Source: Blastococcus sp. LR1 (lineage in GTDB: Bacteria > Actinomycetota > Actinomycetes > Mycobacteriales > Geodermatophilaceae). Taken from it: a stretch of 64,000 nt of DNA. Positions 1 through 64,000 of this stretch are shown here, piece by piece (positions within the stretch are counted from its first letter, which is position 1; every line of letters begins with the position of its first letter). The stretch lies in NCBI RefSeq assembly GCF_020166105.1, contig NZ_JAIUJY010000003.1, positions 434,001 through 498,000 of the forward strand, read 5' to 3'. The notes below the pieces were generated by a model that was given only the letters and a program-made list of their open reading frames with translations, was not told the DNA's origin and did no database searches. Position numbers and translations under genes: made by a program.

Positions 1-305
1 AGCACGATGTCCAGCCGTCCCAGCTGGGCGACCCCCTCGTCCACCGCGGCCTTGAGCGCCCCGCTGTCGCGCACGTCGGCCTTGGTGGCGACGATCCGCC
101 GGTCCAGCGCCTCGACCTGCCGCACTGTCTCGGCCAGGTCGTCCTCGGTGGCCGGCGGGTACATCTGGATGGACGGCACCGGCCCGGCGATGTCGACGGC
201 GATGATGTCTGCGCCCTCCTGGGCCAGCCGCAGCGCGTGGCTGCGGCCCTGGCTCCGGGCGGCGCCGGTGATGAATGCGACCTTGCCCTCGACGCGTCCG
301 GCCAT
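1..305 (-). CDS. SDR oxidoreductase, N-terminal part (runs off left edge)
   Basis: Only the first 101 residues are in the window. The start is the ATG at 305, which shares one base with the stop of the upstream SDR gene (TGATG), so the two are translationally coupled. The N-terminus has the Rossmann nucleotide motif TGAARSQGRS and the strand ADIIAVDIAG; the copy ends at GRLDIVL, before the catalytic Ser-Tyr-Lys. It is a close paralogue of the neighbouring 278-residue protein. Both resemble mycofactocin-coupled SDRs, which hold their nicotinamide cofactor tightly and are reoxidised by mycofactocin. The substrate, presumably an alcohol or carbonyl, is unknown. Confidence 0.85.
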   Translation of the reverse strand, partial: MAGRVEGKVAFITGAARSQGRSHALRLAQEGADIIAVDIAGPVPSIQMYPPATEDDLAETVRQVEALDRRIVATKADVRDSGALKAAVDEGVAQLGRLDIV

Positions 306-1141
306 CACTTGATCACCGACCCGGCGTCGACCGGCAGCTGGACGCCGGTGACGTACCGGGCCTCGTCGCTGACCAGCCACAGGATCGCGTTGCTGATGTC
401 GACCGGCTCGACCCACTCGATCGGGAGTGCGTTGAGGCTCTGGAACGCCTCGCCGACGTCGTCCCGGGTGACGTCCGACGGCGACTTGTCCGGCCGGAAG
501 AGGGTGTAGGTCTGCTCGTTGTGGATCATCGTGGTGTCCACCGCGGTGGGGTGCACCGAGTTCACCCGGATCATGTGCGGCGCCAGTTCGTTGGCCAGTG
601 TCTTCACCAGTCCGACGACGCCGTGCTTGGCCGCGACGTAGTGCGCCAGGTTGGCCAGACCCTTGATCCCGGCGGTCGAACTGGTCAGAACGATGGCCCC
701 GCCGTTCCCCCCGGCCTTCAGGTGGGGAAGAGCGGCTCGCACCGTCTTGAAGACCCCGGTGAGGTTGACGTCGATCATGTCGTCCCACATCTCGTCGGTC
801 ATCTCGTCGACCGGTGCGAAACTGGCGATCCCGGCATTGGCCAGCACGATGTCCAGCCGGCCGAGCTGGGCGACACCGTCGTCCACCGCGGCCTTCAGCG
901 CGGCGCTGTCCCGGACATCGGCCTTGCTGGCGATGATCCGTCGGTCCAGCGCCTCCACCTGGCGGACCGTCTCGTCCAGGTCCTCCTGCGTCGCCAGCGG
1001 GTACCCCACCGTCCCGACCGTCCCCAGCAGGTCGACGGCGATGATGTCCGCGCCCTCCTGCGCCAGCCGCACCGCGTGGCTGCGGCCCTGGCCGCGAGCC
1101 GCCCCGGTGATGAAGGCGACCTTGCCTTCGACTCGTCCCAC
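305..1141 (-). CDS. mycofactocin-coupled-type SDR family oxidoreductase
   Basis: This 278-residue short-chain dehydrogenase/reductase is predicted to interconvert an alcohol and a carbonyl using NAD(H). Visible motifs are the glycine loop TGAARGQGRS near residue 12, the LANAGI strand, the catalytic serine in SSTAG and the YVAAK catalytic Tyr-Lys pair. The GQGRSHAVRLAQEGADIIAVD block and the long insertion after it are typical of the mycofactocin-coupled subfamily. The GTG start at 1141 follows AAGGGAGA by six bases. It ends on the start codon of the next SDR gene, and a MftR-like TetR gene diverges 89 bp away. Subfamily assignment is by motif, and the substrate is unknown. Confidence 0.9.
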   Translation of the reverse strand: MGRVEGKVAFITGAARGQGRSHAVRLAQEGADIIAVDLLGTVGTVGYPLATQEDLDETVRQVEALDRRIIASKADVRDSAALKAAVDDGVAQLGRLDIVLANAGIASFAPVDEMTDEMWDDMIDVNLTGVFKTVRAALPHLKAGGNGGAIVLTSSTAGIKGLANLAHYVAAKHGVVGLVKTLANELAPHMIRVNSVHPTAVDTTMIHNEQTYTLFRPDKSPSDVTRDDVGEAFQSLNALPIEWVEPVDISNAILWLVSDEARYVTGVQLPVDAGSVIK

Positions 1142-1230
1142 GGCGATCTCCCTTCGTGCGCCGGCCGATTGCCGACTGTGACCTGCGTCTCAGGTTATGG
1201 CACCGTGTGTCAGAAATGGAAGGGCGCTCG

Positions 1231-1866
1231 ATGCCTGGATCCGGAGGGGAGGTTGCTGAGGGGATGGAGCAGGGGCGGGTCGCGACTGGCGACCGCGGCG
1301 GCAGGCCGGCGATCACGAGCGCCCACGAGCTGGCGGCCGTGGCGCAGCGGCTGTTCGTCGCCCACGGGTTCGACGAGACCAGCGTGGAGGACATCGCGAC
1401 GGCGGCCGGTATCAGTCGGCGCACCTTCTTCCGCTACTTCTCGGTCAAGGCCGACGTCTGCTTCGCTGACTCGCCGACAGAGCTGGTCCGGCTGCAGCAG
1501 GCGTTGTCGGCGGCGGACCCGCATGAGTCCTACCGCCTCGTCATCGTCCGAGCGGTGGTGGCGGCCCTGCGCTTTCCGCCCGGGGAGCGGGAGTGGGCGT
1601 GGCAGCGGGCGCAGCTGGTGCTGGAAGTACCTGTCCTGCAGGCCCATGCGACGCGGATCTACGCGCAGTGGCGAAAGGCGGCCGCCGAGTTCGCGCGAGG
1701 CAGACGACCCGACGACGACGTGTTCCCGGTGGTCGTCGGGCACGCGGTGCTGGCGGGCACCCTGGCCGCGCACGAGTACTGGATCACCCATCCGGCCAGC
1801 GGACTGGATGACGCGCTCGTCCGGATGTTGGACCTCCTGCTCCCACCCGAGCCGCCCGCACCCTGA
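1231..1866 (+). CDS. TetR-family regulator, MftR-like
   Basis: This TetR repressor has 211 residues from the chosen ATG. The helix-turn-helix is ISRRTFFRYFSVKADV, and the RRTFFRYF form is characteristic of MftR, the mycofactocin-locus regulator that senses acyl-CoA. The C-terminal ligand/dimerisation part has the GHAVLAGTLAAHEYW segment. I chose 1231 because GGAAGGG lies six bases upstream; ATG 1264 and an upstream start at 1156 remain possible. It diverges from the mycofactocin-type SDR genes and is their likely local regulator. No mycofactocin biosynthesis gene is in the window. Confidence 0.8.
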   Translation: MPGSGGEVAEGMEQGRVATGDRGGRPAITSAHELAAVAQRLFVAHGFDETSVEDIATAAGISRRTFFRYFSVKADVCFADSPTELVRLQQALSAADPHESYRLVIVRAVVAALRFPPGEREWAWQRAQLVLEVPVLQAHATRIYAQWRKAAAEFARGRRPDDDVFPVVVGHAVLAGTLAAHEYWITHPASGLDDALVRMLDLLLPPEPPAP

Positions 1867-2373
1867 CTCAGCTCGGCTTCCTCCACACCTTCCACAGCTG
1901 CCTCACGGCCGTGAGGCCGACTCGCGCGAGCGCCGGGCCGGTCGGAATGCCCGGTCAGGGCCGCAGCGTCCCGGACCATGGCAATGGCCCCAGAGCTGAG
2001 GGCCGTGACCTGCGCAAGGGCACTCGCGCTTGCCGACGCACGAGCGAACGCCTGTCCGCCGGCGGGTCGCCGGCGTGAGCTATGAGATGGGCGGGGGACG
2101 GCGCTCGTCCTCGCGGCGAGGTCGTGCCCTGCCCGCGACCTCGAACGATTCGTACAGCACCTAGGTAGCGGTGCTACGGCAGGGCGGCCCTCCTGCGACC
2201 CCGCGCTGGCGTGAGTGGCGGGATCGGACACGCACGATCAGCACCACGGTCGTGGCGGAGCGGAGGCGTGGTCGAGTCCGTCCCGATGAAGCAGGGCGGT
2301 CGGGCCCCGTCGTCACGAGCGGCCCGCCGTATCGCCTCTCGTGGACGGCTGCGCCAGCTGAAGCCGCCCGGGT
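1867..2373. other. gene-free gap with one perfect palindrome
   Basis: This 507-bp gap lies between two convergent TetR genes. A 16-bp perfect palindrome, CCTCACGGCCGTGAGG, sits at 1901-1916, 35 bp past the first gene's stop, and could help end transcription. No open frame here shows a recognisable protein family. Confidence 0.4.
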
Positions 2374-2994
2374 TCATCGCCGGGGGGAGTCCCCTACGAC
2401 CTGGTCGAGTTGCAGGGTGCGCAGGGCGATCCGAGTCAGCCGGTGCGCGGTGGTCGTGCGGTCATCGACGGGGAGTACCAGATGGCTGACGGCCAGTCGG
2501 ACCAGTGCGTCCACGCCGTCGGCCAGGTCTCGTGGGTCGAGCTGCGGGAAGTGCTGCGTGAACCAGCTGATCAGGGTTCGGGTGGCGGCGTCGAGCACCG
2601 GCGCAGAACGCGTCGTGAGCATGGGCAGCAGGTCGTTGTCGGCGTCACGTGCCGAGGTGAGGATGGCGCACAGCAAGGGGCTGGCGTCGGCCTCGCCGAG
2701 CACGTACTCGATTGCTGCGGAGATTCCCCCCGCGGCGTCCTGAGGGTGCGCGTCGAGGGTGCGGGAGATGCCGACGAGGAACCTCTCGGTCTCCTGCATG
2801 ATCAGCGCTTCGCCGAGTCCCTGCTTGTCGCCGAACTCCTTGTACAGCGTCGGGCGCGATACCCCTGTCAGCGCGGCGACGTCCCCCATGCGCACGCCGG
2901 ACCAGCCCTTCTCCACGGTCAGGGCCCGCACTGCGTCCAGTGCGCGGTCGCGCACGTGCTGGCGGAAGGTCAGACGAAGAGGCTCTGCCGCCAC
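2374..2994 (-). CDS. TetR/AcrR-family regulator of the P450 locus
   Basis: This repressor has 206 residues. The N-terminal helix-turn-helix reads GDVAALTGVSRPTLYKEFGDK at about residues 35-55, followed by a helical ligand-binding domain rich in Ala and Leu. I chose the GTG at 2994 because it gives a normal TetR length and no better start exists downstream; the open frame continues far upstream, but only as antisense of other genes. It diverges from the P450 gene starting at 3184, and the 189-bp gap contains a perfect 11-bp inverted repeat that suits a TetR operator. It most likely represses the P450-ferredoxin-reductase operon and itself, with the effector unknown. Confidence 0.87.
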   Translation of the reverse strand: MAAEPLRLTFRQHVRDRALDAVRALTVEKGWSGVRMGDVAALTGVSRPTLYKEFGDKQGLGEALIMQETERFLVGISRTLDAHPQDAAGGISAAIEYVLGEADASPLLCAILTSARDADNDLLPMLTTRSAPVLDAATRTLISWFTQHFPQLDPRDLADGVDALVRLAVSHLVLPVDDRTTTAHRLTRIALRTLQLDQVVGDSPRR

Positions 2995-3045
2995 TGGCCG
3001 TCTCCGTCCCCTCGTGCTTGTTGAGTCTTTGACAAGTGCCGACAG

Positions 3046-3098
3046 TCTGTCACGGCGCACTGCCCGAAATCCCCGCTCGCGAGGCCAGCCGTGACAGA
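3046..3098. promoter_or_regulatory. inverted-repeat operator in TetR/P450 divergent region
   Basis: TCTGTCACGGC at 3046-3056 is repeated exactly inverted as GCCGTGACAGA at 3088-3098, with 31 bp between the arms. It lies midway between the divergent TetR and P450 starts. TetR dimers usually bind such repeats; the wide spacing suggests either two sites or looping. Confidence 0.55.
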
Positions 3099-3119
3099 TT
3101 CGGTGATCGAGTCCAAGAC

Positions 3120-3144
3120 TTGACAAAACCGTGCCGTGTGTCAA
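3120..3144. promoter_or_regulatory. TTGACA promoter element with mirrored TGTCAA
   Basis: TTGACA at 3120-3125 matches the ideal -35 box for the P450 gene, and TGTCAA at 3139-3144 is its exact inverted copy. This could be a promoter with an overlapping second operator. No convincing -10 box follows at 17 bp. Confidence 0.35.
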
Positions 3145-3183
3145 CCTAAGCGTCACCCGTATGGAGCAGACCTTGGAGCCGTG

Positions 3184-4461
3184 ATGACCGCTGTTGCCCA
3201 GCCACGCGACACCCGCCCCTATGACCAGGCGGACCTTTCGTCCCGAGCGTTTTGGTCGCAAACGGCCGCCGAGCGGGAGAAGACCTACGCCGTGCTGCGC
3301 GCCGAGCGTCCGGTGACATGGCACCAGCCGGTCGAGGACATGCTGATGAAGGACCCGAACGACCAGGGGTTCTGGGCCGTCGTGCGCCATGCCGACCTGG
3401 TCGAGGTCACCAAGCGGCACGAGGACTTCATCTCCGGCGAGGGCATCGTGATGGAGTCGATGCCGCAGGAGTTGCTCGACGCGGGGCAGGGCTTCATCGC
3501 GATGGACCCGCCACGGCACACCAAGATCCGGCGATTGCTGAGCTCGGCGTTCACCCCGAAGCAGATCCGTCGCATCGATGACCAGATCCAGGCCAACGCA
3601 CGGCGCATCGTGGACGACATCGCCACCCGGGGCGAGGTCGACTTCGTCCCCGAAGTGGCGGCTCTCGTCCCGATGCACAACATCTGCGACATGATGGGCA
3701 TCGACGAGGCCGACCGGGCGAGGATGGCCTACGAGTCGCAGTTCGCCGGGGGCTGGAACGACCCGGAGCTGATGGGTGACCAGGAACCCCTCGGCCGCCT
3801 GTTCGAGGCCATGCTCCACCTCGGTGAGCTGTCCGGACGGTACATCGCCGAGCGCCGGCGCAACCCGGGCGACGACCTGCTCAGCAACCTCGTGCAGGCG
3901 GAGGTCGACGGCGAGCGGCTGACCGACGAGGAGATCATGTCCTTCTTCGGGCTGCTCACCATTGCCGGCAACGACACGACCCGGCAGAGCACCAGCCATG
4001 CCATGAAGGCCCTGACCGACTTCCCCCAGCAGAAGGCCTGGCTGATGGAGGACCTCGACGGCCGGCTCAAGGGGGCGGTCGAGGAGATGGTCCGCTGGGC
4101 CACACCGATCATGACCTTCCGGCGCACCGCCTCCCGCGACTGCGAGCTGAACGGGCAACAGATCACCCAGGGCGACAAGGTCGTCATGTTCTACGCCTCG
4201 GCCAACTGGGACACCGAGGTGTTCGACGCGCCCGAGCGCTTCGACCTCTCCCGGAACCCGAACCCGCACGTGAGCTTCGGCGGCGGCGGCATCCACCACT
4301 GCCTGGGCAACCAGCTGGCCCGCCAGCAGCTGGCGGCCATCTACCGGGAGCTGCTGACCCGGCTGCCCGACATCGAGGTGGCCGGCGAGCCCTCCTACAC
4401 GGTCAGCACCTTCTTCCACGGCGTCAACCACCTGCCCGTGCGCTTCACCCCAGAGCGCTGA
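3184..4461 (+). CDS. cytochrome P450 monooxygenase
   Basis: This 425-residue soluble bacterial P450 inserts one oxygen atom into an unidentified substrate. The I-helix is AGNDTTR, the K-helix ExxR is EMVR, and the haem loop is FGGGGIHHCLGNQLAR with the Cys thiolate ligand. The I-helix and haem loop look like the CYP124/125/153 group that hydroxylates terminal or near-terminal carbons, but I cannot assign a family. The ATG at 3184 follows TTGGAG by five bases; an in-frame GTG at 3136 is less likely. The ferredoxin and the FAD reductase genes lie directly downstream, giving a complete class I electron chain. Confidence 0.95.
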   Translation: MTAVAQPRDTRPYDQADLSSRAFWSQTAAEREKTYAVLRAERPVTWHQPVEDMLMKDPNDQGFWAVVRHADLVEVTKRHEDFISGEGIVMESMPQELLDAGQGFIAMDPPRHTKIRRLLSSAFTPKQIRRIDDQIQANARRIVDDIATRGEVDFVPEVAALVPMHNICDMMGIDEADRARMAYESQFAGGWNDPELMGDQEPLGRLFEAMLHLGELSGRYIAERRRNPGDDLLSNLVQAEVDGERLTDEEIMSFFGLLTIAGNDTTRQSTSHAMKALTDFPQQKAWLMEDLDGRLKGAVEEMVRWATPIMTFRRTASRDCELNGQQITQGDKVVMFYASANWDTEVFDAPERFDLSRNPNPHVSFGGGGIHHCLGNQLARQQLAAIYRELLTRLPDIEVAGEPSYTVSTFFHGVNHLPVRFTPER

Positions 4462-4491
4462 CCGACCCACCCGATCGGAAAGGACACTCGC

Positions 4492-4683
4492 GTGAGGATC
4501 GTGCTGGACGAGAGCAAGTGCTCGTCGTTGGGGATGTGCGAGTCGGTCGCCCCCGACTTCTTCGAGGTCCGTGACGACGGCGCACTCGAGCTGCTGAATC
4601 CCACGCCCCCGGGGGACCAGCGGGCGCTGATGGAGGAGGCCGTCGCGGCCTGTCCCACCAGCGCGCTGAGCATCGAGGAGTGA
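4492..4683 (+). CDS. 3Fe-4S-type ferredoxin, P450 partner
   Basis: This 63-residue ferredoxin passes electrons from the FAD reductase to the P450. It has the CSSLGMC pattern near residue 10 and a later CP (AACPTSAL); one cluster position is not cysteine, as usual in single-cluster 3Fe-4S ferredoxins next to actinobacterial P450s. The GTG start has GGAAAGGA nine bases upstream. It begins 30 bp after the P450 stop and is certainly in the same operon. Confidence 0.95.
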   Translation: MRIVLDESKCSSLGMCESVAPDFFEVRDDGALELLNPTPPGDQRALMEEAVAACPTSALSIEE

Positions 4684-4689
4684 GGTTGG

Positions 4690-4850
4690 TCCATCGCCGG
4701 GAGCGCGACGTCCCACGTCTTCGGGAACCCGGGCCTGCACGTAGCCGGCGGCTGGGCGATCTCGGCCGACTTCGGTCTCGACGCCTCGCTGACCATCACC
4801 GCACAGGTTGATCCCGCCTCCCTCTGGCTTGAAGGGAGAGCGGGCTCCAG
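4690..4850 (+). pseudogene. relic of GMC oxidoreductase C-terminus
   Basis: The frame directly after the ferredoxin stop reads GNPGLHVAGGWAISADFG followed by LDASLTITAQ and then SLW. This matches the C-terminal signature of GMC/cholesterol-oxidase-type enzymes (PGLHVxDGxxxxxxLGVNPSLTITAQ). The usual catalytic Asn of the VNPS segment reads Asp, and no start codon or N-terminal FAD domain precedes it. I infer a deleted GMC oxidoreductase gene that once lay between the ferredoxin and reductase genes. Confidence 0.5.
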
Positions 4851-4971
4851 GCCACCGCTGGGCGCGGCGACCAGCCCGTCGCGCCTTCCACTGCTCCCGG
4901 CTCGTGTGACCGCCGACCGCTGCTGCGCGCTGTGTCTCGGCGCACCAGCGCTGACTGTTCTCTGGAGAGTC

Positions 4972-6162
4972 ATGCCCGAAGCACCTTTCGTCGTCGTCGG
5001 CGCCTCGCTTGCGGGACTGCGTGCGGTCGAGTCGGCCCGCAAGGCCGGATACTCGGGTCGGCTGCTGCTCGTCGGGGCGGAGGAGCACCTGCCCTACGAC
5101 CGGCCACCGCTGTCCAAGGCATTCCTCGACCCGGGCGACGACCCGGCGATGCCGCACCACCGCACCGACGACGAGCTGCGAGCCCTGGACGTCGAGCTGC
5201 GCCTCGGCGTGCCCGCGACCGCGCTCGACACCGATGCCCGGGAAATCGTCCTGGGTGGTGAGGAGCAGCTGCGTTACGAGCGGCTGGTCATCGCGACGGG
5301 TGCGCGGGCCCGGCAGCTGCCCGGCGAGCAGCTCGACGGTGTGCACACCCTGCGCACGGTCGAGGACGCCCGCAGCATCCGGGGGGCACTGGACGCCGGA
5401 CGCCGCATGGTCGTCGTCGGTGGTGGCTTCATCGGGTCCGAGGTCGCCTCGGCCGCCCGCAAACGGAACGTCGACGTCACCATCCTCGAGGCGGCCCCTC
5501 TGCCGCTCGTTCGTGCCGTCGGCGAGCAGATGGCAGCCGCCTGCGCAGACCTGCACGCCCGCAACGGCACCGAGCTGCGGTGCGGTGTCTCCGTCACCGG
5601 GCTCGAAGGCGAGGGTCGAGTGGAAGGTGTCGCGCTGTCCGACGGCTCGGTCCTGCCCGCCGATCTCGTCGTCGTCGGCATCGGTGCCGACCCCGTCACC
5701 GACTGGCTCATCGCTTCAGGACTGCACGTGGAGGACGGCGTCGTCTGCGACGAGACCTTGCGTGCCGGCCCCGAGGTGTACGCCGCGGGTGACGTCGCGC
5801 GCTGGCACAACGCACTCTTCGGCCGGACGATGCGCCTCGAGCACTGGACGTCGGCCGCCGAGCAGGGCGCCGCTGCCGCCCGCAACGCTCTGGCTCCCGC
5901 TCGGGCCACCCCGTACAGCGCCGTCCCCTACTTCTGGTCGGACTGGTACCGCGACAAGCTCCAGATGGTCGGTATCACCGCCGCCGACGAGGTCACGGTG
6001 ATCGGGGACCTCGACGACGCTCGATGGCTCGCCCTCTACCGCCAGGACGACCTGCTCGTCGGCACCTTGGGGCTCAACATGCCGGGCAAGATCATGAAGT
6101 ACCGGGCGATGATCGGCTGGCGAACCGCCTGGCAGGACGCTCTCGCCTTCGCCGGCCGATGA
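4972..6162 (+). CDS. FAD-dependent ferredoxin reductase
   Basis: This 396-residue NAD(P)H-ferredoxin reductase of the CamA/ThcD-type oxygenase reductase group supplies electrons to the ferredoxin and P450 upstream. Its FAD motif is VVVGASLAGLRA at the N-terminus, the NAD(P)H motif is VVVGGGFIGSE near residue 145, and the second FAD motif is YAAGDVARW near residue 265. A C-terminal reductase domain ends in WRTAWQDALAF. I chose ATG 4972, which has GGAGAG just upstream; the frame is open further upstream only because it runs through the GMC relic. Confidence 0.93.
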   Translation: MPEAPFVVVGASLAGLRAVESARKAGYSGRLLLVGAEEHLPYDRPPLSKAFLDPGDDPAMPHHRTDDELRALDVELRLGVPATALDTDAREIVLGGEEQLRYERLVIATGARARQLPGEQLDGVHTLRTVEDARSIRGALDAGRRMVVVGGGFIGSEVASAARKRNVDVTILEAAPLPLVRAVGEQMAAACADLHARNGTELRCGVSVTGLEGEGRVEGVALSDGSVLPADLVVVGIGADPVTDWLIASGLHVEDGVVCDETLRAGPEVYAAGDVARWHNALFGRTMRLEHWTSAAEQGAAAARNALAPARATPYSAVPYFWSDWYRDKLQMVGITAADEVTVIGDLDDARWLALYRQDDLLVGTLGLNMPGKIMKYRAMIGWRTAWQDALAFAGR

Positions 6163-6219
6163 ACAGCAGGATGTCGGTCGAGGCGCCGCCGAGCACCGCA
6201 GCGTCCCGGCCTGGGAGAG

Positions 6220-7404
6220 TCAGATGGTGATGGTCAGCGACCCGTAGCCACGGATGGGGCCTGACCGCAACCTGACCGGCGCGGCGCCGGTGTCGAGCCG
6301 CCAGGCATGGGTCCGGCTGAGCAGCTCGTCGAACACCAATCGGGTCTCGAGTTGGGCGAGCGCGGCGCCGAGGCAGAAGTGGATGCCGCGGCCGAACGCG
6401 AGCTGCCTGTCGACGACCCGGTCGATGTGGAAGTGGTCGGCGTCCGGGAACGCGCTGTCGTCCCGGTTGGCGGAGCCGAACAGCAGCAGGACCGTGTCGC
6501 CGGACCTCATCTGGACGTCGTGCAGGAGCACGTCTCGCGTGAGAGTGCGCGACAGGCCCTGGACGGGGGAGTCGTAGCGGAGCATCTCTCCCACGGCCGA
6601 CGGAAGAAGACTGCGGTCGCGCGCGAGCCGGTCGATGACCTCGGGCCGCTCGGCCAGGACGGCGATGGTGTTGGAGATGAGGTTCGTGGTGGTTTCGTGG
6701 CCGGCCACCAGCAGCAGGAGGCAGAAGCCGAGCAGCTCGTCCTCGGAGAGCCGTCGGCCCTCCACCTCCGCGGTCACCAGCGCCGACATGAGGTCCGGTC
6801 GTGGCCGCGCCCGGCGCTCGTCGAGGAACTGGCGGAAGTACTCGTAGAGCGCAGCCGCGGCGTCGAGGTTCGACCTCATCGGATCGGGCGCGGAGATGTC
6901 GGTGGTCACCAGCGCCGTCGACCAGGCCTTGAACTGGTCCCGGTCCTCACGCGGCACGCCGAGCAGGTCGGCGATGACCATCGCCGGCAGCGGGCCGGAC
7001 AACTCGCGCACCACGTCGCCACCGCCGGCGGTGACCAGACGCTCGGTGAGCTCCGCAGCCATCTGCTGCACCGGTGTCTCGAGCAGGGCGATCCGGCGCG
7101 GCGTGAAGGCCTTGGCGACCACACGCCGCAGGAGGTCGTGCCGCGGTGGGTCCATCATGATCATCATCGGCAGGAACGCGCCCGCCAGGTCGAAGCCCTG
7201 TGCCGGGAAGATGCCTCGAGCGGAAGAGAATGTCGTCGGGTCCTGGAGGGCTGCGCTGACATCCTCGTAGCGACTGAGTACCCAGCAGTTCCGTGGCGCG
7301 CACCAGTAGACAGGGCGGGTGGCGCGCAAGTCCGCGTAGACGGGGTACGGGTCGTCCTGCATGGCCGGGTCGAAGGGGTCGTACCGGAGGTCTGTCTCTG
7401 GCAT
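6220..7404 (-). CDS. cytochrome P450
   Basis: This second P450 has 394 residues. Its I-helix is VAGHETTTN, the ExxR is EMLR, and the haem loop is FGRGIHFCLGAALAQLE with the Cys ligand. MMIMMDPPRHDLLRR is the B'-C region common in actinobacterial P450s. The ATG at 7404 follows AAGGGG by five bases. No ferredoxin sits beside it, so it may share the neighbouring ferredoxin and reductase, whose gene converges on it 57 bp away. It diverges from a TetR gene across a 62-bp gap with one palindromic operator. The substrate is unknown. Confidence 0.94.
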   Translation of the reverse strand: MPETDLRYDPFDPAMQDDPYPVYADLRATRPVYWCAPRNCWVLSRYEDVSAALQDPTTFSSARGIFPAQGFDLAGAFLPMMIMMDPPRHDLLRRVVAKAFTPRRIALLETPVQQMAAELTERLVTAGGGDVVRELSGPLPAMVIADLLGVPREDRDQFKAWSTALVTTDISAPDPMRSNLDAAAALYEYFRQFLDERRARPRPDLMSALVTAEVEGRRLSEDELLGFCLLLLVAGHETTTNLISNTIAVLAERPEVIDRLARDRSLLPSAVGEMLRYDSPVQGLSRTLTRDVLLHDVQMRSGDTVLLLFGSANRDDSAFPDADHFHIDRVVDRQLAFGRGIHFCLGAALAQLETRLVFDELLSRTHAWRLDTGAAPVRLRSGPIRGYGSLTITI

Positions 7405-7424
7405 GGTGACCCCTTGCGTCGGGA

Positions 7425-7445
7425 GTTTGTACTCGCAGTCTAAAC
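7425..7445. promoter_or_regulatory. probable TetR operator in P450/TetR divergent gap
   Basis: GTTTGTACT-CGC-AGTCTAAAC is an imperfect palindrome with seven of nine arm positions matching. It lies in the exact middle of the 62-bp gap, about 21 bp from each start codon, where one bound repressor dimer would block both promoters. Confidence 0.55.
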
Positions 7446-7466
7446 AGCAGATCGGGAGGAGTGTCA

Positions 7467-8048
7467 ATGCGTGCGGTGCCGGTCCAGATCGCCGCCCGGC
7501 TGCCTGCGGCCGCCGAGCTGTTCGCCGACCGGGGTGTCGAGAGCACGAAGATCGAGGATGTCGCGGCCGCCACAGGCGTGCCGAAGGCGACCCTCTACTA
7601 CTACTTCAGTGGTAAGGAGGAGATCCTGGCGTTCCTGTTCCAGGACGTCCTCCGTCACATTGCGGATCAGGTCGCCATCGCGGCGATGGGGGAGGGCAGC
7701 GCCCGCGACAGGCTCGTCGGCGTCGTTCGTGCCCAACTCGCGGTGATGGCCGAGCAGCCGGCGGTCTGTCGCGCGCTGACCGGAGAGTTGGGCCGGGCCG
7801 GTCGGGTGCCTGCGCTGGCCGCCGCGATCCGGGCGGCCTACCACGCTCCCGTGGTCGAACTCTTGCACCAAGGCGCCACTGACGGCTCTCTTGCGCAGGT
7901 CGCCGACGCCGACGCCGCCGCCCTGATGATCTTCGGTGCTGTGACTGTCACTGGGCTGTCGCACCTCATTGCCGGCGGCAGAATTGGGGTCGACGACGCC
8001 ACAGGCACCCTCGTCGCGGTCCTGCTGGACGGGCTCGGCGCCCACTGA
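7467..8048 (+). CDS. TetR-family regulator
   Basis: This 193-residue TetR repressor has the helix-turn-helix IEDVAAATGVPKATLYYYFSG and a helical effector domain. ATG 7467 is preceded by GGGAGGA with six bases spacing, which favours it over GTG 7461. It is transcribed away from the P450 gene at 6220-7404 and very likely controls it through the palindrome in the shared gap. The effector may be the P450 substrate. Confidence 0.9.
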   Translation: MRAVPVQIAARLPAAAELFADRGVESTKIEDVAAATGVPKATLYYYFSGKEEILAFLFQDVLRHIADQVAIAAMGEGSARDRLVGVVRAQLAVMAEQPAVCRALTGELGRAGRVPALAAAIRAAYHAPVVELLHQGATDGSLAQVADADAAALMIFGAVTVTGLSHLIAGGRIGVDDATGTLVAVLLDGLGAH

Positions 8049-8212
8049 CTGCTACCCGCCTCCACCGCCTCTCCCGGGGGATCGCCGGGTCGTAGGTCAG
8101 GTCGTCCGGTCGCCCTGCCACGGTGAACATTGACGGCGGAGCAGAAGCGAGCCCATCCGACTCGGTCCCCAGCCGAAGTGCCGCCGGAAGGGTTCAACCG
8201 CTGACAGGTCGA

Positions 8213-9091
8213 TCAGCCGGCCAGGCCCAGGATGCTGTCGGTACCCGTGTAGACGGCGACAGCGATGAGGAGCACGGCGAAGGCCTGGGTGAGGGTGGTA
8301 CCCGACAGGCGGTCGGCGACCTTCTTTCCGGCCAGCGAGCCGGCGACCGCCGCCAACGTGAAGGGCACGATCACGGACCAGTCGAAGTCTGCGGACCCGG
8401 TTCGCGCCAGCAGGGAGCTGGCCGAGTTGAGGGCGATGATCATCAGCGACGTGGCGACCGCCTGCTGCATGGGCATGCGCAGGGCGAGGACCAGGGCCGG
8501 CACGACGACGAAGCCGCCGCCGACGCCGAAGAAGCCCGTCATGAAGCCGACCAGCAGGCCGGTGGCAACGATTTTTCCGGCCTGTGCGCCGGTCCACCGC
8601 CGACCCGTGTGCCTGCCCCCGGTGACGGATGATGCGGCCTCGGGCTCGGCCTCGGCCCCCGCGCGCGGCGCGGCCTCGACGGCGCCGACGCCGGAGTGCA
8701 CGAGCCGCCGTTCCGGAGGGGAGTTCGTGGAGCTGCGGCTCTGGGCCAGCATCCCGGCAGCGGCCAGGAGGATGACCCCGGCGAACACGAGCAGCAGTAC
8801 GTCCGCGTCGACGAGGCGGTTGGCCGCGGTGCCGGCGAGGCTGGCGGCGACGCCGACGATCCCGAAGGCGAGGCCGACGCCCCATCGCACCCGCCCGCTG
8901 CGCACGTGCCCGAGGGCCCCGGTGACGGCGGCGATGCCGACGATGAACAGGCTGCTGGTCGTGGCCGTGCGGGCATCCTGCCCGATGACGTAGACGAGCA
9001 CGGGCACGGCCAGGATGGAGCCTCCGCCGCCGAGGGCGCCGAGGCTGAGCCCGATCAGCAGTCCCAGCCCGATCGCCGTGGCGGCGATCAC
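8213..9091 (-). CDS. TauE/SafE-family sulfite/anion exporter
   Basis: This 292-residue membrane protein has about eight transmembrane segments and the two-fold repeat typical of TauE/SafE. The first half begins IGLSLGALGGGGSILAVPVL and the second repeats the pattern in GFMTGFFGVGGGFVVVPAL. The halves are joined by a polar loop of about 60 residues. The GTG at 9091 overlaps the stop of the rhodanese gene (GTGA), so the two are coupled. This pairing suggests export of sulfite, thiosulfate or another sulfur anion. The family also includes taurine and sulfoacetate exporters. Confidence 0.9.
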   Translation of the reverse strand: MIAATAIGLGLLIGLSLGALGGGGSILAVPVLVYVIGQDARTATTSSLFIVGIAAVTGALGHVRSGRVRWGVGLAFGIVGVAASLAGTAANRLVDADVLLLVFAGVILLAAAGMLAQSRSSTNSPPERRLVHSGVGAVEAAPRAGAEAEPEAASSVTGGRHTGRRWTGAQAGKIVATGLLVGFMTGFFGVGGGFVVVPALVLALRMPMQQAVATSLMIIALNSASSLLARTGSADFDWSVIVPFTLAAVAGSLAGKKVADRLSGTTLTQAFAVLLIAVAVYTGTDSILGLAG

Positions 9092-9441
9092 GCGACCGTG
9101 CCCGGCTGCCCGCTGTCGGTGACCACCGGCAGACCGGCCTCGGCCCACCCCTTCATCCCGCCGGCGAGGTTGTGCACGGGCACCCCGGAGGCGGCCAGCA
9201 GATCGGCGGCCGTCTCCGAACGGTTGCCGGACCGACAGACCGCGATGGCCGGCCGGCCGGCGGGGATGGACTCGGGCCGCAGCTCGCCCAGCGGCACGTG
9301 CTGGGCTCGAGGGGCGTGGCCTGCGGCCCACTCCTGCGGCTCACGGACGTCGAGGAGTAGCGCCTCGCCGCGGTCGAGCATCTCCTCGGCCCGCTGCGCG
9401 TCGACGTCGGGGAGCCGGTCCTGATGGTTCGCAGTTGTCAT
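9088..9441 (-). CDS. single-domain rhodanese
   Basis: This 117-residue rhodanese transfers sulfane sulfur. The active-site loop is CRSGNRS with the catalytic Cys, preceded by LLLDVREPQEWAAGH. The ATG at 9441 has GGAAAGGA eight bases upstream. It is coupled by overlap to the TauE exporter, so the pair probably handles reactive sulfur: the rhodanese produces or moves the species and the exporter removes the sulfite-type product. A GntR gene ends 26 bp upstream in the same direction. Confidence 0.92.
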   Translation of the reverse strand: MTTANHQDRLPDVDAQRAEEMLDRGEALLLDVREPQEWAAGHAPRAQHVPLGELRPESIPAGRPAIAVCRSGNRSETAADLLAASGVPVHNLAGGMKGWAEAGLPVVTDSGQPGTVA

Positions 9442-9467
9442 GTCCGGCGTCCTTTCCGGTGCGGAGG

Positions 9468-10280
9468 TCAGCTGTACGTAGGCGTCAACATCAGGCTTCC
9501 GTGCCCGCCGGGTGTCCCGTGGGCGGATGTCAGCGCGCTGGTGAGCGCAAAGCGGTCGGCGCGGATCACGGTGTGCCGCCACTCGATGGGCACGCCGGAA
9601 CTGATGCCGACCCGCTCGACGGCGAACGCAGCCGACGGTGGCTGCAGGTGCAGTGTCCGGTGCTCGGCCGGGGTGGGGATGATCGCGCGCACCGTCTCCT
9701 CGCCGGCGGTGACCGGGATGCCCGTCGTCGCCAGGAGTTGGTCGTAGAGGCTGGTGTGGCGGAAGTCGACCCCGAGCAGAGGTTCGCCCACCGAGGCCGG
9801 CAGCCATACACGGTCCAGCGCGAGCGGCGATCCGCCGGCCAGGCGAAGTCGCTCCAGGTACAGCAGTGGGGTGGACTCCTCGAGGCCGAGCCGCGGCGCG
9901 ATGACGCCGTCGGCCCGGATGTCGAGGGCGCGGACCTCGGACAGCTGCTCGAGCCCGGTGTCCTCGACGGACGCGAAGAGCGAGTAGACGATCCCCGTCG
10001 GCTGTTCGATCACCGTGTCGGGCGTTGCCACGCGTGCGCGTCGGCCGCGGGAGACCTTCAGCACGCCCTCGGCCCGTAGGTGGCGGAGCGCTTCGCGGAC
10101 GGTGTGCCGGCTCACGCCGTACTGCTCGACCAGGTCCAGTTCGCCGGGGAAGCTGCCGGCGAAGTCCCCGCGGTCCAGCCGAGCGCGCAGGTCGGTGAGC
10201 AGTTGATGCCACAGCGGCATTCCCGGCGTGCGCGTCAGGCGCCCCGCTCCGTTTCTGCCTGACGCCGAATCGACCGTCAT
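9468..10280 (-). CDS. GntR/HutC-family regulator with UTRA domain
   Basis: This 270-residue regulator has an N-terminal winged helix (YGVSRHTVREALRHLRAEGV, about residues 54-73) and a C-terminal UTRA ligand domain (about residues 100-260, with LYLERLRLAGGSPLALDRVWLP). It lies just upstream of the rhodanese-exporter pair, in the same direction, and may form one transcript with them. A HutC-type operator half and a perfect 10-bp palindrome occur 85-106 bp upstream of its start, suggesting autoregulation. The effector is unknown. Confidence 0.9.
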   Translation of the reverse strand: MTVDSASGRNGAGRLTRTPGMPLWHQLLTDLRARLDRGDFAGSFPGELDLVEQYGVSRHTVREALRHLRAEGVLKVSRGRRARVATPDTVIEQPTGIVYSLFASVEDTGLEQLSEVRALDIRADGVIAPRLGLEESTPLLYLERLRLAGGSPLALDRVWLPASVGEPLLGVDFRHTSLYDQLLATTGIPVTAGEETVRAIIPTPAEHRTLHLQPPSAAFAVERVGISSGVPIEWRHTVIRADRFALTSALTSAHGTPGGHGSLMLTPTYS

Positions 10281-10364
10281 GAAGCTCCCTGCCGTGCCGC
10301 CGAGAAGTCTCCTGATCCGGCTCCGACGTGGGGGTGCGCGTCACATCGGAACGTGTACGGTCAT

Positions 10365-10386
10365 GTCTACACCAATTGTCCGGACA
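10365..10386. promoter_or_regulatory. HutC-like operator and palindrome upstream of GntR gene
   Basis: GTCTACACCA at 10365-10374 matches the HutC-type GntR consensus GTMTAKACNY at nine of ten positions. It is followed at once by the perfect palindrome TGTCCGGACA at 10377-10386. Both lie in the probable promoter of the leftward GntR gene. Confidence 0.5.
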
Positions 10387-10429
10387 GGTGCAATCCGCAG
10401 GTCGAGTCACGGTGCAGGTCGAGGTGATT

Positions 10430-10887
10430 CCCATCGACGCGCTGCCGGAACGTGGTGGTGCTGTGGCTGGCCGGTGCGGGATGGGGGCGTCGATGCGATC
10501 GGCTTCTCGGCCGTCGGCTCGCGCGGGAGCAGGAGAGCGCGCCGCCAGGGGGCGCTTCACGTGGCGGGTCGAGGAAGTGCTGACCGCCGATCTGGGCTCC
10601 GCGGAGTTCGACCTGGTGCTGGACCTGCACCTTCCGCGCCCCCAGCTGGTCGACGTCCTCGCACGGTGGCCGACGTCGTCCGCCCGGCCGGCACCTGCTG
10701 GTCCTCGGGCACGACCGGGCAGAACCTGGCCCGCGGCATCGGTGGCCCGCAGGAACCCGAGTGCTCCACCACCGCGAGCTGCTGCGCGGAGCGGTCGCGA
10801 GCTGGAGCATCGCGCCTCGAGCGCATCGACCGGGCAACCGACTCCCGCACCGCGGTGGACACGCTCGTGTACGGACGGCGTCCCTGA
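10430..10887 (+). pseudogene. SAM-dependent methyltransferase with frameshifts
   Basis: Pieces of a class I methyltransferase appear in different frames of the same strand. They are a WLAGAGW and GVDAIGFSAV segment (motif I region), AEFDLVLDLHLPRPQLVDVLA (motif II), GRHLLVLGHDRAEP (motif III), NLARGIGGPQEPE, and the ending TAVDTLVYGRRP before a TGA. At least three frame changes are needed to read through. I infer a decayed gene of the small TehB/thiopurine-methyltransferase-like type. No intact copy is nearby. Confidence 0.6.
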
Positions 10888-10947
10888 CGACGGTGTAGAT
10901 CCGCGCCGAGGGGCTAAGACCGCGATGACCGATCAGGAGGAAGCCCC

Positions 10948-11454
10948 ATGGTGACTGCTAGCGAGTCGAGTCGTGCCCGAGCACTGCTTTCGGCAGCAGG
11001 CCGCGGCGCGGCCGCGGGCGTGCTCGGGGTGGCTGTGATGACGGCGGCTGAGAAGCTGGAACAGGCCGTCACCCACCGGCCGAACTCCTACATCCCCGCC
11101 CGGACGCTGCTCACGCTGCTGGGCCGCCATCCGACCGACGCCGACCGTCCGACGGGCTGGAACTGGGCGATGCACTACGGGACCGGGGCCGTGCTGGGGG
11201 CCTTGCGCGGTGTGTGGGCTGCGGTCGGGCTTCGTGGCCCGCAGGCGCACGCGGCGCACACCATCGTGCGGCTGTCGACCGACCAGACGCTGGAGAACAC
11301 CACCGGGGTGGGGGCCCCGCCGATGGTCTGGCCCCGCAACGAGCACGTCGTCGACATCCTGCACAAGGCCATCTACTCGGTCACGACCGGGCTGATTGCG
11401 GAGCGGTGGATCCAGCCCTCCCTGCAGTCCCGGCGTGGGCTGACCAGCCACTGA
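10948..11454 (+). CDS. conserved small membrane-associated protein, function unknown
   Basis: This 168-residue protein has two or three moderately hydrophobic helices: AAGVLGVAVMTAAEKLEQAV, a segment around GTGAVLGALRGVWAAVGL, and a C-terminal helix at KAIYSVTTGLIAERWI. I recognise the pattern as a conserved actinobacterial hypothetical but no function. The ATG follows AGGAGGAA with five bases spacing, an excellent site. DUF2243 and CtaG genes follow immediately, so it is probably the first gene of a membrane-protein operon. Confidence 0.8.
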   Translation: MVTASESSRARALLSAAGRGAAAGVLGVAVMTAAEKLEQAVTHRPNSYIPARTLLTLLGRHPTDADRPTGWNWAMHYGTGAVLGALRGVWAAVGLRGPQAHAAHTIVRLSTDQTLENTTGVGAPPMVWPRNEHVVDILHKAIYSVTTGLIAERWIQPSLQSRRGLTSH

Positions 11455-11469
11455 CGCAGGAGGACGGGT

Positions 11470-11952
11470 ATGACGGACACCGCCCCGCGACAAGTCGCGG
11501 CGGACCGCCGCCGATCGGTGTGGACCGGCACCATGCTCGGCATCGCCATCATGGCCGCCGCCGATGAAATCGTGTTCCACCAGATCCTGAGCTGGCACCA
11601 CTTCTACGACCGGTCCACCCCTGACATCAGCCTGCTGTCGGACGGATTGCTGCAGACGGCCTACCTCGTGCTGCTGGTCGCCGGATTCTTCTGGTTCGCC
11701 GACCTGCGCCGCCGCGGAACGCTGGCGCGGCGTTCGGCGTGGGGCGGCTTCGTGCTCGGCCTGGGCATCTTCCATCTGTTCGACGGGATCGTCGACCACA
11801 AGCTCCTGGACCTCCACGAGATCCGCTACGGGGTTGATGTGCTGCCGTACGACCTGGCCTGGAACGGCGTTGCGCTGGTGCTGCTGGCGGTGGGCGCGAT
11901 CATGCTGTGGCGGTCCCGGGACGAGGGGCCGGCCGGGGCCGATCGGCGGTGA
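11470..11952 (+). CDS. DUF2243 membrane protein
   Basis: This 160-residue integral membrane protein has about four transmembrane helices. The family signature is clear: ADEIVFHQILSWHHFYD near residue 32, then GLGIFHLFDGIVDHKLL and IRYGVDVLPYDLAWNG. The conserved His and Asp residues in helices suggest a metal or haem role, but none has been established that I know of. It overlaps the following CtaG gene by a GTGA junction. DUF2243 and CtaG genes are often adjacent, which hints at a role near respiratory oxidase assembly. Confidence 0.9.
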   Translation: MTDTAPRQVAADRRRSVWTGTMLGIAIMAAADEIVFHQILSWHHFYDRSTPDISLLSDGLLQTAYLVLLVAGFFWFADLRRRGTLARRSAWGGFVLGLGIFHLFDGIVDHKLLDLHEIRYGVDVLPYDLAWNGVALVLLAVGAIMLWRSRDEGPAGADRR

Positions 11953-12800
11953 GCACGCCGAGTGGAGCCCTCGCCGTGCTCGCCCACGGCGGCTCGCATG
12001 GGACAGGCGCGGCCGCCGCCACGTGGCTCCTGCCAGTGCTGGTCGCCGCCGTGCTCGCCGCCGGCTACCTGGCCGGCGTCGTCCGGCTGCGGGGGAGCGG
12101 ACGCGGTTGGAGCCGCGGACGGACGGCGAGCTTCCTGCTGGGTACCGGCCTGATCAGCGCCGCGCTGTCTCCAGCGGTCGACGCCGGCACGGCCGGCGGG
12201 CACATGGCGCAGCACCTGTTGCTGGGGATGTTCGCGCCGATCGCACTGGTGCTGGGCGCCCCGGTGACCCTGCTGCTCGCCGGGCTGCCCGTGTCCGCTC
12301 GGCGCCCGGTGGCCGTGCTGCTGCGATCCCGGGCGCTGCACGCGCTGTCCCACGTGGCCACCGCCGCCGTGCTGAGCGTCGGCGGGCTGTACCTGCTCTA
12401 CCTGACGCCGCTGTACGCCCTCAGCGCGCGCTCGGAGGTGGTGCACCACTTGGTGCACCTGCACTTCCTGCTGGCCGGGTACCTGTTCGCCTGGGCGGTG
12501 GCCGGCCCCGATCCCGCTCCGCGCCGACCAGGCATGGCGGTACGCCTGGCCGTCGTCGTCGTCGCCGGCGGCCTGCATGCCTTCCTGGCCAAGCTGCTGT
12601 ACTCCCGTGCTCCTGTGCTCCCGGTGGGCGGAGGGCACGACGCTGCGGAGGTGGAGGCTGCGGCCCAGGTCATGTACTACGGGGGCCACGTCGCTGACCT
12701 GCTGCTGCTCGTCGCCCTGTTCGCCGCCTGGTATCGGCGCACCGGACGCTCTCTGGCGCGCGAAGCGACCTCGGCCCCCAGCACCCCCGCTGCTGTGTGA
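11949..12800 (+). CDS. ctaG: cytochrome c oxidase assembly protein, CtaG/Caa3 family
   Basis: This 283-residue polytopic protein of the Caa3_CtaG family, linked to copper delivery to cytochrome oxidase, has about seven transmembrane segments. Family features are SPAVDAGTAGGHMAQHLLLG, the PVTLLLAG segment, VHHLVHLHFLLAGYLFAW with conserved His, and YYGGHVADLLLLVALFAAWY at the C-terminus. It starts at GTG 11949, overlapping the DUF2243 stop, which fixes the start. This is not the CtaG/Cox11 family despite the shared symbol. Confidence 0.9.
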   Translation: MSTPSGALAVLAHGGSHGTGAAAATWLLPVLVAAVLAAGYLAGVVRLRGSGRGWSRGRTASFLLGTGLISAALSPAVDAGTAGGHMAQHLLLGMFAPIALVLGAPVTLLLAGLPVSARRPVAVLLRSRALHALSHVATAAVLSVGGLYLLYLTPLYALSARSEVVHHLVHLHFLLAGYLFAWAVAGPDPAPRRPGMAVRLAVVVVAGGLHAFLAKLLYSRAPVLPVGGGHDAAEVEAAAQVMYYGGHVADLLLLVALFAAWYRRTGRSLAREATSAPSTPAAV

Positions 12801-13481
12801 GTCTGCGGCTCCTCGCCGCGGCGGAGCGCGTGTCGTCAGAAGGGGACGGCTGCCCGATGCGTGTCGGCGACGGCAGCGACAAGGCGCCGCCAGCGTGACT
12901 CGCCGGCCGGAACGGGGGTGTTCGCAACCGGCGTGGTCGTCAAGGCCGGCTCCGCGGTGAGGCCGGGCTGCAGCGGCGCGGGTGAGGGCAGGGGCGCGGC
13001 GATCTGGGTCAACGAGAATCCTTCAGGGCAGTGCGGGCGGGCGCGGTAGGCCGCTGGGTGGCTTCCTCAGCGGGAGTGCGTGCCGCCCGGACAGAGCCGG
13101 TCGTCGACCGAAAGCGGGGTCACCGCGAGAAGGCACACGCAGAACGCGGGCCGACCCGGTGCAAATCCCCAGTACACAGATCGAGAATAGGCAGAAGGCG
13201 CCGACGAGTGCAACAGGCCTGGCAGGAGCGGTCCCGGGCATACCTGTCGAACGGCCCAGGTCTGACGGTGGGGGTACCAGTCAGCCGACTCCCTCCCGAC
13301 CATCTCGTTGCCTCGGCGAGGGCGTGCCGCAGGGGGCTGCGCGGACGAGGTTCGAGGGCGTGGGCACCGGACCGCCCGAGTGGCAGGACATGCGGAACGG
13401 GCTGGACGGTCCGGAGACCGCCCAGCCCGTCAGGGACAGACCTGCACTGCGCCCGGTGGGTGAGCGCGGAGGCGGGTGGAG
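12801..13481. other. gene-free gap
   Basis: This 681-bp region lies between the ctaG stop and a small leftward Cys-rich gene. The open frames in it show no family, have no ribosome site and look like GC-rich background. I see no promoter, repeat or RNA I can support. Confidence 0.4.
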
Positions 13482-13646
13482 TCAGCGCCCGATCAACCTG
13501 CTCAGCCAGCCGCCGGACCGCTCGGGGCGAGGGTGGCCCGGGCAGCGCTCGGCGCTGGGGATGCCGGCCATGACCTGGTCGACGTGTTGGCCGCATCCGG
13601 CCCAGGTGGTCCTGCCGCAGGTCTTGCAGGTGGCTGCTCGGCACAT
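13482..13646 (-). CDS. small Cys-rich protein, probable zinc ribbon
   Basis: This 54-residue protein starts MCRAATCKTCGRTTWAGCGQ and contains Cys at 2, 7, 10, 18 and 35 plus His 21 and 38, fitting one zinc site. I recognise it as a small conserved actinobacterial protein of unknown function. The ATG at 13646 follows GAGGAG with seven bases spacing, a strong ribosome site. It lies 48 bp downstream of the MMPL gene in the same direction. Confidence 0.75.
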   Translation of the reverse strand: MCRAATCKTCGRTTWAGCGQHVDQVMAGIPSAERCPGHPRPERSGGWLSRLIGR

Positions 13647-13694
13647 GGTGGATCTCCTCGTTGTCGGTGAGTGGGGCGGCCGTCGGCCACCGGA

Positions 13695-15854
13695 TCAGTC
13701 GTGGGCGAAGCGGATGTTCGGCAGGACCCGGGTGAGCCATGCCGGGCTCCACCAGGCGGCTGCGCCGGTGAGCCGGAGCATCACCGGCAGCAGCACGAGT
13801 CGGACGAGGAAGGCGTCGAGCAGGACCGCGACGCCGAGGATGATCCCCATCTCCTTGGGCGGCAAGGGGCCGGACAGGGCGAAGGTGAAGAACACCGCGA
13901 CCATGACGGCGCCTGCAGCGAAGATGACCCGGCCGGAGTGTGCAAGGGCGCCGATCATCGCCTCTCGCGGGTCACCGGTCCGCTCGTAGTGCTCCTTGGC
14001 GCTGGCCAGGAGGAAGACCGTGTAGTCCATGGCGATGGCGAAGATCATCGCGAAGAAGAACACCGGGGCCCAGGCGTCGAGGAAGCCCTGGCTCTCGAAG
14101 CCGAAGAAGCCAGCCCCGATGCCCTCCTGGAAGACCAGGCGGGCGACGCCGAACGCGGCGGCGGTGGACAGCAGGCTGGCCAGGGTGCCCAGCAGCGAGA
14201 TCAACGGCGCCTGCAGTGCGACCAGCAGGAGCAGGAAGCCCAGCACGAGAACGACCCCGATGACCAGGGGCGTGGACTCGTCCAGTTGCGTCTTGAGGTC
14301 GAGGTTCTCCACCGGCGCGCCGCCGACCAGGGCGGAGTCGGGGAGGTCGGCGCGCAGCCGGTCGACCAGCGTGGACAGCTCGGGGTCCGAGGGGTCCACG
14401 GTGGGGACGGCCTGGATCATCGCCAGATCGGTGCCGTCCGACGCCGGCATGGGGGGCATCACACCCGCGACGGCGGGGTCATCCCCGAGGACGGCGGCAG
14501 CGGTCGGGGCGTCAGCGGTGTCCACGACGACCTGCAGGGTCCCGGGCGCCCCCTCGCCGAAGGCCTCCTGCACCTGGTCGTAGCCGATCCGGGCGCTGGC
14601 GTCCTCCGGGAGCACCTTGATCGAGGGCATCGCCGTCTTCAGTCCGATGATCGGGGCGGCGAGGGCGAGCAGGACGAGCAGCGAGCCGATGCCGTAGACC
14701 ATCGGTCGCTTCCACAGGCGCTCACCCCACGCGGCGAAGCGCGGGGAGCGGTGCTCTCCGGCGCGGACCCAGGGAAGCGCGATCCGGTTGATCTTCAGGT
14801 CCAGCTTGAACAGGACCAGGGGGAGCAGCGTCAGGGTGGCGGCCAGGACGAAGACGACGGCGAGCATGATGCCGCCGGCCATCGACCGGAACGACGGCGA
14901 GGGGACCAGCATCACCGCCGACAAGGAGACGAGCACCGTCGCGCCGGAGAGCAGGACGGCCTTGCCGGCGGTGTCCATGGTCTCGGCGATCGCGCGCACC
15001 GGTGGTGCGCCCGCGCCCATCCGTGCCGCGCGGTAGCGGACCACGAGGAAGAGCGCGTAGTCGATCCCGAGGGCCAGGGCGAACATCATCGCGAAGTTCA
15101 TGGCCCAGATGGAGACCGGCACGAGCTCGTTGATCAGGACCAGCGAGCCCGCGGAGGCGACCAGTCCGGCGAGCGTGAGCAGCAGGGGCAGCCCGGCGGC
15201 GACCAGCGCGCCGAAGGCCAGCACCAGGATGCCCAGGGTCACCGGCCAGGACAGCATCTCCGACTTGAGCATCGCGTCGAGGTTGGCCTCGTTGAAGTCC
15301 GACCACAGCAGCGAAGCGCCGGTCGGGTTGACCTCCACCGACCCGGTGGACATCGCCTCCAGAGGTCCCTTGAGGTCGTCGGCGGCCCGGACCATCTCGT
15401 TCGTGTCGGCGCCTGCGCCCGCGAGCAGGACGGCGGTGCTGCCGTCCGGGCTGAGTGTCGCGCCGGGTTGCGGCTGGAGGACCTCGCCGATGCGATCCTC
15501 GCCGGCGAGGAGCTCGGTGGCGCGGGCGAGGACGTCCGCCCCGGCGCCCTCGGTCACCGGGCCGTCGGAGCTGTGGACGACGACCTGGATGGCCGAGCTG
15601 GCGTTGCCGCCGAAGTGGTCGACGGCGAGTTCGCGGGCGGCGACGGATTCGGAGCCGTCGGCCTGCCAGCCGGCTCCGGACAGTGCGGCCTCGACGCGGG
15701 GGGCGAAGAAGCCCAGGCCGACGATGAGCAGCAGCCAGACGACGGTCGTCGTCCTGGCGTGGGCGGTGACCCAGACCCCAAGCCGGCCGAGCGGGCCAGG
15801 GCGGAATGACGTGGATACGGAGTCGGGCTGGCGGCTGGTCGCCGTCGTGGTCAC
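13695..15854 (-). CDS. MMPL-family RND transporter
   Basis: This 719-residue transporter has the two-fold MMPL plan: an N-terminal helix (VVWLLLIVGLGFFAPRVEAA), an extracellular domain, five helices with FALALGIDYALFLVVRYR, then a second domain and helices with FAIAMDYTVFLLASAKEHY. The two Asp-Tyr pairs in helices 4 and 10 are the proton relay of MMPL proteins. The start is GTG 15854; the ribosome site is weak, so it could be a few codons off. It follows the persulfide dioxygenase-like gene by 56 bp, suggesting export of a lipid or small molecule tied to that operon. The substrate is unknown. Confidence 0.92.
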   Translation of the reverse strand: MTTTATSRQPDSVSTSFRPGPLGRLGVWVTAHARTTTVVWLLLIVGLGFFAPRVEAALSGAGWQADGSESVAARELAVDHFGGNASSAIQVVVHSSDGPVTEGAGADVLARATELLAGEDRIGEVLQPQPGATLSPDGSTAVLLAGAGADTNEMVRAADDLKGPLEAMSTGSVEVNPTGASLLWSDFNEANLDAMLKSEMLSWPVTLGILVLAFGALVAAGLPLLLTLAGLVASAGSLVLINELVPVSIWAMNFAMMFALALGIDYALFLVVRYRAARMGAGAPPVRAIAETMDTAGKAVLLSGATVLVSLSAVMLVPSPSFRSMAGGIMLAVVFVLAATLTLLPLVLFKLDLKINRIALPWVRAGEHRSPRFAAWGERLWKRPMVYGIGSLLVLLALAAPIIGLKTAMPSIKVLPEDASARIGYDQVQEAFGEGAPGTLQVVVDTADAPTAAAVLGDDPAVAGVMPPMPASDGTDLAMIQAVPTVDPSDPELSTLVDRLRADLPDSALVGGAPVENLDLKTQLDESTPLVIGVVLVLGFLLLLVALQAPLISLLGTLASLLSTAAAFGVARLVFQEGIGAGFFGFESQGFLDAWAPVFFFAMIFAIAMDYTVFLLASAKEHYERTGDPREAMIGALAHSGRVIFAAGAVMVAVFFTFALSGPLPPKEMGIILGVAVLLDAFLVRLVLLPVMLRLTGAAAWWSPAWLTRVLPNIRFAHD

Positions 15855-15910
15855 GGATGAGTCGCTTTCGTCAGAAGGGGAGTGGGTGGCGGCCGGCGAC
15901 GGCCGCCGAG

Positions 15911-17290
15911 TCAGCGAGCGGCGGAGTCGTCGTGCAGACCCACGGCGGCCGCACCGACGTCGGGATCGCCGTAGCCGCCGTTGACCAGCACGGGCCGGCG
16001 GCCTGCGCGAGCGAGCATCGAGGCGGCGATGGAGGCGCGGTAGCCCGAGCCGCAGTACACCCACACGTCGCCGTCGGGAACCTCGTCGAGGCGGCCGGGC
16101 AGGTCGTGGATCGGGATGTGCCGGGAGCCGCGCACGCCGCCTCCGGCGCGCTCGTCGTCGCGGCGCGCGTCGAGGACGACAAGGTTCGGGTCAGAACCCA
16201 GCGCCGCGGCCAAGCCGGAGAAGTCGCTGACCGGGTAGGAGGCAAGCTCGCGGCCGGCGGCCAGGGCCTCGGGGCTGCCGATCGCAGCACCCGCGAGCCG
16301 GTCGATGCCGATGCGGACGAGCTCGCGGCGGGCCTCGGCGACCTGCTGCTCGGTCTCGCCGATCAGGGTGATCGGTCCGCCCCATGGGATGAGCCAGCCG
16401 ACGTAGGTGACGAAGTTGGCGATGGCCAGCTCGAAGTTCAGGGCCCCGGGCAGGTGGCCGGCGGCGAACGCGGTGCGGGTACGCAGGTCGATCACCCACT
16501 CGCCGGCGGCCAGCCGTCCGGCCAGCTCGGCGGGGTCGACCTGTCGCGGCGCGGAGAGGTCCACGGGCGCCGGGCCGGCGGCGTTGCCCGGCCCCATGTG
16601 GCTGTACCAAGCAGGAATCGCCGTCAGGCCGGCGATCAGCTCGTCGACGAAGGTCTGCTCGTCCCGGGTCAGGGCCGGGTTGACCTTGGCCTGCTCGCCG
16701 ACGGTGGAGGAGTCGCCGCTGGTCGGGGTGGCCGCACAGAACGAGCCGAAGCCGTGGCTGGGGAAGACCGGAGTGCCGGCGGGCAGCTCGTCGACGAGCC
16801 GGCGCACCGAGTGGTACTGGGCGTGGGTGAGCTCATCGGTGTGCTCCGGACCGACCAGGTCGGTGCGGCCGGTGGCGCCGTACAGCATGGAACCGCCGGT
16901 GAACACGGCCTGCACCTGACCGTCGGCGTCCGCGACGACGTAGCTGACGTGGTGGTGCGTGTGCCCGGGAGTGTGCAGCACGCGCAGCCGCATCGGGCCG
17001 GCATCGAGGACGTCCCCGTCGGCGGCCGGCACCCGGTCGTAGGCGACGGTGTCACCGGCCGGGACGACGTAGTCGGCGCCCACGCGGCCGGAGAGCTCGA
17101 GGCCACCGGTCAGGTAGTCGTTGTGCAGGTGGGTCTCCAGGACCAGCGCGATGCGGACGGCCCGCTTCTCGGCCAGGGCCAGCACGCGGTCGATGTCGCG
17201 CTGGGGGTCGATCACGACGCCGATCCCGCCGTCGCTGATCAGGTAGCTGCGGTCGCCGAGGCCGGTGGTCTCGATGATGTCGATCTGCAC
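15911..17290 (-). CDS. MBL-fold persulfide dioxygenase-like protein with two rhodanese domains
   Basis: This 459-residue protein has an N-terminal metallo-beta-lactamase fold (residues 1-240) with the metal motif THLHNDYLTGG and HTPGHTHHHVSY, like ETHE1 persulfide dioxygenases that oxidise glutathione-type persulfide to sulfite. Two rhodanese domains follow. The first (VIDLRTRTAFAAGHLPGA) has no Cys in its loop; the second has the active loop YCGSGYRAS. The GTG start at 17290 follows GAGGAG. It is the third gene of a leftward operon behind a CstR-like regulator and a rhodanese, a classic sulfide/persulfide detoxification set. Confidence 0.92.
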   Translation of the reverse strand: MQIDIIETTGLGDRSYLISDGGIGVVIDPQRDIDRVLALAEKRAVRIALVLETHLHNDYLTGGLELSGRVGADYVVPAGDTVAYDRVPAADGDVLDAGPMRLRVLHTPGHTHHHVSYVVADADGQVQAVFTGGSMLYGATGRTDLVGPEHTDELTHAQYHSVRRLVDELPAGTPVFPSHGFGSFCAATPTSGDSSTVGEQAKVNPALTRDEQTFVDELIAGLTAIPAWYSHMGPGNAAGPAPVDLSAPRQVDPAELAGRLAAGEWVIDLRTRTAFAAGHLPGALNFELAIANFVTYVGWLIPWGGPITLIGETEQQVAEARRELVRIGIDRLAGAAIGSPEALAAGRELASYPVSDFSGLAAALGSDPNLVVLDARRDDERAGGGVRGSRHIPIHDLPGRLDEVPDGDVWVYCGSGYRASIAASMLARAGRRPVLVNGGYGDPDVGAAAVGLHDDSAAR

Positions 17291-17349
17291 GGAAGGCTCC
17301 TCAGTACGGTACGGGGCAGGGGTATCTGCGTGGCAAATAGGAGACGACG

Positions 17350-17655
17350 TCAGGCGGTGGGGCGACCCTCGGCGATCCACTGCGTCATGCCCCCGTCGAG
17401 GTTGGCGACGTCGTAGCCCTGGCCTGCCAGGAACTTCGCGGCCTGGGAGCTGCGCCCGCCGCTACGGCAATCAGTGATGACTGGGCGGGCCCGGTCGAGC
17501 TCGAAGACGCGGGCGGGCAGCTGGCCCAGCGGGATGTGGGTGCTGCCGGCGATCCGGCCCTCGGCCAGTTCGGCGGCCTCCCGCACGTCGAGCAGAACCG
17601 CCTCGGTGCGGTCGGCGGCCTGAGCTGGAGTGAGCTGGGGAATCTGCTGGGTCAT
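17350..17655 (-). CDS. single-domain rhodanese
   Basis: This 101-residue rhodanese has the active-site loop DCRSGGRS with the catalytic Cys, preceded by AVLLDVREAAELAEGR and followed by the conserved NLDGGMTQW. It carries sulfane sulfur between low-molecular-weight persulfides and acceptors such as sulfite. It lies 21 bp after the CstR-like gene and 59 bp before the dioxygenase-like gene, in one operon. Confidence 0.93.
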   Translation of the reverse strand: MTQQIPQLTPAQAADRTEAVLLDVREAAELAEGRIAGSTHIPLGQLPARVFELDRARPVITDCRSGGRSSQAAKFLAGQGYDVANLDGGMTQWIAEGRPTA

Positions 17656-17676
17656 CGTGACTCCAAGAAAGATTGG

Positions 17677-17958
17677 TCAGGCGAGGGAGAGGAAGAGGCG
17701 CTCGAGCTCGCGCAGGTCGATCTCGCGGGTCTCGCTGTCCTCGTTGGTCGAGCAGAAGCGCATCCCGGTGGAGACGACGGCGAAGCCAGCCTTGTTCAGC
17801 GCCTTGGAGGCGGCGGCGAGCTGGGTGACGACGGCGGAGCAGTCCCGGCCGTCCTCGATCATGCGGACGATGCCGCCGATCTGGCCCTCGATGCGCTTAA
17901 GGCGCTTGACGACGTCGGCGAGTTCGCCCTGGGGGATGTCCACGGCACTACCGTACAT
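17677..17958 (-). CDS. CsoR/CstR-family regulator
   Basis: This 93-residue all-helical DNA-binding protein has the family core RLKRIEGQIGGIVRMIEDGR. Its two Cys, in RDCSAVV and MRFCSTNE, sit at the sensing positions, and the copper-ligand His of true CsoR is absent. With rhodanese and persulfide dioxygenase genes downstream, the persulfide sensor CstR is the better fit. ATG 17958 lies inside the ATACCC-GGGTAT operator, so the transcript may be leaderless; GTG 17943 is an alternative start. Confidence 0.9.
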   Translation of the reverse strand: MYGSAVDIPQGELADVVKRLKRIEGQIGGIVRMIEDGRDCSAVVTQLAAASKALNKAGFAVVSTGMRFCSTNEDSETREIDLRELERLFLSLA

Positions 17959-17972
17959 ACCCCGGGGGGTAT
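17957..17972. promoter_or_regulatory. CstR/CsoR-type operator
   Basis: ATACCCCGGGGGGTAT fits the family pattern ATACCC-N4-GGGTAT exactly and contains the central G/C tract these regulators recognise. It overlaps the start codon of the regulator's own gene, implying tight autorepression of the persulfide operon. Confidence 0.65.
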
Positions 17973-18142
17973 CGGCAACCGGCCTTGCGGCGGCTCAGCG
18001 CCTCCGCGATACGAACCTCGCCGTGGGCTGACCGGTGCGTGTCCATGGGTATGCCTGTGGGCGGAACCGCGAGCCCTCTTCAGGGCGAACAGGTAGCCGG
18101 GTCTCGAGAGGTTCCCTGTCGAGCCGGTGGATGTTTCGCGGC

Positions 18143-18179
18143 ACCGGTTTCGAGACCGGTCGTCGTTGGGGGGACCGGT
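18143..18179. repeat. three ACCGGT repeats upstream of ICMT-like gene
   Basis: ACCGGT occurs at 18143-18148, 18155-18160 and 18174-18179, with starts 12 and 19 bp apart. The cluster lies 55-91 bp upstream of the rightward gene at 18234 and could be a protein-binding region. The motif is GC-rich, so chance is possible. Confidence 0.3.
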
Positions 18180-18233
18180 TCGCCACGCGCCGACTCGTGA
18201 GGTGGGATGAGCGGCTGAGGGGAGGGGTCGACG

Positions 18234-18707
18234 ATGGACCAGCGTTCAAGGCATCAACCGTGCACGGCAGTCGCGGCGGTCAGCGCCCAAGCGATTCTGC
18301 TCACTGGGCTCGCGTGGCCCGTCCGCCCGCCTCCCCACCCACGGACCCTCCGGTGGATCGGTCGCGTCATGAGTGGGGCGGGACTCGTCATAGCAGGGGT
18401 GGCCGCGGCCGGCTTGGGACCGGCGCTCACTCCCTCTCCGCTGCCTTCAACGCAAGCGCAGCTTCGGCGCGATGGAATGTTCGGGCGAGTGCGGCATCCG
18501 ATCTACAGCGGCCTACTCCTCTTGGGCGCCGGTCGACTCCTGACCGCAGGCCGTCGTCGGGTTGCTCCGGCGGTCGCACTCACGCTGCTCCTGGCCGCCA
18601 AGGCACGATGGGAGGAGCGCCTCATGAGCACTCGCTTTCCGGATTACCCGTCATACGCCGCGACGACCCCCCGCTTCATCCCGGCCATGCGCCGGTCCCG
18701 CAAGTGA
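18234..18707 (+). CDS. isoprenylcysteine carboxyl methyltransferase-like membrane protein
   Basis: This 157-residue polytopic protein has about four transmembrane segments and the C-terminal ICMT/PEMT signature: GRVRHPIYSGLLLLGAG, then KARWEERLMSTRFPDYPSYA and FIP. In this family the RHPxY loop and the E-E-L-P-Y segment bind S-adenosylmethionine. Bacterial members methylate lipids or unknown acceptors. The N-terminus is short compared with 180-200-residue relatives. It diverges from the CstR-like gene 275 bp away. Confidence 0.82.
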   Translation: MDQRSRHQPCTAVAAVSAQAILLTGLAWPVRPPPHPRTLRWIGRVMSGAGLVIAGVAAAGLGPALTPSPLPSTQAQLRRDGMFGRVRHPIYSGLLLLGAGRLLTAGRRRVAPAVALTLLLAAKARWEERLMSTRFPDYPSYAATTPRFIPAMRRSRK

Positions 18708-19000
18708 CGCGGCGAGGCGGTCGTGCGCCGATGTGCTGCTACTCAGCTAGGCCATGTCCAAGCATGACCCTCTCAGGCCATCCAGGCCCCTCCGTGCGCC
18801 CGACTGGCGACCGGCAGGCCCCGCTGTGAGGGACGGGGTACGCATGCAGTCGTCTCTGAACTGAGCGGCCGACGGGTGGAGGCTCGTGCGTGCATCGCCC
18901 GGCGGAGCACGCACCACCCGGTCTGACAACTGAGGGGTGGGCACTGAGCCGGCGGGGTGTCGGCCCAGCCTCGTGACGACGAGAGGCGGCTGGCTGGGCC

Positions 19001-19189
19001 TCAGTGGTGATCGGCCGCCCGCTCCAGCCGCCAGCCCTCTCCACGGCACCCGTCCGGCAGCGGCGGGAAGCGGTGCCCCTTGACGTCGGTGGACTCGTAG
19101 GCATGGTCGCCGTGTCCCTCCGAACAGCGGTAAATCCCGCTGCGGGGAACCATCTGACCGGGGTGGAAAGTGTCCTCGTCAAGTGCCAT
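19001..19189 (-). CDS. small YjzC-like protein
   Basis: This 62-residue protein has the pattern FHPGQMVPRSGIYRCSEGHG, then HAYESTDVKGHRFPPLPDGC. This is the GQxVPxSGxY...FPP layout of small YjzC-like and metal-ribbon-like proteins; two Cys and several His could bind metal. The ATG at 19189 gives the normal family length, and the open frame before it is arbitrary. It stands alone, diverging from the ZIP-like gene. No function is known to me. Confidence 0.6.
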   Translation of the reverse strand: MALDEDTFHPGQMVPRSGIYRCSEGHGDHAYESTDVKGHRFPPLPDGCRGEGWRLERAADHH

Positions 19190-19437
19190 CCGCGACCGGT
19201 ACCCGGTAGCGGGCCCTGCACTCGGCGGGACGAACGGATCAGCCGCAGCACGCACAGTGCGCCGCCATGCATGCCGGCACGCTGATCAGAGGCCGTCCGT
19301 GCTGGAGCGGGAGTAGTCGGCGGTTGCCCGGGCATGAGTGGGGCGCCTGCCGGTGGACCCGTTGTCCGTGTGGCGCTCCACCGGGGGCGTGGGCGGCGAC
19401 GTCGGCCGCGCGACCTGCGACTCAGGACGGATGTGCT

Positions 19438-20289
19438 GTGGACGTCGAGCTGACCACCGGGCAGAGCGTGATCGGCGCCTTCCTGATCGCCCTGGCACTC
19501 GCCGCGCTGCACCTGGCAGCCCCGCGGATCCGCAAGCTCCCCCTCGTCCCGGAACGGGCCACCGGCTCCTTCGCCGGTGGGCTCGCCGTGGCCTACGTGT
19601 TCCTGCACCTCCTGCCCGAGATCGCCGAGGGCAACGAAGCCATCGGAGAGGCGCTGTCCGACGTCGTGCGGCCCACACCGCTGATGGACCTCGGCATCTT
19701 CCTCGTGGCGCTGTTCGGCTTCACCGTCTTCTACGGGCTGGAACGACTGGCCGATCGCCAGCACCGCGCAGCGCCCGTCCACGCCGTCTCACGGAGCAGC
19801 GGTGGCGCCGGCTCGCCGGAGGGCGGCACGGCGACGAAGGACGACCGCGATCCGGGGACGGAGCCCAGCCGCGGCGTGTACCTGCTCCACCTCTCCTCGT
19901 TCATGGTCTACAACGCCCTGATCACGTACACGATGGCGCTCCGGCTCCGCACCGGAATCGCCTTTGCAGTCCTGTTCACCATCGCCATGGGCCTGCACTT
20001 CGTGCTCACCGACCGCGGCCTGGAGGAGCACTACCCGACCCGGTTCACCGCCCGCGGACGCCTGGCACTGGCCGCTGCCCTCCTGGGCGGCTGGGCCGTC
20101 GCGGCACTGTTCGCGCCGTCCAGCACCCTCGTCGTCGCGCTGCTCACCGCTCTGCTGGGCGGCTCCATCCTGCTCAACGTCTTCAAGGAAGAGCTGCCCT
20201 CGACCCGCAGGTCCAGCTTCGGCTGGTTCCTCACCGGCCTCACCCTCTACGCGGCGCTGCTCACTTTCGTGACCGCACTGAGCGAGTGA
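19438..20289 (+). CDS. ZIP-like polytopic membrane protein
   Basis: This 283-residue protein has seven or eight transmembrane helices. Helix signatures include AYVFLHLLPEIAEGNEAIGE, MDLGIFLVALFGFTVFYGLE, and, after a charged variable loop (about residues 110-140), LHLSSFMVYNALITYTMALR. The HLLPE motif and the layout with a central polar loop resemble ZIP metal transporters, but the second His motif of helix V is missing. The transport role is therefore unproven. The GTG start follows GGACGG by seven bases. Confidence 0.75.
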   Translation: MDVELTTGQSVIGAFLIALALAALHLAAPRIRKLPLVPERATGSFAGGLAVAYVFLHLLPEIAEGNEAIGEALSDVVRPTPLMDLGIFLVALFGFTVFYGLERLADRQHRAAPVHAVSRSSGGAGSPEGGTATKDDRDPGTEPSRGVYLLHLSSFMVYNALITYTMALRLRTGIAFAVLFTIAMGLHFVLTDRGLEEHYPTRFTARGRLALAAALLGGWAVAALFAPSSTLVVALLTALLGGSILLNVFKEELPSTRRSSFGWFLTGLTLYAALLTFVTALSE

Positions 20290-20344
20290 CCCGTCACGGC
20301 CCCTCGGAAGCCGGGCGCCAGCGACGGCCACCGCCCGATGAGGT

Positions 20345-20500
20345 GGCCGAACCCGTGCGGAAACGTTGTTCCGCCGGATCGGCCAACCCCTGGGCGCTAC
20401 GAAGACCAACCCGGTCTTCCTGCAGTCGCTGAGACCTCGTCTCGATGCTCTGCCACGACGGTGCAGGCGCCCTCGGCTGCCGCGCGGGAGCTCCGGGGTA
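20345..20500 (-). pseudogene. tyrosine integrase remnant
   Basis: On the minus strand a short frame reads TGLVFVAPRGWPIRRNNVSARV (20350-20415). It matches the conserved segment GLVFTxPRGGPLRRNNFxxRV in the catalytic domain of actinobacterial phage-type tyrosine integrases. Nothing upstream or downstream keeps the rest of the domain, and the active-site RHxxR and Tyr are not seen. It sits at the left edge of the conjugative element, so it may be what is left of that element's, or a predecessor's, integrase. Confidence 0.4.
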
Positions 20501-20566
20501 ATGGTCCGGCCGTCCTCCGGGCCTTCCCAGCCCTGTGCCAGGAGGCTTGCGCAGCCCGCTGTAAGC

Positions 20567-20583
20567 CTGGAGACGTTCTCCAG
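20567..20583. promoter_or_regulatory. CTGGAGA inverted-repeat operator
   Basis: CTGGAGACGTTCTCCAG has perfect 7-bp arms and a 3-bp centre. The half-site is the same as in the 11-bp direct repeats upstream of the Tad, type IV secretion and relaxase units. It lies 195 bp before the XRE gene, so it may serve autoregulation. Confidence 0.5.
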
Positions 20584-20777
20584 TGAATGGAAAGCCGTCA
20601 GGGGACCGGACCCCCTCCGCCGCCACGGTTGCTCAAAGGTCAGCCCTGGCGCTCGAACGCTCGTCGGCCGCGTACCCCGCGCCGGACGATGAGGTGTCGT
20701 GCGACCGAGGCGGACGGTGAGCGCTAGGGTCCTACGCCACGAACGGGTGTCCACCGAACGAGTGATGGGGGGCTGCC

Positions 20778-21230
20778 GTGGCGCGGCCGCTGCTTCGAGG
20801 CGATCGCCTGCAGGCCGCCCGGGAGTCCGCGGGATTGAGCCGGGACGACCTCGCCGAACGCCTCGAGCTGTCGAGCCCCGCAAGAGTCCGCGTGTGGGAG
20901 CTAGGCCTGGAGCGTCCGCGGCCCCGCTTCGTGCCCCGACTGGCCGCCGCGGTGGGAATCGATCCGCTGCACCTGCTCGACGTCGATCCCGACGATCCAC
21001 CGCTGGCGGCGCTCCGGCTGGCGGCCGGCCTGGCGACGAACGAGATGGGCGCACCGGGGGTGTCCGTCATGACGTACGTGCGACTGGAGGACGGCAGGCC
21101 CGGTACCGAGCCGACGGCGGACGCCGTCCATGCCGTGGCCGGATTGCTGGGTGTGGACGAGTCCCGCGTCCAGGCCGCGATCCGTCGCGCGCGCCGTGAC
21201 CACGCGCCCTTGGCGTCAACTGGAGGTTGA
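20778..21230 (+). CDS. XRE-family helix-turn-helix regulator of the element
   Basis: This 150-residue DNA-binding protein has an N-terminal Cro/CI-type fold: GDRLQAARESAGLSRDDLAE and then RVWELGLERPRPRFVPRLAAAV (residues 8-60). A second, weaker repeat of the same layout follows (residues 78-140), so it may contact two sites. The GTG 20778 follows a GGGGGG run. It immediately precedes the element's first operon, and its 3' end overlaps the first CTGGAGG repeat. I infer that it is the regulator of those repeats. Confidence 0.8.
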   Translation: MARPLLRGDRLQAARESAGLSRDDLAERLELSSPARVRVWELGLERPRPRFVPRLAAAVGIDPLHLLDVDPDDPPLAALRLAAGLATNEMGAPGVSVMTYVRLEDGRPGTEPTADAVHAVAGLLGVDESRVQAAIRRARRDHAPLASTGG

Positions 21231-21252
21231 CCGGAGGATTACTGGAGATCTG
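21220..21252. promoter_or_regulatory. three 11-bp direct repeats before the Tad operon
   Basis: CTGGAGGTTGA, CCGGAGGATTA and CTGGAGATCTG follow one another without gaps at 21220, 21231 and 21242. The 11-bp period puts each unit on the same face of the helix. The first overlaps the XRE stop codon, and the array ends 61 bp before the lipoprotein start. Confidence 0.6.
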
Positions 21253-21313
21253 GGGCTTTCCCTTCTGACGGTCTTTGGTGGTAATTTCCCGCAACCTCGT
21301 CCGGGAGGCGCCC

Positions 21314-22015
21314 GTGATCCGCAGGTCAGAGTCGCGTTGTGCGATGGCGGCTGGCCTCGGCGCGGTCCTGGAGACTGGACCGGCGAGCTCGCCGGCCGCG
21401 CTGCACGGCACCGCTTCGCGGGCGGTCGATGGGGTACGGGGCCGCATCGTCGCTCTCGCGTCGGTGCTGGCACTCGCCGCATGCGGAACGGACGGGGAAG
21501 CCACGGAGCAGACCTCGCCCCAGGCATCGGCCTCCGAGACCAGTGCGGCGTCCACCAGCTCGGGCCCGTCGATGAACCCTGACGAGGCGGCGGCCGCCGA
21601 CGCGGCGATGGCCGTCTACCGGGATGTGACTCGGCTGGTCCAGGATGCGCGCCGCGACCCGACGCAGGACTGGCTGCCGGCCTACGCGCAGCTGACCGCA
21701 GACCCCTATCGGTCCGCCGAGCTGCTCGAGATCTCGGCTCTCCGGGATCGCGGTATCGCCCACACCGGCGAGGTGATCCACACGCCCGACGTCTTCGCTG
21801 TCGACCTTGCTGGTGGCACAGACGGAACCCTCCGCACAGTCACGATCCAGGACTGCGTCGACACCCGAGACTTCCCGGCCACGGTCAAGGCCACTGGTGA
21901 CGTCGTGAGCGTCGATCGACCGCCGCACGTCGCCGTTGCCACGGTTGTCTTCTACCCGCCACCCGAGGACCGCTGGTTGGTCGCCACCGTCGACGTGCAG
22001 GACGAGACGTGCTGA
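21314..22015 (+). CDS. putative lipoprotein, first gene of Tad operon
   Basis: This 233-residue protein has a lipobox ALASVLALAAC (Cys at about residue 59), then a Ser/Thr/Ala/Gln-rich linker and a folded domain with an NTF2/VirB8-like look (DAAMAVYRDVTRLVQDARRD, then TVTIQDCVDTRDF). The GTG 21314 follows GGGAGG with five bases spacing, but it leaves about 40 residues before the hydrophobic segment, unusually long for a lipoprotein signal. ATG 21344 is an alternative. It overlaps the next gene by seven bases. Function is unknown; an extracellular, membrane-anchored role at the pilus is likely. Confidence 0.78.
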   Translation: MIRRSESRCAMAAGLGAVLETGPASSPAALHGTASRAVDGVRGRIVALASVLALAACGTDGEATEQTSPQASASETSAASTSSGPSMNPDEAAAADAAMAVYRDVTRLVQDARRDPTQDWLPAYAQLTADPYRSAELLEISALRDRGIAHTGEVIHTPDVFAVDLAGGTDGTLRTVTIQDCVDTRDFPATVKATGDVVSVDRPPHVAVATVVFYPPPEDRWLVATVDVQDETC

Positions 22016-22950
22016 CCCATTCCTGGGCGCGTGCGGCCGCCGGCGTCCTGGCGACCGTCCTCCTCCAGGTCCCGGCCGCGGTCGCCACCGCCGCGCCCCA
22101 GGAGATCTGCCTGCCCTCCGGCTTCTGCTACATCGAGGACATCCGGCCGGCCGTGCCCAGTTCGCCCTCCACCGTCCCCGCCCGGGCTGCGGCGCCGGCA
22201 CCGTCCGAGTGCACCTCGTCGAACGGTGCTGCGGTGCCCTGCTACCAGGACAACCTTGGCTGGTATGAGTCATCCAGCGGCTGCTACCTCAAGCTGATGG
22301 ACCCCCAACCCCCTCCCGGCTCGCCGCTGTGGGAAGGGCATACGCCAGGGGACGGCGGTGCCCTCTACATCGCCAACTGCGGTGCGGCGGACGGCGGCTC
22401 GCTCGGTTCCACGGCCACCGGGATCGCCTGGCGTCGCGGGCCACCGGCCGCAGTCATCGACCCCGAGGTCCTCGCACAGCGCGCCATCGCCGCCATGCAA
22501 CTGCAGCCGCCGCTACTGCGCACCGCACCCCCGCAGGCGTCGGCCAGCGGACTGGTCGGCCTCCCGATGTGGATGTGGACCGATCGCGCGGAGAACGTCT
22601 CCGGACCCATCACGCGCTCCGCTACCGAAGGGCCGGTCGCCGTCGAAGCGACCGGCGTGGTCTCCCGCATCGCCTGGGACATGGGCGACGGGACCACCGT
22701 CACCTGCGGCCTCGGAACGCCTCACTCCCCGGGTGCCGACGGCCCCTCCCCGGACTGCGGCCACACCTATGACCGCGCATCGGCCAACCACGTGCCCGGC
22801 GGCGGACCGTGGCCGATCACCGCTACGACCACGTGGACGGTCACCTGGTCCGGTGGAGGTCGCACCGGCACCGAAACGGTGCAGCTGTCCTCGACCGGCG
22901 AGCTCTTCGTCGGCGAGCTCCACGTGCTCAACCAGGCCGAGGAGCGCTGA
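22009..22950 (+). CDS. exported PKD-like protein
   Basis: This 313-residue protein has a clear signal peptide (AAAGVLATVLLQVPAAVATA, cleavage near residue 29). The N-terminal half has several Cys pairs (EICLPSGFCYIED, ECTSSNG, CYQDN, CYLK). A C-terminal beta-domain reads AWDMGDGTTVTCG, then CGHTYDR and ITATTTWTVTWSG, a PKD-like pattern. It probably forms a disulfide-bonded surface component of the pilus machine. Start GTG 22009 overlaps the lipoprotein gene and its stop shares a base with the SAF gene (TGATG). Confidence 0.8.
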   Translation: MLTHSWARAAAGVLATVLLQVPAAVATAAPQEICLPSGFCYIEDIRPAVPSSPSTVPARAAAPAPSECTSSNGAAVPCYQDNLGWYESSSGCYLKLMDPQPPPGSPLWEGHTPGDGGALYIANCGAADGGSLGSTATGIAWRRGPPAAVIDPEVLAQRAIAAMQLQPPLLRTAPPQASASGLVGLPMWMWTDRAENVSGPITRSATEGPVAVEATGVVSRIAWDMGDGTTVTCGLGTPHSPGADGPSPDCGHTYDRASANHVPGGGPWPITATTTWTVTWSGGGRTGTETVQLSSTGELFVGELHVLNQAEER

Positions 22951-23636
22951 TGGCCAGGATGCGGACAGCCCCCACCGACGACGTCGTCGAGGGCAACGGC
23001 TGGGTGCCCCCACCACTGCCCCAGGCTCCGGTGCTCCCGCCACCACGACGCCGCCGGCGCCCCGCCCTGCTGGCCCTGGCGGTCGCCATGGTCGTGCTCG
23101 GTGCACTCGGTGCCGCCTACCTCGCCACCTCGCTCGGCCAGACGACGTCGGTGATCGCCGTCGCTCAGCCGGTCGCCTGGGGGCAGACGATCACCGCTGC
23201 CGATCTCGTGGAGGCACGCATCGCCGCCGACCCGGCCCTGTCCCCGGTCCCGTACACCGACCGCGAGCGGGTCATCGGCCGAACAGCAACAGCAGACCTC
23301 CTACCCGGAACACTCCTCACCCGCGACGCGACCACCGATCAGCGGCTTCCTCCGCCCGGTCAACAACTCGTCGGCATCGGACTGCCGGCCGTGCAGCTTC
23401 CGGGCACGCCGCTGCGACCGGGGGACGACGTGCTGCTGGTGCCTCTGCCGACCGAAGGTCAGGCGGCACCCACCGCTTCTTCGGTCACCGTGGCGGCCAC
23501 CGTCGTCCGCGCAGGGGAGCCGGGCACGGACGGGCGGCGTGTCGTCGACGTCCTCGTCGACGAAGCCGACGGCCCAGACGTGGCAGCCCGCGCAGCCGCC
23601 GGGCTGGTCGCTCTCGTCGTGGTCGCAGGGGAGTAG
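22950..23636 (+). CDS. SAF-domain protein, CpaB/RcpC-like
   Basis: This 228-residue protein has a short Pro/Arg-rich cytoplasmic start, one transmembrane helix (LLALAVAMVVLGALGAAYLA, about residues 36-55), then a SAF domain (AQPVAWGQTITAADL and GRTATADLLPGTLLTRD). CpaB/RcpC proteins with this domain assemble Tad pili or the outer sheath; in Gram-positives it would act on the outer face of the membrane. The position between the exported protein and the CpaE-like ATPase is the usual Tad order. Confidence 0.83.
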   Translation: MARMRTAPTDDVVEGNGWVPPPLPQAPVLPPPRRRRRPALLALAVAMVVLGALGAAYLATSLGQTTSVIAVAQPVAWGQTITAADLVEARIAADPALSPVPYTDRERVIGRTATADLLPGTLLTRDATTDQRLPPPGQQLVGIGLPAVQLPGTPLRPGDDVLLVPLPTEGQAAPTASSVTVAATVVRAGEPGTDGRRVVDVLVDEADGPDVAARAAAGLVALVVVAGE

Positions 23637-23646
23637 GCGACCCACC

Positions 23647-24456
23647 GTGCTGATCGCGATGACCTCGGCCAAGGGAGCCCCCGGCGTGACCACCGCCGCG
23701 CTCGCCCTCGCCCTGTCCTGGCCCCGCCGCACGGTGCTCGCCGAGCTCGATCCGGCCGGCGGCGACGTCCTGGCCGGCTACGGCCGCGGCGAAGTCTCCG
23801 CAGGCGGGCTGGCCGAGCTGGAGCTGGCGGCGCGGCGTGGCGGACCGGCACGGCACCTGGAGGCGCACCTGCTGCAACTGGACGCCGGCGCGCGGGTGCG
23901 GCTGCTGCCCGGTCTGACCGACCCCATCGGCGCGCGGCACGTGGACTGGCACCGCCTGGCCGGGGCGCTCGCCGCGATCGACGGCGGCACGACGGACGCG
24001 CTGGCCGACTGCGGCCGGCTCGGCGCCGAGCACTTCCCCCGGGACGCCGTCCGGCGGGCGGCCGCCGTGATCGTCGTGTCCCGGTCGTCGCTGCGCGCCG
24101 TGCGCGCCGCGACCCACGCGGTCGCCGCGTTGAAGGCCGAGTCAGCATCGGGGGCGGGTGTCTGTGCGCTCGCCGCGGTCGTCGTCGCAGCAGGGGAGCC
24201 CTACGGCGAGCGCGAGATCGGCGACGCTCTCGGCATCCCGGTCCTCGGCGCGCTGCCCCGCGACGACAAGGCAGCGTCGGTGCTCAGCGACGGCGTACCG
24301 GCCGGTCGCTCCTTCCACCAATCGGCGCTGCTGAGAGGGGCGCGGGAGGTCGCCGCCCGCGTCGCAGAGTTCGCCGCCCGGCACGAGGCCATACTCAGCC
24401 CGCCGGCCCAGGTCCCCGCACCGGTGCACCCGATCGGACACGAGCATGTCCGCTGA
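23647..24456 (+). CDS. CpaE/TadZ-like MinD-type ATPase
   Basis: This 269-residue P-loop protein has the deviant Walker A KGAPGVTTAALALAL near residue 9 and ELDPAGGDVLAGYG for the switch region, the layout of MinD/ParA proteins. CpaE/TadZ members place the pilus machine at the membrane. The C-terminal part (AAVVVAAGEPYGEREIGDAL, ALPRDDKAA) is typical of the actinobacterial septum-site-like group. The GTG 23647 start is chosen because it precedes the first strand; ATG 23659 is possible. It overlaps TadA by 11 bases. Confidence 0.85.
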   Translation: MLIAMTSAKGAPGVTTAALALALSWPRRTVLAELDPAGGDVLAGYGRGEVSAGGLAELELAARRGGPARHLEAHLLQLDAGARVRLLPGLTDPIGARHVDWHRLAGALAAIDGGTTDALADCGRLGAEHFPRDAVRRAAAVIVVSRSSLRAVRAATHAVAALKAESASGAGVCALAAVVVAAGEPYGEREIGDALGIPVLGALPRDDKAASVLSDGVPAGRSFHQSALLRGAREVAARVAEFAARHEAILSPPAQVPAPVHPIGHEHVR

Positions 24457-25846
24457 GCAGCTCGACCTGGGGCGGTCCCTGCCCGCCGTCAGGCCGCAGG
24501 TCGACTGGCCGTTGGTGCGCCGACTGCACGAGACGACGGCGACCGCGCTCGCCGAGGAGCTCAAGCGACGTCCTTCCCTGGGTTCGGCCGCGGAGCAGGA
24601 GCTGGCTCGCACGCTCATCCAGGACGGCATGGACGCGCTGGTCCGAGAGCGCATGCGCGCGGGGCAGGCGGTGCCGTCCCCGGACGAGGAGCTGGCGATC
24701 GCCGAGGCCGTGTTCGCCGCCCAGTTCGGGCTGGGCCGGCTGCAGCCCTACGTCGACGATGCGCAGGTCGAGAACATCGAGGCGCACGGCTTCGACAACG
24801 TGTGGATCGGCTACGCCGACGGCCGCGACGTCCGCGTCGACGCGATCGCCGACTCCGACGAGGACCTGGTCCGGCAGCTGCAGCACATCGCCGCCCGGCT
24901 GGGCCGCGCCGAGCGCACGCTGACCACGGCCAGCCCGCTGCTGACCATGCGCCTCCCTGACGGCTCCCGGCTGGCCGCGGTGATCGAGACCGTGCCCCGC
25001 CCGCAGCTTGTGATCCGGCGGCACCGGATCCGCGACGTCGACCTCGACGACATGGTGGGGCTGCGCGCGATCGACCAGCCGCTGGCCGAGTTCCTGCGCG
25101 CTGCGGTGCGGGCCCGGAAGAACATCGTGGTCACCGGCGGACAGGGCGCCGGCAAGACCCTGCTGCTGCGGGCGCTGGCCAACGAACTCCCGATCGAGGA
25201 GAACCTGGCCACGATCGAGAAGCACTTCGAACTGCTGCTGCACGAGCTGCCCGACCGCCACCCTCGGGTGGTGCCGTTCGAGGCGCGCGAGGGCACCGGC
25301 GAGCGCGGCCCGGACGGACGTCGCCTCGGGGAGGTGACCCTGACCGAACTCGTCGAGCACGCCCTGGTGATGAACGTCAGCCGGGTGTGGCTGGGCGAGG
25401 TCCGCGGCGAGGAGGCCTGGCCGCTGATCGAGGTCATGGAGGCCGGCGAGGGTGGTTCGGCCTGCACCCTGCACGCCCGGTCGGCCCACCACGCCTTCGA
25501 ACGACTGGCCAACCTGTGCATGCGCGGCCGGGGCTCGGTCACCCCCGAGCACGCCTACCGGTCCTGCGCCTCGGCGATCGACCTCATCGTGCACATCACC
25601 ACGGTTGACGAGCGGTGGATCGGCGGGCAGCGGCACCGCTTCGTCAGCCAGGTCGTGGAGTGCAACGGCATGGGGGAGGGCGGGCGACCGGCGGTCACGG
25701 AGGTCTTCGCCGCCGGGCCGGATGGGCGGGCGACGCCCGCGCACGATCCGGTCGACCTGGCCGACTACGTGCGGGTCGGCTTCGATCCCGGCTGGCTCCG
25801 CCCCGGCCAGGAGCACTGGGCAAGCGCCACCGGGGGACGGCGGTGA
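24446..25846 (+). CDS. tadA: TadA/VirB11-family secretion ATPase
   Basis: This 466-residue hexameric ATPase powers pilus assembly or retraction. Its N-terminal domain (residues 1-200) is followed by Walker A GGQGAGKT near residue 231, an Asp-box region, and the Walker B/His-box area VWLGEVRGEEAWPLIEVMEA with GGSACTLHARS. The order matches CpaF/TadA rather than conjugative VirB11. It overlaps the CpaE-like gene and the TadB-like gene (GTGA), so its start and end are firm. It is the only type II/IV secretion ATPase in the pilus operon. Confidence 0.93.
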   Translation: MSAEQLDLGRSLPAVRPQVDWPLVRRLHETTATALAEELKRRPSLGSAAEQELARTLIQDGMDALVRERMRAGQAVPSPDEELAIAEAVFAAQFGLGRLQPYVDDAQVENIEAHGFDNVWIGYADGRDVRVDAIADSDEDLVRQLQHIAARLGRAERTLTTASPLLTMRLPDGSRLAAVIETVPRPQLVIRRHRIRDVDLDDMVGLRAIDQPLAEFLRAAVRARKNIVVTGGQGAGKTLLLRALANELPIEENLATIEKHFELLLHELPDRHPRVVPFEAREGTGERGPDGRRLGEVTLTELVEHALVMNVSRVWLGEVRGEEAWPLIEVMEAGEGGSACTLHARSAHHAFERLANLCMRGRGSVTPEHAYRSCASAIDLIVHITTVDERWIGGQRHRFVSQVVECNGMGEGGRPAVTEVFAAGPDGRATPAHDPVDLADYVRVGFDPGWLRPGQEHWASATGGRR

Positions 25847-26748
25847 CCGGCGTGGTGCTGCTGGCCGGCGTGTGCGGCGCGCTGGTGGTCGGTGGCCCCC
25901 TCCTCGCCGCGCATGCGCTCACCGCCGATAAGCGGCCGGCGCGGCCTCCTCGCCGACGCCGCCCGGCGGCGTGGGCCGACGGGCCTACGACGCGCCGGCA
26001 GCGAGCGCTGTGGGCGGCGGGTGCAGCAGCGGCCGCTGTCGTGTGGCTGGCTTCGGGGTGGCCGGTCGGCGGGGTCCTGGCCGGGCTCGCGGTAGTCGGG
26101 GTGCCGTGGCTGCTGACGCAGTTCTCCGCCGGGAATGCGGCGGTGGAGCGGCTCGAGGCGTTGCAGGAGTGGGTGCGGCGCACCTCCGATGTCCTGGCCG
26201 CCGGCGGAGGGCTGGAGCAGACGCTGATCCGCTCGGCGCGAACCGCACCGGAGCCGATCCAGGTCGAGGTCGCGACGTTGGCTGCCCGGCTGCAGGCGCG
26301 CTGGTCCACGTCCCGTGCGCTGCTGGCCTTCGCCGACGACCTGGACGACGCCGCCGGTGATCTGGTGGTCGCCGCCCTGCTGCTCGGTGCGGAGCTGCGC
26401 GGTCCGGGGCTGGCCCGGGTGCTGACCGAGCTGGCGCACAGCCTCACCGAGGAGGTCACCATGCGCCGCAAGGTGGAGGCCGACCGCGCCAAGCCCCGGG
26501 CCAACGCGCGCTGGCTGTTGCTCATCACCGTCGCCGCCGCCGGGCTGGCCGCCCTGAACGGGGACTACCTGGCTCCCTACGGCACCGCGCTCGGGCAGCT
26601 GGTGCTGGCCGTCATCGCCGCCTTGATGGTCGGTTGCCTGCTGTGGATGCGCCGGCTCACGGCGGCGGCGCCGACGGTCCGCTTCCTCGTCGACCCGACG
26701 ACGCGCGGCGGGGCGGCACGGGACCCGGAGGAGGTGCCGGCCCGGTGA
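25843..26748 (+). CDS. TadB-like type II secretion F-domain protein
   Basis: This 301-residue inner-membrane platform protein has N-terminal helices (VVLLAGVCGALVVGGPLLAA, AAGAAAAAVVWLASG), a cytoplasmic T2SSF domain (RLEALQEWVRRTSDVLAAGG, then HSLTEEVTMRRKVEADRAKPRA), and two C-terminal helices (WLLLITVAAAGLAALNG, GTALGQLVLAVIAALMVG). It would sit above the TadA hexamer. Both ends are fixed by GTGA overlaps with tadA and the TadC-like gene. Confidence 0.88.
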   Translation: MTGVVLLAGVCGALVVGGPLLAAHALTADKRPARPPRRRRPAAWADGPTTRRQRALWAAGAAAAAVVWLASGWPVGGVLAGLAVVGVPWLLTQFSAGNAAVERLEALQEWVRRTSDVLAAGGGLEQTLIRSARTAPEPIQVEVATLAARLQARWSTSRALLAFADDLDDAAGDLVVAALLLGAELRGPGLARVLTELAHSLTEEVTMRRKVEADRAKPRANARWLLLITVAAAGLAALNGDYLAPYGTALGQLVLAVIAALMVGCLLWMRRLTAAAPTVRFLVDPTTRGGAARDPEEVPAR

Positions 26749-27659
26749 GCGCGGCGCAGGTACTCCTCATCGGTTGCGGCGCAGCCGTCGGGCTGGGGCT
26801 GTTCCTGCTGCTACGGACCGCGCTCGTGATCGAGCAGCCGCGGCTGTCCGACGCGCTGGCCCGGTTGGACGGGCGCGCCCCGATCGGTTCCGTGCGACCT
26901 GTCGGGGAGGTGGGAGACCGCTGGGCGCAGGCGGCAGGACGGACCGGGTCGTGGGCCGCCGCTCGGCTGCCCACGACCGGTCTGCAGGCGCCGGGATCGG
27001 CGTTGGCGCTGATCGGCTGGACGCCGGCGGGGTACGCCGTCCGCAAGATCGGCATGGCTCTGTTCGGCGCGGCGTTTGTGCCGCTGCTCACGGCCGTCCT
27101 CGGCATCGTCGGCGTCCACCTGCCGGTCGTGGTTCCGGTGGCCGGATCGCTAGCGCTGGCCGTTGGCCTGTTCCTCGTCGTCGACCTGGTCGTGCGGGAC
27201 CAGGCCGCCGAGGCGCGCGGCCAGATGCGCCGGGCGCTCTGCTCCTACCTCGACCTGGTCAGCCTCCGCCGGGACGCCAGCGAGGGCCCCACCATGGCTC
27301 TGGAGCGTGCCGCCGCGATCGGCGACGGCTGGGTGTTCGGCCGCATCAGCGACGCGTTGGTCACGGCCCGGCTCGCAGGCGACCCACCGTGGGAGGGGTT
27401 GCGCCGGCTGGCCGCGGATTCTGGTGTCGGGGAGCTGGCCGACGTCGCCGACATCGCGGCGGTTGCCGCCCAGGAGGGCGCGTCGATCGCCCCGACGCTC
27501 CGGGCCCGTGCGCAGTCCCTGCGCGTCCAGCTGCTGGCCGACGAAGAGGCGGCGGCCAACACCGCCAGCGAGAAGCTCACCGCCCCGGTGGCGCTGCTGT
27601 CGATCGCCTTCCTGCTGCTCTTCCTCTATCCCGCCCTGGCCCGACTGATGGCCACCTGA
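26745..27659 (+). CDS. TadC-like type II secretion F-domain protein
   Basis: This 304-residue membrane protein pairs with TadB in the Tad platform. It has an N-terminal helix (VLLIGCGAAVGLGLFLLLRT), a central helix pair (FVPLLTAVLGIVGVHLPVVV and LALAVGLFLVVDLVV), a T2SSF domain (QMRRALCSYLDLVSLRRDAS and ADIAAVAAQEGASIAPTLRA), and a C-terminal helix (VALLSIAFLLLFLYPALARL). It starts within the TadB stop. Confidence 0.87.
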   Translation: MSAAQVLLIGCGAAVGLGLFLLLRTALVIEQPRLSDALARLDGRAPIGSVRPVGEVGDRWAQAAGRTGSWAAARLPTTGLQAPGSALALIGWTPAGYAVRKIGMALFGAAFVPLLTAVLGIVGVHLPVVVPVAGSLALAVGLFLVVDLVVRDQAAEARGQMRRALCSYLDLVSLRRDASEGPTMALERAAAIGDGWVFGRISDALVTARLAGDPPWEGLRRLAADSGVGELADVADIAAVAAQEGASIAPTLRARAQSLRVQLLADEEAAANTASEKLTAPVALLSIAFLLLFLYPALARLMAT

Positions 27660-27687
27660 CCGCCATGCCCCTCAGAAGGAGAGTCCG

Positions 27688-27885
27688 ATGATGCCGCTGA
27701 TGACCACCCTGACCATCCTCGCCGCAGCACTGCGCGACCGGCTCCGCGATCTGCGGGGCGAGCCGGAACGCGGCTCGCTGTCGGTGGAGCAGGTGATCAT
27801 CACGGTGGCTCTGATCGGCATCGCCGTCGCGCTGGTCGCGATCATCGCCAACGCGGTCACCTCCCGCTCAGCCGAGATCCAGTAG
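27688..27885 (+). CDS. Flp-type pilin
   Basis: This 65-residue small pilin has a charged N-terminal leader, then ERGSLSVEQVIITVALIGIA and a long hydrophobic helix ending SRSAEIQ. The G(S)LSVEQ...hydrophobic layout matches Flp/Tad pilins cut after Gly, with Glu at +5. The strong ribosome site AAGGAGA lies five bases before the ATG. Its own ribosome site and intergenic gap, unlike its coupled neighbours, fit a product needed in excess. No TadV-type prepilin peptidase is in the window. Confidence 0.82.
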   Translation: MMPLMTTLTILAAALRDRLRDLRGEPERGSLSVEQVIITVALIGIAVALVAIIANAVTSRSAEIQ

Positions 27886-27892
27886 CCCGCCC

Positions 27893-28357
27893 GTGGCCCG
27901 CTCCGCCAGCTCACGCGGCCCCACACCGCTGTCCCGGCTGTGCCACGTCCGTGGCCGCCGGACCAGCGGCGTGGCGCGCCGGCAGCTGTCAGGGGAACGC
28001 GGCGCGGCGTCGGTGGAACTGGCGGTCACGTTCCCCGTCGTGCTCCTGCTGGTCATGACGTTGATCCAGGCGGCCCTGTGGTTCTACGCCCGCTCGGTCG
28101 CCCTGGGCGCGGCCCAGGAAGGCGCCCGCGAGGGTCGGGTGCAGCCCGCGTCGACCGCACGCGCCCAGTCGGCGGCCGAAGGCTTCCTCGACCAGACCGC
28201 GGAGGATCTGCTCACCGGCCGGGACGTGACCGTGGCGGGCTCCCCGAGCAGCATCGAAGTGACCGTGACGGGCACGTCGATCAGCCTCTTCCCCGGCCTG
28301 TCCGGGTGGGCGGTCACCCAGAGCGCCGTTGGCCCCGTGGAACGGCCCACGCCATGA
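27893..28357 (+). CDS. TadE-like minor pilin
   Basis: This 154-residue pseudopilin has a basic N-terminus, then GERGAASVELAVTFPVVLLL, the TadE motif with Glu at +5 after the cleavage site, followed by the hydrophobic helix VMTLIQAALWFYARS. The remaining 75 residues form a small extracellular domain with DVTVAGSPSSIEVTVTG strands. The GTG 27893 start is chosen by position. It is coupled to the next gene by an ATGA overlap. Confidence 0.85.
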   Translation: MARSASSRGPTPLSRLCHVRGRRTSGVARRQLSGERGAASVELAVTFPVVLLLVMTLIQAALWFYARSVALGAAQEGAREGRVQPASTARAQSAAEGFLDQTAEDLLTGRDVTVAGSPSSIEVTVTGTSISLFPGLSGWAVTQSAVGPVERPTP

Positions 28358-28779
28358 ACGGACGGGCGGGGGATCAGGGCTCGGTGTCGGTCGAGCTGGC
28401 GTTGCTGACCCCGGCGCTGCTGTTGCTGCTGTCGTTCGCCGTCGTGGCCGGACGTACCCAGGTCGCTGAGGGCGCCGTCGCCGAGGCCGCCCGCGCGGCC
28501 GCCCGGGAGGCATCACTTGCCCGGGACGACGTCACCGCCGCCGCACTGGCCAGAGCCCAGGCGGACCGCACCCTGGCCGCCCAGGACCTGCGCTGCCAGA
28601 GCACGAGCGTCGACATCGACACCACCGGCTTCCAGACTCCGCCCGGCCAGCCCGGCGACGTCACCGTGTCGATCACCTGCGTCGTCGGCATGGCGGACCT
28701 GCTCGCGCCGGGCCTGCCCGGATCGGTCACCGTCGAGGCGTCCTTCACCAGCCCCGTCGACGCCTACCGCGAACGATGA
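28354..28779 (+). CDS. TadE/TadF-like minor pilin
   Basis: This 141-residue protein has GDQGSVSVELALLTPALLLL at the N-terminus, again with Glu at +5, then a helix running into an Ala-rich coiled segment (GAVAEAARAAAREASLARDD). Two Cys (LRCQSTS and SITCVVG) could form a disulfide. Both ends overlap their neighbours by ATGA, so all three TadE/F/G-like proteins are made in balance. Confidence 0.85.
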   Translation: MNGRAGDQGSVSVELALLTPALLLLLSFAVVAGRTQVAEGAVAEAARAAAREASLARDDVTAAALARAQADRTLAAQDLRCQSTSVDIDTTGFQTPPGQPGDVTVSITCVVGMADLLAPGLPGSVTVEASFTSPVDAYRER

Positions 28780-29216
28780 CCAGCCAGCGACGCCGTCAGC
28801 AGTCGGACGCCGAGCGCGGCGCGATCGGCGTCTTCCTCGTCGTCCTCGTCCCCGGGCTGCTGCTCATCATCGGCCTGGCCGTCGACGGCGGCGCCAAGGT
28901 GGCCGCCACCCAGCGCGCCAACGCCATCGCCGACGAAGCCGCCCGGGCCGGCGGACAGGCGCTCGACGTCGCCGCTGCCCTCAGCGGGCAGGTCCGCGTG
29001 GATCCGGCCGCTGCGGTCGCCGCCGCGCAGGACTACCTCGACCGCAACGACGTGGCCGGGGCGGTGACCGTCGTCGACGGCGACACCCTGCAGGTGACCA
29101 CCACGATCTCCGAGCCCACGACCTTCCTCGGCCTGATCGGGATCTCCACGCTCACCGTGGAGGGCACCGGCACCGCCGACCTGATCACCGACCAGCGCGG
29201 GGGAGAGGGCCCATGA
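28776..29216 (+). CDS. TadG-like pilus protein
   Basis: This 146-residue protein begins with a basic tail, then ERGAIGVFLVVLVPGLLLII and GLAVDGGAKVAATQRANAIAD, the N-terminal Tad motif of TadG proteins. The usual von Willebrand domain is missing, so it is a short form. A beta-rich part follows (VTVVDGDTLQVTTTISEPTT). It overlaps the large LysM-BTAD gene by ATGA. Confidence 0.83.
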   Translation: MTSQRRRQQSDAERGAIGVFLVVLVPGLLLIIGLAVDGGAKVAATQRANAIADEAARAGGQALDVAAALSGQVRVDPAAAVAAAQDYLDRNDVAGAVTVVDGDTLQVTTTISEPTTFLGLIGISTLTVEGTGTADLITDQRGGEGP

Positions 29217-32200
29217 CCACACCACTGTCGGCGCAGGAGCTGCTGCGCCGGCTGATCGCCGGAGTCCTGCTGGCGGCCGCGGTCGCCGGCGTCCCGGTCG
29301 CACTCTGGGAGTTCGGCGGCGCCTACCTGCCCGACGAGCTGCCCTCCTGGGAACAGGTGACCACCGCGCTGAGCCGCCCGGACACCGGCGCGCTCTTCCT
29401 CGGCCTGCTCGTGGTCATCGGCTGGGTCGCGTGGGCCTGCTTCGCCCTCTCGGTGGCCGTCGAGCTCGCCAGCCAGCTGCGCGGCCTGCCACCGATGCGA
29501 CTGCCCGGCCTGGCGGCGCCGCAGCAGATGGCCGGCCTGCTCGTGGCTGCCGTCCTCGGTGTCGGCAGCGGACCGCTGCTGGCCGCTCCCGCCCTGGCCG
29601 GCCCCCCGATCGTGGCCGACCAGCCGGTCGGCCACGAGGAGCCGGCGCCAGCCCCTGCACCGCCCGTGGACACCCGGCCGACCGGGCCTGCAGCGGCCGG
29701 TCCCACGTACACCGTGGCCCCGCGCGACACCCTGGGTCGCATCGCCGCCCGCTACCTGGGCGACTGGACCCGGTTCGAGGAGATCCTCGAGCTCAACCGC
29801 GGCCGGCCCCAGCCCGACGGCGCGCTCCTCACCGACCCGGGGCTGATCCGCCCTGGCTGGACGCTGGTCCTTCCACCGGACGCACGCCTTCCCGAAGCCG
29901 GCGCGACCGCCGGCGAGGTGACGGTGCAGCCCGGCGACACCTTGGCCGACCTCGCCGAGCAGCACGGCCTGGAGCACTGGCAACCGATCTTCGACCTCAA
30001 TGCCGGCGGACCGCTGCCCGGCGGCGGTCGATTCACCGACCCCGACCTGATCCGCCCCGGGCAGGTTCTCGACCTCCCGCCGGCCGCCCCCGCGGCCGCC
30101 GCCTCTCCGCCGCCGACCGGTCCGGAGCCCCCGGCCGACGAGCCGGCGCCGGACGAGGACGAGCCGGCTGCCCCAGCGGAGCCCGCCCGGACCCCGGTCG
30201 CCTCGCCGACACCGGAAGGCATGCCCGAGCAATCGGAGCAGGCGGCGGTCGACGCCGACGCCGACGGTGGGGATGCCGCCGAGAGTCCGTCGGAGCTGGC
30301 GGCCGTGCTCGCCGGCAGCGGGGCGCTGCTCGCCGCAGGTGTGGGCGCCGCCTGGCTGACGCATCGCCGCCAGCGGCTACGCCGCCGCCGGCCCGGCCGA
30401 CGGCTGGCCCCCGTTCCGAGGACGCAGTCGGCCACCCAGACGGTCGTGGCATCGGCGGCCGACGAGGGCACGGCCGACTACGCCGCATTGGACCTGGCGC
30501 TGCGCGGCCTCGCCGTGCGGATCTCCGCCGATCCGGACGGGCGGCTCCCTGACGTCGTCGCCGCCCGACTCCAGGGCGGCCGGCTCGAGCTGCGTCTGCA
30601 CGCTCCGGCTGACCGTCCTCCGCCGGAACCGTGGATCGCGGACGACACCGGCCTCCGGTGGTCGGCACGGCTCGACCAGGACACCGGCGTCGATCCCCAG
30701 GTGGCCCGCACCCGCCTGGCGCCGTACCCGACTCTGGTCACCATCGGCACCGACACCGCAGGCCGCTGGCTGCTGGACGTGGAACGGCTCGGCGGGGTGT
30801 ACGTGACCGGACCGGCCGACCGTCGCGAGGACTTCGCCCGGCATGTGGCCGCCGAGCTGGCCGTCAACGGCTGGTCGGACCTGCTCACCGTTACGCCCGT
30901 CGGCTTCGGCGACGATCTGGTCGACCTGGCCCCCGGGAGGATCCGCCCGGTCGACAGCGCCGATGATGCCGGCCTGCATGCCGGTCTGGCGGAAGCCGCC
31001 GAGTCCGACGACGACGTGCTGGACGGGCGGCTACGGGCCGGAGCCGGAGACGGCTGGATGCCGCAGGTCGTGCTCGCCCCATCCCCGCCGGATCGGGACT
31101 GCGCACTGGCCGAGGCCGTCGCCGTCCTGCGGGCCCGCGAGCGACGCGGAACGGTCGCCCTGGTGCTCGGCGCCGAGCCGGAGCAGGTCAGCGACGAGTG
31201 GCTGCTCACGCTGACCGACGACGGGTCGCTGCTCGTCCCCGCACTCGGGCTGCGGCTGCCGGCGCCACAGCTCACCGTCCAGCAGGCCCGCGACATCGCC
31301 ACGCTGCTGGCCTTCGAGCGCGACTCCGAGGACGCCCCGATTCCCGCCGCCGACGGCGACCGCCCCTGGCAGGTGCACACCGACGCCGCCGGCGCGCTCC
31401 ACGGCGACCTGACCGGTCCGGACACCGCTGCACCACCGACCTCCGCCCCGTCCCCACGGCTCCGACGGGGCTCCATCACCGAGGCCGTCCCGCACTCGAC
31501 GCCACCCACGCCGACCGGCGCTCCTACGAGCGCGCGGACGTCGTGGACGACCAGCGGTGCTTCCGACGTTCCGGGGTCTGCAGCGCCGGCCGACGTACGC
31601 AGGGAGGTCGAGGACGACCTCGCCCAACTCGACCGCGATCTCGCCGACTGGTGGTCGCCGGACTGCGCGCGGCCGCGGCTGACCCTGCTCGGACCGGTCG
31701 CCCTGCGCGCGCACGGTGACGAGGCGGCCGTCGCCAGGTCCGGGTTGCGGCGCCGCTACGAGGAGACGGTCGCCTACCTCGCCACCCGCCCGCACGGAGC
31801 CACCGCCGACGAGGCCGCCACCGCGCTGCAGCCGGCCCGCGGCGGCAGGACCGACCCCGTCAGCGCCCGCGCCTACGTCCACCGGGTCGCCGCGGGCGCT
31901 CGCGCCTGGCTGGGCACCGACCCCGCCACCGGTCAGAAGCACCTCAGCTCCGGTCACCGCGGCCGCTACACGCTGACCGGCGTGCTCGTCGACGCCGACC
32001 TGTTCCGCCAGCTGCGCGCCCGGGCCGCAGTGCGCGGCGACGGCGGCCTGCCCGACCTGCTGGCCGCTCTGCGGCTGGTGTCCGGCCCGCCGTTCGCCCA
32101 ACGTCCAGCCGGCTACGAGTGGTTGGACGGCCTGGACCTGACGCTCACCGCAGCCGTCTGCGACGTCGCCCACCAGGTCGTCGCCACGGCACTCGCCGAC

Positions 32201-32440
32201 GGCGACCTGGCCGCCGCCGCAACCGCCTCGGCCACCGCCCTGCTCGTCGCGCCGGACGACGAGCAGGTACTGATCGACGCAATGTGGGTGGCCTTCCACC
32301 AGGGGCACCGCGCCGAGGCCGAGACCTACGTCGGGCGCATCGTGGCCGTCCACGACGGTGAGGACGAGATGGACCTGCCCATGAGCACGGCGGAGACCAT
32401 CAACCGCGCCCGCCGGCAGTTCCTCGACCGCGCGTCGTGA
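29213..32440 (+). CDS. membrane LysM-BTAD fusion protein
   Basis: This 1,075-residue protein has N-terminal transmembrane helices (LIAGVLLAAAVAGVPVALWE, then LGLLVVIGWVAWACFALSVA). Two LysM peptidoglycan-binding repeats follow at about residues 163-210 (YTVAPRDTLGRIAARYLGDW) and 235-285 (VTVQPGDTLADLAEQHGLEH), then an acidic Pro-rich linker, another helix near residue 362, a long cytoplasmic region, and a C-terminal BTAD-like domain (about 820-1075; PRLTLLGPVALRAHG and RYEETVAYLATRP). BTAD normally occurs in SARP activators. I infer a link between the cell wall and a cytoplasmic response at the pilus. The start overlaps the TadG-like stop. Confidence 0.87.
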   Translation: MTTPLSAQELLRRLIAGVLLAAAVAGVPVALWEFGGAYLPDELPSWEQVTTALSRPDTGALFLGLLVVIGWVAWACFALSVAVELASQLRGLPPMRLPGLAAPQQMAGLLVAAVLGVGSGPLLAAPALAGPPIVADQPVGHEEPAPAPAPPVDTRPTGPAAAGPTYTVAPRDTLGRIAARYLGDWTRFEEILELNRGRPQPDGALLTDPGLIRPGWTLVLPPDARLPEAGATAGEVTVQPGDTLADLAEQHGLEHWQPIFDLNAGGPLPGGGRFTDPDLIRPGQVLDLPPAAPAAAASPPPTGPEPPADEPAPDEDEPAAPAEPARTPVASPTPEGMPEQSEQAAVDADADGGDAAESPSELAAVLAGSGALLAAGVGAAWLTHRRQRLRRRRPGRRLAPVPRTQSATQTVVASAADEGTADYAALDLALRGLAVRISADPDGRLPDVVAARLQGGRLELRLHAPADRPPPEPWIADDTGLRWSARLDQDTGVDPQVARTRLAPYPTLVTIGTDTAGRWLLDVERLGGVYVTGPADRREDFARHVAAELAVNGWSDLLTVTPVGFGDDLVDLAPGRIRPVDSADDAGLHAGLAEAAESDDDVLDGRLRAGAGDGWMPQVVLAPSPPDRDCALAEAVAVLRARERRGTVALVLGAEPEQVSDEWLLTLTDDGSLLVPALGLRLPAPQLTVQQARDIATLLAFERDSEDAPIPAADGDRPWQVHTDAAGALHGDLTGPDTAAPPTSAPSPRLRRGSITEAVPHSTPPTPTGAPTSARTSWTTSGASDVPGSAAPADVRREVEDDLAQLDRDLADWWSPDCARPRLTLLGPVALRAHGDEAAVARSGLRRRYEETVAYLATRPHGATADEAATALQPARGGRTDPVSARAYVHRVAAGARAWLGTDPATGQKHLSSGHRGRYTLTGVLVDADLFRQLRARAAVRGDGGLPDLLAALRLVSGPPFAQRPAGYEWLDGLDLTLTAAVCDVAHQVVATALADGDLAAAATASATALLVAPDDEQVLIDAMWVAFHQGHRAEAETYVGRIVAVHDGEDEMDLPMSTAETINRARRQFLDRAS

Positions 32441-32577
32441 GGCCGCCGCACATACCCCATGACCAGGGAGCGGCCCGCCCACACGGGGCCGCAGCCTGGG
32501 GCGTGCGGGGATCCGTCTCCTGGAGATGTCGTACCGGCTGGCCACACTCGCGAGCGGGGGACCTGGGGAGGAAAGGA

Positions 32578-33066
32578 GTGACGCTGGTGAGCGTGGAGCC
32601 GATCGCCGCCGACCTCGATCTCGACGAGGTGGAGGCCGCGCTGCTGCATGCCGCGGTCGGTGACTACGCGGCCGAGGCTGCCGTGCTGCTGCTGGCCAAC
32701 GACGGGTACTGGCCGGCTCGGCTGTGCGCCGCCGGCTTGGTCACGATCGAAGCCGAGCCGGTCGGCGGTCAGCTGTGGGCGCGCGTCGAATGGCCCGAGC
32801 TCGACCCCGCCCTCGCCCAGGGACGCCTGCACGGCAGCCAGGAGGAGCTGGCGGTGCTCCGGGTGGCGGTCAGCCTCGCCGACGGACGACCGGTCGACCT
32901 CGCCGACGTGGCGGTGGCGCTGGGCCGCCGTGCGCTCGAGCTGGTGTTGGCCGCGCTGGCCCACGCCGCCGGCAGCCACGATCACCGTGACGCCTCTCCG
33001 GCCGGCTCCGGCGCCGGTGCCGGCGTGCGGCTCGGACCGCTGGTCGCCTGGCCGGTGCGGGACTGA
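32578..33066 (+). CDS. conserved accessory protein of the Tad operon
   Basis: This 162-residue acidic helical protein contains DLDEVEAALLHAAVGDYAAE, AAVLLLANDGYWPARLCAAG and a His-containing C-terminus (AHAAGSHDHRD). I recognise no family; the layout is that of a small cytoplasmic protein conserved beside actinobacterial conjugation genes. GTG 32578 follows GGAGG by six bases; GTG 32587 with AAGGAG is equally good. It ends the first long operon. Confidence 0.65.
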   Translation: MTLVSVEPIAADLDLDEVEAALLHAAVGDYAAEAAVLLLANDGYWPARLCAAGLVTIEAEPVGGQLWARVEWPELDPALAQGRLHGSQEELAVLRVAVSLADGRPVDLADVAVALGRRALELVLAALAHAAGSHDHRDASPAGSGAGAGVRLGPLVAWPVRD

Positions 33067-33239
33067 CCAGCCATGCCCTACCCGTTCCGGCACGCCGTCG
33101 GCGCTGCACGGCACATGGACGGCAGGTGACCCCGCCCCATGAGGGGGCCGGACGTGATCCCGCACCCGGACGCCGTTCCGCGCGCGGGTCGACGCTCGTG
33201 GCGATGACAGGGCGGACCCGCGTCATCGATTGGACGTGG

Positions 33240-33340
33240 CACGGTCGCGGGGCTTCGGAGAAGCGGCCCGAGCAAGACGAAACCCCGGCGATGTGGCCGA
33301 GGCCAGGGATCGCTCCGGGGTCTTCACCGGCGAGTCTACG
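33240..33340 (+). ncRNA. candidate structured RNA upstream of Abi_2 gene (abiF-motif-like)
   Basis: The 115 bp before the Abi gene fold strongly. ACCCCGG at 33282-33288 pairs with CCGGGGT at 33315-33321, CGAT with ATCG inside it, and a GGCCGAGGCC hairpin forms the tip. A conserved structured RNA named the abiF motif is known upstream of Abi_2 genes; I infer this is a relative from position and fold, and cannot align it. It could instead be a terminator for the Tad operon. Confidence 0.45.
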
Positions 33341-33354
33341 AGCGCCGGACTGAC

Positions 33355-34047
33355 ATGTCCACGTCCCCGCCGGGTGGCGGATCCGCGCCGGAGCCGATCG
33401 GTCATCCCTCACCCACCGCGCTGCTCGTCCAACGGCACCTGTCCGCGCCCCGGCTGGGAACCTATGCGCGCGCCGTGGGTGGCGACCTGGACCGCGCGGT
33501 CGAGCTCTACCTCTGGAACGCGGCGGTCGCCGGCGCGCTGTGGGAGGTGCTCGGCCACGTCGAAGTCGTGCTGCGCAACGTCCTGCACGATGCCCTGACC
33601 GCCCGTCACCAGCGGCTGGGTCGCGCCGGACAGTGGTACGACGACCCAGCTCAAGAGCTCGCCCAGCACGCCCGCGACGACATCACCCGAGCCAAGCAGC
33701 GGCTGCAGCGGGCCGGCGCCCCGCTCCTGCCCGGCAAGATCGTCGCCGAGCTCAACTTCGGCTTCTGGCGGTTCCTGCTCGCCCGCCGCTACACGGCCAC
33801 CCTGTGGCCGGCCTTGCGGCCCGCGTTCCAGTACCTGCCCGGATCTGACCGGCGCCTACTGGAGGCCCCGGTCGCCCGGTTGCACGTGCTGCGCAACCGG
33901 GTGGCCCACCACGAGCCGCTGTTGTCCGAGCCCCTCATCGACCGCTACATCGACCTGCTCGACGTCGTGGGGTACGTCCACCCGCAGCTGCGCACCTGGC
34001 TGGACAGCCACAACCGCGTCCGCACCGCACTCGACGCGCGCCCCTGA
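33355..34047 (+). CDS. Abi_2-family (HEPN-type) abortive-infection protein
   Basis: This 230-residue all-helical protein of the Abi_2/AbiD/AbiF group contains VELYLWNAAVAGALWEVLGH, EVVLRNVLHDAL, GKIVAELNFGFWRFLLARRY, and the HEPN RNase-type motif RNRVAHHEP near residue 182. HEPN proteins of this kind cut RNA and stop growth when phage or a rival element is sensed; here it may give the element entry control or exclude others. It sits between the two conjugation operons with its own leader RNA and no separate protein antitoxin. The ATG is at 33355; an upstream site is not clear. Confidence 0.85.
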   Translation: MSTSPPGGGSAPEPIGHPSPTALLVQRHLSAPRLGTYARAVGGDLDRAVELYLWNAAVAGALWEVLGHVEVVLRNVLHDALTARHQRLGRAGQWYDDPAQELAQHARDDITRAKQRLQRAGAPLLPGKIVAELNFGFWRFLLARRYTATLWPALRPAFQYLPGSDRRLLEAPVARLHVLRNRVAHHEPLLSEPLIDRYIDLLDVVGYVHPQLRTWLDSHNRVRTALDARP

Positions 34048-34180
34048 CCGGTAGCATCCGCCGGTCCACGGCACGGGTTCTCCGCTACTCCACCAGTCGT
34101 TCTCCGGCCCGAACGTCACCGCAAATGGGCAGACCGCGCCGGAGTGCCCGAGACCGCGGGAGGCCGCGAGCCTAGGTCGG

Positions 34181-34202
34181 CTGGAGAACTACTGGAGATC
34201 CG
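34181..34202. promoter_or_regulatory. two 11-bp direct repeats before the T4SS operon
   Basis: CTGGAGAACTA and CTGGAGATCCG lie head to tail at 34181 and 34192, the same unit and period as the array before the Tad operon. They end 17 bp before the first possible start of the DUF6668-like gene. This links both operons to one regulator. Confidence 0.6.
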
Positions 34203-34219
34203 GTCGCCACCGTCGGCGC

Positions 34220-35194
34220 ATGCAGACGACAACCCCGCATCGGGGATCGAGGCGCGGCCGGCCGAGCCGTGACGCGCCGCCGTCGGCGGCGACGGCGCCT
34301 CCCAGCCCCACCAATCCTCACCAGGCACGGTCGATGACCGTGCCTGCCATGCGCGCGGCCGTCGTGGCCATCCGCGCCGGTGTCTTCGACGACGTCACCG
34401 ATGACGTCCTCGCGCACGGCGACCAGGCGTTCGGGGCCGCAGTCCGCAGCCGTGCCGGCCAACCCGACTCACCCATCCAGTGGACGCGAGCGGGCGTCGG
34501 CGGCCGTGTCGTCCTCGTCGTGGCCGGGCACGCGGGGGCCGGCGCTTCCACCGTCGCGTTGGCGCTGGCCGAGGGGCTGGCGGAGGGCCGGCGCGTGCAG
34601 CTGGTCGACTACTCCGAGCCGGCCCGGTCGGGGTTGTCGGCGGCCCCGACCATCGAGCTGGGCACCGACAGCGCCGGGTGGCGGTGCGGTCGCCGCGGTC
34701 GACTCGATCTCGTCCGGCTCGCTCAGCACCCAGCCGACGGAGCGCTCCCACCGCTCCCGGAGACCGACGCGGACGCCACGGTGGTGGTGGACACGGGGTG
34801 GTCGACGACCGGTGCGCTGCTCTACTCGCCCAGGTCGCTCGTCGGCTGCGCTCTGGTGGTCGTCACCCGGGTCACGGTTCCAGCGGTCCGGCAGACCGAG
34901 CACGTCCTGGCAGCCGTCGGCGGGGACGCGGCGGTCGCCGCGGTGGGCCCGGCGCGGTGGCCACGGCTGGTAGAGGCCAGCTGCGGTCCCCGGCTCCGTG
35001 AGGCGCGGTCGACGGGCCAAGTGGTCCCGGTGCCGCTCGACCGGCGTCTGCAGATCGCCGGGCTGACCGGGGACCGGCTGCCGAAGCCGGTGGCCGCCGC
35101 CGGCCGGGCGCTGGCTGCGCTCGTGGTCCCGGCGGCGCCACCCCGGCACCGGCGCCGGGCAGCGCGGACCGGGCGGGCCGGGGCGACCCGATGA
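34220..35194 (+). CDS. P-loop ATPase-like protein, DUF6668-like
   Basis: This 324-residue protein (from the first ATG) has a P-loop-like sequence AGHAGAGASTVALALAEGL near residue 102 and the strand VQLVDYSEPA, so it is built like a MinD/ParA protein. The Walker A Lys is replaced, so activity is uncertain. The first 38 residues are Pro/Thr-rich and doubtful; ATG 34334 or 34349 may be the real start. A perfect 11-bp hairpin covers the 34334 ATG. It overlaps the pilin-like gene by ATGA and heads the T4SS operon. Confidence 0.7.
   Translation: MQTTTPHRGSRRGRPSRDAPPSAATAPPSPTNPHQARSMTVPAMRAAVVAIRAGVFDDVTDDVLAHGDQAFGAAVRSRAGQPDSPIQWTRAGVGGRVVLVVAGHAGAGASTVALALAEGLAEGRRVQLVDYSEPARSGLSAAPTIELGTDSAGWRCGRRGRLDLVRLAQHPADGALPPLPETDADATVVVDTGWSTTGALLYSPRSLVGCALVVVTRVTVPAVRQTEHVLAAVGGDAAVAAVGPARWPRLVEASCGPRLREARSTGQVVPVPLDRRLQIAGLTGDRLPKPVAAAGRALAALVVPAAPPRHRRRAARTGRAGATR
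34322..34346 (+). promoter_or_regulatory. perfect 11-bp hairpin over a candidate start codon
   Basis: CAGGCACGGTC and GACCGTGCCTG are exact inverted copies separated only by GAT. The loop contains the ATG at 34334. If that is the true start it would be buried in the stem, giving translational control; otherwise it is an attenuator hairpin in the leader. Confidence 0.45.
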
Positions 35195-35565
35195 CGGTCG
35201 GGCAAGCGAGCGCGGCGGTGCGGGCGGCGTCGACCGTCGCGCTCGTTCTCGCCGGGCTGGTGGTGCTGAGCAGCGGACCGGCGAGCGCGGCGCCGGAGAT
35301 CACCGCGGCGGTCTGCCCCGCCGCACCGCCCGGGATGCAGGCCTTCGCCGACGACGTGACCGCCTGGGTGAAGTGGGGCGTGCTGGCGCTGATCGGCATC
35401 GGCGCGGTCGCGTCCCTCGGGTCGATCCTGGTCGGGCGGATCTTCTCCCATCCGCACGCGTCCCGGTACGGCGCCATGGGCGTCGCGGTCGTGGTGATGG
35501 TGGCCATCACGTACACGGTGATCCTGACGATCATCGGCTCGATCACCGGCAGCGGGTGCACCTGA
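35191..35565 (+). CDS. VirB2/TrbC-like conjugative pilin
   Basis: This 124-residue protein has a signal peptide ending ASA (VALVLAGLVVLSSGPASAAP) and two transmembrane helices (WGVLALIGIGAVASLGSILV and MGVAVVVMVAITYTVILTII) around a short basic loop. This is the size and topology of VirB2/TrbC pilins. Two Cys (AVCPAAPPG and the terminal GCT) may pair outside. It is coupled to both neighbours by overlapping stops and starts. Confidence 0.7.
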   Translation: MTVGQASAAVRAASTVALVLAGLVVLSSGPASAAPEITAAVCPAAPPGMQAFADDVTAWVKWGVLALIGIGAVASLGSILVGRIFSHPHASRYGAMGVAVVVMVAITYTVILTIIGSITGSGCT

Positions 35566-36374
35566 TGCGCCGCCGCGCAGAACGCCCGGTGGGGGAGACG
35601 TCGACGTGGGGGCCCGCCCGCCTCCTCCTGCTGATCGTGGTCAGCGCCCTCGTGGCGCTGGCGGTACTGGCCGGACTGGTGCTGGCGGTCGTCGGGGCAC
35701 TGACCGGGGAACGGCGGGACGGCGCAGGCGCCGCACCGCGGGCGGCCGCTCCCGCCACCGATCTGTCGCAGCAGGACGCGCTCGCCGCCGCGCCCATGCC
35801 GAGCGCCGACCCGGACGACGCGCTGCCCGGCCCGCTGTCCAACCGGGCCGCGGGCGTGCTCGAGGTACCCCGCGCCACGGGCGCCGGCCCGGCCGACGTG
35901 CCCACCGGCTTCCCCCGGACTCCGGAAGGCGCGCTGGCGCAGCTGGCGGCGATCGACGTGACGGCGATGCAGACCGGCTCGATGGACGGCGTGCGGCAGG
36001 TGATCGCCGAGTGGGCCGCGCCAGGTGGCCCTACCCCGCAGACCTGGTCCGGGGCGCATGGCATGGCCAGCCTGTTGTCGGCGGCGGGGCTGTCCGGTGC
36101 CGGGTCACCGCAGCTGGCCATCGTGGTCCGCCCGGTCATGGGACTGATCAAGGGCACGGTCGGTGAGGACTTCGCGGTGGTGTGCGTGAACTTCGAGTTC
36201 ACCGTCACCGTGGAGGAGACCTCGCGGATCGCGATCGCCGACTGCCAGCGCATGGCCTGGACCGGGGACCGGTGGCTGATCGGAGCGGGGGCGGAGCCCG
36301 CGCCGGCTCCCTCGGTCTGGCCGGGCACCGACGCGGCGATCGCCGTCGGCTGGCGGGACCTGCGTCATGGCTAG
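35565..36374 (+). CDS. VirB8/TcpC-like conjugation protein
   Basis: This 269-residue protein has a short cytoplasmic N-terminus, one transmembrane helix (LLLLIVVSALVALAVLAGLV, residues 20-39), and an extracellular domain of about 200 residues with GALAQLAAIDVTAMQTGS and FAVVCVNFEFTVTVEETSRI. The topology and position fit TcpC/VirB8 scaffolds with an NTF2-like fold, but no signature proves it. It starts on the last base of the pilin-like stop (TGATG) and overlaps the TrbL-like gene by eight bases. Confidence 0.6.
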   Translation: MRRRAERPVGETSTWGPARLLLLIVVSALVALAVLAGLVLAVVGALTGERRDGAGAAPRAAAPATDLSQQDALAAAPMPSADPDDALPGPLSNRAAGVLEVPRATGAGPADVPTGFPRTPEGALAQLAAIDVTAMQTGSMDGVRQVIAEWAAPGGPTPQTWSGAHGMASLLSAAGLSGAGSPQLAIVVRPVMGLIKGTVGEDFAVVCVNFEFTVTVEETSRIAIADCQRMAWTGDRWLIGAGAEPAPAPSVWPGTDAAIAVGWRDLRHG

Positions 36375-38007
36375 GCCCCAGCTCGATCGAGGTGGCCGAT
36401 CGCCGCGTCCGCTCATGCTGGTCGTCGTCCTGATGCTAGCGGTGGTGGGTTGGCTGACGACTGCGTCTCCGGCCTCGGCTGACTCGACGGTCGTGGCGTT
36501 CCCCGCAGCTCCCGCGGCGGACGACGTCTCGCTGCCGTGCCTGCCGATCAACCCGTTCTGCGTGATCGGCGAGGCGGCCGGAGCGGTGGTGGCCGACGTG
36601 TGGGTCAGCGCCATGTTGTCGCTGTGGGAGGCGGGGCTCTGGCTGCTGGGACTGGCCTTCTCGGTCATCGACGCCCTGGCGACCCCGGACCTGTCCGCCG
36701 ACGGCCCGCTGGCCGGGATCTATCCGGTGACCTTCGGCATCGGTGCCACCGTCGCGGCACTGATGGCGCTCGTGCAGCTCGGGGCCGCGGCGGTGCGCCG
36801 GGACGGGCAGACCCTGGGCCGGCTGCTGATCGGGCTGGTGCAGTTCGGGTTGGTGTGGGCCGGCTACGTCGGCGTGGCGGCGTTGCTGGTCACCGGCGTC
36901 TCCGGACTGACCACCGCCCTGCTGCGCAGCCTGCTGGGCATCGACACGATGGCCGCCTTCGACCCGTCGATCAGCGTGGGCCGCGACCTGGTCGACGGAA
37001 CGGTCGCCACCGTGCTGGGTGTCTCGTCGATCTTCCTGCTGGTGCCCGCCAGCGTCGGCTACCTGCTCGTGATGCTGGTTCGCGAGGCGGCGCTGATCGT
37101 GCTGGCGGCGACCTCGGCGATCTCGGCCGGCGGCCTGCTCGCGCAGTCCTCGAGCACCTGGTTCTGGCGCAGCCTGCGCTGGTTCCTGGCGGCGCTGCTG
37201 GTCGCCCCGGTGGCCGTGCTCGTGCTCGGGGTGGGAGTGACCATCACCGAGGGCATCGTCACCGGGGCTGAGGAGACCAGCACCGAATCCGCGATCGGCA
37301 TGGCGGTGGTCGGCTGCCTGCTGATCCTGCTCGGCGCGATCTGTCCGCTGGCGCTGTTCCGGCTGCTGGCCTTCGTCGATCCGGGCACGTCGAGCGGGGC
37401 CGCGCTCCGCTCCTCGTTGGCCGCGTCCGGTGGAGCCGTGGGTGCACTGAGCAACCTCGGCGGCGGACGTGGTCGGGCCGCCGGCGCCGCAGTGGCCGCG
37501 GCCTCGGGCGGGGTGGCCGCCTCGGGAGCCGCGGCACAGCTGGCCGGTGACCGGGCCCAGGGCGAGTCGACGGCGGACGCGGCGACCAGCGGCCGCTTCG
37601 CCGGGGCACTCCAGGCAGTGACCGCCGGTACCTCCGCCGCCGGCCGGCTGGCGGCCGGCGTGGCTGCCTCGGCCGCCGACGTGCTCTCCGGCGTCGGCGT
37701 CGGCCACTCCGCGCCCTACTACGGGCAGCCGACACCGAAGGGGGCGCCTACGGGCGGACGTGGGAGCTCGGGAGCCGGACGACCGTCCCGGTTCGGGCGG
37801 CCGCCCGGCCGGGAGGACGGCTCCCGATCGCTGGGCGGCTCGACGCCCGGTCTGCACGGGACCGACGGAGGCAACGGCCCGGTCGCCACGACCTGGCCGT
37901 CGCAGCACCTCGACGGCAGCGGGCTCGGCGATGCCGACGAGACCGATCCGCCGGCCGCCCGGGCGGCGCGGACCGAGCACGGACCCGGCGACGGCGGTGC
38001 GCGGTGA
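36367..38007 (+). CDS. TrbL/VirB6-like channel protein
   Basis: This 546-residue protein has a signal-like N-terminus (MLVVVLMLAVVGWLTTASPASA), about six or seven transmembrane helices (such as VGYLLVMLVREAALIVLAAT and AIGMAVVGCLLILLGAICPL), and a long Gly/Ala/Ser-rich cytoplasmic tail of about 190 residues. This matches the polytopic TrbL/VirB6 core of Gram-positive T4SS. It overlaps the SCO6880 gene by four bases. Confidence 0.85.
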   Translation: MARPQLDRGGRSPRPLMLVVVLMLAVVGWLTTASPASADSTVVAFPAAPAADDVSLPCLPINPFCVIGEAAGAVVADVWVSAMLSLWEAGLWLLGLAFSVIDALATPDLSADGPLAGIYPVTFGIGATVAALMALVQLGAAAVRRDGQTLGRLLIGLVQFGLVWAGYVGVAALLVTGVSGLTTALLRSLLGIDTMAAFDPSISVGRDLVDGTVATVLGVSSIFLLVPASVGYLLVMLVREAALIVLAATSAISAGGLLAQSSSTWFWRSLRWFLAALLVAPVAVLVLGVGVTITEGIVTGAEETSTESAIGMAVVGCLLILLGAICPLALFRLLAFVDPGTSSGAALRSSLAASGGAVGALSNLGGGRGRAAGAAVAAASGGVAASGAAAQLAGDRAQGESTADAATSGRFAGALQAVTAGTSAAGRLAAGVAASAADVLSGVGVGHSAPYYGQPTPKGAPTGGRGSSGAGRPSRFGRPPGREDGSRSLGGSTPGLHGTDGGNGPVATTWPSQHLDGSGLGDADETDPPAARAARTEHGPGDGGAR

Positions 38008-39518
38008 GCGCCGCCCGATACGGCGACTACGCCAAGGACGTCTCCGGCTGGTTCCTCGGGATGACCGGCGCCCAACTGGCCCTGGTCACCCTCGCCGGAG
38101 TTCCGGCGCTGCTCGCCCTCAACGCCCAGGCCTGGGGCCTGTTCGTCCTCTGGCTGCCGGTGTGGGCGCTGCTGGCCGCGGTGCTGCTGGTGCCGGTCCG
38201 CGGGCGCTCGGCCGGCCGCTGGCTGGTTGATCTCTTCCTGCACGCGATCGGAGCACTCATGGGATGGACGGTGTTCGGCTCCCGGGCCGTGTCCGGCACG
38301 GCCGACGACCTGGCCGAGGCGGATCTGCCGGGCGTCCTGGCCGGCATCCGCACCCACGACGGGCCGCCCTTCGGTCAGCTGTTCACCCGCCCGGTGATCG
38401 TGCAGAACTGCGCGGCCCGGACCTGGGCGGCCGTCGCGTCGATCACCCATCCCGGGATCGGCCTGGCCGAACCGGACGAGCGCAACCGGATGGGCGCCGG
38501 CTTGGCCGAGCTATGCGAACTCGCTGCCCGCACCGAGCTGGTCGACGTCCTGGCCCTGCAGGTACGTACCGTGCCCGACGACGGCACCGAGCGCGCGGCC
38601 TGGGAACGAGCCCACACCCGCGCGGACGCCGCACCCCTGGCCGCCCGGATCAACGCGCTCCTCGGGGCCACCCTCACCCCGGCCGCGGTGCGCACCGAGG
38701 CCTTCGTCACCGTGGTCGTCGGCGAGGCGCGGATGAGCCGCGCCGCGCGGGAGTCCGGCGGGGGTGTGGACGGCCGCGCCCGGGTCCTGCACGGTGTGAT
38801 GGCCGAGGTGGAGGGGGCGCTTCGCGGAGCGGTCGGCTGCACCGCGGTCACCTGGCTGGACTCCGCTGCCCTCGCCGCCGCGGTCCGCACCGGCTTCGCC
38901 CCGGGTGAGCGCGGCCAGCTCATCGCCGCCGACCTGGCCGCCGCCGACGGCGCCCAGCTGACGACCGGGGTGCCGATGGCCGCCGCCGGCCCCAGCCACG
39001 CCCGGGCCGAGGTACGGCACTACGCGCACGACGCGTGGGCGTCGGTCACCGACACCGTCCTGCTTCCCGACTCGGGAGCGGTGCTCGGCGCGCTGGCCCC
39101 GGTGCTGGTGCCGACGGTGGCGGGGGAGCGGCGCTGCCTGACCGTCTTCCTGGCCCCGATGCCGCTGGACCGGGCCACCCGCCTGGTCGGCCGGGAGGAG
39201 ATGAGTGCCACCACGGGCAACGAGCTGCGCGCCCGGATGGGCTTCCGGCAGCGGGCCCGGCAACGGCGCGACACCGAGCGGATAGGCGCGGCGGACGAGA
39301 AGCTCGCGGCCGGACGGGCACTGGTCCGCCCCGCCGTCGCCGCCTGCGTCACGGTCCCCGCGACGTGGCCGGTGGCCGAGCACGGCCGGCGACTGGATGC
39401 GTCCATCCGCGCTGCCGGCTACGTACCGCTGCGGCTGGACCTGGCGCAAGACTCCGGCTTCGCCGCCGCCGCCGTTCCCCTCGGCGTCGGTCTGCCCGAC
39501 CGCCGGAGCCGACGGTGA
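38004..39518 (+). CDS. SCO6880-family T4SS protein
   Basis: This 504-residue protein starts SAARYGDYAKDVSGWFLGMT, followed by two transmembrane helices (LALVTLAGVPALLALNAQAW and LFVLWLPVWALLAAVLLVPV). A long cytoplasmic part has the VirB4-N-terminal-like pattern (ALQVRTVPDDG, GRARVLHGVMAEVEGALRG). SCO6880 proteins are thought to combine the small VirB3/PrgI membrane part with the VirB4 N-terminal domain. The separate VirB4 ATPase lacking that part follows at once (GTGA), which supports this. Confidence 0.85.
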   Translation: MSAARYGDYAKDVSGWFLGMTGAQLALVTLAGVPALLALNAQAWGLFVLWLPVWALLAAVLLVPVRGRSAGRWLVDLFLHAIGALMGWTVFGSRAVSGTADDLAEADLPGVLAGIRTHDGPPFGQLFTRPVIVQNCAARTWAAVASITHPGIGLAEPDERNRMGAGLAELCELAARTELVDVLALQVRTVPDDGTERAAWERAHTRADAAPLAARINALLGATLTPAAVRTEAFVTVVVGEARMSRAARESGGGVDGRARVLHGVMAEVEGALRGAVGCTAVTWLDSAALAAAVRTGFAPGERGQLIAADLAAADGAQLTTGVPMAAAGPSHARAEVRHYAHDAWASVTDTVLLPDSGAVLGALAPVLVPTVAGERRCLTVFLAPMPLDRATRLVGREEMSATTGNELRARMGFRQRARQRRDTERIGAADEKLAAGRALVRPAVAACVTVPATWPVAEHGRRLDASIRAAGYVPLRLDLAQDSGFAAAAVPLGVGLPDRRSRR

Positions 39519-41023
39519 ACGGCCGCGGGACCCGCCGAGGTCGGGACGTCGCCGTCCTGCTCGACGACTTCGGCCACCGGCTGCCTCCTCAGCCTCCGGC
39601 GAATGCAGCACCGCGCGACCGGGGCCCGTTCACCCAGCTGGTGCCCCGCCGCGGAATCCGCGGGCGCGGCCGGGGCCGGGCGGCGGCGCTCGCCCCGCTG
39701 TCGGTGTGGCGGATGACATCGGAGCAGACGCCGGTGGTGTGGCCGCTGATCGCCACCTCCGGCCTGCCACCCACCGGCGCGCAGATGGGACTCGACCTGC
39801 TGTCGGGCGGCGCGTTCTACTGCGACCCCGTCGGGTGGGTCACCGACGACGACATCCCGGTCACCAACCCGAACGTCGTCGTCTTCGGCAAGCCCGGCCG
39901 CGGCAAATCGGCCACGGTCAAGGCCTTCGCGCTGCGCATGCTCGCCTACGGCTACCGCACCCTGGTCCTCGGCGACACCAAGGACGAGTACGAGCCGCTG
40001 TGCCGCGCGCTCGGCGTCGAGCCGTTCGTCATCGGCCACGGCCTGCCCGCCCGGGTCAACCCGCTGGCCTTCGGTCCGCTCGGGCACGGCTGGGAGCGAC
40101 TCGACGCCGCCGAGGCCCGCCGCCGCGAGGCGCTCGTCTTCGCCCGGTGGCTCCTACTGCTCCGTGGGCTGGTCGCCTCCCAGGCGGTGCCGTTCGGCCC
40201 GGTGGAGGAGACCGCCGTCGGTGCGGCGCTGCGCCTGCTCACCGGATACCGCAGCGGAGCCACCCGGCTGACCGAGCCCACCATCCCGCAGCTCTGGCAG
40301 GCCTTGGACGAGCCTCCGCCGGAGCTGGTCAGCGGCTGCCGCTACGCCGACCGGCGGCACTTCCTCGACGCCACCCGAACGCTGCGCGACGCGCTCGGCT
40401 CCCTGGTCAAGGGCTCCCTGGCCGGGCTGTTCGACGACCACACGTCGATCGAGGTCGACTGGCGCGCCCCGATCCAGTCCCTGTCGCTGTCCCGCCTCGA
40501 GCCGCTCGGTGACCAGGCCGTCGGCATCGCGCTGACCTGCCTCAACTCCTGGGGTCAGGCGATGCGGGAGATCGCCGACCCAGGTGACCTGCGCATCGTC
40601 GTCCGCGACGAGACATGGCGGCAGATGCGCCTGGGCGCCGAGGCGATGAAGAGCCTGGACGCCAACCTGCGGCTGTCCCGCCGCGACGCCGACGTGCAGG
40701 TCCTGCTGGCCCACAAGCCGTCGGACATGCTCACCGCCGGCGACGCCACGTCCCAGGCGGTCGCCATCGCCCGCGACCTGCTGCACCTGTGCGACGTCAA
40801 GGTGCTGCACGGCCAGGACCAGGCCGTCGGCGACGAGCTGGGCAGCATGCTCGGCCTGACGCCGACCGCCCAGCGGCTGGTCACCGGCTGGGCGGTCGCC
40901 GGCAAGGGCCGGGCGCTGTGGCTGGTCGGGGACCGGGCGTTCAAGGTGCAGACCGTCCTCACCGGGCCGGAGCTGCGGCTGACCTACACCAACGAGGCGC
41001 TCGCCGCCGGAGGCCCGACGTGA
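39515..41023 (+). CDS. VirB4-like conjugation ATPase
   Basis: This 502-residue AAA+ ATPase energises T4SS assembly and substrate transfer. Walker A is FGKPGRGKSATVKAFALRM near residue 126; TLVLGDTKDEYEPLCRALGV follows. The Walker B/motif C region is LRIVVRDETWRQMRLGAEAM and SRRDADVQVLLAHKPSDML. It is shorter than classic VirB4 because the N-terminal domain appears moved to the preceding SCO6880 gene. The start and end both overlap neighbours. Confidence 0.92.
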   Translation: MNGRGTRRGRDVAVLLDDFGHRLPPQPPANAAPRDRGPFTQLVPRRGIRGRGRGRAAALAPLSVWRMTSEQTPVVWPLIATSGLPPTGAQMGLDLLSGGAFYCDPVGWVTDDDIPVTNPNVVVFGKPGRGKSATVKAFALRMLAYGYRTLVLGDTKDEYEPLCRALGVEPFVIGHGLPARVNPLAFGPLGHGWERLDAAEARRREALVFARWLLLLRGLVASQAVPFGPVEETAVGAALRLLTGYRSGATRLTEPTIPQLWQALDEPPPELVSGCRYADRRHFLDATRTLRDALGSLVKGSLAGLFDDHTSIEVDWRAPIQSLSLSRLEPLGDQAVGIALTCLNSWGQAMREIADPGDLRIVVRDETWRQMRLGAEAMKSLDANLRLSRRDADVQVLLAHKPSDMLTAGDATSQAVAIARDLLHLCDVKVLHGQDQAVGDELGSMLGLTPTAQRLVTGWAVAGKGRALWLVGDRAFKVQTVLTGPELRLTYTNEALAAGGPT

Positions 41024-42189
41024 GCGGGACGGCGGCGCGCATGGCGCACTCGTACGCGCGGGCGTGGCTGTGGCAGGCCGCCGCTCCTTGCGCCCTCCCG
41101 GTGTTCGCGGGGCTCACGCTGCTGCTGATCCCCCTCGCGGTCATCGGTGCTCACGAGGCGCCGACGCCGACCGCGTCCTCGGCCTGCTCGATCGGCGGCA
41201 CCGGCGCCACCGTCGCCGGCATCGAGCTGGACGCCGTCCAGATGGGCCACGCGCAGACCATCGCCGACGTCGCCGCCGCGCGGGGGCTGGATGCGTACGC
41301 GGCCACGGTGGCGCTGGCCACGGCCTACCAGGAGTCCCGCATCCGGATGCTGGCCAACGACGGCAGCAGCCCCGAGCTCACCGGCGAGCAGGCCACGGTG
41401 ACCGCCACCAGCCTGCAGTACCCGCACGACGGCCTCGGCTCCGACCACGACAGCGTCAACACCTTCCAGCAGCGCTGGCTCGCCGGCTGGGGCACCGTCG
41501 CCGAGCTGATGGACCCCGTCTACGCCGCCGAGGCCTTCTACGCCCGGCTGGTCGAGATTCCCAACTGGCAGACCATCCCGCTCACGCAGGCGGCCCAGGC
41601 CGTGCAGATCTCCGCCGCCGGCGACGCATACGCCCGCTGGGCGCCGCTCGCCCGGGAGCTGACCGCCATGCTGTGGCCGACCGCCCGGGCCGCAGCGGCC
41701 GCCCCCGCCGGCGCAGCGCCCGCCGTCTGCCCGGGCCTGCCGGTGGCCGCCGGGTCGTGGATCCGGCCCACCGCCGGCACGGTCACCTCCGGCTACGGGT
41801 CCCGCTGGGGAACGCTGCACGCCGGCGTGGACATCGCCAGCCCCCGCAACACGCCCGTCTACGCCGCCGCCGACGGCACCGTGCTCCGAGCCGAGTGCAC
41901 CAGCGACTACTGCGACCGCGACGGCAGCCCGAGCCTGGCCGGCTACGGCAACCTCGTCGAGCTCGACCACGGCGGCGGGGTGACCACCCGCTACGGGCAC
42001 CTCTCCGCCTACACGGTCACCGCAGGCCAGCACGTCGCCGCCGGAACGCTGGTCGGCTTCCAGGGCTCGACCGGAAACAGCACCGGTGTCCACCTGCACT
42101 TCGAGGTCCGCCAGGACGGCGTGCCGGTCGACCCCGTCCCGTGGCTGGCCGACCGCGGCGTCGACCTGCGCTCCTCCGATGCCGCATGA
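41020..42189 (+). CDS. M23 peptidase with lytic-transglycosylase-like region
   Basis: This 389-residue cell-wall enzyme opens peptidoglycan for the transfer channel. It has one N-terminal transmembrane helix (VFAGLTLLLIPLAVIGAHEA). A helical domain with ATVALATAYQESRIRMLAND resembles phage/conjugation lysozyme-like parts (catalytic Glu in QES). The C-terminal M23 domain has the Zn ligands in HAGVDIAS (about residue 267) and HLHFEVR (about 358). It starts on the VirB4 stop (GTGA) and ends on a mini-ORF start (ATGA). Confidence 0.92.
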   Translation: MSGTAARMAHSYARAWLWQAAAPCALPVFAGLTLLLIPLAVIGAHEAPTPTASSACSIGGTGATVAGIELDAVQMGHAQTIADVAAARGLDAYAATVALATAYQESRIRMLANDGSSPELTGEQATVTATSLQYPHDGLGSDHDSVNTFQQRWLAGWGTVAELMDPVYAAEAFYARLVEIPNWQTIPLTQAAQAVQISAAGDAYARWAPLARELTAMLWPTARAAAAAPAGAAPAVCPGLPVAAGSWIRPTAGTVTSGYGSRWGTLHAGVDIASPRNTPVYAAADGTVLRAECTSDYCDRDGSPSLAGYGNLVELDHGGGVTTRYGHLSAYTVTAGQHVAAGTLVGFQGSTGNSTGVHLHFEVRQDGVPVDPVPWLADRGVDLRSSDAA

Positions 42190-42251
42190 GCCGCCTGGAC
42201 CTTAACGAGGGAGAAGCCATGCACCACGCGAACGCAGGCGGTCGGCGGTGA
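42186..42251 (+). CDS. 21-codon coupling mini-ORF
   Basis: MSRLDLNEGEAMHHANAGGRR begins on the M23 stop (ATGA) and ends on the VirD4 start (GTGA). The mini-ORF exactly bridges the two genes; without it ribosomes ending M23 would have no way to couple to VirD4, whose GTG has no clear ribosome site. Inside it GGGAGAA precedes a second ATG at 42219. I believe it is translated for coupling; no function of the peptide is implied. Confidence 0.5.
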   Translation: MSRLDLNEGEAMHHANAGGRR

Positions 42252-44152
42252 ACGTCGGCCAGTCGCGGCCCGACGTCGGCCCGGCCAGCTGGGAGATCCC
42301 GCTCGCCGCCGTCCTGGTGTGGTTGACGGCCGCCGCGGTGCTGCTGCCGGCCGCCCGCGCAGCAGCGGCACTGCTGTCCGGCGGCGGCTGGGTGTGGCCG
42401 CACGGGTCGGCCGCCCTGGTCACCTCCGTCGGCGGCCTGCTCACCGCCGAGCCCACCGCCGGGCTGGACGCCGCGCAGACGGCGGCGCTGCCGCCGCCCG
42501 CGGTTGTCTACACCGCCATCGCCGGGTGCCTCGCACTCTTCCTGGCCGCCAGCGGGGGAGCGGCCTGGGCCGGGCACCGATGGCTGACCGGGCGATCGGG
42601 CATGGCCACCCGCAGCCAGGTCGCCGACGTGCTCGGCAGCGAGCGGCTGCGGCGGGTCGGACCCGTCGTCCGCCCCGATCTGTCCCCGGCTCGCCGGCCT
42701 CGCCGCGTCGTGAACACGGACGTGGGATGGCGGCTGGGCCACGCCGCCGTCCCCGCCGCCGGGCAGCTGTGGGTGCCCTTCGACCGCACGACCGGCGTCT
42801 ACGGCCCGCAGGGGTCTGGCAAGACCCTCGACCTGCTCGCCCCTGCCCTGCTCGACGCGCCCGGCGCGGCGCTGGTCACCCTGACCAAGGCCGAGGACCT
42901 GCTACTCACCCTCGACGCCCGCGCCGCCGGCGACCGCCCGGTCGCCGTGCTCGACCCCTTCGGCGCGGTTCCTGGACTGCCGGAGCTGGTATGGGACCCC
43001 GTCGCCGGCTGCGTGGACCCCATGACGGCCGAGCGCCGCGCCAAGGCCTTCACCGCCGGCACCGTTCCCGGTGCGGTCACCGGCGGCACCACCGACTCGG
43101 CGGCCCGCTTCTACGCCTTCGAAGCCGCCAAGGTCCTCCAGGGCTACCTGCACGCCGCCGCGCTGACCGGCCGCACCATCGAGGACGTCCTGGAGTGGGC
43201 CGCCCACCCTCAGGCGGCGACCCAGCCGGCCGACGTCCTACGCGCCCATCCGCACGCCGCGCCCTTCTGGGACGGGCTGCTGCACGGTGCTCTCCACGGC
43301 GACCCGCGCACCGCCGGGAACACCGCCACCACGGTGCAGCAGGCGCTGACCCTGTTCTTCCAGGCCGACATCCGCCGCCGCTGCACCCCCGGGCCCGGCC
43401 GGCCGGCCACCGACATCGCCGCGCTGCTCGCCGCCGGCGGCACCGTCTACCTGCTCGGCCGCGAGGATCCCTACGCCTCGGCGGCCCCGCTGATGACGGC
43501 CCTGGCCGAGCACGTCCTCGACACCGCCCTGCAACTGGCAGGCGACGCCCCGACCGGGCGGCTGTGCCCACCGCTGCTGGCCTGCCTGGACGAGCTGCCC
43601 TCCACCGCGCCGCTGCCCACCCTGCGCACCCGGATGGCCAACGACCGGGCCCTCGGGATCAGCTTCCTCTACGCCGCACAGACGTGGCGGCAGCTGGTGC
43701 TCATCTACGGCGAGGACGAGGCCCGCGCCCTGTTCGGGCTCACCAACGTGCTCGTCGCCTTCGGCGGCGGCAAGGACGGCGGCTTCTACCGCGAACTCTC
43801 CGAGCTGCTGGGCAGCACCCGGGTCCGACGCACCTCCTACAACTACCGGGGCACCGGATGGTCCCGATCCACCCACGGCGAAACCGTGCCAGTGCTGCGC
43901 CCGGAAGAGATCCGCCAACTGCCGCCTGGCCGGGCCCTCGTGGTCGCAGAGAACGCCCCACCGCTGATCGCCGGGCTGACCCGCTGCCTCACCGGACGCC
44001 GCGGCGCGCAGCTGCTGGCAGCACAGGCCTCGGCCCGCGATCGCGTCGCCGCTGCTCGCGAGCACACCGCCAGCATGTTCGAGCGCACCGGTCGCGCGCA
44101 CGCCGCGGCCGCCCGCGCGGGTCTCACCCCGGTCGAGCGGGGCCTGCGATGA
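42248..44152 (+). CDS. VirD4/TraG-family type IV coupling protein
   Basis: This 634-residue coupling ATPase brings the relaxase-DNA complex to the channel. It has two N-terminal helices (AAVLVWLTAAAVLLPAARAA and YTAIAGCLALFLAASGG), Walker A YGPQGSGKTLDLLAPALLDA near residue 185, and the TraG pattern CLDELPSTAPLPTLRTRMAN (Walker B with Asp-Glu) followed by GISFLYAAQTWRQL. It overlaps the mini-ORF and the next gene (ATGA). Its relaxase partner is at 48903-54395. Confidence 0.93.
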   Translation: MNVGQSRPDVGPASWEIPLAAVLVWLTAAAVLLPAARAAAALLSGGGWVWPHGSAALVTSVGGLLTAEPTAGLDAAQTAALPPPAVVYTAIAGCLALFLAASGGAAWAGHRWLTGRSGMATRSQVADVLGSERLRRVGPVVRPDLSPARRPRRVVNTDVGWRLGHAAVPAAGQLWVPFDRTTGVYGPQGSGKTLDLLAPALLDAPGAALVTLTKAEDLLLTLDARAAGDRPVAVLDPFGAVPGLPELVWDPVAGCVDPMTAERRAKAFTAGTVPGAVTGGTTDSAARFYAFEAAKVLQGYLHAAALTGRTIEDVLEWAAHPQAATQPADVLRAHPHAAPFWDGLLHGALHGDPRTAGNTATTVQQALTLFFQADIRRRCTPGPGRPATDIAALLAAGGTVYLLGREDPYASAAPLMTALAEHVLDTALQLAGDAPTGRLCPPLLACLDELPSTAPLPTLRTRMANDRALGISFLYAAQTWRQLVLIYGEDEARALFGLTNVLVAFGGGKDGGFYRELSELLGSTRVRRTSYNYRGTGWSRSTHGETVPVLRPEEIRQLPPGRALVVAENAPPLIAGLTRCLTGRRGAQLLAAQASARDRVAAAREHTASMFERTGRAHAAAARAGLTPVERGLR

Positions 44153-44706
44153 CCGCCTCCCACGTGGCCGTGCCGTTCCCGCCGCCGCCGCGGGAGATCC
44201 GCCGGGCCATCGAGCAGCTCCGGCAGGCCGAGGACGCCGGCCTCGACCCCGCCGGCCTACGGCTGCTGGACCGGCCCTGGGACCCGGCGACCTGCTCGGC
44301 TCCGGTGCGCACCCGGCTGTGGCCGTGGCTGGACGACGTCGCCGCCTGGCTCAACCACAGCTACGCCTGGCAGACCACCCAGGCGATCCCCTCCTGCTGG
44401 CCCGCCCACCCCCACCTCGTGCACGAACTCGCGGTCCTAGCCTGCCTGCGTGCCACCGCCGCCGACGCGGCGGCTCCCCACGCGCTGGAGGAGTGGCACC
44501 GCTACGCGCTTCCCGCCTTCCACGCCCGCCTGGCCGAGCGGCTCGGCATCGGCTGCCCACCCGGCCGGCACACCGACTGGCCCGCCCGCTCCTGGGCCGC
44601 CGAATACAACAGCCCGCAGGCGACCGCGACGCGTCGAGCGTTATTCGACGGCGACCTCGGCGCCACCCCGACCGGCCACACCCCCGAAGCGGCAGGAGGC
44701 AAGTGA
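44149..44706 (+). CDS. conserved conjugation-operon protein of unknown function
   Basis: This 185-residue soluble protein has a helix REIRRAIEQLRQAEDAGLDP, then VAAWLNHSYAWQTTQAIPSC, PAHPHLVHELAVLACLRATA and the C-terminal HTDWPARSWAAEY. This Trp/His-rich pattern is conserved beside actinobacterial VirD4 genes. It looks like a cytoplasmic partner of VirD4 or the relaxase, but I do not know its role. Both ends overlap neighbours. Confidence 0.75.
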   Translation: MTASHVAVPFPPPPREIRRAIEQLRQAEDAGLDPAGLRLLDRPWDPATCSAPVRTRLWPWLDDVAAWLNHSYAWQTTQAIPSCWPAHPHLVHELAVLACLRATAADAAAPHALEEWHRYALPAFHARLAERLGIGCPPGRHTDWPARSWAAEYNSPQATATRRALFDGDLGATPTGHTPEAAGGK

Positions 44707-45266
44707 TGCCCAGCGCCTTCCGGTCCGACCGCGGCGACTGGGTGTCGCTGCTCGCCGGCGTGCGGATCAGCCGCGCCTGGATGGTCCGGCACACCCCACA
44801 CCTGCTCGCCGCCTGGTGCGACGCCGCGACCGACGAGGGCCGTCGCGCGATTGCCACGCGCATCCTGCAGATCGCCGCCGACCTGGAGAGCGAACCAGGG
44901 CACGGCGACGACGACGCAGCCACCGACCCGGCCTGGCGGCAGCTCGTGGCCGTCATCGACGCCCGCCTCGTTCGCGGCCCGGACTGGCTGCCGCTGGCCG
45001 CCGCGCTCGCCCGCGCCGCGACCGCCGGCTACGACGTCGCCGCCCGGCTGCCTGCGCTGGCCGCCGCCGCTCCGCTGCCCGACCGGCACCCCGCTCGCGA
45101 GCTGCACTGGCGGCTGCTCGACGACTGCGCCGCCGCCCTTCCGACGCGCGCTGCCACCGGTCACCGCTCCTCGACCACACACAGCCCGGTCGGTCCTCCA
45201 CAGATGTCCCGCAACACCCCCGCCGCCGACCGCGGCGACGCAAGCGTCGACAGAACCAACCCCTGA
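44706..45266 (+). CDS. small protein sharing a module with the relaxase
   Basis: This 186-residue protein contains LVRGPDWLPLAAALARAATAG, PLPDRHPAREL and LHWRLLDD. The element's relaxase has the same layout at its residues 1210-1270 (HWPVLADRLAAADRAG, PLPDDLPA, LWWRLSPH). I infer a shared helical module, perhaps for binding a common partner. The last 40 residues are Ser/Thr/Pro-rich. It starts on the previous stop (TGATG). Confidence 0.7.
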   Translation: MPSAFRSDRGDWVSLLAGVRISRAWMVRHTPHLLAAWCDAATDEGRRAIATRILQIAADLESEPGHGDDDAATDPAWRQLVAVIDARLVRGPDWLPLAAALARAATAGYDVAARLPALAAAAPLPDRHPARELHWRLLDDCAAALPTRAATGHRSSTTHSPVGPPQMSRNTPAADRGDASVDRTNP

Positions 45267-45282
45267 GGAGAGGACGTGCCTC

Positions 45283-45579
45283 ATGACCGTCGACACGGTC
45301 AGCGACCCCCTCGGCTACGCCGCCTCCCTGCTCGACGCCGTCGGCGCCGACCGGGAGCAAGTGCCTGCCGACATCGCCCTGGAGTGCCTCTACGCCGCCG
45401 AGCTCCTCGAGCTCGCCGGCGGACGCACCGAACCGGTCCCGCTGATCGACGGCGACCCCGCCGCCAGCATCCGCGCAGCCATGGGCGCACTCGGCCTCCT
45501 CGACGAGCACACCTTCGCCAGCACACCGGTCCTCGACGCCGCGCGCGCCGCCCGCCACGCCTTGCGACGGCTGGGCTGA
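45283..45579 (+). CDS. small helical protein of the T4SS operon
   Basis: This 98-residue acidic helical protein contains DPLGYAASLLDAVGADREQV, ALECLYAAELLELAGG and DAARAARHALRRLG. No family is recognised. The ATG follows GAGGAGAGGA by eight bases. It lies between the relaxase-like-module gene and a 438-residue gene, three bases before the latter, so it is surely in the operon. Confidence 0.7.
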   Translation: MTVDTVSDPLGYAASLLDAVGADREQVPADIALECLYAAELLELAGGRTEPVPLIDGDPAASIRAAMGALGLLDEHTFASTPVLDAARAARHALRRLG

Positions 45580-45582
45580 ACG

Positions 45583-46899
45583 GTGGTCACCACCCTGCGG
45601 CAGCTGCTCGACGACCTCACCGACCGAGCCGGTGCCCGCCCGGCGGTGGCGGCCATCGAGGACGTCAGCGGAGCACTGGCCCACCTCGGCCGGGCGCTGT
45701 CCGGGCTTGCCGAGGACGGGCTCACCCCCGGCGACAGCCACCGGCAGCGCAACGTCACCGCGCTCGCTGCCGCCTGCACGACCGCCGGCCGGCTGTGGCC
45801 GCACAGCGGCGGGCCGCTCACCGATCTCGCCGGCGCCGCCGCCGACCTCATCGGCCTCGACCGGTCGGTCATGGGCCGCTCCCACCGCTGGGCGGCCACC
45901 GTCGAGGTGGCCGAGGTCGCTGACCACTGCGCACGGCTCGGTCGCCGTCTGCTGCCGGAGGCGGCAGCTCCGGAGCTGGACGTCGTCCGCCAGTTGGCCG
46001 TCACCATCGAGCGTGACGCGCAGGCCGATCCGCCCACCGGCGCGGATTCCGTGGTGCTCGACCGTCTGGTTCCCCTGCCAGGACCGCCGTCCGGAGAGGC
46101 CGAGGTGACCGTCCTGGACGCCGCCGCCGGCCTCCTGGCCGCGCTCGACCGAGCACAGCGAGCCGACGACCTGACACTGCGGGACTTCCGTGCCGCCGTC
46201 GCCGCCGCCGAGCTCACCAGTCGCTACGCCGCCGTCGCGGCGGGCATGACCGGAAGGGACGCCGGACCGCTGCTGGTCGCCGGGCTCGCCTGGCAACACG
46301 CCGGCCGCGCCAGCATGGTCTTCCACGACGGACGCCGAGGAGCCCACGACGACCGCGGAGGCGTCGTCGCGTCGTCGCAGGCGCTCGTCCGCGCCTTGCG
46401 CAACGAGGTCGGCGCGCCCGCCGACATAGGGGAGCAGCACGACCGCAGGACTGCCGCGGACGCGGCAGCAGCGGTCCAGCAGGTCGCGAGCCACATGCCG
46501 GTTCTCGCCGACCACCTCACCATGGCGGTCGAGCGCTGGTCCCGCACCGGCCAGCTGTTCGCGAACGCCCGAGACCTGCCACGCATGGAGGCCATGCCCC
46601 AGGACCGGATCGAGGCGGTGATCGCAGGACGACACGTGCGGGCCAGCGGCGCCGACCTTGACGGTCTTCGGCAGGTCGTCGGTCGGGCCGCTGATCTGTC
46701 GACCGGACTGGCCGACGTGCTGCACCGAGCGGCCGGCACAGGGCCACGGGCGCAACAGCACCGAACCGACCGGCGCGACCGAGGAACGAAGGTGCCGGGC
46801 AACGCCGAGCGCGTGCTCAGTCGTGCTCACGCCGTCGACCGCGAGAGCGAGGGCATCCGGGTGCTCCACGCACCGCGACAGATCCCGCCGTCCCGATAG
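45583..46899 (+). CDS. large all-helical protein, last gene of T4SS operon
   Basis: This 438-residue protein is predicted to be entirely helical (TLRQLLDDLTDRAGARPAVA, LDAAAGLLAALDRAQRADDL, VASHMPVLADHLTMAVERWS). There is no signal peptide, membrane segment or catalytic motif I recognise. It starts GTG 45583, three bases after the previous stop. Similar proteins end conjugation operons in related actinobacteria, by my recollection; a structural or DNA-processing accessory role is a guess. Confidence 0.7.
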   Translation: MVTTLRQLLDDLTDRAGARPAVAAIEDVSGALAHLGRALSGLAEDGLTPGDSHRQRNVTALAAACTTAGRLWPHSGGPLTDLAGAAADLIGLDRSVMGRSHRWAATVEVAEVADHCARLGRRLLPEAAAPELDVVRQLAVTIERDAQADPPTGADSVVLDRLVPLPGPPSGEAEVTVLDAAAGLLAALDRAQRADDLTLRDFRAAVAAAELTSRYAAVAAGMTGRDAGPLLVAGLAWQHAGRASMVFHDGRRGAHDDRGGVVASSQALVRALRNEVGAPADIGEQHDRRTAADAAAAVQQVASHMPVLADHLTMAVERWSRTGQLFANARDLPRMEAMPQDRIEAVIAGRHVRASGADLDGLRQVVGRAADLSTGLADVLHRAAGTGPRAQQHRTDRRDRGTKVPGNAERVLSRAHAVDRESEGIRVLHAPRQIPPSR

Positions 46900-47079
46900 T
46901 CGATCCCTATGCGACCGAGCTCCCGCCCAGCGTCACAGCGAGCTGGTCTCGCCCTTACGGCCAGCGCGTTGTGGGTGCACCTTCCCTTGGCGTCACCCTC
47001 TCGTGCCGGCGCCCGCTCACCCCTCGACGACGAAACTGTCAGTGGTGGCCACTAGCTTCGATCGTCCGGCCACAACCCC

Positions 47080-47119
47080 TACATCTGGTAGCTACGTACA
47101 GTCCAAGAGCTAGATGTAG
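47080..47119. repeat. AT-richer inverted repeat past the T4SS operon
   Basis: CTACATCT at 47080-47087 is repeated exactly inverted as AGATGTAG at 47112-47119, 24 bp apart, with TAGCTACGTAC inside. The stretch is richer in A/T than anything within several kb. It could be a terminator, a nicking/attachment site, or a regulator site. Confidence 0.4.
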
Positions 47120-47146
47120 TGCTGGTTTGAGCGTGTCGCGCCCAAC

Positions 47147-47205
47147 TTGTCGTGTCCGCGTGTTCCTCTAGTTACAGACAGCACAAAGCCCCGGAAGGTC
47201 CGGGG
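47147..47205 (+). promoter_or_regulatory. putative promoter with leader hairpin for the small-protein pair
   Basis: TTGTCG at 47147 and TAGTTA at 47169 form a weak -35/-10 pair with 16 bp spacing. Just after the predicted start, CCCCGGA at 47189 and TCCGGGG at 47199 form a perfect 7-bp hairpin with a 3-base loop. This could be an attenuator or a 5' stabilising stem. Confidence 0.35.
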
Positions 47206-47334
47206 TGGGACCAGTCCGGGGCCTCGCGAGTCCTCTGGGCAGGAGGAAATCGCGACGCTACAGGTCGTCGAGTTCGGCGCGGCCAGCGCCACGCTCGGGC
47301 GGACGGACCAGAAGCTGTCGGGAAGGAGACGACC

Positions 47335-47427
47335 GTGCCCCCTCGCCGTGTCGTGCGGACCACCAAGGTCGTCCGTGTGCCCGTCAAGGTGACTCGAACC
47401 GTCACCATCACGGTCAAGCCCCGCTGA
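47335..47427 (+). CDS. 30-residue basic beta-type small protein
   Basis: The protein reads MPPRRVVRTTKVVRVPVKVT followed by RTVTITVKPR. It alternates Val/Ile/Thr with Arg/Lys, suggesting a short beta-strand or a nucleic-acid-binding tail. The GTG follows GGAAGGAG by six bases, the best kind of ribosome site, in a 600-bp region with no other gene. I do not recognise a family. Confidence 0.5.
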   Translation: MPPRRVVRTTKVVRVPVKVTRTVTITVKPR

Positions 47428-47466
47428 CTCGTCGCGCCTCGTCGCGATTGAGCAGCTGAAGTTGGC

Positions 47467-47506
47467 CTGACGCCTCCGCCGCCGGCCTGTTGGCCGGGGG
47501 CGTCAG
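47467..47506. terminator. strong two-part stem-loop between small genes
   Basis: CTGACGCC at 47467 pairs with GGCGTCAG at 47499, and CCGGCC at 47482 with GGCCGG at 47492 around TGTT. It lies 40 bp after the 30-residue gene and 41 bp before the next, fitting a terminator or a processing stem. Confidence 0.5.
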
Positions 47507-47546
47507 CGCCTACCCCTCCCCACGGCCGTCCCTGTTGGAGGACACC

Positions 47547-47687
47547 ATGGCAGCGAAGAACAAGACCAGCGCTAAGGCCGCCAAGGCGGCGTCCAAGGTG
47601 CTGCGTGACGGACGCACGTCGAAGGCTTCCAAGACAGCCGCCGGTAGCGCTCTGTCCCAGACCCCGGCCAAGCGCAAGGGGAAGTAG
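47547..47687 (+). CDS. 46-residue Lys/Ala/Ser-rich small protein
   Basis: This highly basic helical protein contains MAAKNKTSAKAAKAASKVLR, then DGRTSKASKTAAGSALSQT and PAKRKGK. It resembles small conserved actinobacterial proteins of the same composition and may bind nucleic acid. GGAGGA lies six bases before the ATG. It lies between two strong hairpin-type signals and a convergent TIGR02391-type gene. Confidence 0.7.
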   Translation: MAAKNKTSAKAAKAASKVLRDGRTSKASKTAAGSALSQTPAKRKGK

Positions 47688-47739
47688 CAACTGCGGCGCG
47701 GGAGTCGGTTGACGCTGCCTCCCGCGCCGCGGCCCGGGC

Positions 47740-48558
47740 TCAGATCCGGCGGTCGACCGTCACTCGATCGAGGCGGCGGTGCAGGTACGACAGCATCGAA
47801 AACAGGTCTAGGGCATCGGCCTCGCTGACCGCCCACTCGGTGCGCGGAGCATGCGCCGTTGGATTGCGGAACGTTCCGAACACGCCCCGCAACACGTTGG
47901 CGAAGCCGCTGTGTTCGCTCACCTCACTAGAGGTTCGGTGAGCGTTGATGCGAATGACGGGATTGGCCTTGGCGAAGCAGGCGTTGACCAGATGAGCGCC
48001 GTCGAGCACGCTGCCGCTGATCTGACGCAGTCGTTCGGCCAGGCCTTTGGTCGCCTCGAACACGGCATGGAAGACCGAGCGTCGCAGCAGCTCCTCTTGG
48101 CAATAGGCAAGAACCTGCGGGTGCACGCCCCGGCGGTTCATCTCGCCGCGCAGCCGACCGGCCAACTCAGCAACCTCGTCGAGCGTCCGAGCCTGCTTGG
48201 CGGTGGTTGGCTTGCCTTGGTCGGTGATGCGAAGTCCGACCATCGACAGGACCTCGTTGACGCCCTGCTGCAGAGCTTCGAAGCGTCCGGGGTCCGCGAT
48301 GTAGCGAGCGGGGTCGAGCGCAGCAACCACGAAGGTCAGGAGGCGATGGCTCGACTGGTCAGCCACCTGCCGATTGACGAGTGCCGCTGAGAGCCGATGC
48401 CGCTTGGTCCCCGTAGGGAAGGGGTCTTGGATGCGGACGCTATCGAGCAAGCGGGCGATTTCCCAACCCTTAAGCCCCGGCCACTCTGTCGATGCCAGTA
48501 CAGCACTCAGCGAGTCGATTACGCCTTCAGACCAAGGAGGCCTTCTCGTCGGTGCCAC
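47740..48558 (-). CDS. TIGR02391-family protein (HEPN-like)
   Basis: This 272-residue protein has the family C-terminal half: HPQVLAYCQEELLRRSVFHA, VFEATKGLAERLRQISG, LDGAHLVNACFA and FGTFRNPTAHAPRTEW. The RNPxAH motif is HEPN-like. Family members are often in mobile elements and near restriction genes; the function is unproven. The start is unsure: GTG 48558 is chosen, while TTG 48603 extends it by 15 residues. It is convergent with the 46-residue gene. Confidence 0.8.
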   Translation of the reverse strand: MAPTRRPPWSEGVIDSLSAVLASTEWPGLKGWEIARLLDSVRIQDPFPTGTKRHRLSAALVNRQVADQSSHRLLTFVVAALDPARYIADPGRFEALQQGVNEVLSMVGLRITDQGKPTTAKQARTLDEVAELAGRLRGEMNRRGVHPQVLAYCQEELLRRSVFHAVFEATKGLAERLRQISGSVLDGAHLVNACFAKANPVIRINAHRTSSEVSEHSGFANVLRGVFGTFRNPTAHAPRTEWAVSEADALDLFSMLSYLHRRLDRVTVDRRI

Positions 48559-48902
48559 GGGTGCGGACGGTACTTCGGCGCCGCGACAACTTCCGCGCCT
48601 CAACAGAGGCCGAGGTACTCCTCAGCTAGGTGATCGGCGAACCCGCGGCGCAGCGCGGCGGCGCGGGCTGGGAGCAGATCGCCCTATTCCCCGGTGTACT
48701 TGAGACTTCGCGTGGGACTCCACCACCGAGGGCATCGCCGAGCGACTGGTCGCCGACGCCACAGCCGCCGCTCGAGCTTGGCTGGCGGGCGCGCCCCTCC
48801 ACTGACCCGTCCCTACGCCCCGGCCTGCGGGCCGGAGCGCCGCCTCAATACGGTTCCCGCCCTGCAGTCGGGTTCGACCTCTGATGTTCCTTCAGGGACC
48901 GA
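48559..48902. other. gene-free gap
   Basis: This 344-bp stretch lies between the TIGR02391-type gene and the relaxase stop. It may hold the promoter of the former. I see no supported gene, repeat or hairpin. Confidence 0.35.
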
Positions 48903-51900
48903 CTATCGGGCGAGATGCAGGTCGGGAGAGTTGGCTCTCGGCGGCTGTCCCGTATGGGCAGCCCGCGGAGGATCCTCGGTTGGGGGCATCGAGCGGGACG
49001 CCCGTGGGGGATCAGCCGTGGCTCTGCTAAGCGCCGAGGTGTTCGAGTCGGCGTCGAGCACGGCCCTGTGGACGGTGCCGGGTGGCACGCCAAGTGCCTC
49101 GGTGACCCGATCGATGTGCGCCAGCCACCGGCAGGGTGGCAGGGCAACGATGATCGCGCCGGCCTCGCGCAGTGCCGCATGAATGTCCAAAACGCTCCGC
49201 CTGCACAAAGCCAGCGTCACGCGGGCGTCGAGCAGGATGTCGGCGAGGCTGCATGAGGAGTCGATGGCCGTCCGCAGCCCGGTGGCGCCGTCGCGGTGGA
49301 CGAGGTCGGCGGGATCGAGCCCCTCGGGTAGGGCGAGGCGGCGCGGGGCGTCACCGCGGCTGGTGAGTTGCCAGTAGATGCGCTCGGCGGCGCGCTGCCC
49401 GGCGAGGTCGTTGTCGGTGGCCACGAGGATGCCGGGACCGTCGGTGCGGATGTAGCGGCCGAGGAGGTCGGCTTGCCGGTCGGTGAGGGCGGTGCCGAGA
49501 GTGGCAACGCCGACGGTCCGCCCGGCACCGGCCAGGGTGAGGGCGATGGCGTCCAGTGGTCCCTCGACGAGAGCCGGGGTGGCTCCAGCGGCGAGCGTGG
49601 ATCGGGTTTCGTGGAGCCCGAACAGGTGCTCGCCCTTGCGGTACAGGTCGGTACCCGGGGTGTTGAGGTATTTGGGTCCGGCGCGTCCGTCGTCGGCTGC
49701 GGTGGGGTGGCGGCGGGCGATGAAGCCGACGATCGCGCCATCGAGGTCGTGGATGGAAAAGGTGAGCCGGTCGCGGAACCGGTCGATCAGCGCGCCGGTG
49801 CGGGCGCGCTGGGCGAGGCCCGCGGTGACCAGTTCGGTATCGGTGGCGCCGAGGCCACGCAGGTGGTCGACGAGCGCCGTCCAGCCGGCCGAGGCGTAGC
49901 CGGGGGTGAAGCAAGCATCGGCGGTGAGGTCGGTGCCCAGCCGGTCGCGCAGGTAGCCCGGCGCCCAGGAGTCGGGGTAGTGGTCGGTGAAGAAGGCGGC
50001 GGTCTGGGTGTTGAGCTCGATGAGCCGATCGCGGCCGACCACGGCGGTGGCCCAGAAGTGCTGCTCGAGCAGGTAGTCCGCGTCGTCGGCGGCCTCGACC
50101 GCGCCGGTCAGGGTGAACGGGTCCGGCGTGAGGTACCGCGGCGGCGACGCCGGGGGATGGGTGTCGTAGTCAGGGTCGAACGGCGCGTCCTCGTCGCCGG
50201 GCGGCACGTCCGCCGGGTCGGCGGCGGTGGTTGGCGCGGGCACGGTCGGCAGCAGGTGCGCGTCGTCGGGTGGCTGCAGATCGGCCGGCAGCGGTTCGGG
50301 GTGCTGCGCGGGGGTTGGGTCGGTGAGGGCGGCGACCCGGAAGACGAGCGCTTCGGCCAGCCCGGTCACGTCGCCGGTCACCGCGGGTGGCAGCCCGGCG
50401 AATGCGGCGGTGAGCAGGTCGGCGGGGGACCAGCCGGTGCGGATGCCGTTGGCGACCGCGGCGACCAGCGCCGGCCATGCGGGGTCGGCCAGCACGCGTT
50501 CGGCCTGTTCGACGGGCAGCCGGCCCAGCAGGGTGGCGCACCAGTCCGGGCGCGGTCCGGCCGAGCCCGCCGCGGGCACGGTGGCCGGAGCGACGTGGGG
50601 CGACAGCCGCCACCACAGGGCCGCGGCGGGCAGGTCGTCGGGCAGCGGACGCCGTGCGGCGACGGCGGCGAGCATGCCGGCGGCATCGAGACCGGCGCGG
50701 TCGGCGGCGGCCAGCCGGTCGGCGAGGACCGGCCAGTGCTCGTCGCGTCGGATGCGGGGGTCGATGCCGTCGGCCAGCGCTGCCCACACCGAGCTGTCCC
50801 GGGCGGGAGCGGCGGCGGTCACCGCCTCGTCGAGTCGCGTCTGGGATCGGCGTTCCGCAGCCGGCCGCCGGGGCGGTCCGGTGGGGCGCCGGTCGCTGTC
50901 GGGAACGGCGAGTGCTGCGCGCCAGACGGCGAGGTCGGCCCGCAGTGCCTCGTGGTCCGGGCCCAGCAGTCGCTGAGCCCAGGTCGGTGCGGTGGCCGCG
51001 GTCATCTCGACGACGGCGGAGGCAACACGGGCCGCGCAGGTAGTGACGTGATCCGCGCGGGCGGCCAGGTAGGGACCCCACCGCGGATCGTCGGCCAGGG
51101 CCGCCGGGATGCCGGGCAGCCACGGCAGCGGGCCAGCGGGGCCGGACACGGGCAGCCGGTGGTCGAGGACGGCAGCCGGGTCACTCGCCGTCTCCAGTTC
51201 CCGCGCTTCGACCGTCGTCCTCAAGACGGCGACAGGGTCGGCACCGGTGAGCGCGAGCAGCGCCAGGTGCCCGCGCAGCGCCGGCCACGCCGGCGCGCTG
51301 GTCAGCCCCGGGTGCAGGCGCTCGGCGGCGTTCTCCAGTTCTTCTGCAGTCGCGGCACCCAGGCGGTGGTCGGCGGCGACGCGCAGCGCGTCGGCGTACC
51401 GGGTGGCGGCGGAGTGCAATTGCTCGGCCGGGTCGGCCAGCGCCCGGCGGGCGCCGGCCGCGGAGGTCTGGGCGCCGTCGCGGGCCAGCATGCCGGCCAG
51501 CAGGTCGGTGGCGGTGGGCGGGGACACGGCGGCGGGGGTGACGATGCTGTGCGGATCGCCGTCGCCGACGGTGGTCAGGTACAGGTGGTTGGCGGCGCGC
51601 CCGCGGGAGAGCGCGACGTAGAGCAGCTGCCGGGACTCGCCGCCGGTGAGCACGGTGTGGCAGACGTCGGCGGTGACGCCCTGGGCGCCGTGCACCGTGG
51701 TCGCGTAGCCGAGCTGCACGTGCTCGGCGACGTAGCCCGCCGGCAGGGTGATCCGCCGTCCGGTGCTGGTGTGGACGACGTCGAGGGCGCCGTCCCGGCC
51801 GACGGCCCGGACGGTGAAACGGTCACCGTTCTTCACCCACTCGGTGGCGGTGATCGGCAGCCGCCGGTTGTTGGCGCGGGTGATGACCGGGTCCCCGGCC

Positions 51901-54395
51901 CCGGCGCGGGTGCCGTCGGCCAGCTCGACCTCCGCGCCCGGGGAGGAGGCAACGCGGGCCAGCCGTTCGGCCCGCGCCCGCTGGTTCAGCTGTGTGACCA
52001 GGTCCCGGGTGGCGGCCAGCAGCAGTGCGTCCAGACCGCGGGCGGCGTCGGCGGCCCAGGCGGTGTAGGCATGCTCGGCGCAGGCAGCCAGGTCCCCGAC
52101 GTGCACGCGGCCGGAGTCCAGGTAGAAGCCCAGCCCGAGGGTGTCGCCGTCCCGGACGGCGACGGTGGCCGCGGCCTCGGCCGGGTCGGTGAAGCGCACC
52201 AACTGGGTCAGGGTGACCGCGCCGTGGGTGGCGGCGATCTCCGCCAGCACGCCGCCGGCGGCGACCGAGGTCAGCTGCTGGTGATCGCCGACCAGCCGCA
52301 CCGATCCACCCCGCCCCAGGACGTACTCGACGGCGCGCGCCAGCTCGCGGGTGCCGGCCATGCCGGCCTCATCGACGACCACCAGCGTGGTCGGCCCGAT
52401 GCCGGCCACCCAGTCGGGTGCCTGCCCGGCGTCGAGGCACCAAATGAGCTTGGCCAGCGTGTCGCACGGAGCCCTCACGGAGTCGCGCAGTCCGGCGGTG
52501 GCCACGGCGGAGGGCGCCAGGCCGAGCACCGTTCCGCCGCCGGCGGTCCAGGCGCGGGCCAGGGTCGCCAGCGCGGTCGTCTTGCCCGCGCCGGCCGGGG
52601 CGAGGGCCAGTTGCACCCGGGCGCCGCTGCCCGCGAGCTCGCGCACCAACTGCGCCTGGCCTGGATTGAGCTCGGCGCCGTTGGCGGTGGCTTCCAGCAG
52701 CGCCAGCTCCACCGTGGCCGGATCGGCACGTCGTCCGTCGCGGCGGCCGGCGGCTCCCAGGAGCAGCGCCTCGGCGTCCAGCACCGCCTCGTTGGTGTAG
52801 AGCCGGGCACCGGCGACGGTGTAGACGCTGGCCCCGTCCGAGCGGCGCATCTCCGCCGGCTCGACCACCGGATCCGACTCACCCAGCGGAACGGACAGGG
52901 CGGGGGAGAGCACCCCCTCGGTGACCCGGGTGACCGCGGCGTCCACGTCGTCCGGTGCCAGGGCGGCGGCCCGCACCACCCGCTCGGCCTCGGCGCGCAC
53001 GTGCCAGACCTGCCAGGTGGCCCGCGCAGCAGAGACGGTGTCCAGCACCCGGACGGCGGCCGACCGGACCCAGGCCTCGGTGATCCCCGGGTGCGGGGAT
53101 CCGCGCGCGCCCAGTACGCGGCCGAGCATCCGGATGATGCGGTCGGTGCCGCCGAGGACGGCGGCGGCCTCCCGCTGCCATGTGGCCCGCTGCTCGGCGA
53201 GCGAGCGAGGCTCGTGCTTGGGGCCGCGGGTCTCCAACGTCGCCTGCTGCGCCAGCGCGATCGCCTCCACCGCCGTGGGCGGCCGGCCGTGGTCGCGCTG
53301 GAAACCGTCGGCCAGCACCGCGCGGCGGACGTCGATGTCCTGACGCCGCGACGACCACGCCGTCAGGAGTCCCTCTTCCATGCCGGTGATCTCGCGCACC
53401 GTCCGCCGTCCCGGGGTGGGCCCAGGCCGGTCGGCGAACCGGAGCCCCAAGTGGGTGACCAGGTGCGCCTCCAGCCGGGTGTCGTAGCGCTCGGAGGCGG
53501 CGACGGCGGCCTTGTGCAGCACCCGCCCGTCCAGCGCCCGCCAGAGCCCGTCGCGGGTCTGCACTCTGTTGCTCACCGCCACGTGGCTGTGCAGATCGGG
53601 ATCGCCGGCGCGGGAGTCGCGGTGAGTGAACACCGCGGCGATCAACCCGGTGGTCTCCACCTGTCGCACCCCGTCGGTGCCCAGCCGGGTAAAGCACGCG
53701 TTCTCCTCCAGCCAGGCCAGGGCGTCGGCGACCGCGGCGGCGTGGGCGGCCTCGATCTGCTCGGCCACCGCCCGCGGGGCCAGTGCCCACAACGCCGATA
53801 CGGATTTGACGGGGGAGAAGGTGAGGTCGTAGCCGGCCACCGCCGTCGTCGCCGGCCGCGAGACCCGGGCAAGCAACCCTGAGAGCTCGCGGGCATCGTG
53901 CGGTGCGCGGCCGTAGGCCTCGGCGAACATGGCCCGGGCCAGGTCGCTGCGAATCCTCGCTCGGTCGTCGTCCGGAACCGGGGCTGTGGCCGGCTGTCCG
54001 CGGGCAGTGTTGAAGGCGGCGAACTCCTCCGCGCAGCGGGCTCGGAAGCCGTCGGCTCGAGGAGCGAAGACGTAGAAGGCCCGCCCCAGGGCTCCCACCG
54101 CCCGCGCCTCCTGAGGTGCCTGTCCCCGGGCCAGGGCCTCCTTCTCGAGCCGATCGGCGTCGGGATGGCGCCCCTCCCCGAAGAGCGACTTCATCTGCTC
54201 CTCGGTGACGGGCTGACCGGCGCTTACTCCGCCGACCCCGGCCAGGCCGTTGCCGGTCCACCTCCCCGGGGACTCTCCGCGCTGGGAGTAGTAGTCACCC
54301 AGGCCGGCGTGACCCCGCTCCGTCGCGTCGAACGCTGCCACCTGCCGCGTCAGGTACGTGTAGCCGTCCCCGGCCGTCAGCTTGTGCAGCGTCAT
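48903..54395 (-). CDS. MobF relaxase-helicase-primase
   Basis: This 1,830-residue enzyme has three modules. A TrwC-type relaxase (residues 1-330) starts MTLHKLTAGDGYTYLTRQVA and has the three-His motif HSHVAVSNRV near 267. A RecD-type helicase (about 560-960) has APAGAGKTT near 598 and VVDEAGMAG. A C-terminal primase-like part has the Toprim motifs LVEGPLDAIAL near 1607 and VATDNDLAGQRAA near 1657. It would nick oriT, unwind and lead the strand through the channel, then prime in the recipient. ATG 54395 is chosen by family start. A CTGGAGA repeat lies 49-55 bp upstream. Confidence 0.94.
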   Translation of the reverse strand: MTLHKLTAGDGYTYLTRQVAAFDATERGHAGLGDYYSQRGESPGRWTGNGLAGVGGVSAGQPVTEEQMKSLFGEGRHPDADRLEKEALARGQAPQEARAVGALGRAFYVFAPRADGFRARCAEEFAAFNTARGQPATAPVPDDDRARIRSDLARAMFAEAYGRAPHDARELSGLLARVSRPATTAVAGYDLTFSPVKSVSALWALAPRAVAEQIEAAHAAAVADALAWLEENACFTRLGTDGVRQVETTGLIAAVFTHRDSRAGDPDLHSHVAVSNRVQTRDGLWRALDGRVLHKAAVAASERYDTRLEAHLVTHLGLRFADRPGPTPGRRTVREITGMEEGLLTAWSSRRQDIDVRRAVLADGFQRDHGRPPTAVEAIALAQQATLETRGPKHEPRSLAEQRATWQREAAAVLGGTDRIIRMLGRVLGARGSPHPGITEAWVRSAAVRVLDTVSAARATWQVWHVRAEAERVVRAAALAPDDVDAAVTRVTEGVLSPALSVPLGESDPVVEPAEMRRSDGASVYTVAGARLYTNEAVLDAEALLLGAAGRRDGRRADPATVELALLEATANGAELNPGQAQLVRELAGSGARVQLALAPAGAGKTTALATLARAWTAGGGTVLGLAPSAVATAGLRDSVRAPCDTLAKLIWCLDAGQAPDWVAGIGPTTLVVVDEAGMAGTRELARAVEYVLGRGGSVRLVGDHQQLTSVAAGGVLAEIAATHGAVTLTQLVRFTDPAEAAATVAVRDGDTLGLGFYLDSGRVHVGDLAACAEHAYTAWAADAARGLDALLLAATRDLVTQLNQRARAERLARVASSPGAEVELADGTRAGAGDPVITRANNRRLPITATEWVKNGDRFTVRAVGRDGALDVVHTSTGRRITLPAGYVAEHVQLGYATTVHGAQGVTADVCHTVLTGGESRQLLYVALSRGRAANHLYLTTVGDGDPHSIVTPAAVSPPTATDLLAGMLARDGAQTSAAGARRALADPAEQLHSAATRYADALRVAADHRLGAATAEELENAAERLHPGLTSAPAWPALRGHLALLALTGADPVAVLRTTVEARELETASDPAAVLDHRLPVSGPAGPLPWLPGIPAALADDPRWGPYLAARADHVTTCAARVASAVVEMTAATAPTWAQRLLGPDHEALRADLAVWRAALAVPDSDRRPTGPPRRPAAERRSQTRLDEAVTAAAPARDSSVWAALADGIDPRIRRDEHWPVLADRLAAADRAGLDAAGMLAAVAARRPLPDDLPAAALWWRLSPHVAPATVPAAGSAGPRPDWCATLLGRLPVEQAERVLADPAWPALVAAVANGIRTGWSPADLLTAAFAGLPPAVTGDVTGLAEALVFRVAALTDPTPAQHPEPLPADLQPPDDAHLLPTVPAPTTAADPADVPPGDEDAPFDPDYDTHPPASPPRYLTPDPFTLTGAVEAADDADYLLEQHFWATAVVGRDRLIELNTQTAAFFTDHYPDSWAPGYLRDRLGTDLTADACFTPGYASAGWTALVDHLRGLGATDTELVTAGLAQRARTGALIDRFRDRLTFSIHDLDGAIVGFIARRHPTAADDGRAGPKYLNTPGTDLYRKGEHLFGLHETRSTLAAGATPALVEGPLDAIALTLAGAGRTVGVATLGTALTDRQADLLGRYIRTDGPGILVATDNDLAGQRAAERIYWQLTSRGDAPRRLALPEGLDPADLVHRDGATGLRTAIDSSCSLADILLDARVTLALCRRSVLDIHAALREAGAIIVALPPCRWLAHIDRVTEALGVPPGTVHRAVLDADSNTSALSRATADPPRASRSMPPTEDPPRAAHTGQPPRANSPDLHLAR

Positions 54396-54417
54396 CACGG
54401 CCGCGGACCGTAGGAGG

Positions 54418-54450
54418 GCGGACTCCACTACGGCTGCCGCACTTCTCCAG
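54418..54450. promoter_or_regulatory. CTGGAGA repeat before the relaxase gene
   Basis: On the relaxase strand CTGGAGAAGTG lies at 54450-54440, and the related GTGGAGTCCGC follows exactly two periods (22 bp) later at 54428-54418. TA precedes the first unit, as at both operons. This ties relaxase expression to the two secretion operons. Confidence 0.5.
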
Positions 54451-55165
54451 TAGCCCGGTGCCGCAGAGTCCCGGGCCGGAGCCGCGTCGCTCGCTCAGAT
54501 GGGCACGCAACGCTGAGCCCTAAGGCGCAACGACGAGCGGTTCGCTCAGGAAACCTCAGCCCAACACCGGAAGGCGCCGTCGGTTCCTGTCCAACCGAGC
54601 GCTGACGGGGCCCCGCTGGCCGGAATGCAAGACGTGTGTCCGTCTTGATCTTGCGGTCAGCTCGGGCTGAGTGAAGGGGCTAGCCAGCTGGCTGATCAAC
54701 TCGCGGGTGTGGAGTGGAGCGCTCGCGTTCGACGTCGATAGGGCGCTCGCGCTGAGGAGCGCCCAATAGCTGGCTCTCGGTGCCGCGGCCATCCGGGCAA
54801 CGCTGCAGGTGGCAGGTGAACTGTGCTCGTCGACCCTGATGCCCACCGCCTGCTTGTGGCTGTACTCGTGTCGGCTCAGTCGCTCGGGGTGTTCGTCATG
54901 ATCAACAGGCAGCGTCCTAGCTGCCTGACCGATGAACCCATCGTCGTTGTATCCCACCGGCTCCGTCGGCCGTTCGCCGCGCGGCTCCACGACCAGTTTG
55001 ATGCCGAGCCCGCCTCCCCCAATGCCAGTGCACCCGCCGTCGGTTGGTCGCGGGCGCGTTGGGTCACGGAACTGTCGCTGTGCGCTTCTAGAGTCGGCTG
55101 GTAGCAGCCCCGAGCCTGGAATGTCCACGGTGAGGCGGCGTAGTGACACGGAACGGACGGGGCGT
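54451..55165. other. gap between relaxase and Type III modification gene
   Basis: In this 715-bp gap GCTCAG at 54493 and CTGAGC at 54513 form a short inverted repeat, and GCAACG occurs twice nearby. The relaxase's oriT would be expected about here, but nothing is decisive. GC content begins to fall after about 54.6 kb. No protein family is seen in the open frames. Confidence 0.35.
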
Positions 55166-57214
55166 ATGAGCAAGTCTCTGCTTGAGCAGTTGCCGGGCAT
55201 CGTCGCAGCTGGCAAGCGCCAAGCTGCGCAGATCTTGGAGCAGCTTGAGGGGCGCAACAGGGTGACGTTGCAGACCCGCGAGCTCGTGATCCCGTCCAGG
55301 GACACAGCCGGCATCGACATCTTCCGGCAGGCGGCGCATGAGCAGGGCGGCGACATCGCCGACGATGGCCAGTTGAACAGACTCATCTACGGCGACAACC
55401 TGCTCGCCATGGCCGCGCTTCTCGCCGGCGACGAAGACACGCCGAGCCTTCGCGGCAAGGTCGACCTCATCTACATCGACCCGCCGTTCGACTCGAAGGC
55501 CGACTACCGCACGAAGATCACACTGCCGGGGACCACGATCGAGCAACGCCCGACCGTGCTGGAGCAGTTTGCTTACTCCGACACGTGGGCTGACGGCACA
55601 GCTTCGTATCTGGCAATGATCACGCCGCGGCTTGTTCTCATGCGAGAGCTGCTTGCCGACACCGGAAGCATCTATGTCCACTTGGACTGGCACGTCGCCC
55701 ATTACGTGAAGATCGTCCTGGACGAGGTCTTCGGGCGATCAACCTTCTTGAACGAGATCGTCTGGAAGAGGTCTCCGTTTGCTGGAAGTAGCAAGGCCAG
55801 GTCTAAGAAATTGCCGGTGAATCATGATCTTATTTTTTCCTACGCCAAGGGCCCTGGGTACCATTTCCAGCATCAGTACGAAGAGTATTCGGAGGACTAC
55901 AAGGCGCGATTCAAGTATTTCGATGGGGTCGGTTACTACCGCAAGACCTTGCTCAAGACTTACTCGGCAGCGACAGCTGCGCGCTTGAAGGAAGAGGGGC
56001 GCTGGATCGACCCGATCAAGCCTGGCGCGTACCCGTCGTACAAGCAGTACCTGCACGAGTCTAAGGGGAAACAACTAGAAGACATCTGGGGTGAAGAGTT
56101 CGAGCTGCTGGATGCGGACGCCGACGAGGAAAACGTCTGGGAGGACGTCAATGCCGCTAACCCTATGGCAAAGGAACGTATGGGTTATGCGACGCAGAAG
56201 CCACTCGTCTTGCTGGAGCGGATAATCGCTGCCTCGTGTCCGACTGGCGGCCTAGTCGCTGACTTCTTCGGCGGCTCGGGGACTACAGCCGCCGCTGCGG
56301 AGCGCTTGGGCCGCCGCTGGGTGGTCAGTGACCTCGGCAAGCCAGCCGCCATGATCACCCGCAAGCGGCTCATCGATCAGGACGCGAAACCGTTCCTGTA
56401 CCAGGCCATCGGTGACTACCAGGTGGAGCAAGCTCGCTCGACCCTCGGCCGATCGTTCCGTGTTGGCGACTTGGCCAAGGTCGTGCTCGACCTGTTCGGG
56501 GCGCTGCCGTTGCCGCCGGAGGACAACGTCAACGGGAGCCTTGGGCGGATGCCGAGCTCCCGGACGCTGGTGTTCGCTGACAGCCCGTCGAAGCTGACGA
56601 CGGTGTCGACCTTGCGGCGGGCGCAGGGCTACCGAGACAGCAAGCTCGGCGGCTTCGACAAGGTTATCGTTTTGGGTTGGAATTTCTCAGCCGGAATAGG
56701 GCAAGACATCGCCGCCCTTAACGATTCACACCTCGAGGTCTTGGTCATCCCACCGGACCTGCTGGACCGCTTGAAGAAGAAGGGCGCCGACAAACTCGCT
56801 AGCAAGGTGAGGTTCGCAAGCCTTCAGTATCTGCAGGCGAGCATTGCGTCGCGCAAGTCGGTTGGTGACGGAGAAGAGTTGCGGGTTGACCTGTGCAACT
56901 ACGTGCTGCTGTCGCCCGAGGCGATCAACCTGGATGAAAGGAACCGCGATTCGCTGCGGCACGTCATGAACGCCGAGCCGCTTGCTTTGATCGAGTACTG
57001 GGCGGTTGACCCCGACTACGACGGCGAGGTGTTCCGGTCGGTATGGCAGGACTACCGAGGCAACACCGAGAACGATAACGACCCGCTGCGTGTGGTGACA
57101 TCGGCGCAGCTGCAGCTGCCCCGCAGAGAGGGAGCTCGGCGAGTGTGCGTCAGGGCCGTGGATGTCTTCGGGTTCGAGTCCGAGGTCGTTGTCGACGGTG
57201 TGGAGGTCGAGTGA
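55166..57214 (+). CDS. mod: Type III restriction-modification methyltransferase (Mod)
   Basis: This 682-residue beta-class DNA methyltransferase adds a methyl group to adenine in an asymmetric site and gives the complex its sequence specificity. Motif IV, YIDPPFDSKADYRT, comes first (about residue 103) and motif I, DFFGGSGTTAAAAERLGRRW, later (about 365), the beta order. The specificity domain lies between and after. ATG 55166 follows GGACGGGG. Its stop shares a base with the Res start. A/T-rich codons are frequent here (TATTTT, AAGTAT), unlike the GC-rich region upstream. Confidence 0.94.
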   Translation: MSKSLLEQLPGIVAAGKRQAAQILEQLEGRNRVTLQTRELVIPSRDTAGIDIFRQAAHEQGGDIADDGQLNRLIYGDNLLAMAALLAGDEDTPSLRGKVDLIYIDPPFDSKADYRTKITLPGTTIEQRPTVLEQFAYSDTWADGTASYLAMITPRLVLMRELLADTGSIYVHLDWHVAHYVKIVLDEVFGRSTFLNEIVWKRSPFAGSSKARSKKLPVNHDLIFSYAKGPGYHFQHQYEEYSEDYKARFKYFDGVGYYRKTLLKTYSAATAARLKEEGRWIDPIKPGAYPSYKQYLHESKGKQLEDIWGEEFELLDADADEENVWEDVNAANPMAKERMGYATQKPLVLLERIIAASCPTGGLVADFFGGSGTTAAAAERLGRRWVVSDLGKPAAMITRKRLIDQDAKPFLYQAIGDYQVEQARSTLGRSFRVGDLAKVVLDLFGALPLPPEDNVNGSLGRMPSSRTLVFADSPSKLTTVSTLRRAQGYRDSKLGGFDKVIVLGWNFSAGIGQDIAALNDSHLEVLVIPPDLLDRLKKKGADKLASKVRFASLQYLQASIASRKSVGDGEELRVDLCNYVLLSPEAINLDERNRDSLRHVMNAEPLALIEYWAVDPDYDGEVFRSVWQDYRGNTENDNDPLRVVTSAQLQLPRREGARRVCVRAVDVFGFESEVVVDGVEVE

Positions 57215-60147
57215 TGACTGGGCAACAGGACCGGTTTCCCCTCGCTACGGGCCTGTCAAAGCTGGTCGACGGCCAAATCCCGGACCTCATCGCGGGTCTG
57301 TCGCCGGATTTGTTGGAACAGGTGACGCCGACGACGGCGGAGTTGCTCAGGTTCTGGTTTCAGATGGACTACTGCGACCTGCGCGTCTTGAACTTCCACG
57401 AGGGCCAGCGCGCCGCCATCCTGCACATCATCTACGCCCATGAGGTCATCGGGGCGCGGAGCCTGCGCGAGCTGTATGAGGCAGTGGCCGGCGACGCGAT
57501 GCTCGATGGAGGGGTGCTGGGCGAGGTCAGCCGCGACCGCCACGGCCATCCGAAGTACGCCGCCAAGATGGCCACCGGGACCGGCAAGACGTGGGTCCTG
57601 AACGCCCTGCTGGTCTGGCAGCACCTCAACAAGCTGGCGAACCCGACCGACGAGCGCTTCACCAGCAACTTTCTCCTTGTTGCGCCCGGCCTGATCGTCT
57701 ACGACCGCCTGCTCGATTCGTTCCAGGGCAAGACGGTCGGTGGTGAGCGCGACTTCACGACCAGCGACATCTACCAACAGCGGGACTTGTTTGTCCCGGA
57801 GAACTACCGGACCCAGGTGTTCGGCTTCCTGCAGTCGTCCGTGGTCACCAAGACCGATATCGGTCGCAAGGTGACCGGCTCGGGGCTCGTGGCGATCACC
57901 AACTGGCACCTGCTCGCTGGCGAGGAGGATCCCGACTTCGTTGCCGACTACGAAGATGAGGTGGAGGCCCCAGGCGGCGAGATCGACGCCCGGGCAGCGG
58001 TGGAGAGCTTCTTCCCTCTCACTCCCGGCACGTCTACCGGCAACGCCCTCGACGTGTTGGACCGCCGCTTCCTCCGCGGGGGACCGCTGGAGGCGTTGAA
58101 GGACCTGCCGGACCTGATGGTGTTCAACGACGAAGCCCATCACATCCACGAGGTCCGCAGGGCCGACCAGGTCACTGACGTCGAGTGGCAGAAGTCGCTG
58201 ACGGAGATTGCCTCGACCAAGGGCTCCCGCTTCATCCAGGTTGACTTCTCTGCGACCCCGTACAACGAGGTCGGTTCCGGCGCGAAGCGGGGTCGTCAGT
58301 GGTTCCCGCACATCGTGGTCGACTTCGACCTGAACTCGGCCATGCGGGCAGGGCTCGTCAAGGCGCTCGCGTTGGACAAGCGCAAGGACGTCGCCTCCCT
58401 GCCGTTGGACTTCAAGGCCGAGCGCGACGAGCAGAGGCGCGTCACCGGCCTGTCACAGGGCCAGCGGGTCATGCTGCGGGCTGGCCTGAGAAAGCTTCAG
58501 ATTCTGGAGCAGCAGTTCACCGACACGGACCCGGAGAAGCACCCGAAGCTGCTAGTGATTTGCGAGGACACGAACGTCTCCCCGCATGTCGTGGAGTTCT
58601 TGCAAGGCACGGGGCTAGCCGAGGACGACATCCTGCGAGTGGATTCCGGTCGCAAGCAGGAGCTTGGCCCGAAGGATTGGGAGCCGATCCGGGAGCGCCT
58701 CTTCGACGTTGACCGGCACAAGCATCCGAAAGTCATCGTCTCGGTGCTCATGCTGCGCGAGGGCTTCGACGTCAACAACATCTGCGTGATCGTCCCTCTG
58801 CGCTCGTCCGAGGCGTCCATCCTCTTGGAGCAGACCATCGGCCGGGGCCTGCGACTGATGTGGCGCGGCAACGATGCGATAGACCAGCTCAAGCGTGAGA
58901 CTCGCGAGCGGATCGCCAAGCGTCAGGAGCCGACCAACTACTTCGACGTGCTGTTCATCGTCGAGCACCCGGCCTTTTCTCGCTTCTACGAGGAGTTGCT
59001 GGGTGGCGATCTCGTCGGTGAGGTTGGCGATGAGGCCGACTCCACAGATGCAACCGGTGATCTTGAGCATGTTGACTTGCGCCCCGGCTACCCGGCGTAC
59101 GACTTCGAAGTGCCGATCATTATCCGCGACGCGGATGAAGAGCTGAAGCAGCCGAGTCTCGACCCGCTGGCGCTCACCCCGAGCAAGTACCAGATCGACT
59201 GGCTCCTCAAGCAGATCGGCAAGGGTGACCGGTTCGTCTCCCAAGATGCGCAGACGGGCACTCAGTACGGCGACTACAGGGTCGACGGCGGCATCCTCAC
59301 AGCCACCGGATACAACGACTACCTCTCCCGGATGACCACGCGCATCACCGAGGCGCTCGGGCGAAGCCTGACCAGCAGCGCGGGCAAGTACAAGGAGATC
59401 AGCCAGTACCCGATCCTTCAGGCGTACAAGCCACTGCTGACCAGTTGGCTCGACACCTACATCCGGCACCGGATGTTCGGCCCTGACTTCGACCCCCTCG
59501 AGGGGGAGAACTGGCGCGTCCTGCTGCTGGATGACGTCGCGCACGACATGGCAGGCGTGTTCGCCAGCAAGCTCACCGACGTGCAGGAGACTCAGTCCGT
59601 CGCCGAGGCGATCATCCAGTACCGCCTGCTGTCCGAGGTCAAGACCATCCCGGTCCGCGCCAGTGCCAGCGTAGATGTCAAGAAGTGCATCTATCCGAAG
59701 CTCCCCGTGCCCTCCCAGGGCGGCGGTCTGGAGCGGTTGTTCATCGAGTGGGCCGATAAGGACAGCCGGATCGAGGCCCTACTCAAGATCCACGAGTACC
59801 GGCACGACTTCCTCCGACGCCCGTACCTCAAGGCTGACGGTATGCCGGCGCAGTACTCGCCGGACTTTATCGTCCGTACGGACGTGGATGTGTACGTAGT
59901 CGAAACCAAGGCGCAGTCAGCTCTTAGCGACGAGAACGTCAAACGCAAGCAGCGTGCAGCCTTGGCCTGGTGCGAACAGCTCAACCAGCTGCCGAGTCAC
60001 CAGCGTGCGGAACTGTCTTGGCACTACGTCCTGCTGGGGGAATCGATCGTCCGGGAGTGGCATGCAAAGAACGTCCGTGCGACTGAGCTTCTCGACTACG
60101 CGCGGCTGAGGCGGACCGACACTCCGATGCAGGGGATGCTTCTGTGA
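57214..60147 (+). CDS. res: Type III restriction enzyme (Res)
   Basis: This 977-residue superfamily 2 translocase-nuclease has Walker A ATGTGKTWVLNALLVWQ near residue 119, a DEAH box in FNDEAHHIHE near 304, a helicase motif around IGRGLRLMWRG, and a C-terminal PD-(D/E)xK nuclease (SPDFIVRTDVDVYVVETKAQ, about 875-897). It cuts foreign DNA after long-range movement between two unmethylated Mod sites. The TGATG overlap with mod ensures that Mod is made first. Confidence 0.94.
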   Translation: MTGQQDRFPLATGLSKLVDGQIPDLIAGLSPDLLEQVTPTTAELLRFWFQMDYCDLRVLNFHEGQRAAILHIIYAHEVIGARSLRELYEAVAGDAMLDGGVLGEVSRDRHGHPKYAAKMATGTGKTWVLNALLVWQHLNKLANPTDERFTSNFLLVAPGLIVYDRLLDSFQGKTVGGERDFTTSDIYQQRDLFVPENYRTQVFGFLQSSVVTKTDIGRKVTGSGLVAITNWHLLAGEEDPDFVADYEDEVEAPGGEIDARAAVESFFPLTPGTSTGNALDVLDRRFLRGGPLEALKDLPDLMVFNDEAHHIHEVRRADQVTDVEWQKSLTEIASTKGSRFIQVDFSATPYNEVGSGAKRGRQWFPHIVVDFDLNSAMRAGLVKALALDKRKDVASLPLDFKAERDEQRRVTGLSQGQRVMLRAGLRKLQILEQQFTDTDPEKHPKLLVICEDTNVSPHVVEFLQGTGLAEDDILRVDSGRKQELGPKDWEPIRERLFDVDRHKHPKVIVSVLMLREGFDVNNICVIVPLRSSEASILLEQTIGRGLRLMWRGNDAIDQLKRETRERIAKRQEPTNYFDVLFIVEHPAFSRFYEELLGGDLVGEVGDEADSTDATGDLEHVDLRPGYPAYDFEVPIIIRDADEELKQPSLDPLALTPSKYQIDWLLKQIGKGDRFVSQDAQTGTQYGDYRVDGGILTATGYNDYLSRMTTRITEALGRSLTSSAGKYKEISQYPILQAYKPLLTSWLDTYIRHRMFGPDFDPLEGENWRVLLLDDVAHDMAGVFASKLTDVQETQSVAEAIIQYRLLSEVKTIPVRASASVDVKKCIYPKLPVPSQGGGLERLFIEWADKDSRIEALLKIHEYRHDFLRRPYLKADGMPAQYSPDFIVRTDVDVYVVETKAQSALSDENVKRKQRAALAWCEQLNQLPSHQRAELSWHYVLLGESIVREWHAKNVRATELLDYARLRRTDTPMQGMLL

Positions 60148-60266
60148 TCAGAGCGTCGACGGGCGCGTCGCGGATGCACGCCCTCCAAGCCGATAGGCAC
60201 GACGAGATGCGGATTCGCTTCGCCAAGCAGCACTTGGCCGCTGCCCCGACGGGACCGGTCGACTAA
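60144..60266 (+). CDS. 40-residue mini-ORF linking res to trlF-type gene
   Basis: A GTG overlapping the Res stop (GTGA) opens a frame of 40 codons ending TAA at 60264-60266: MIRASTGASRMHALQADRHD, then EMRIRFAKQHLAAAPTGPVD. Directly after it an ATG at 60267 opens 21 codons (MHTTDETGLRIEVARRGGDH plus V) that run over the start of the downstream ATPase gene. This chain would carry ribosomes from Res to the ATPase. The first frame's Arg/His/Asp composition looks protein-like; the role is unknown. Confidence 0.35.
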   Translation: MIRASTGASRMHALQADRHDEMRIRFAKQHLAAAPTGPVD

Positions 60267-60324
60267 ATGCACACGACCGATGAGACGGGCTTGCGGATCG
60301 AAGTGGCTCGCCGGGGAGGCGATC

Positions 60325-63132
60325 ATGTCTGATGGCCGCGACCGCGGAGCGCATTTCTACCGCAGTGACTTGCAGGTCCATACTCCGCGCGATGCAGCGT
60401 GGAAAGGTAAGCGCCCAGTTTCAGTCGACGACCGCAAGGCGTATGCGGGGGCGTTTGTAGCCGAATGTCGCCGCATCGGCCTACAGGCGGTAGCGATCAC
60501 CGATCACCATGACCTGCTTTTCGCCCCGCTCATACGAGAAGCCGCAAGCGATGAGATCGATCCGGACGGTGACCGATATCCACCGGAAGAACAGCTGGTT
60601 GTCTTCCCCGGAATAGAGCTAACCCTTGCGCTTTCCCGACAGGCGCTTCTCATCTTGGACGCGGACTTCCCGACAGACCGCCTGCCTCTGGTGCTTGAAG
60701 CGCTGGCGGTCACGCCGCACGACCCAACTGCCCCCAAGCTCCCGGACGTCGTTGCGTTGGACCACATCACCTCCTTGGGGCAACTCCACGACATCCTTGA
60801 CCAGAGGGACTGGCTAAAGAAGCGCTATATCGTACTTCCGAATGTTACTGACTCTGGCCACAAGTCAGTTATGCGCAAGGGTATGCAGGCCGAGTACAAA
60901 GAGATGCCCTGTGTCGGCGGCTATCTGGACGGTTCTATTGAGAAGATTGGGACCGGCAACCGGACGATTCTTGATGGCAAGGATCCGAACTGGGGGAGCA
61001 AGGCGCTCGCCCTCTTCCAGACATCGGACAGCCGTAGCGAAACCTTCCAGGATTTGGGCAGGCACTCGACCTGGGTGAAGTGGGCCGAGCCGTCCGCAGA
61101 GGCTCTGCGACAAGCATGTCTAGGCCGGGAGTCGCGGATAGCTCAGTCGGAACCACAGTTGCCGAGCGTCTATATCTCGCGACTATCGGTCTCCAACAGC
61201 AAGTTCTTGGGCCCCGCCGACGTTTCGTTCAATCCACAGTACAACGCGATCATAGGCGGGCGCGGAACGGGAAAGTCAACACTGCTCGACTATCTTCGCT
61301 GGGCGCTATGCGACCAGGCTGCGGATGCCGGAGACGAAGAGCTTGCAAACCCAAGCGTTCGGCGCCGCCATCTGATCGCAGCCACGTTGACGCCCGTGAG
61401 TGGACAGGTTGAGGTCTACTTCACGATCAATGAAATCCCGCATGTAGTGAGGCGGGACGCTGCCACGGGTGACATACTCCTCAAGGTCGGCTCTGAGGAG
61501 TTTGCGCCAGCACGCGAGGCCGACATCCGAGCGCTCTTGCCTGTGCACGCCTACAGTCAGAAACAGCTGAGTAGCGTATCGCTTCGCTTGGATGAGCTGA
61601 CTCGATTCGTCACCGCACCGATCAAGCAAACGCTAGATGCTCTCGACGCGAAGGTAATGGACGTTTCTGGGCGCCTTCGCGAAAACTATGCCGTACTCCA
61701 GCGCGCTCGCGATCTTGACGGGAGGATTGCTCGTTCCATCTTGGCCGAGAAGTCCTTGGCGGAACAAGCGGCAAACCTCCGTCGATCTCTCGGAGGACTA
61801 TCCGACGAAGATCGACAGGTCCTGGATCGGAAGCCGGCAGTCGACCGGGTGCGCGATGCATTGGGTGACTGGCGTCGGGACCAAGAGGCGTTGAGCGAAT
61901 CGGGTGCGGCGTACGTCGCAGAGATCGACCGTTCAATCCGTGGCCTCAAAGTTCCCGAGGACGTCCCCGAGGAACTCCGGGAATTGGCCGAGGCGACGCA
62001 GCGCCAGAGGCGGTTAATTTTCACCGAGTTGCGTCGTAACGTTTCAGATGCCCTCGCGAACCTGGAGCAGGCTTCAGCTGCGGGATCATCACTACAAGCT
62101 AACGACGCTAGTCTTTCTCAGGGCCTGACGGCGTTTGAGACGCGCTACGAGGAAGTTAAGTCAAGGTCGTCTGCTCATGAGGTAAAGCTAACCGAACTCG
62201 CGCAGATTGAAGAGCGGCGCAAGGTGGCGGCAGAGACGTTGCAGCGCCAGCAACGCGACCGTTCAGGCCTTGATGACCCCGAGGCAACTCACTCCCGCCT
62301 TCGCCAAGAGCTGATCGAGCAGTACGGTCAACGGTCGGAGCGTATGGCACGCGAGTGCCAACGCCTCACGGAGCTTTCCGGTGGCCTACTGCGGGCCTCT
62401 ATGAGTCGCGGTCGAGGCCTCGATGGCGTGGAACAGAGATTCAGGAATCTAATCCAAGGATCTGGTGTCCGCGGCGCACGCGTCGAGCAGCTGTTCTCCG
62501 AACTCCGAAAGGACTCGGACCCGATCGGGACCTGGGAGCAGGTTCTCGTGGAACTAGAGTGGCTTATGCTTATCGGGGAAGAGGGAGAGCACACGTCCGA
62601 AATCACGCCGAACTTGACCCGCCTTGGACTGCCCGTCCCAGACCAAGTGCGTATCCGAGGACGGATCACCCCGGATGGATGGCTTGACCTGGCGTTGACA
62701 CCGCTTAACGATGAACCGGTCTTTGAGTACCAAACGCGGGAGCGAGAATTCATTGCATTCAGTTCGGCGTCCGCTGGACAGCAGGCGACGGCTCTGCTGC
62801 GGATTCTCCTCGCCCAGACCGGCATGCCGCTGATCATCGACCAGCCCGAAGAGGATCTCGATAGCCAGGTCATTCAAGATGTCGTCGAGCGAATCTGGAC
62901 GGCGAAGAAGGGCCGGCAACTGCTGTTCGTCAGCCACAACGCAAACCTGGTCGTCAATGGGGATGCGGAACTGGTCGTGGCTTGTGGATATCGGAAGGCG
63001 GGCGACCAGTCGGGAGGTCGCATCAAGCTTGAAGGCGCGATCGACGTCCCTGCAGTGCGGGACGAAATCACGCAAGTGATGGAAGGTGGCGAGAAGGCAT
63101 TCAAGCTTCGTAAGGAGAAGTACGGCTTCTGA
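60325..63132 (+). CDS. TrlF-type PHP-SMC-like ATPase
   Basis: This 935-residue protein has an N-terminal PHP hydrolase-like domain (SDLQVHTPRD at residues 14-23, AITDHHD near 57; metal-binding His/Asp) and an SMC/RecF-type ATPase: Walker A IIGGRGTGKSTLLDYLRWAL near 310, a long coiled coil (about 440-720), the signature FSSASAGQQATALLRILLA, and Walker B MPLIIDQPEEDLD near 835. This is the plan of TrlF proteins found with defence genes. ATG 60325 follows GGGGAGG by five bases. Placed after mod-res, it probably adds a second immunity activity triggered by DNA. Confidence 0.88.
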   Translation: MSDGRDRGAHFYRSDLQVHTPRDAAWKGKRPVSVDDRKAYAGAFVAECRRIGLQAVAITDHHDLLFAPLIREAASDEIDPDGDRYPPEEQLVVFPGIELTLALSRQALLILDADFPTDRLPLVLEALAVTPHDPTAPKLPDVVALDHITSLGQLHDILDQRDWLKKRYIVLPNVTDSGHKSVMRKGMQAEYKEMPCVGGYLDGSIEKIGTGNRTILDGKDPNWGSKALALFQTSDSRSETFQDLGRHSTWVKWAEPSAEALRQACLGRESRIAQSEPQLPSVYISRLSVSNSKFLGPADVSFNPQYNAIIGGRGTGKSTLLDYLRWALCDQAADAGDEELANPSVRRRHLIAATLTPVSGQVEVYFTINEIPHVVRRDAATGDILLKVGSEEFAPAREADIRALLPVHAYSQKQLSSVSLRLDELTRFVTAPIKQTLDALDAKVMDVSGRLRENYAVLQRARDLDGRIARSILAEKSLAEQAANLRRSLGGLSDEDRQVLDRKPAVDRVRDALGDWRRDQEALSESGAAYVAEIDRSIRGLKVPEDVPEELRELAEATQRQRRLIFTELRRNVSDALANLEQASAAGSSLQANDASLSQGLTAFETRYEEVKSRSSAHEVKLTELAQIEERRKVAAETLQRQQRDRSGLDDPEATHSRLRQELIEQYGQRSERMARECQRLTELSGGLLRASMSRGRGLDGVEQRFRNLIQGSGVRGARVEQLFSELRKDSDPIGTWEQVLVELEWLMLIGEEGEHTSEITPNLTRLGLPVPDQVRIRGRITPDGWLDLALTPLNDEPVFEYQTREREFIAFSSASAGQQATALLRILLAQTGMPLIIDQPEEDLDSQVIQDVVERIWTAKKGRQLLFVSHNANLVVNGDAELVVACGYRKAGDQSGGRIKLEGAIDVPAVRDEITQVMEGGEKAFKLRKEKYGF

Positions 63133-63700
63133 GCTGGGTCGGTGCCCTTCGATTTTGAGGCAGCTCGACGGCGACGACCCCGCGGGTCTGGTCGCAGTCG
63201 TGGCAATGCCGCATGTCGGTCGTCCACTGTCCGTGCGGCTTGTGCTGCTGCACGTCGCTGACATGGCCGCATGTCGATGTCACGCGCCATGTCCGAAGGT
63301 CTGACGGGCTGGGCCGACTGGTGTCAAGAATTCTCGTGATCTCGTCCAGCTGTCGTTCGCTGAGTGGCGAAGGAGGGCAGCAGTAGCCGCAGGTGTAAGG
63401 ATCGGGAGCCCGCATGCTTGAACGGTGACCACGGCAGTCCGGGTGGCGGGCGACGAAGTCGGCCTGGGCGTCCTCGTGTTCACGCTTCTCCTGCTGATTT
63501 AGTCTTATGAGCGGCCGCCAGTCACCGAGCCCGTCGATGCTGGATTCGCCGCAGCCACGGCAGTGGATGCCGGCCTCGAGCTCGGCACGGGTCAGCCGTG
63601 TGCCCTTCGCATCCCATTCCCGCCTGAAGCCCGCCCTAGGGGCCCGTGGCGAGCTCTTGACCAAGAAGCTATGCGCGCCGTCAGGATCGGCCGCAACCAT
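63101..63700 (-). CDS. Cys-rich hypothetical protein, probable zinc-binding
   Basis: This 199-residue protein has four Cys groups: IHCRGCGESS, TCGYCCPPSPLS, VTSTCGHVSD and MRHCHDCDQTRG, enough for two zinc sites. Other parts are polar (LIRLNQQEKREHEDAQADFV). The 3' end overlaps the TrlF-type gene by 32 bp tail to tail, which is unusual and may reflect joining of two cassettes. ATG 63700 has no ribosome site; the start may be further down. I recognise no family. Confidence 0.55.
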   Translation of the reverse strand: MVAADPDGAHSFLVKSSPRAPRAGFRREWDAKGTRLTRAELEAGIHCRGCGESSIDGLGDWRPLIRLNQQEKREHEDAQADFVARHPDCRGHRSSMRAPDPYTCGYCCPPSPLSERQLDEITRILDTSRPSPSDLRTWRVTSTCGHVSDVQQHKPHGQWTTDMRHCHDCDQTRGVVAVELPQNRRAPTQLRSRTSPYEA

Positions 63701-63943
63701 GCGGAGGGGCTCCCGGTGGGGGAAGTTCTGGTTGCAGTCGCGGTGAATCCGTGGCCGTTCAAGTACGTCCGCAGTTGTATCGAAACAGCGTGAACCTCCT
63801 GCTCAGAGGCCTGTTGTGGACTTCGCCGGACGCCCGCGAACGTGATCATGACGGCCTGGCAGTGCGGGGCGGGCAGGTCCGTAGTCGCCACCCTGGCTGT
63901 TCAGTCTGGTCTTCGCTCCGCGTGGGCCCTATGCGCGATCGCG

Positions 63944-64000
63944 CTACTTCTCCTTCTTGACGCCTTTGAAGGACCCGCCGCTCTTCTTGGCCTGTAGGAA
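63944..64000 (-). CDS. C-terminus of a Lys-rich protein (runs off right edge)
   Basis: Only the last 18 codons are inside the window: FLQAKKSGGSFKGVKKEK before TAG. The Lys/Gly ending resembles small basic actinobacterial proteins. Without the rest no function can be assigned, and even coding status is not certain. Confidence 0.35.
   Translation of the reverse strand, partial: FLQAKKSGGSFKGVKKEK

Follow-up and report, generated by a model that had tools for sequence, protein, structure and literature searches.

A conjugative element of the soil actinobacterium Blastococcus sp. LR1 carries tandem 11-bp repeats before its pilus, secretion and DNA-processing genes, which raises the question of what these repeats do and which protein reads them. 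We examined a stretch of 64,000 nucleotides (hereafter the window), in which genes were called with a simple script from GC at codon positions. Integrase, relaxase, coupling protein and T4SS are encoded together beside a tRNA, identifying an integrative and conjugative element (ICE). Neither a search with exact 15-mers from C3:426001 to 474000 nor one of the window with 3 mismatches revealed a left copy of the tRNA-Leu end; the ICE may have lost its left end, or this may be short or lie elsewhere. Our main reading, to which we give a probability of about 45%, is that each array would be the operator of an activator with a SARP-like mode of binding, most likely a LysM protein of the ICE, on which other mobile elements would eavesdrop. 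The features concerned are as follows.

20552–20584, minus strand: decayed array containing an inverted pair (20567–20583); relatives have intact minus-strand arrays here
20778–21230, plus strand: XRE-family protein, absent from two array-bearing relatives
21219–21251, plus strand: array of the Tad promoter, three units ACTGGAGGTTG / ACCGGAGGATT / ACTGGAGATCT (starts 21219, 21230, 21241)
21282–21287, plus strand: TAATTT, putative −10 of the Tad operon, from alignment
21314–21316, plus strand: likely GTG start of the first Tad-operon gene, a conserved start with GGGAGG Shine-Dalgarno upstream
29213–32440, plus strand: LysM protein of about 1075 aa (likely start 29213), encoded where the Tad genes end; proposed activator
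34076–34108, minus strand: decayed three-unit array upstream of the T4SS array, a weak scan match
34180–34201, plus strand: array of the T4SS promoter, two units GCTGGAGAACT / ACTGGAGATCC (starts 34180, 34191)
34208–34213, plus strand: CACCGT, putative T4SS −10, read from the alignment
54419–54451, minus strand: relaxase array, ACTGGAGAAGT (54451–54441), a decayed middle unit and AGTGGAGTCCG (54429–54419)
54407–54412, minus strand: TACGGT, putative relaxase −10 (TANNGT in 10/10 upstream sequences)
54398–54396, minus strand: GTG start of the relaxase gene
C3:500159 (window-equivalent 66159), outside the window: strong integrase array, which begins 235 bp upstream of the integrase start

The tandem 11-bp arrays are a real feature of this DNA. 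Their unit is a 7-bp direct repeat of consensus CNGGAGR, with an A before the heptamer and a 4-bp spacer, and two or more such heptamers at an 11-bp period form the pattern of a SARP-type operator. Allowing at most 3 mismatches, the window has 5 tandem pairs where 0.24 would be expected, a count reached by 0 of 100 shuffles; the Tad array accounts for two overlapping matches and the T4SS array for a third, while one (51331–51350, minus strand) lies inside the relaxase gene and one at 810 is probably chance. The heptamer CTGGAGA by itself is weak evidence, with 15 matches against 8.4 expected and 1 of 100 shuffles reaching 15.

The initial annotation, which had placed a CTGGAGA repeat before every transcription unit of the element, was right about the two T4SS units and about the relaxase unit with a related one on the minus strand, between which a decayed unit lies. 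Its three Tad units are also there, with CTGGAGA present only in the third. "Every" proved too wide, since the cargo genes (about 54.9–65.6 kb) show no array at scan threshold among the matches listed. The perfect inverted pair at 20567–20583 does exist, but its reading as an XRE operator did not survive: relatives carry a direct minus-strand array at this position (ACTGGAGAAGTTCTGCAGG in L183 and ACTGGAGAAGAACTGGAGG in L190, among the matches listed), and we therefore read the palindrome as array decay. In L198–L201 and L254, this position faces, by eye, a gene for a xis-like HTH protein, which resembles the HTH_17 proteins of other loci, again by eye. Two arrays had gone unreported, the weak one at 34108–34076 and the strong one at C3:500159. 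The idea of a shared regulon of pilus, secretion and DNA processing gains support from the arrays, and the integrase would belong to it as well.

Alignments of relatives further bear out the expectation that the repeats are kept while their flanks diverge. In the window, the Tad array and the XRE gene overlap at the gene's end. Of 18 aligned relatives, 17 have an array at the Tad position, an imperfect one in the case of L187 and L191, and only L202 has none. The T4SS array is recognisable in 14/14 aligned sequences, window included, and a CNGGAGR-related heptamer stands 9 bp before the relaxase −10 in all 10 upstream sequences of the ICE group, window included, with the variants G[TC]GGAGT in four and CTGAAGG in L287. 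At the position of the weak array at 34076–34108, fuller arrays are present in L186, L187, L191, L193 and L195 (among the matches listed); the window's own minus-strand array, at 34108, showed no suitable −10.

Many of these arrays stand at a preferred distance from a −10-like element. Specifically, NANNNT follows the last heptamer after 8 or 9 bp in 36 of 117 non-redundant arrays, compared with 3.45% at random places in the same loci; the corresponding binomial P of 2.7e-24 is too small, because the promoters are homologous. At 45 other single spacings the mean was 2.0 of 117 arrays and the maximum 7, and 81 of the 117 have no −10 at 8–9 bp. The relaxase follows the pattern heptamer-9-TANNNT in 10/10 upstream sequences, and reading of the alignment places the T4SS repeats closely before the −10 in 14/14; in the window, the T4SS element CACCGT begins 9 bp after the last heptamer and ends 6 bp before an ATG at 34220, from which translation would be leaderless. 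The Tad array is exceptional: its putative −10, which sits inside the nearly invariant TGGTAATTTCCC, is 33 bp from the last heptamer in the window and 31–33 bp in the relatives measured, unlike in other arrays. Tad excepted, repeats at the −35 position at a short fixed distance from the −10 are what a SARP-type operator displays, and SARPs follow an 8-bp spacing rule. A sigma factor using the heptamer as its −35 was rejected, as the spacing to the −10 is 9 or 20 bp and not 16–18.

The motif is confined to one bacterial family. Using genome-wide totals added up from per-genome tables, we counted 346 matches to the strict pair ACNGGAGRNNNACNGGAGR and 28 to the pattern in reverse among 112 Geodermatophilaceae genomes; in 322 genomes outside the family the two counts were 39 and 31, which is chance level. 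In its own genome, all 7 strict matches lie in mobile elements, as had been anticipated; one is in a coding end. None of the places inspected showed an array at an ordinary housekeeping promoter. Some strict matches are coding, namely the ACTGGAGGCCTACCGGAGA type and those inside relaxase genes (the latter among the matches listed), and they are what speaks for chance or coding similarity as the explanation of the repeats. With the excess in the family, the fixed geometry and the conserved positions against it, that explanation is refuted for the promoter arrays, and we give it next to no weight overall.

A regulon private to this element, as the initial annotation had it, is not supported, for the same arrays precede xis/integrase genes of unrelated elements in related bacteria. 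One motif in both an ICE and unrelated islands is the configuration of eavesdropping of the AcaCD-SGI1 type. Among 20 hand-picked loci, 11 have an HTH_17-like (xis-like) gene near the arrays, and two of the proteins were confirmed by Pfam. The B/C loci were chosen by hand among the strict matches listed; in 32 of them, partial and partly overlapping (449 kb), six T4SS-region proteins of the ICE had no homolog at E≤1e-3, and B/C elements may therefore need a helper, unless they bring machinery of an unrelated kind. Two candidate binders were rejected. The p209 protein (32587–33066), common to the ICE and B-type elements and held by 59 of the 112 genomes, mismatches the strict arrays in its presence: genomes such as G075–G080 have p209 without strict arrays, and G011, G018 and G022 the reverse. 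HTH_17/xis proteins are of several different types by eye, and no match to HTH_17 (PF12728) falls in the ICE.

Which protein, then, reads the arrays? In the ICE core, no regulator other than the LysM protein is recognisable; further genes there could also encode regulators. The LysM protein has four hydrophobic segments, from which we infer a membrane anchor, together with LysM domains and a weakly SARP-like C-terminus. Its BTAD/TPR matches are weak, and that to BTAD (E 0.0063, 17.3 bits) is below the Pfam cut-off of 22.1; of 25 members of the LysM family, 9 give a BTAD match at E≤1 (best 5.4e-5), and Trans_reg_C had no match in the Pfam search of this family. The top PDB match of the C-terminal profile is a weak one to the N-terminal region of EmbR (E 0.026). 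At E≤0.01, BTAD finds only the LysM protein and a 172-aa frame in the window's own genome, both below the cut-off. No relative of the LysM C-terminus was found in viral contigs.

At least one strict array occurs in 32/32 genomes with a close LysM protein, and in genus g8 strict matches are restricted to G083, its sole genome with such a protein. In related ICEs the LysM C-terminus is 44–48% identical, the presumed recognition-helix stretch differs, and arrays are missing among the matches listed. These ICEs (20 loci and 11 extra stretches) have no 11-bp tandem repeat of any sequence, although such repeats may well be required by a binder of SARP type. Strict matches without a close LysM protein occur in 10 of 12 same-genus genomes and, in another genus, in G085, G086, G088 and G104, some of them coding or chance in both cases. 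G004, G007 and G021 have strict matches, but their BTAD matches are no more than weak (E from 3.6e-4 to 8e-4, above the cut-off by the rule of the search tool), the aligned part being mostly the second half, and G002 has strict matches and no BTAD match. Since the relatives were selected by their LysM gene (20 of 38 matches at ≥76% identity, plus 20 more distant), its presence in the 20 close ones proves nothing. Nor does G043 test the LysM reading, because the Tad genes of its contig, on which XRE and arrays are present, reach only to TadA.

The arrays found without a LysM protein make a host-encoded activator a strong rival, which we nonetheless hold to be rather unlikely. An OmpR/PhoB-type response regulator or other winged-helix protein would bind the arrays; several mobile elements of the family would have adopted it and would so all answer one host signal. 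OmpR-type regulators also bind direct repeats of about 11 bp, some genomes with strict matches have neither a close LysM protein nor XRE, and arrays in several element types, at chance level outside the family, are consistent with a host factor. Against it stand the lack of an identified plain housekeeping promoter with an array in the places inspected, the 7/7 matches within mobile elements in the own genome, the confinement to G083 in g8, and the array-free related ICEs (among the matches listed), many of which come from the same hosts. Alternatively, the arrays could be repressor sites or recombination/partition sites with no part in transcription activation, which we regard as improbable. 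Phased repeats are targets of ribbon-helix-helix or Xis-type proteins as well, an occupied −35 position is compatible with repression too, and a xis-like gene adjoins arrays in the 11 loci above; however, the weak −10 of the T4SS and relaxase promoters and their lack of an evident −35 are in line with activation, the att site lies far from the Tad, T4SS and relaxase arrays, and the ICE is without an HTH_17 match.

The initial annotation had favoured the XRE protein or another element regulator as the switch of the ICE; the second option survives, and the first now appears a poor one. For XRE speak threshold-level arrays that flank its gene at either end in 15 of 24 loci from relatives, its strong match in 30 of the 32 genomes that have a close LysM protein, and two more distant homologs outside the family (L282, L283) that adjoin xis or xis-int genes. 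However, XRE has no match in G040 at 1e-5 and only a weak one, on another contig, in G109, and the ICEs of both keep their arrays, which makes it a poor candidate; with arrays in other element types without XRE as well, it was rejected as sole regulator. L198 and L201 have arrays without an XRE gene, at odds with an XRE-operator system such as ImmR. Strict matches without a strong XRE match occur in 10 of 11 same-genus genomes (some coding or chance), and relatives about 47% identical have no adjacent 11-bp array in 6/6 loci (L240–L245). Moreover, XRE proteins usually bind inverted repeats. A single-sequence fold of the protein reached a mean pLDDT of 44; its relatives were absent from viral contigs, and a plasmid collection gave no match.

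In the activator reading that we prefer, an array of two or more direct repeats, often at the −35 place and 8–9 bp before a weak −10, would be bound in SARP-like fashion, with monomers lined up along one face of the DNA, one to each helical turn, and recruiting RNA polymerase. In the ICE family, the likeliest activator would be the LysM protein, encoded where the Tad genes end, with its LysM domains outside the cell and a winged-helix/BTAD-like C-terminus inside; it would switch on its own operon, T4SS, relaxase and integrase together. The same arrays before xis/integrase would let smaller elements excise when a helper ICE is active, eavesdropping as SGI1 does on AcaCD, and one activator may thus wake several mobile elements together. 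The full proposal, a membrane-anchored, cell-wall-sensing SARP as ICE master activator whose operator is common to the excision genes of unrelated elements, is tentative and somewhat doubtful.

If true, it would supply a sequence-level marker for the switch-on of T4SS-type ICEs in this actinobacterial family, link conjugation to an operator of antibiotic-regulator type, define a shared mobile-element regulon in Actinobacteria, and point to a function that LysM proteins from the ends of Tad operons may have. Waking of resident actinobacterial islands by a helper ICE would become testable, as with IncA/C plasmids in enterobacteria.

ToxR/CadC-type proteins are membrane-bound winged-helix activators, in which a membrane-tethered DNA-binding domain is combined with a sensor on the outside; the candidate LysM protein would share this arrangement, but its DNA-binding part is C-terminal and BTAD-like, and its sensors are LysM domains. 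The SetCD regulon of SXT/R391 ICEs, in the portions of its description considered, likewise has an element-encoded master activator of transfer as proposed here; LexA-like SetR control is a feature of that system, and SetCD is also used by islands. Excerpts of the SARP literature describe operators of heptameric direct repeats with spacers of at least 4 nt and a classical unit of 11 bp, generally overlapping the −35 (PMC10972967, PMC5930380). According to these excerpts, the Streptomyces operators of ActII-ORF4, DnrI, PimR and AfsR resemble our arrays in heptamers, 4-nt spacers, 11-bp period, two or three copies and a general overlap with the −35 of activated promoters; here, in contrast, the heptamer is CNGGAGR, the genes serve conjugation and excision and not antibiotics, and the candidate would be a membrane-anchored protein with LysM domains and a C-terminal SARP-like part. 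T4SS-type actinobacterial ICEs (PMC3218068) are likewise integrating conjugative elements with a T4SS, and the main text of that article contains none of the words Geodermatophilus, Blastococcus and activator. Among the papers listed in our literature search none describes such a system, the nearest being a GntR-like regulator of an actinomycete ICE (PMC8584621). The closest parallel to the proposed eavesdropping is AcaCD, which, in the sections of the report concerned, activates xis of unrelated islands (PMC4207636): with IncA/C plasmids, SGI1 and MGIVmi1, one motif likewise stands at transfer promoters and at the xis/mobilisation promoters of unrelated islands, whereas here the bacteria and the motif are others, and trans-activation is proposed by analogy.

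The 11-bp repeats, each a heptamer (consensus CNGGAGR) followed by a 4-bp spacer, are read at the three promoter places named in the initial annotation, ahead of the Tad, T4SS and relaxase operons of the conjugative element (ICE). The signal is their tandem layout and not the heptamer CTGGAGA by itself. The window has 5 tandem pairs with at most 3 mismatches where chance predicts 0.24, whereas for CTGGAGA alone the count is 15 and the expectation 8.4. A strict two-unit tandem pattern (strict pair) has seven matches in the bacterium's own genome, where B and C denote classes of smaller, unrelated mobile elements with arrays:

Tad array: two overlapping matches
ICE integrase: one match
Class C island, contig C2, 25236: coding end of a small gene
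Class C island, contig C2, 25376: before a xis-int pair
Class B element, contig C4: two matches

Judged by the neighboring genes, each of the seven belongs to a mobile element, in line with the earlier expectation that the motif would be confined to element promoters, but the match at C2:25236 is at a coding end. The T4SS array is one letter short of the strict pattern, and the relaxase array falls outside it because its middle unit has decayed. Directly after the T4SS start codon (~34234-34246) lies an inverted repeat, CCCCGCATCGGGG, that is kept or nearly so in several relatives.

The ICE has Tad genes and also encodes a T4SS, whose components include an SCO6880-family protein and a TraD/TraG-type coupling protein, and a TrwC relaxase. 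Further features are as follows (window-equivalent, window numbering extended beyond its end):

20778-21230, plus strand: XRE protein
29213-32440, plus strand: LysM protein
48903-54428, minus strand: single 1841-aa frame with TrwC relaxase, helicase, DnaG-N and Toprim (primase-like) domains
66159-66188, window-equivalent: integrase array of three units, ACCGGAGAAGT, ACTGGAGAGGC and a weak one
66198-66203, window-equivalent: -10-like AAGAGT, 9 bp after the integrase array (read by eye)
66394-67596, window-equivalent, beyond the window, plus strand: tyrosine integrase, adjoining tRNA-Leu(GAG)

A search for the left att copy of the ICE did not find one. Of the 54 integrase loci, 46 belong to records under the names Blastococcus, Geodermatophilus, Klenkia or Modestobacter. 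The cargo at ~54932-65552 (a DNA methylase, a ResIII-type helicase with a TnsA-like domain and an SMC/AAA protein) has no relative in the nine ICE stretches compared, and may be a defence island.

We searched 112 genomes of the family Geodermatophilaceae with the LysM protein C-terminus, which gave 38 matches of at least 76% identity in 32 genomes (close group) and a second, distant group mostly at 47-53%; 20 loci were fetched from each. The Tad-promoter array is present in 17 of 18 aligned close relatives: L202 lacks it, and L187 and L191 have it in imperfect form. The T4SS array occurs in all 14 aligned sequences, the window included. At the relaxase, a heptamer stands 9 bp ahead of TANNNT in 10/10 upstream sequences, counting the window and one near-identical to it. 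Of 31 sequences upstream of integrase relatives, 12 have a good pair, scoring at least 14 of 18 and located at 198-260 bp, 2 have a fair one and 17 have none. No such arrays were seen among the distant loci listed, nor in the five distant sequences upstream of the relaxase. As an unbiased test, identical 6-mers were counted by distance in non-coding DNA. At distance 11 the close group has 112, with CTCCAG and ACTGGA as top 6-mers; its other distances give 26-43 where not divisible by three and 104-142 where divisible. The distant group has 34 at distance 11 versus 36-56. In five related ICEs (L198, L199, L200, L201, L254), xis-like genes of at least three types, judged by eye, lie left of the arrays; from sequence comparison, such a gene seems to have been lost from our ICE. 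The array-free second ICE group (L203-L222, L240-L245) has a diverged LysM protein, and several of its members encode an XRE relative next to the relaxase gene.

Strict pairs are present in 67/112 family genomes, with 346 matches versus 28 for the reversed pattern (summed from the per-genome table). Among 397 sampled genomes of the order, 322 lie outside the family; these gave 39 strict versus 31 reversed matches, and the strict pair is therefore at chance level there. Arrays lie near a small HTH_17-like (AlpA/Xis-like) gene in 11 of 20 hand-picked loci, two of these proteins being confirmed as HTH_17. Class C elements are xis-int pairs, and some class B elements also encode ArdC, ParB or TrwC proteins. 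One B-type element encodes, beside its arrays, an ArdC protein that carries an IrrE/ImmA-like metallopeptidase domain (L147:5601-7082); C-type islands (L146, L149, also L143) encode near theirs a small protein whose cysteine motif resembles CGWCGGPITPRSRGPIPKWCS. Altogether, the arrays are real, conserved, placed at promoters and common to several element types. Exceptions are L135, whose matches are coding (ACTGGAGGCCTACCGGAGA type); L136, with a match within a relaxase gene; L150, where the match is at the end of an IS110-like gene; and L152, with a match near apparent purine genes that is probably due to chance.

NANNNT starts 8 or 9 bp after the last heptamer in 36 of 117 non-redundant arrays and is missing there from the other 81. 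At 45 other single spacings the mean count is 2.0 and the highest 7. Random positions within these loci show it at a rate of 3.45% (binomial P 2.7e-24, the true significance being weaker because the homologous promoters, treated as independent, are not). In-frame gaps in the alignment support ATG 34220 as the T4SS start, and a leaderless T4SS message is therefore likely. The Tad array lies farther upstream, 31-33 bp before TAATTT. These positions suggest an activator acting at or above -35.

As for the binder, the XRE protein favored by the initial annotation has a strong match in 30 of the 32 genomes with a close LysM protein. However, the ICEs of G040 and G109 keep their arrays without it (in G109 a single weak match lies on a different contig), which argues against this role. 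Judged from sequence, the LysM protein is the best activator candidate within the ICE. It combines LysM domains and four hydrophobic segments with a C-terminus that gives weak BTAD/TPR matches and, among PDB profile matches, fits best to EmbR, a SARP relative (E 0.026). Close and distant C-termini have a common framework but differ in the putative recognition-helix stretch (SARAYVHRVAAGAR versus GKTKVRQSISVVR). Of the 10 ICE stretches compared, 9 have the protein and the remaining one (G017) stops short of the gene, although this is weak evidence because the stretches were chosen by the LysM gene or XRE. Against it stand the arrays in genomes that lack it and the distant group without 11-bp repeats. 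The main rival to the LysM protein is a host-encoded activator that would bind the arrays. In a BTAD search of 21 genomes, many had strong matches, G004, G007 and G021 only weak ones, and G002 none. Further conserved ICE genes, e.g., 45583-46899, may also encode candidate regulators. The protein encoded 3' of the LysM gene (32587-33066) has no Pfam match; B-type elements encode relatives (~54% identical), and matches occur in 59 of 112 family genomes.

Full-text literature searches joining Geodermatophilaceae with "integrative conjugative element", or Geodermatophilus with promoter, direct repeats and mobile genetic elements, returned nothing, and no description of such arrays was found among the papers listed for SARP and conjugation, BTAD/LysM/Tad, Blastococcus/conjugative/Tad pilus or actinomycete ICEs. 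According to an excerpt of one study, SGI1 and MGIVmi1 have AcaCD sites before their xis and mobilisation genes, and their excision is triggered via AcaCD (PMC4207636). The arrays look like SARP operators. Excerpts of two papers describe the latter as heptamers in direct repeat, separated by at least 4 nt and classically forming an 11-bp unit (one helical turn); they generally overlap -35, and the monomers are thought to lie on the same face (PMC10972967, PMC5930380).
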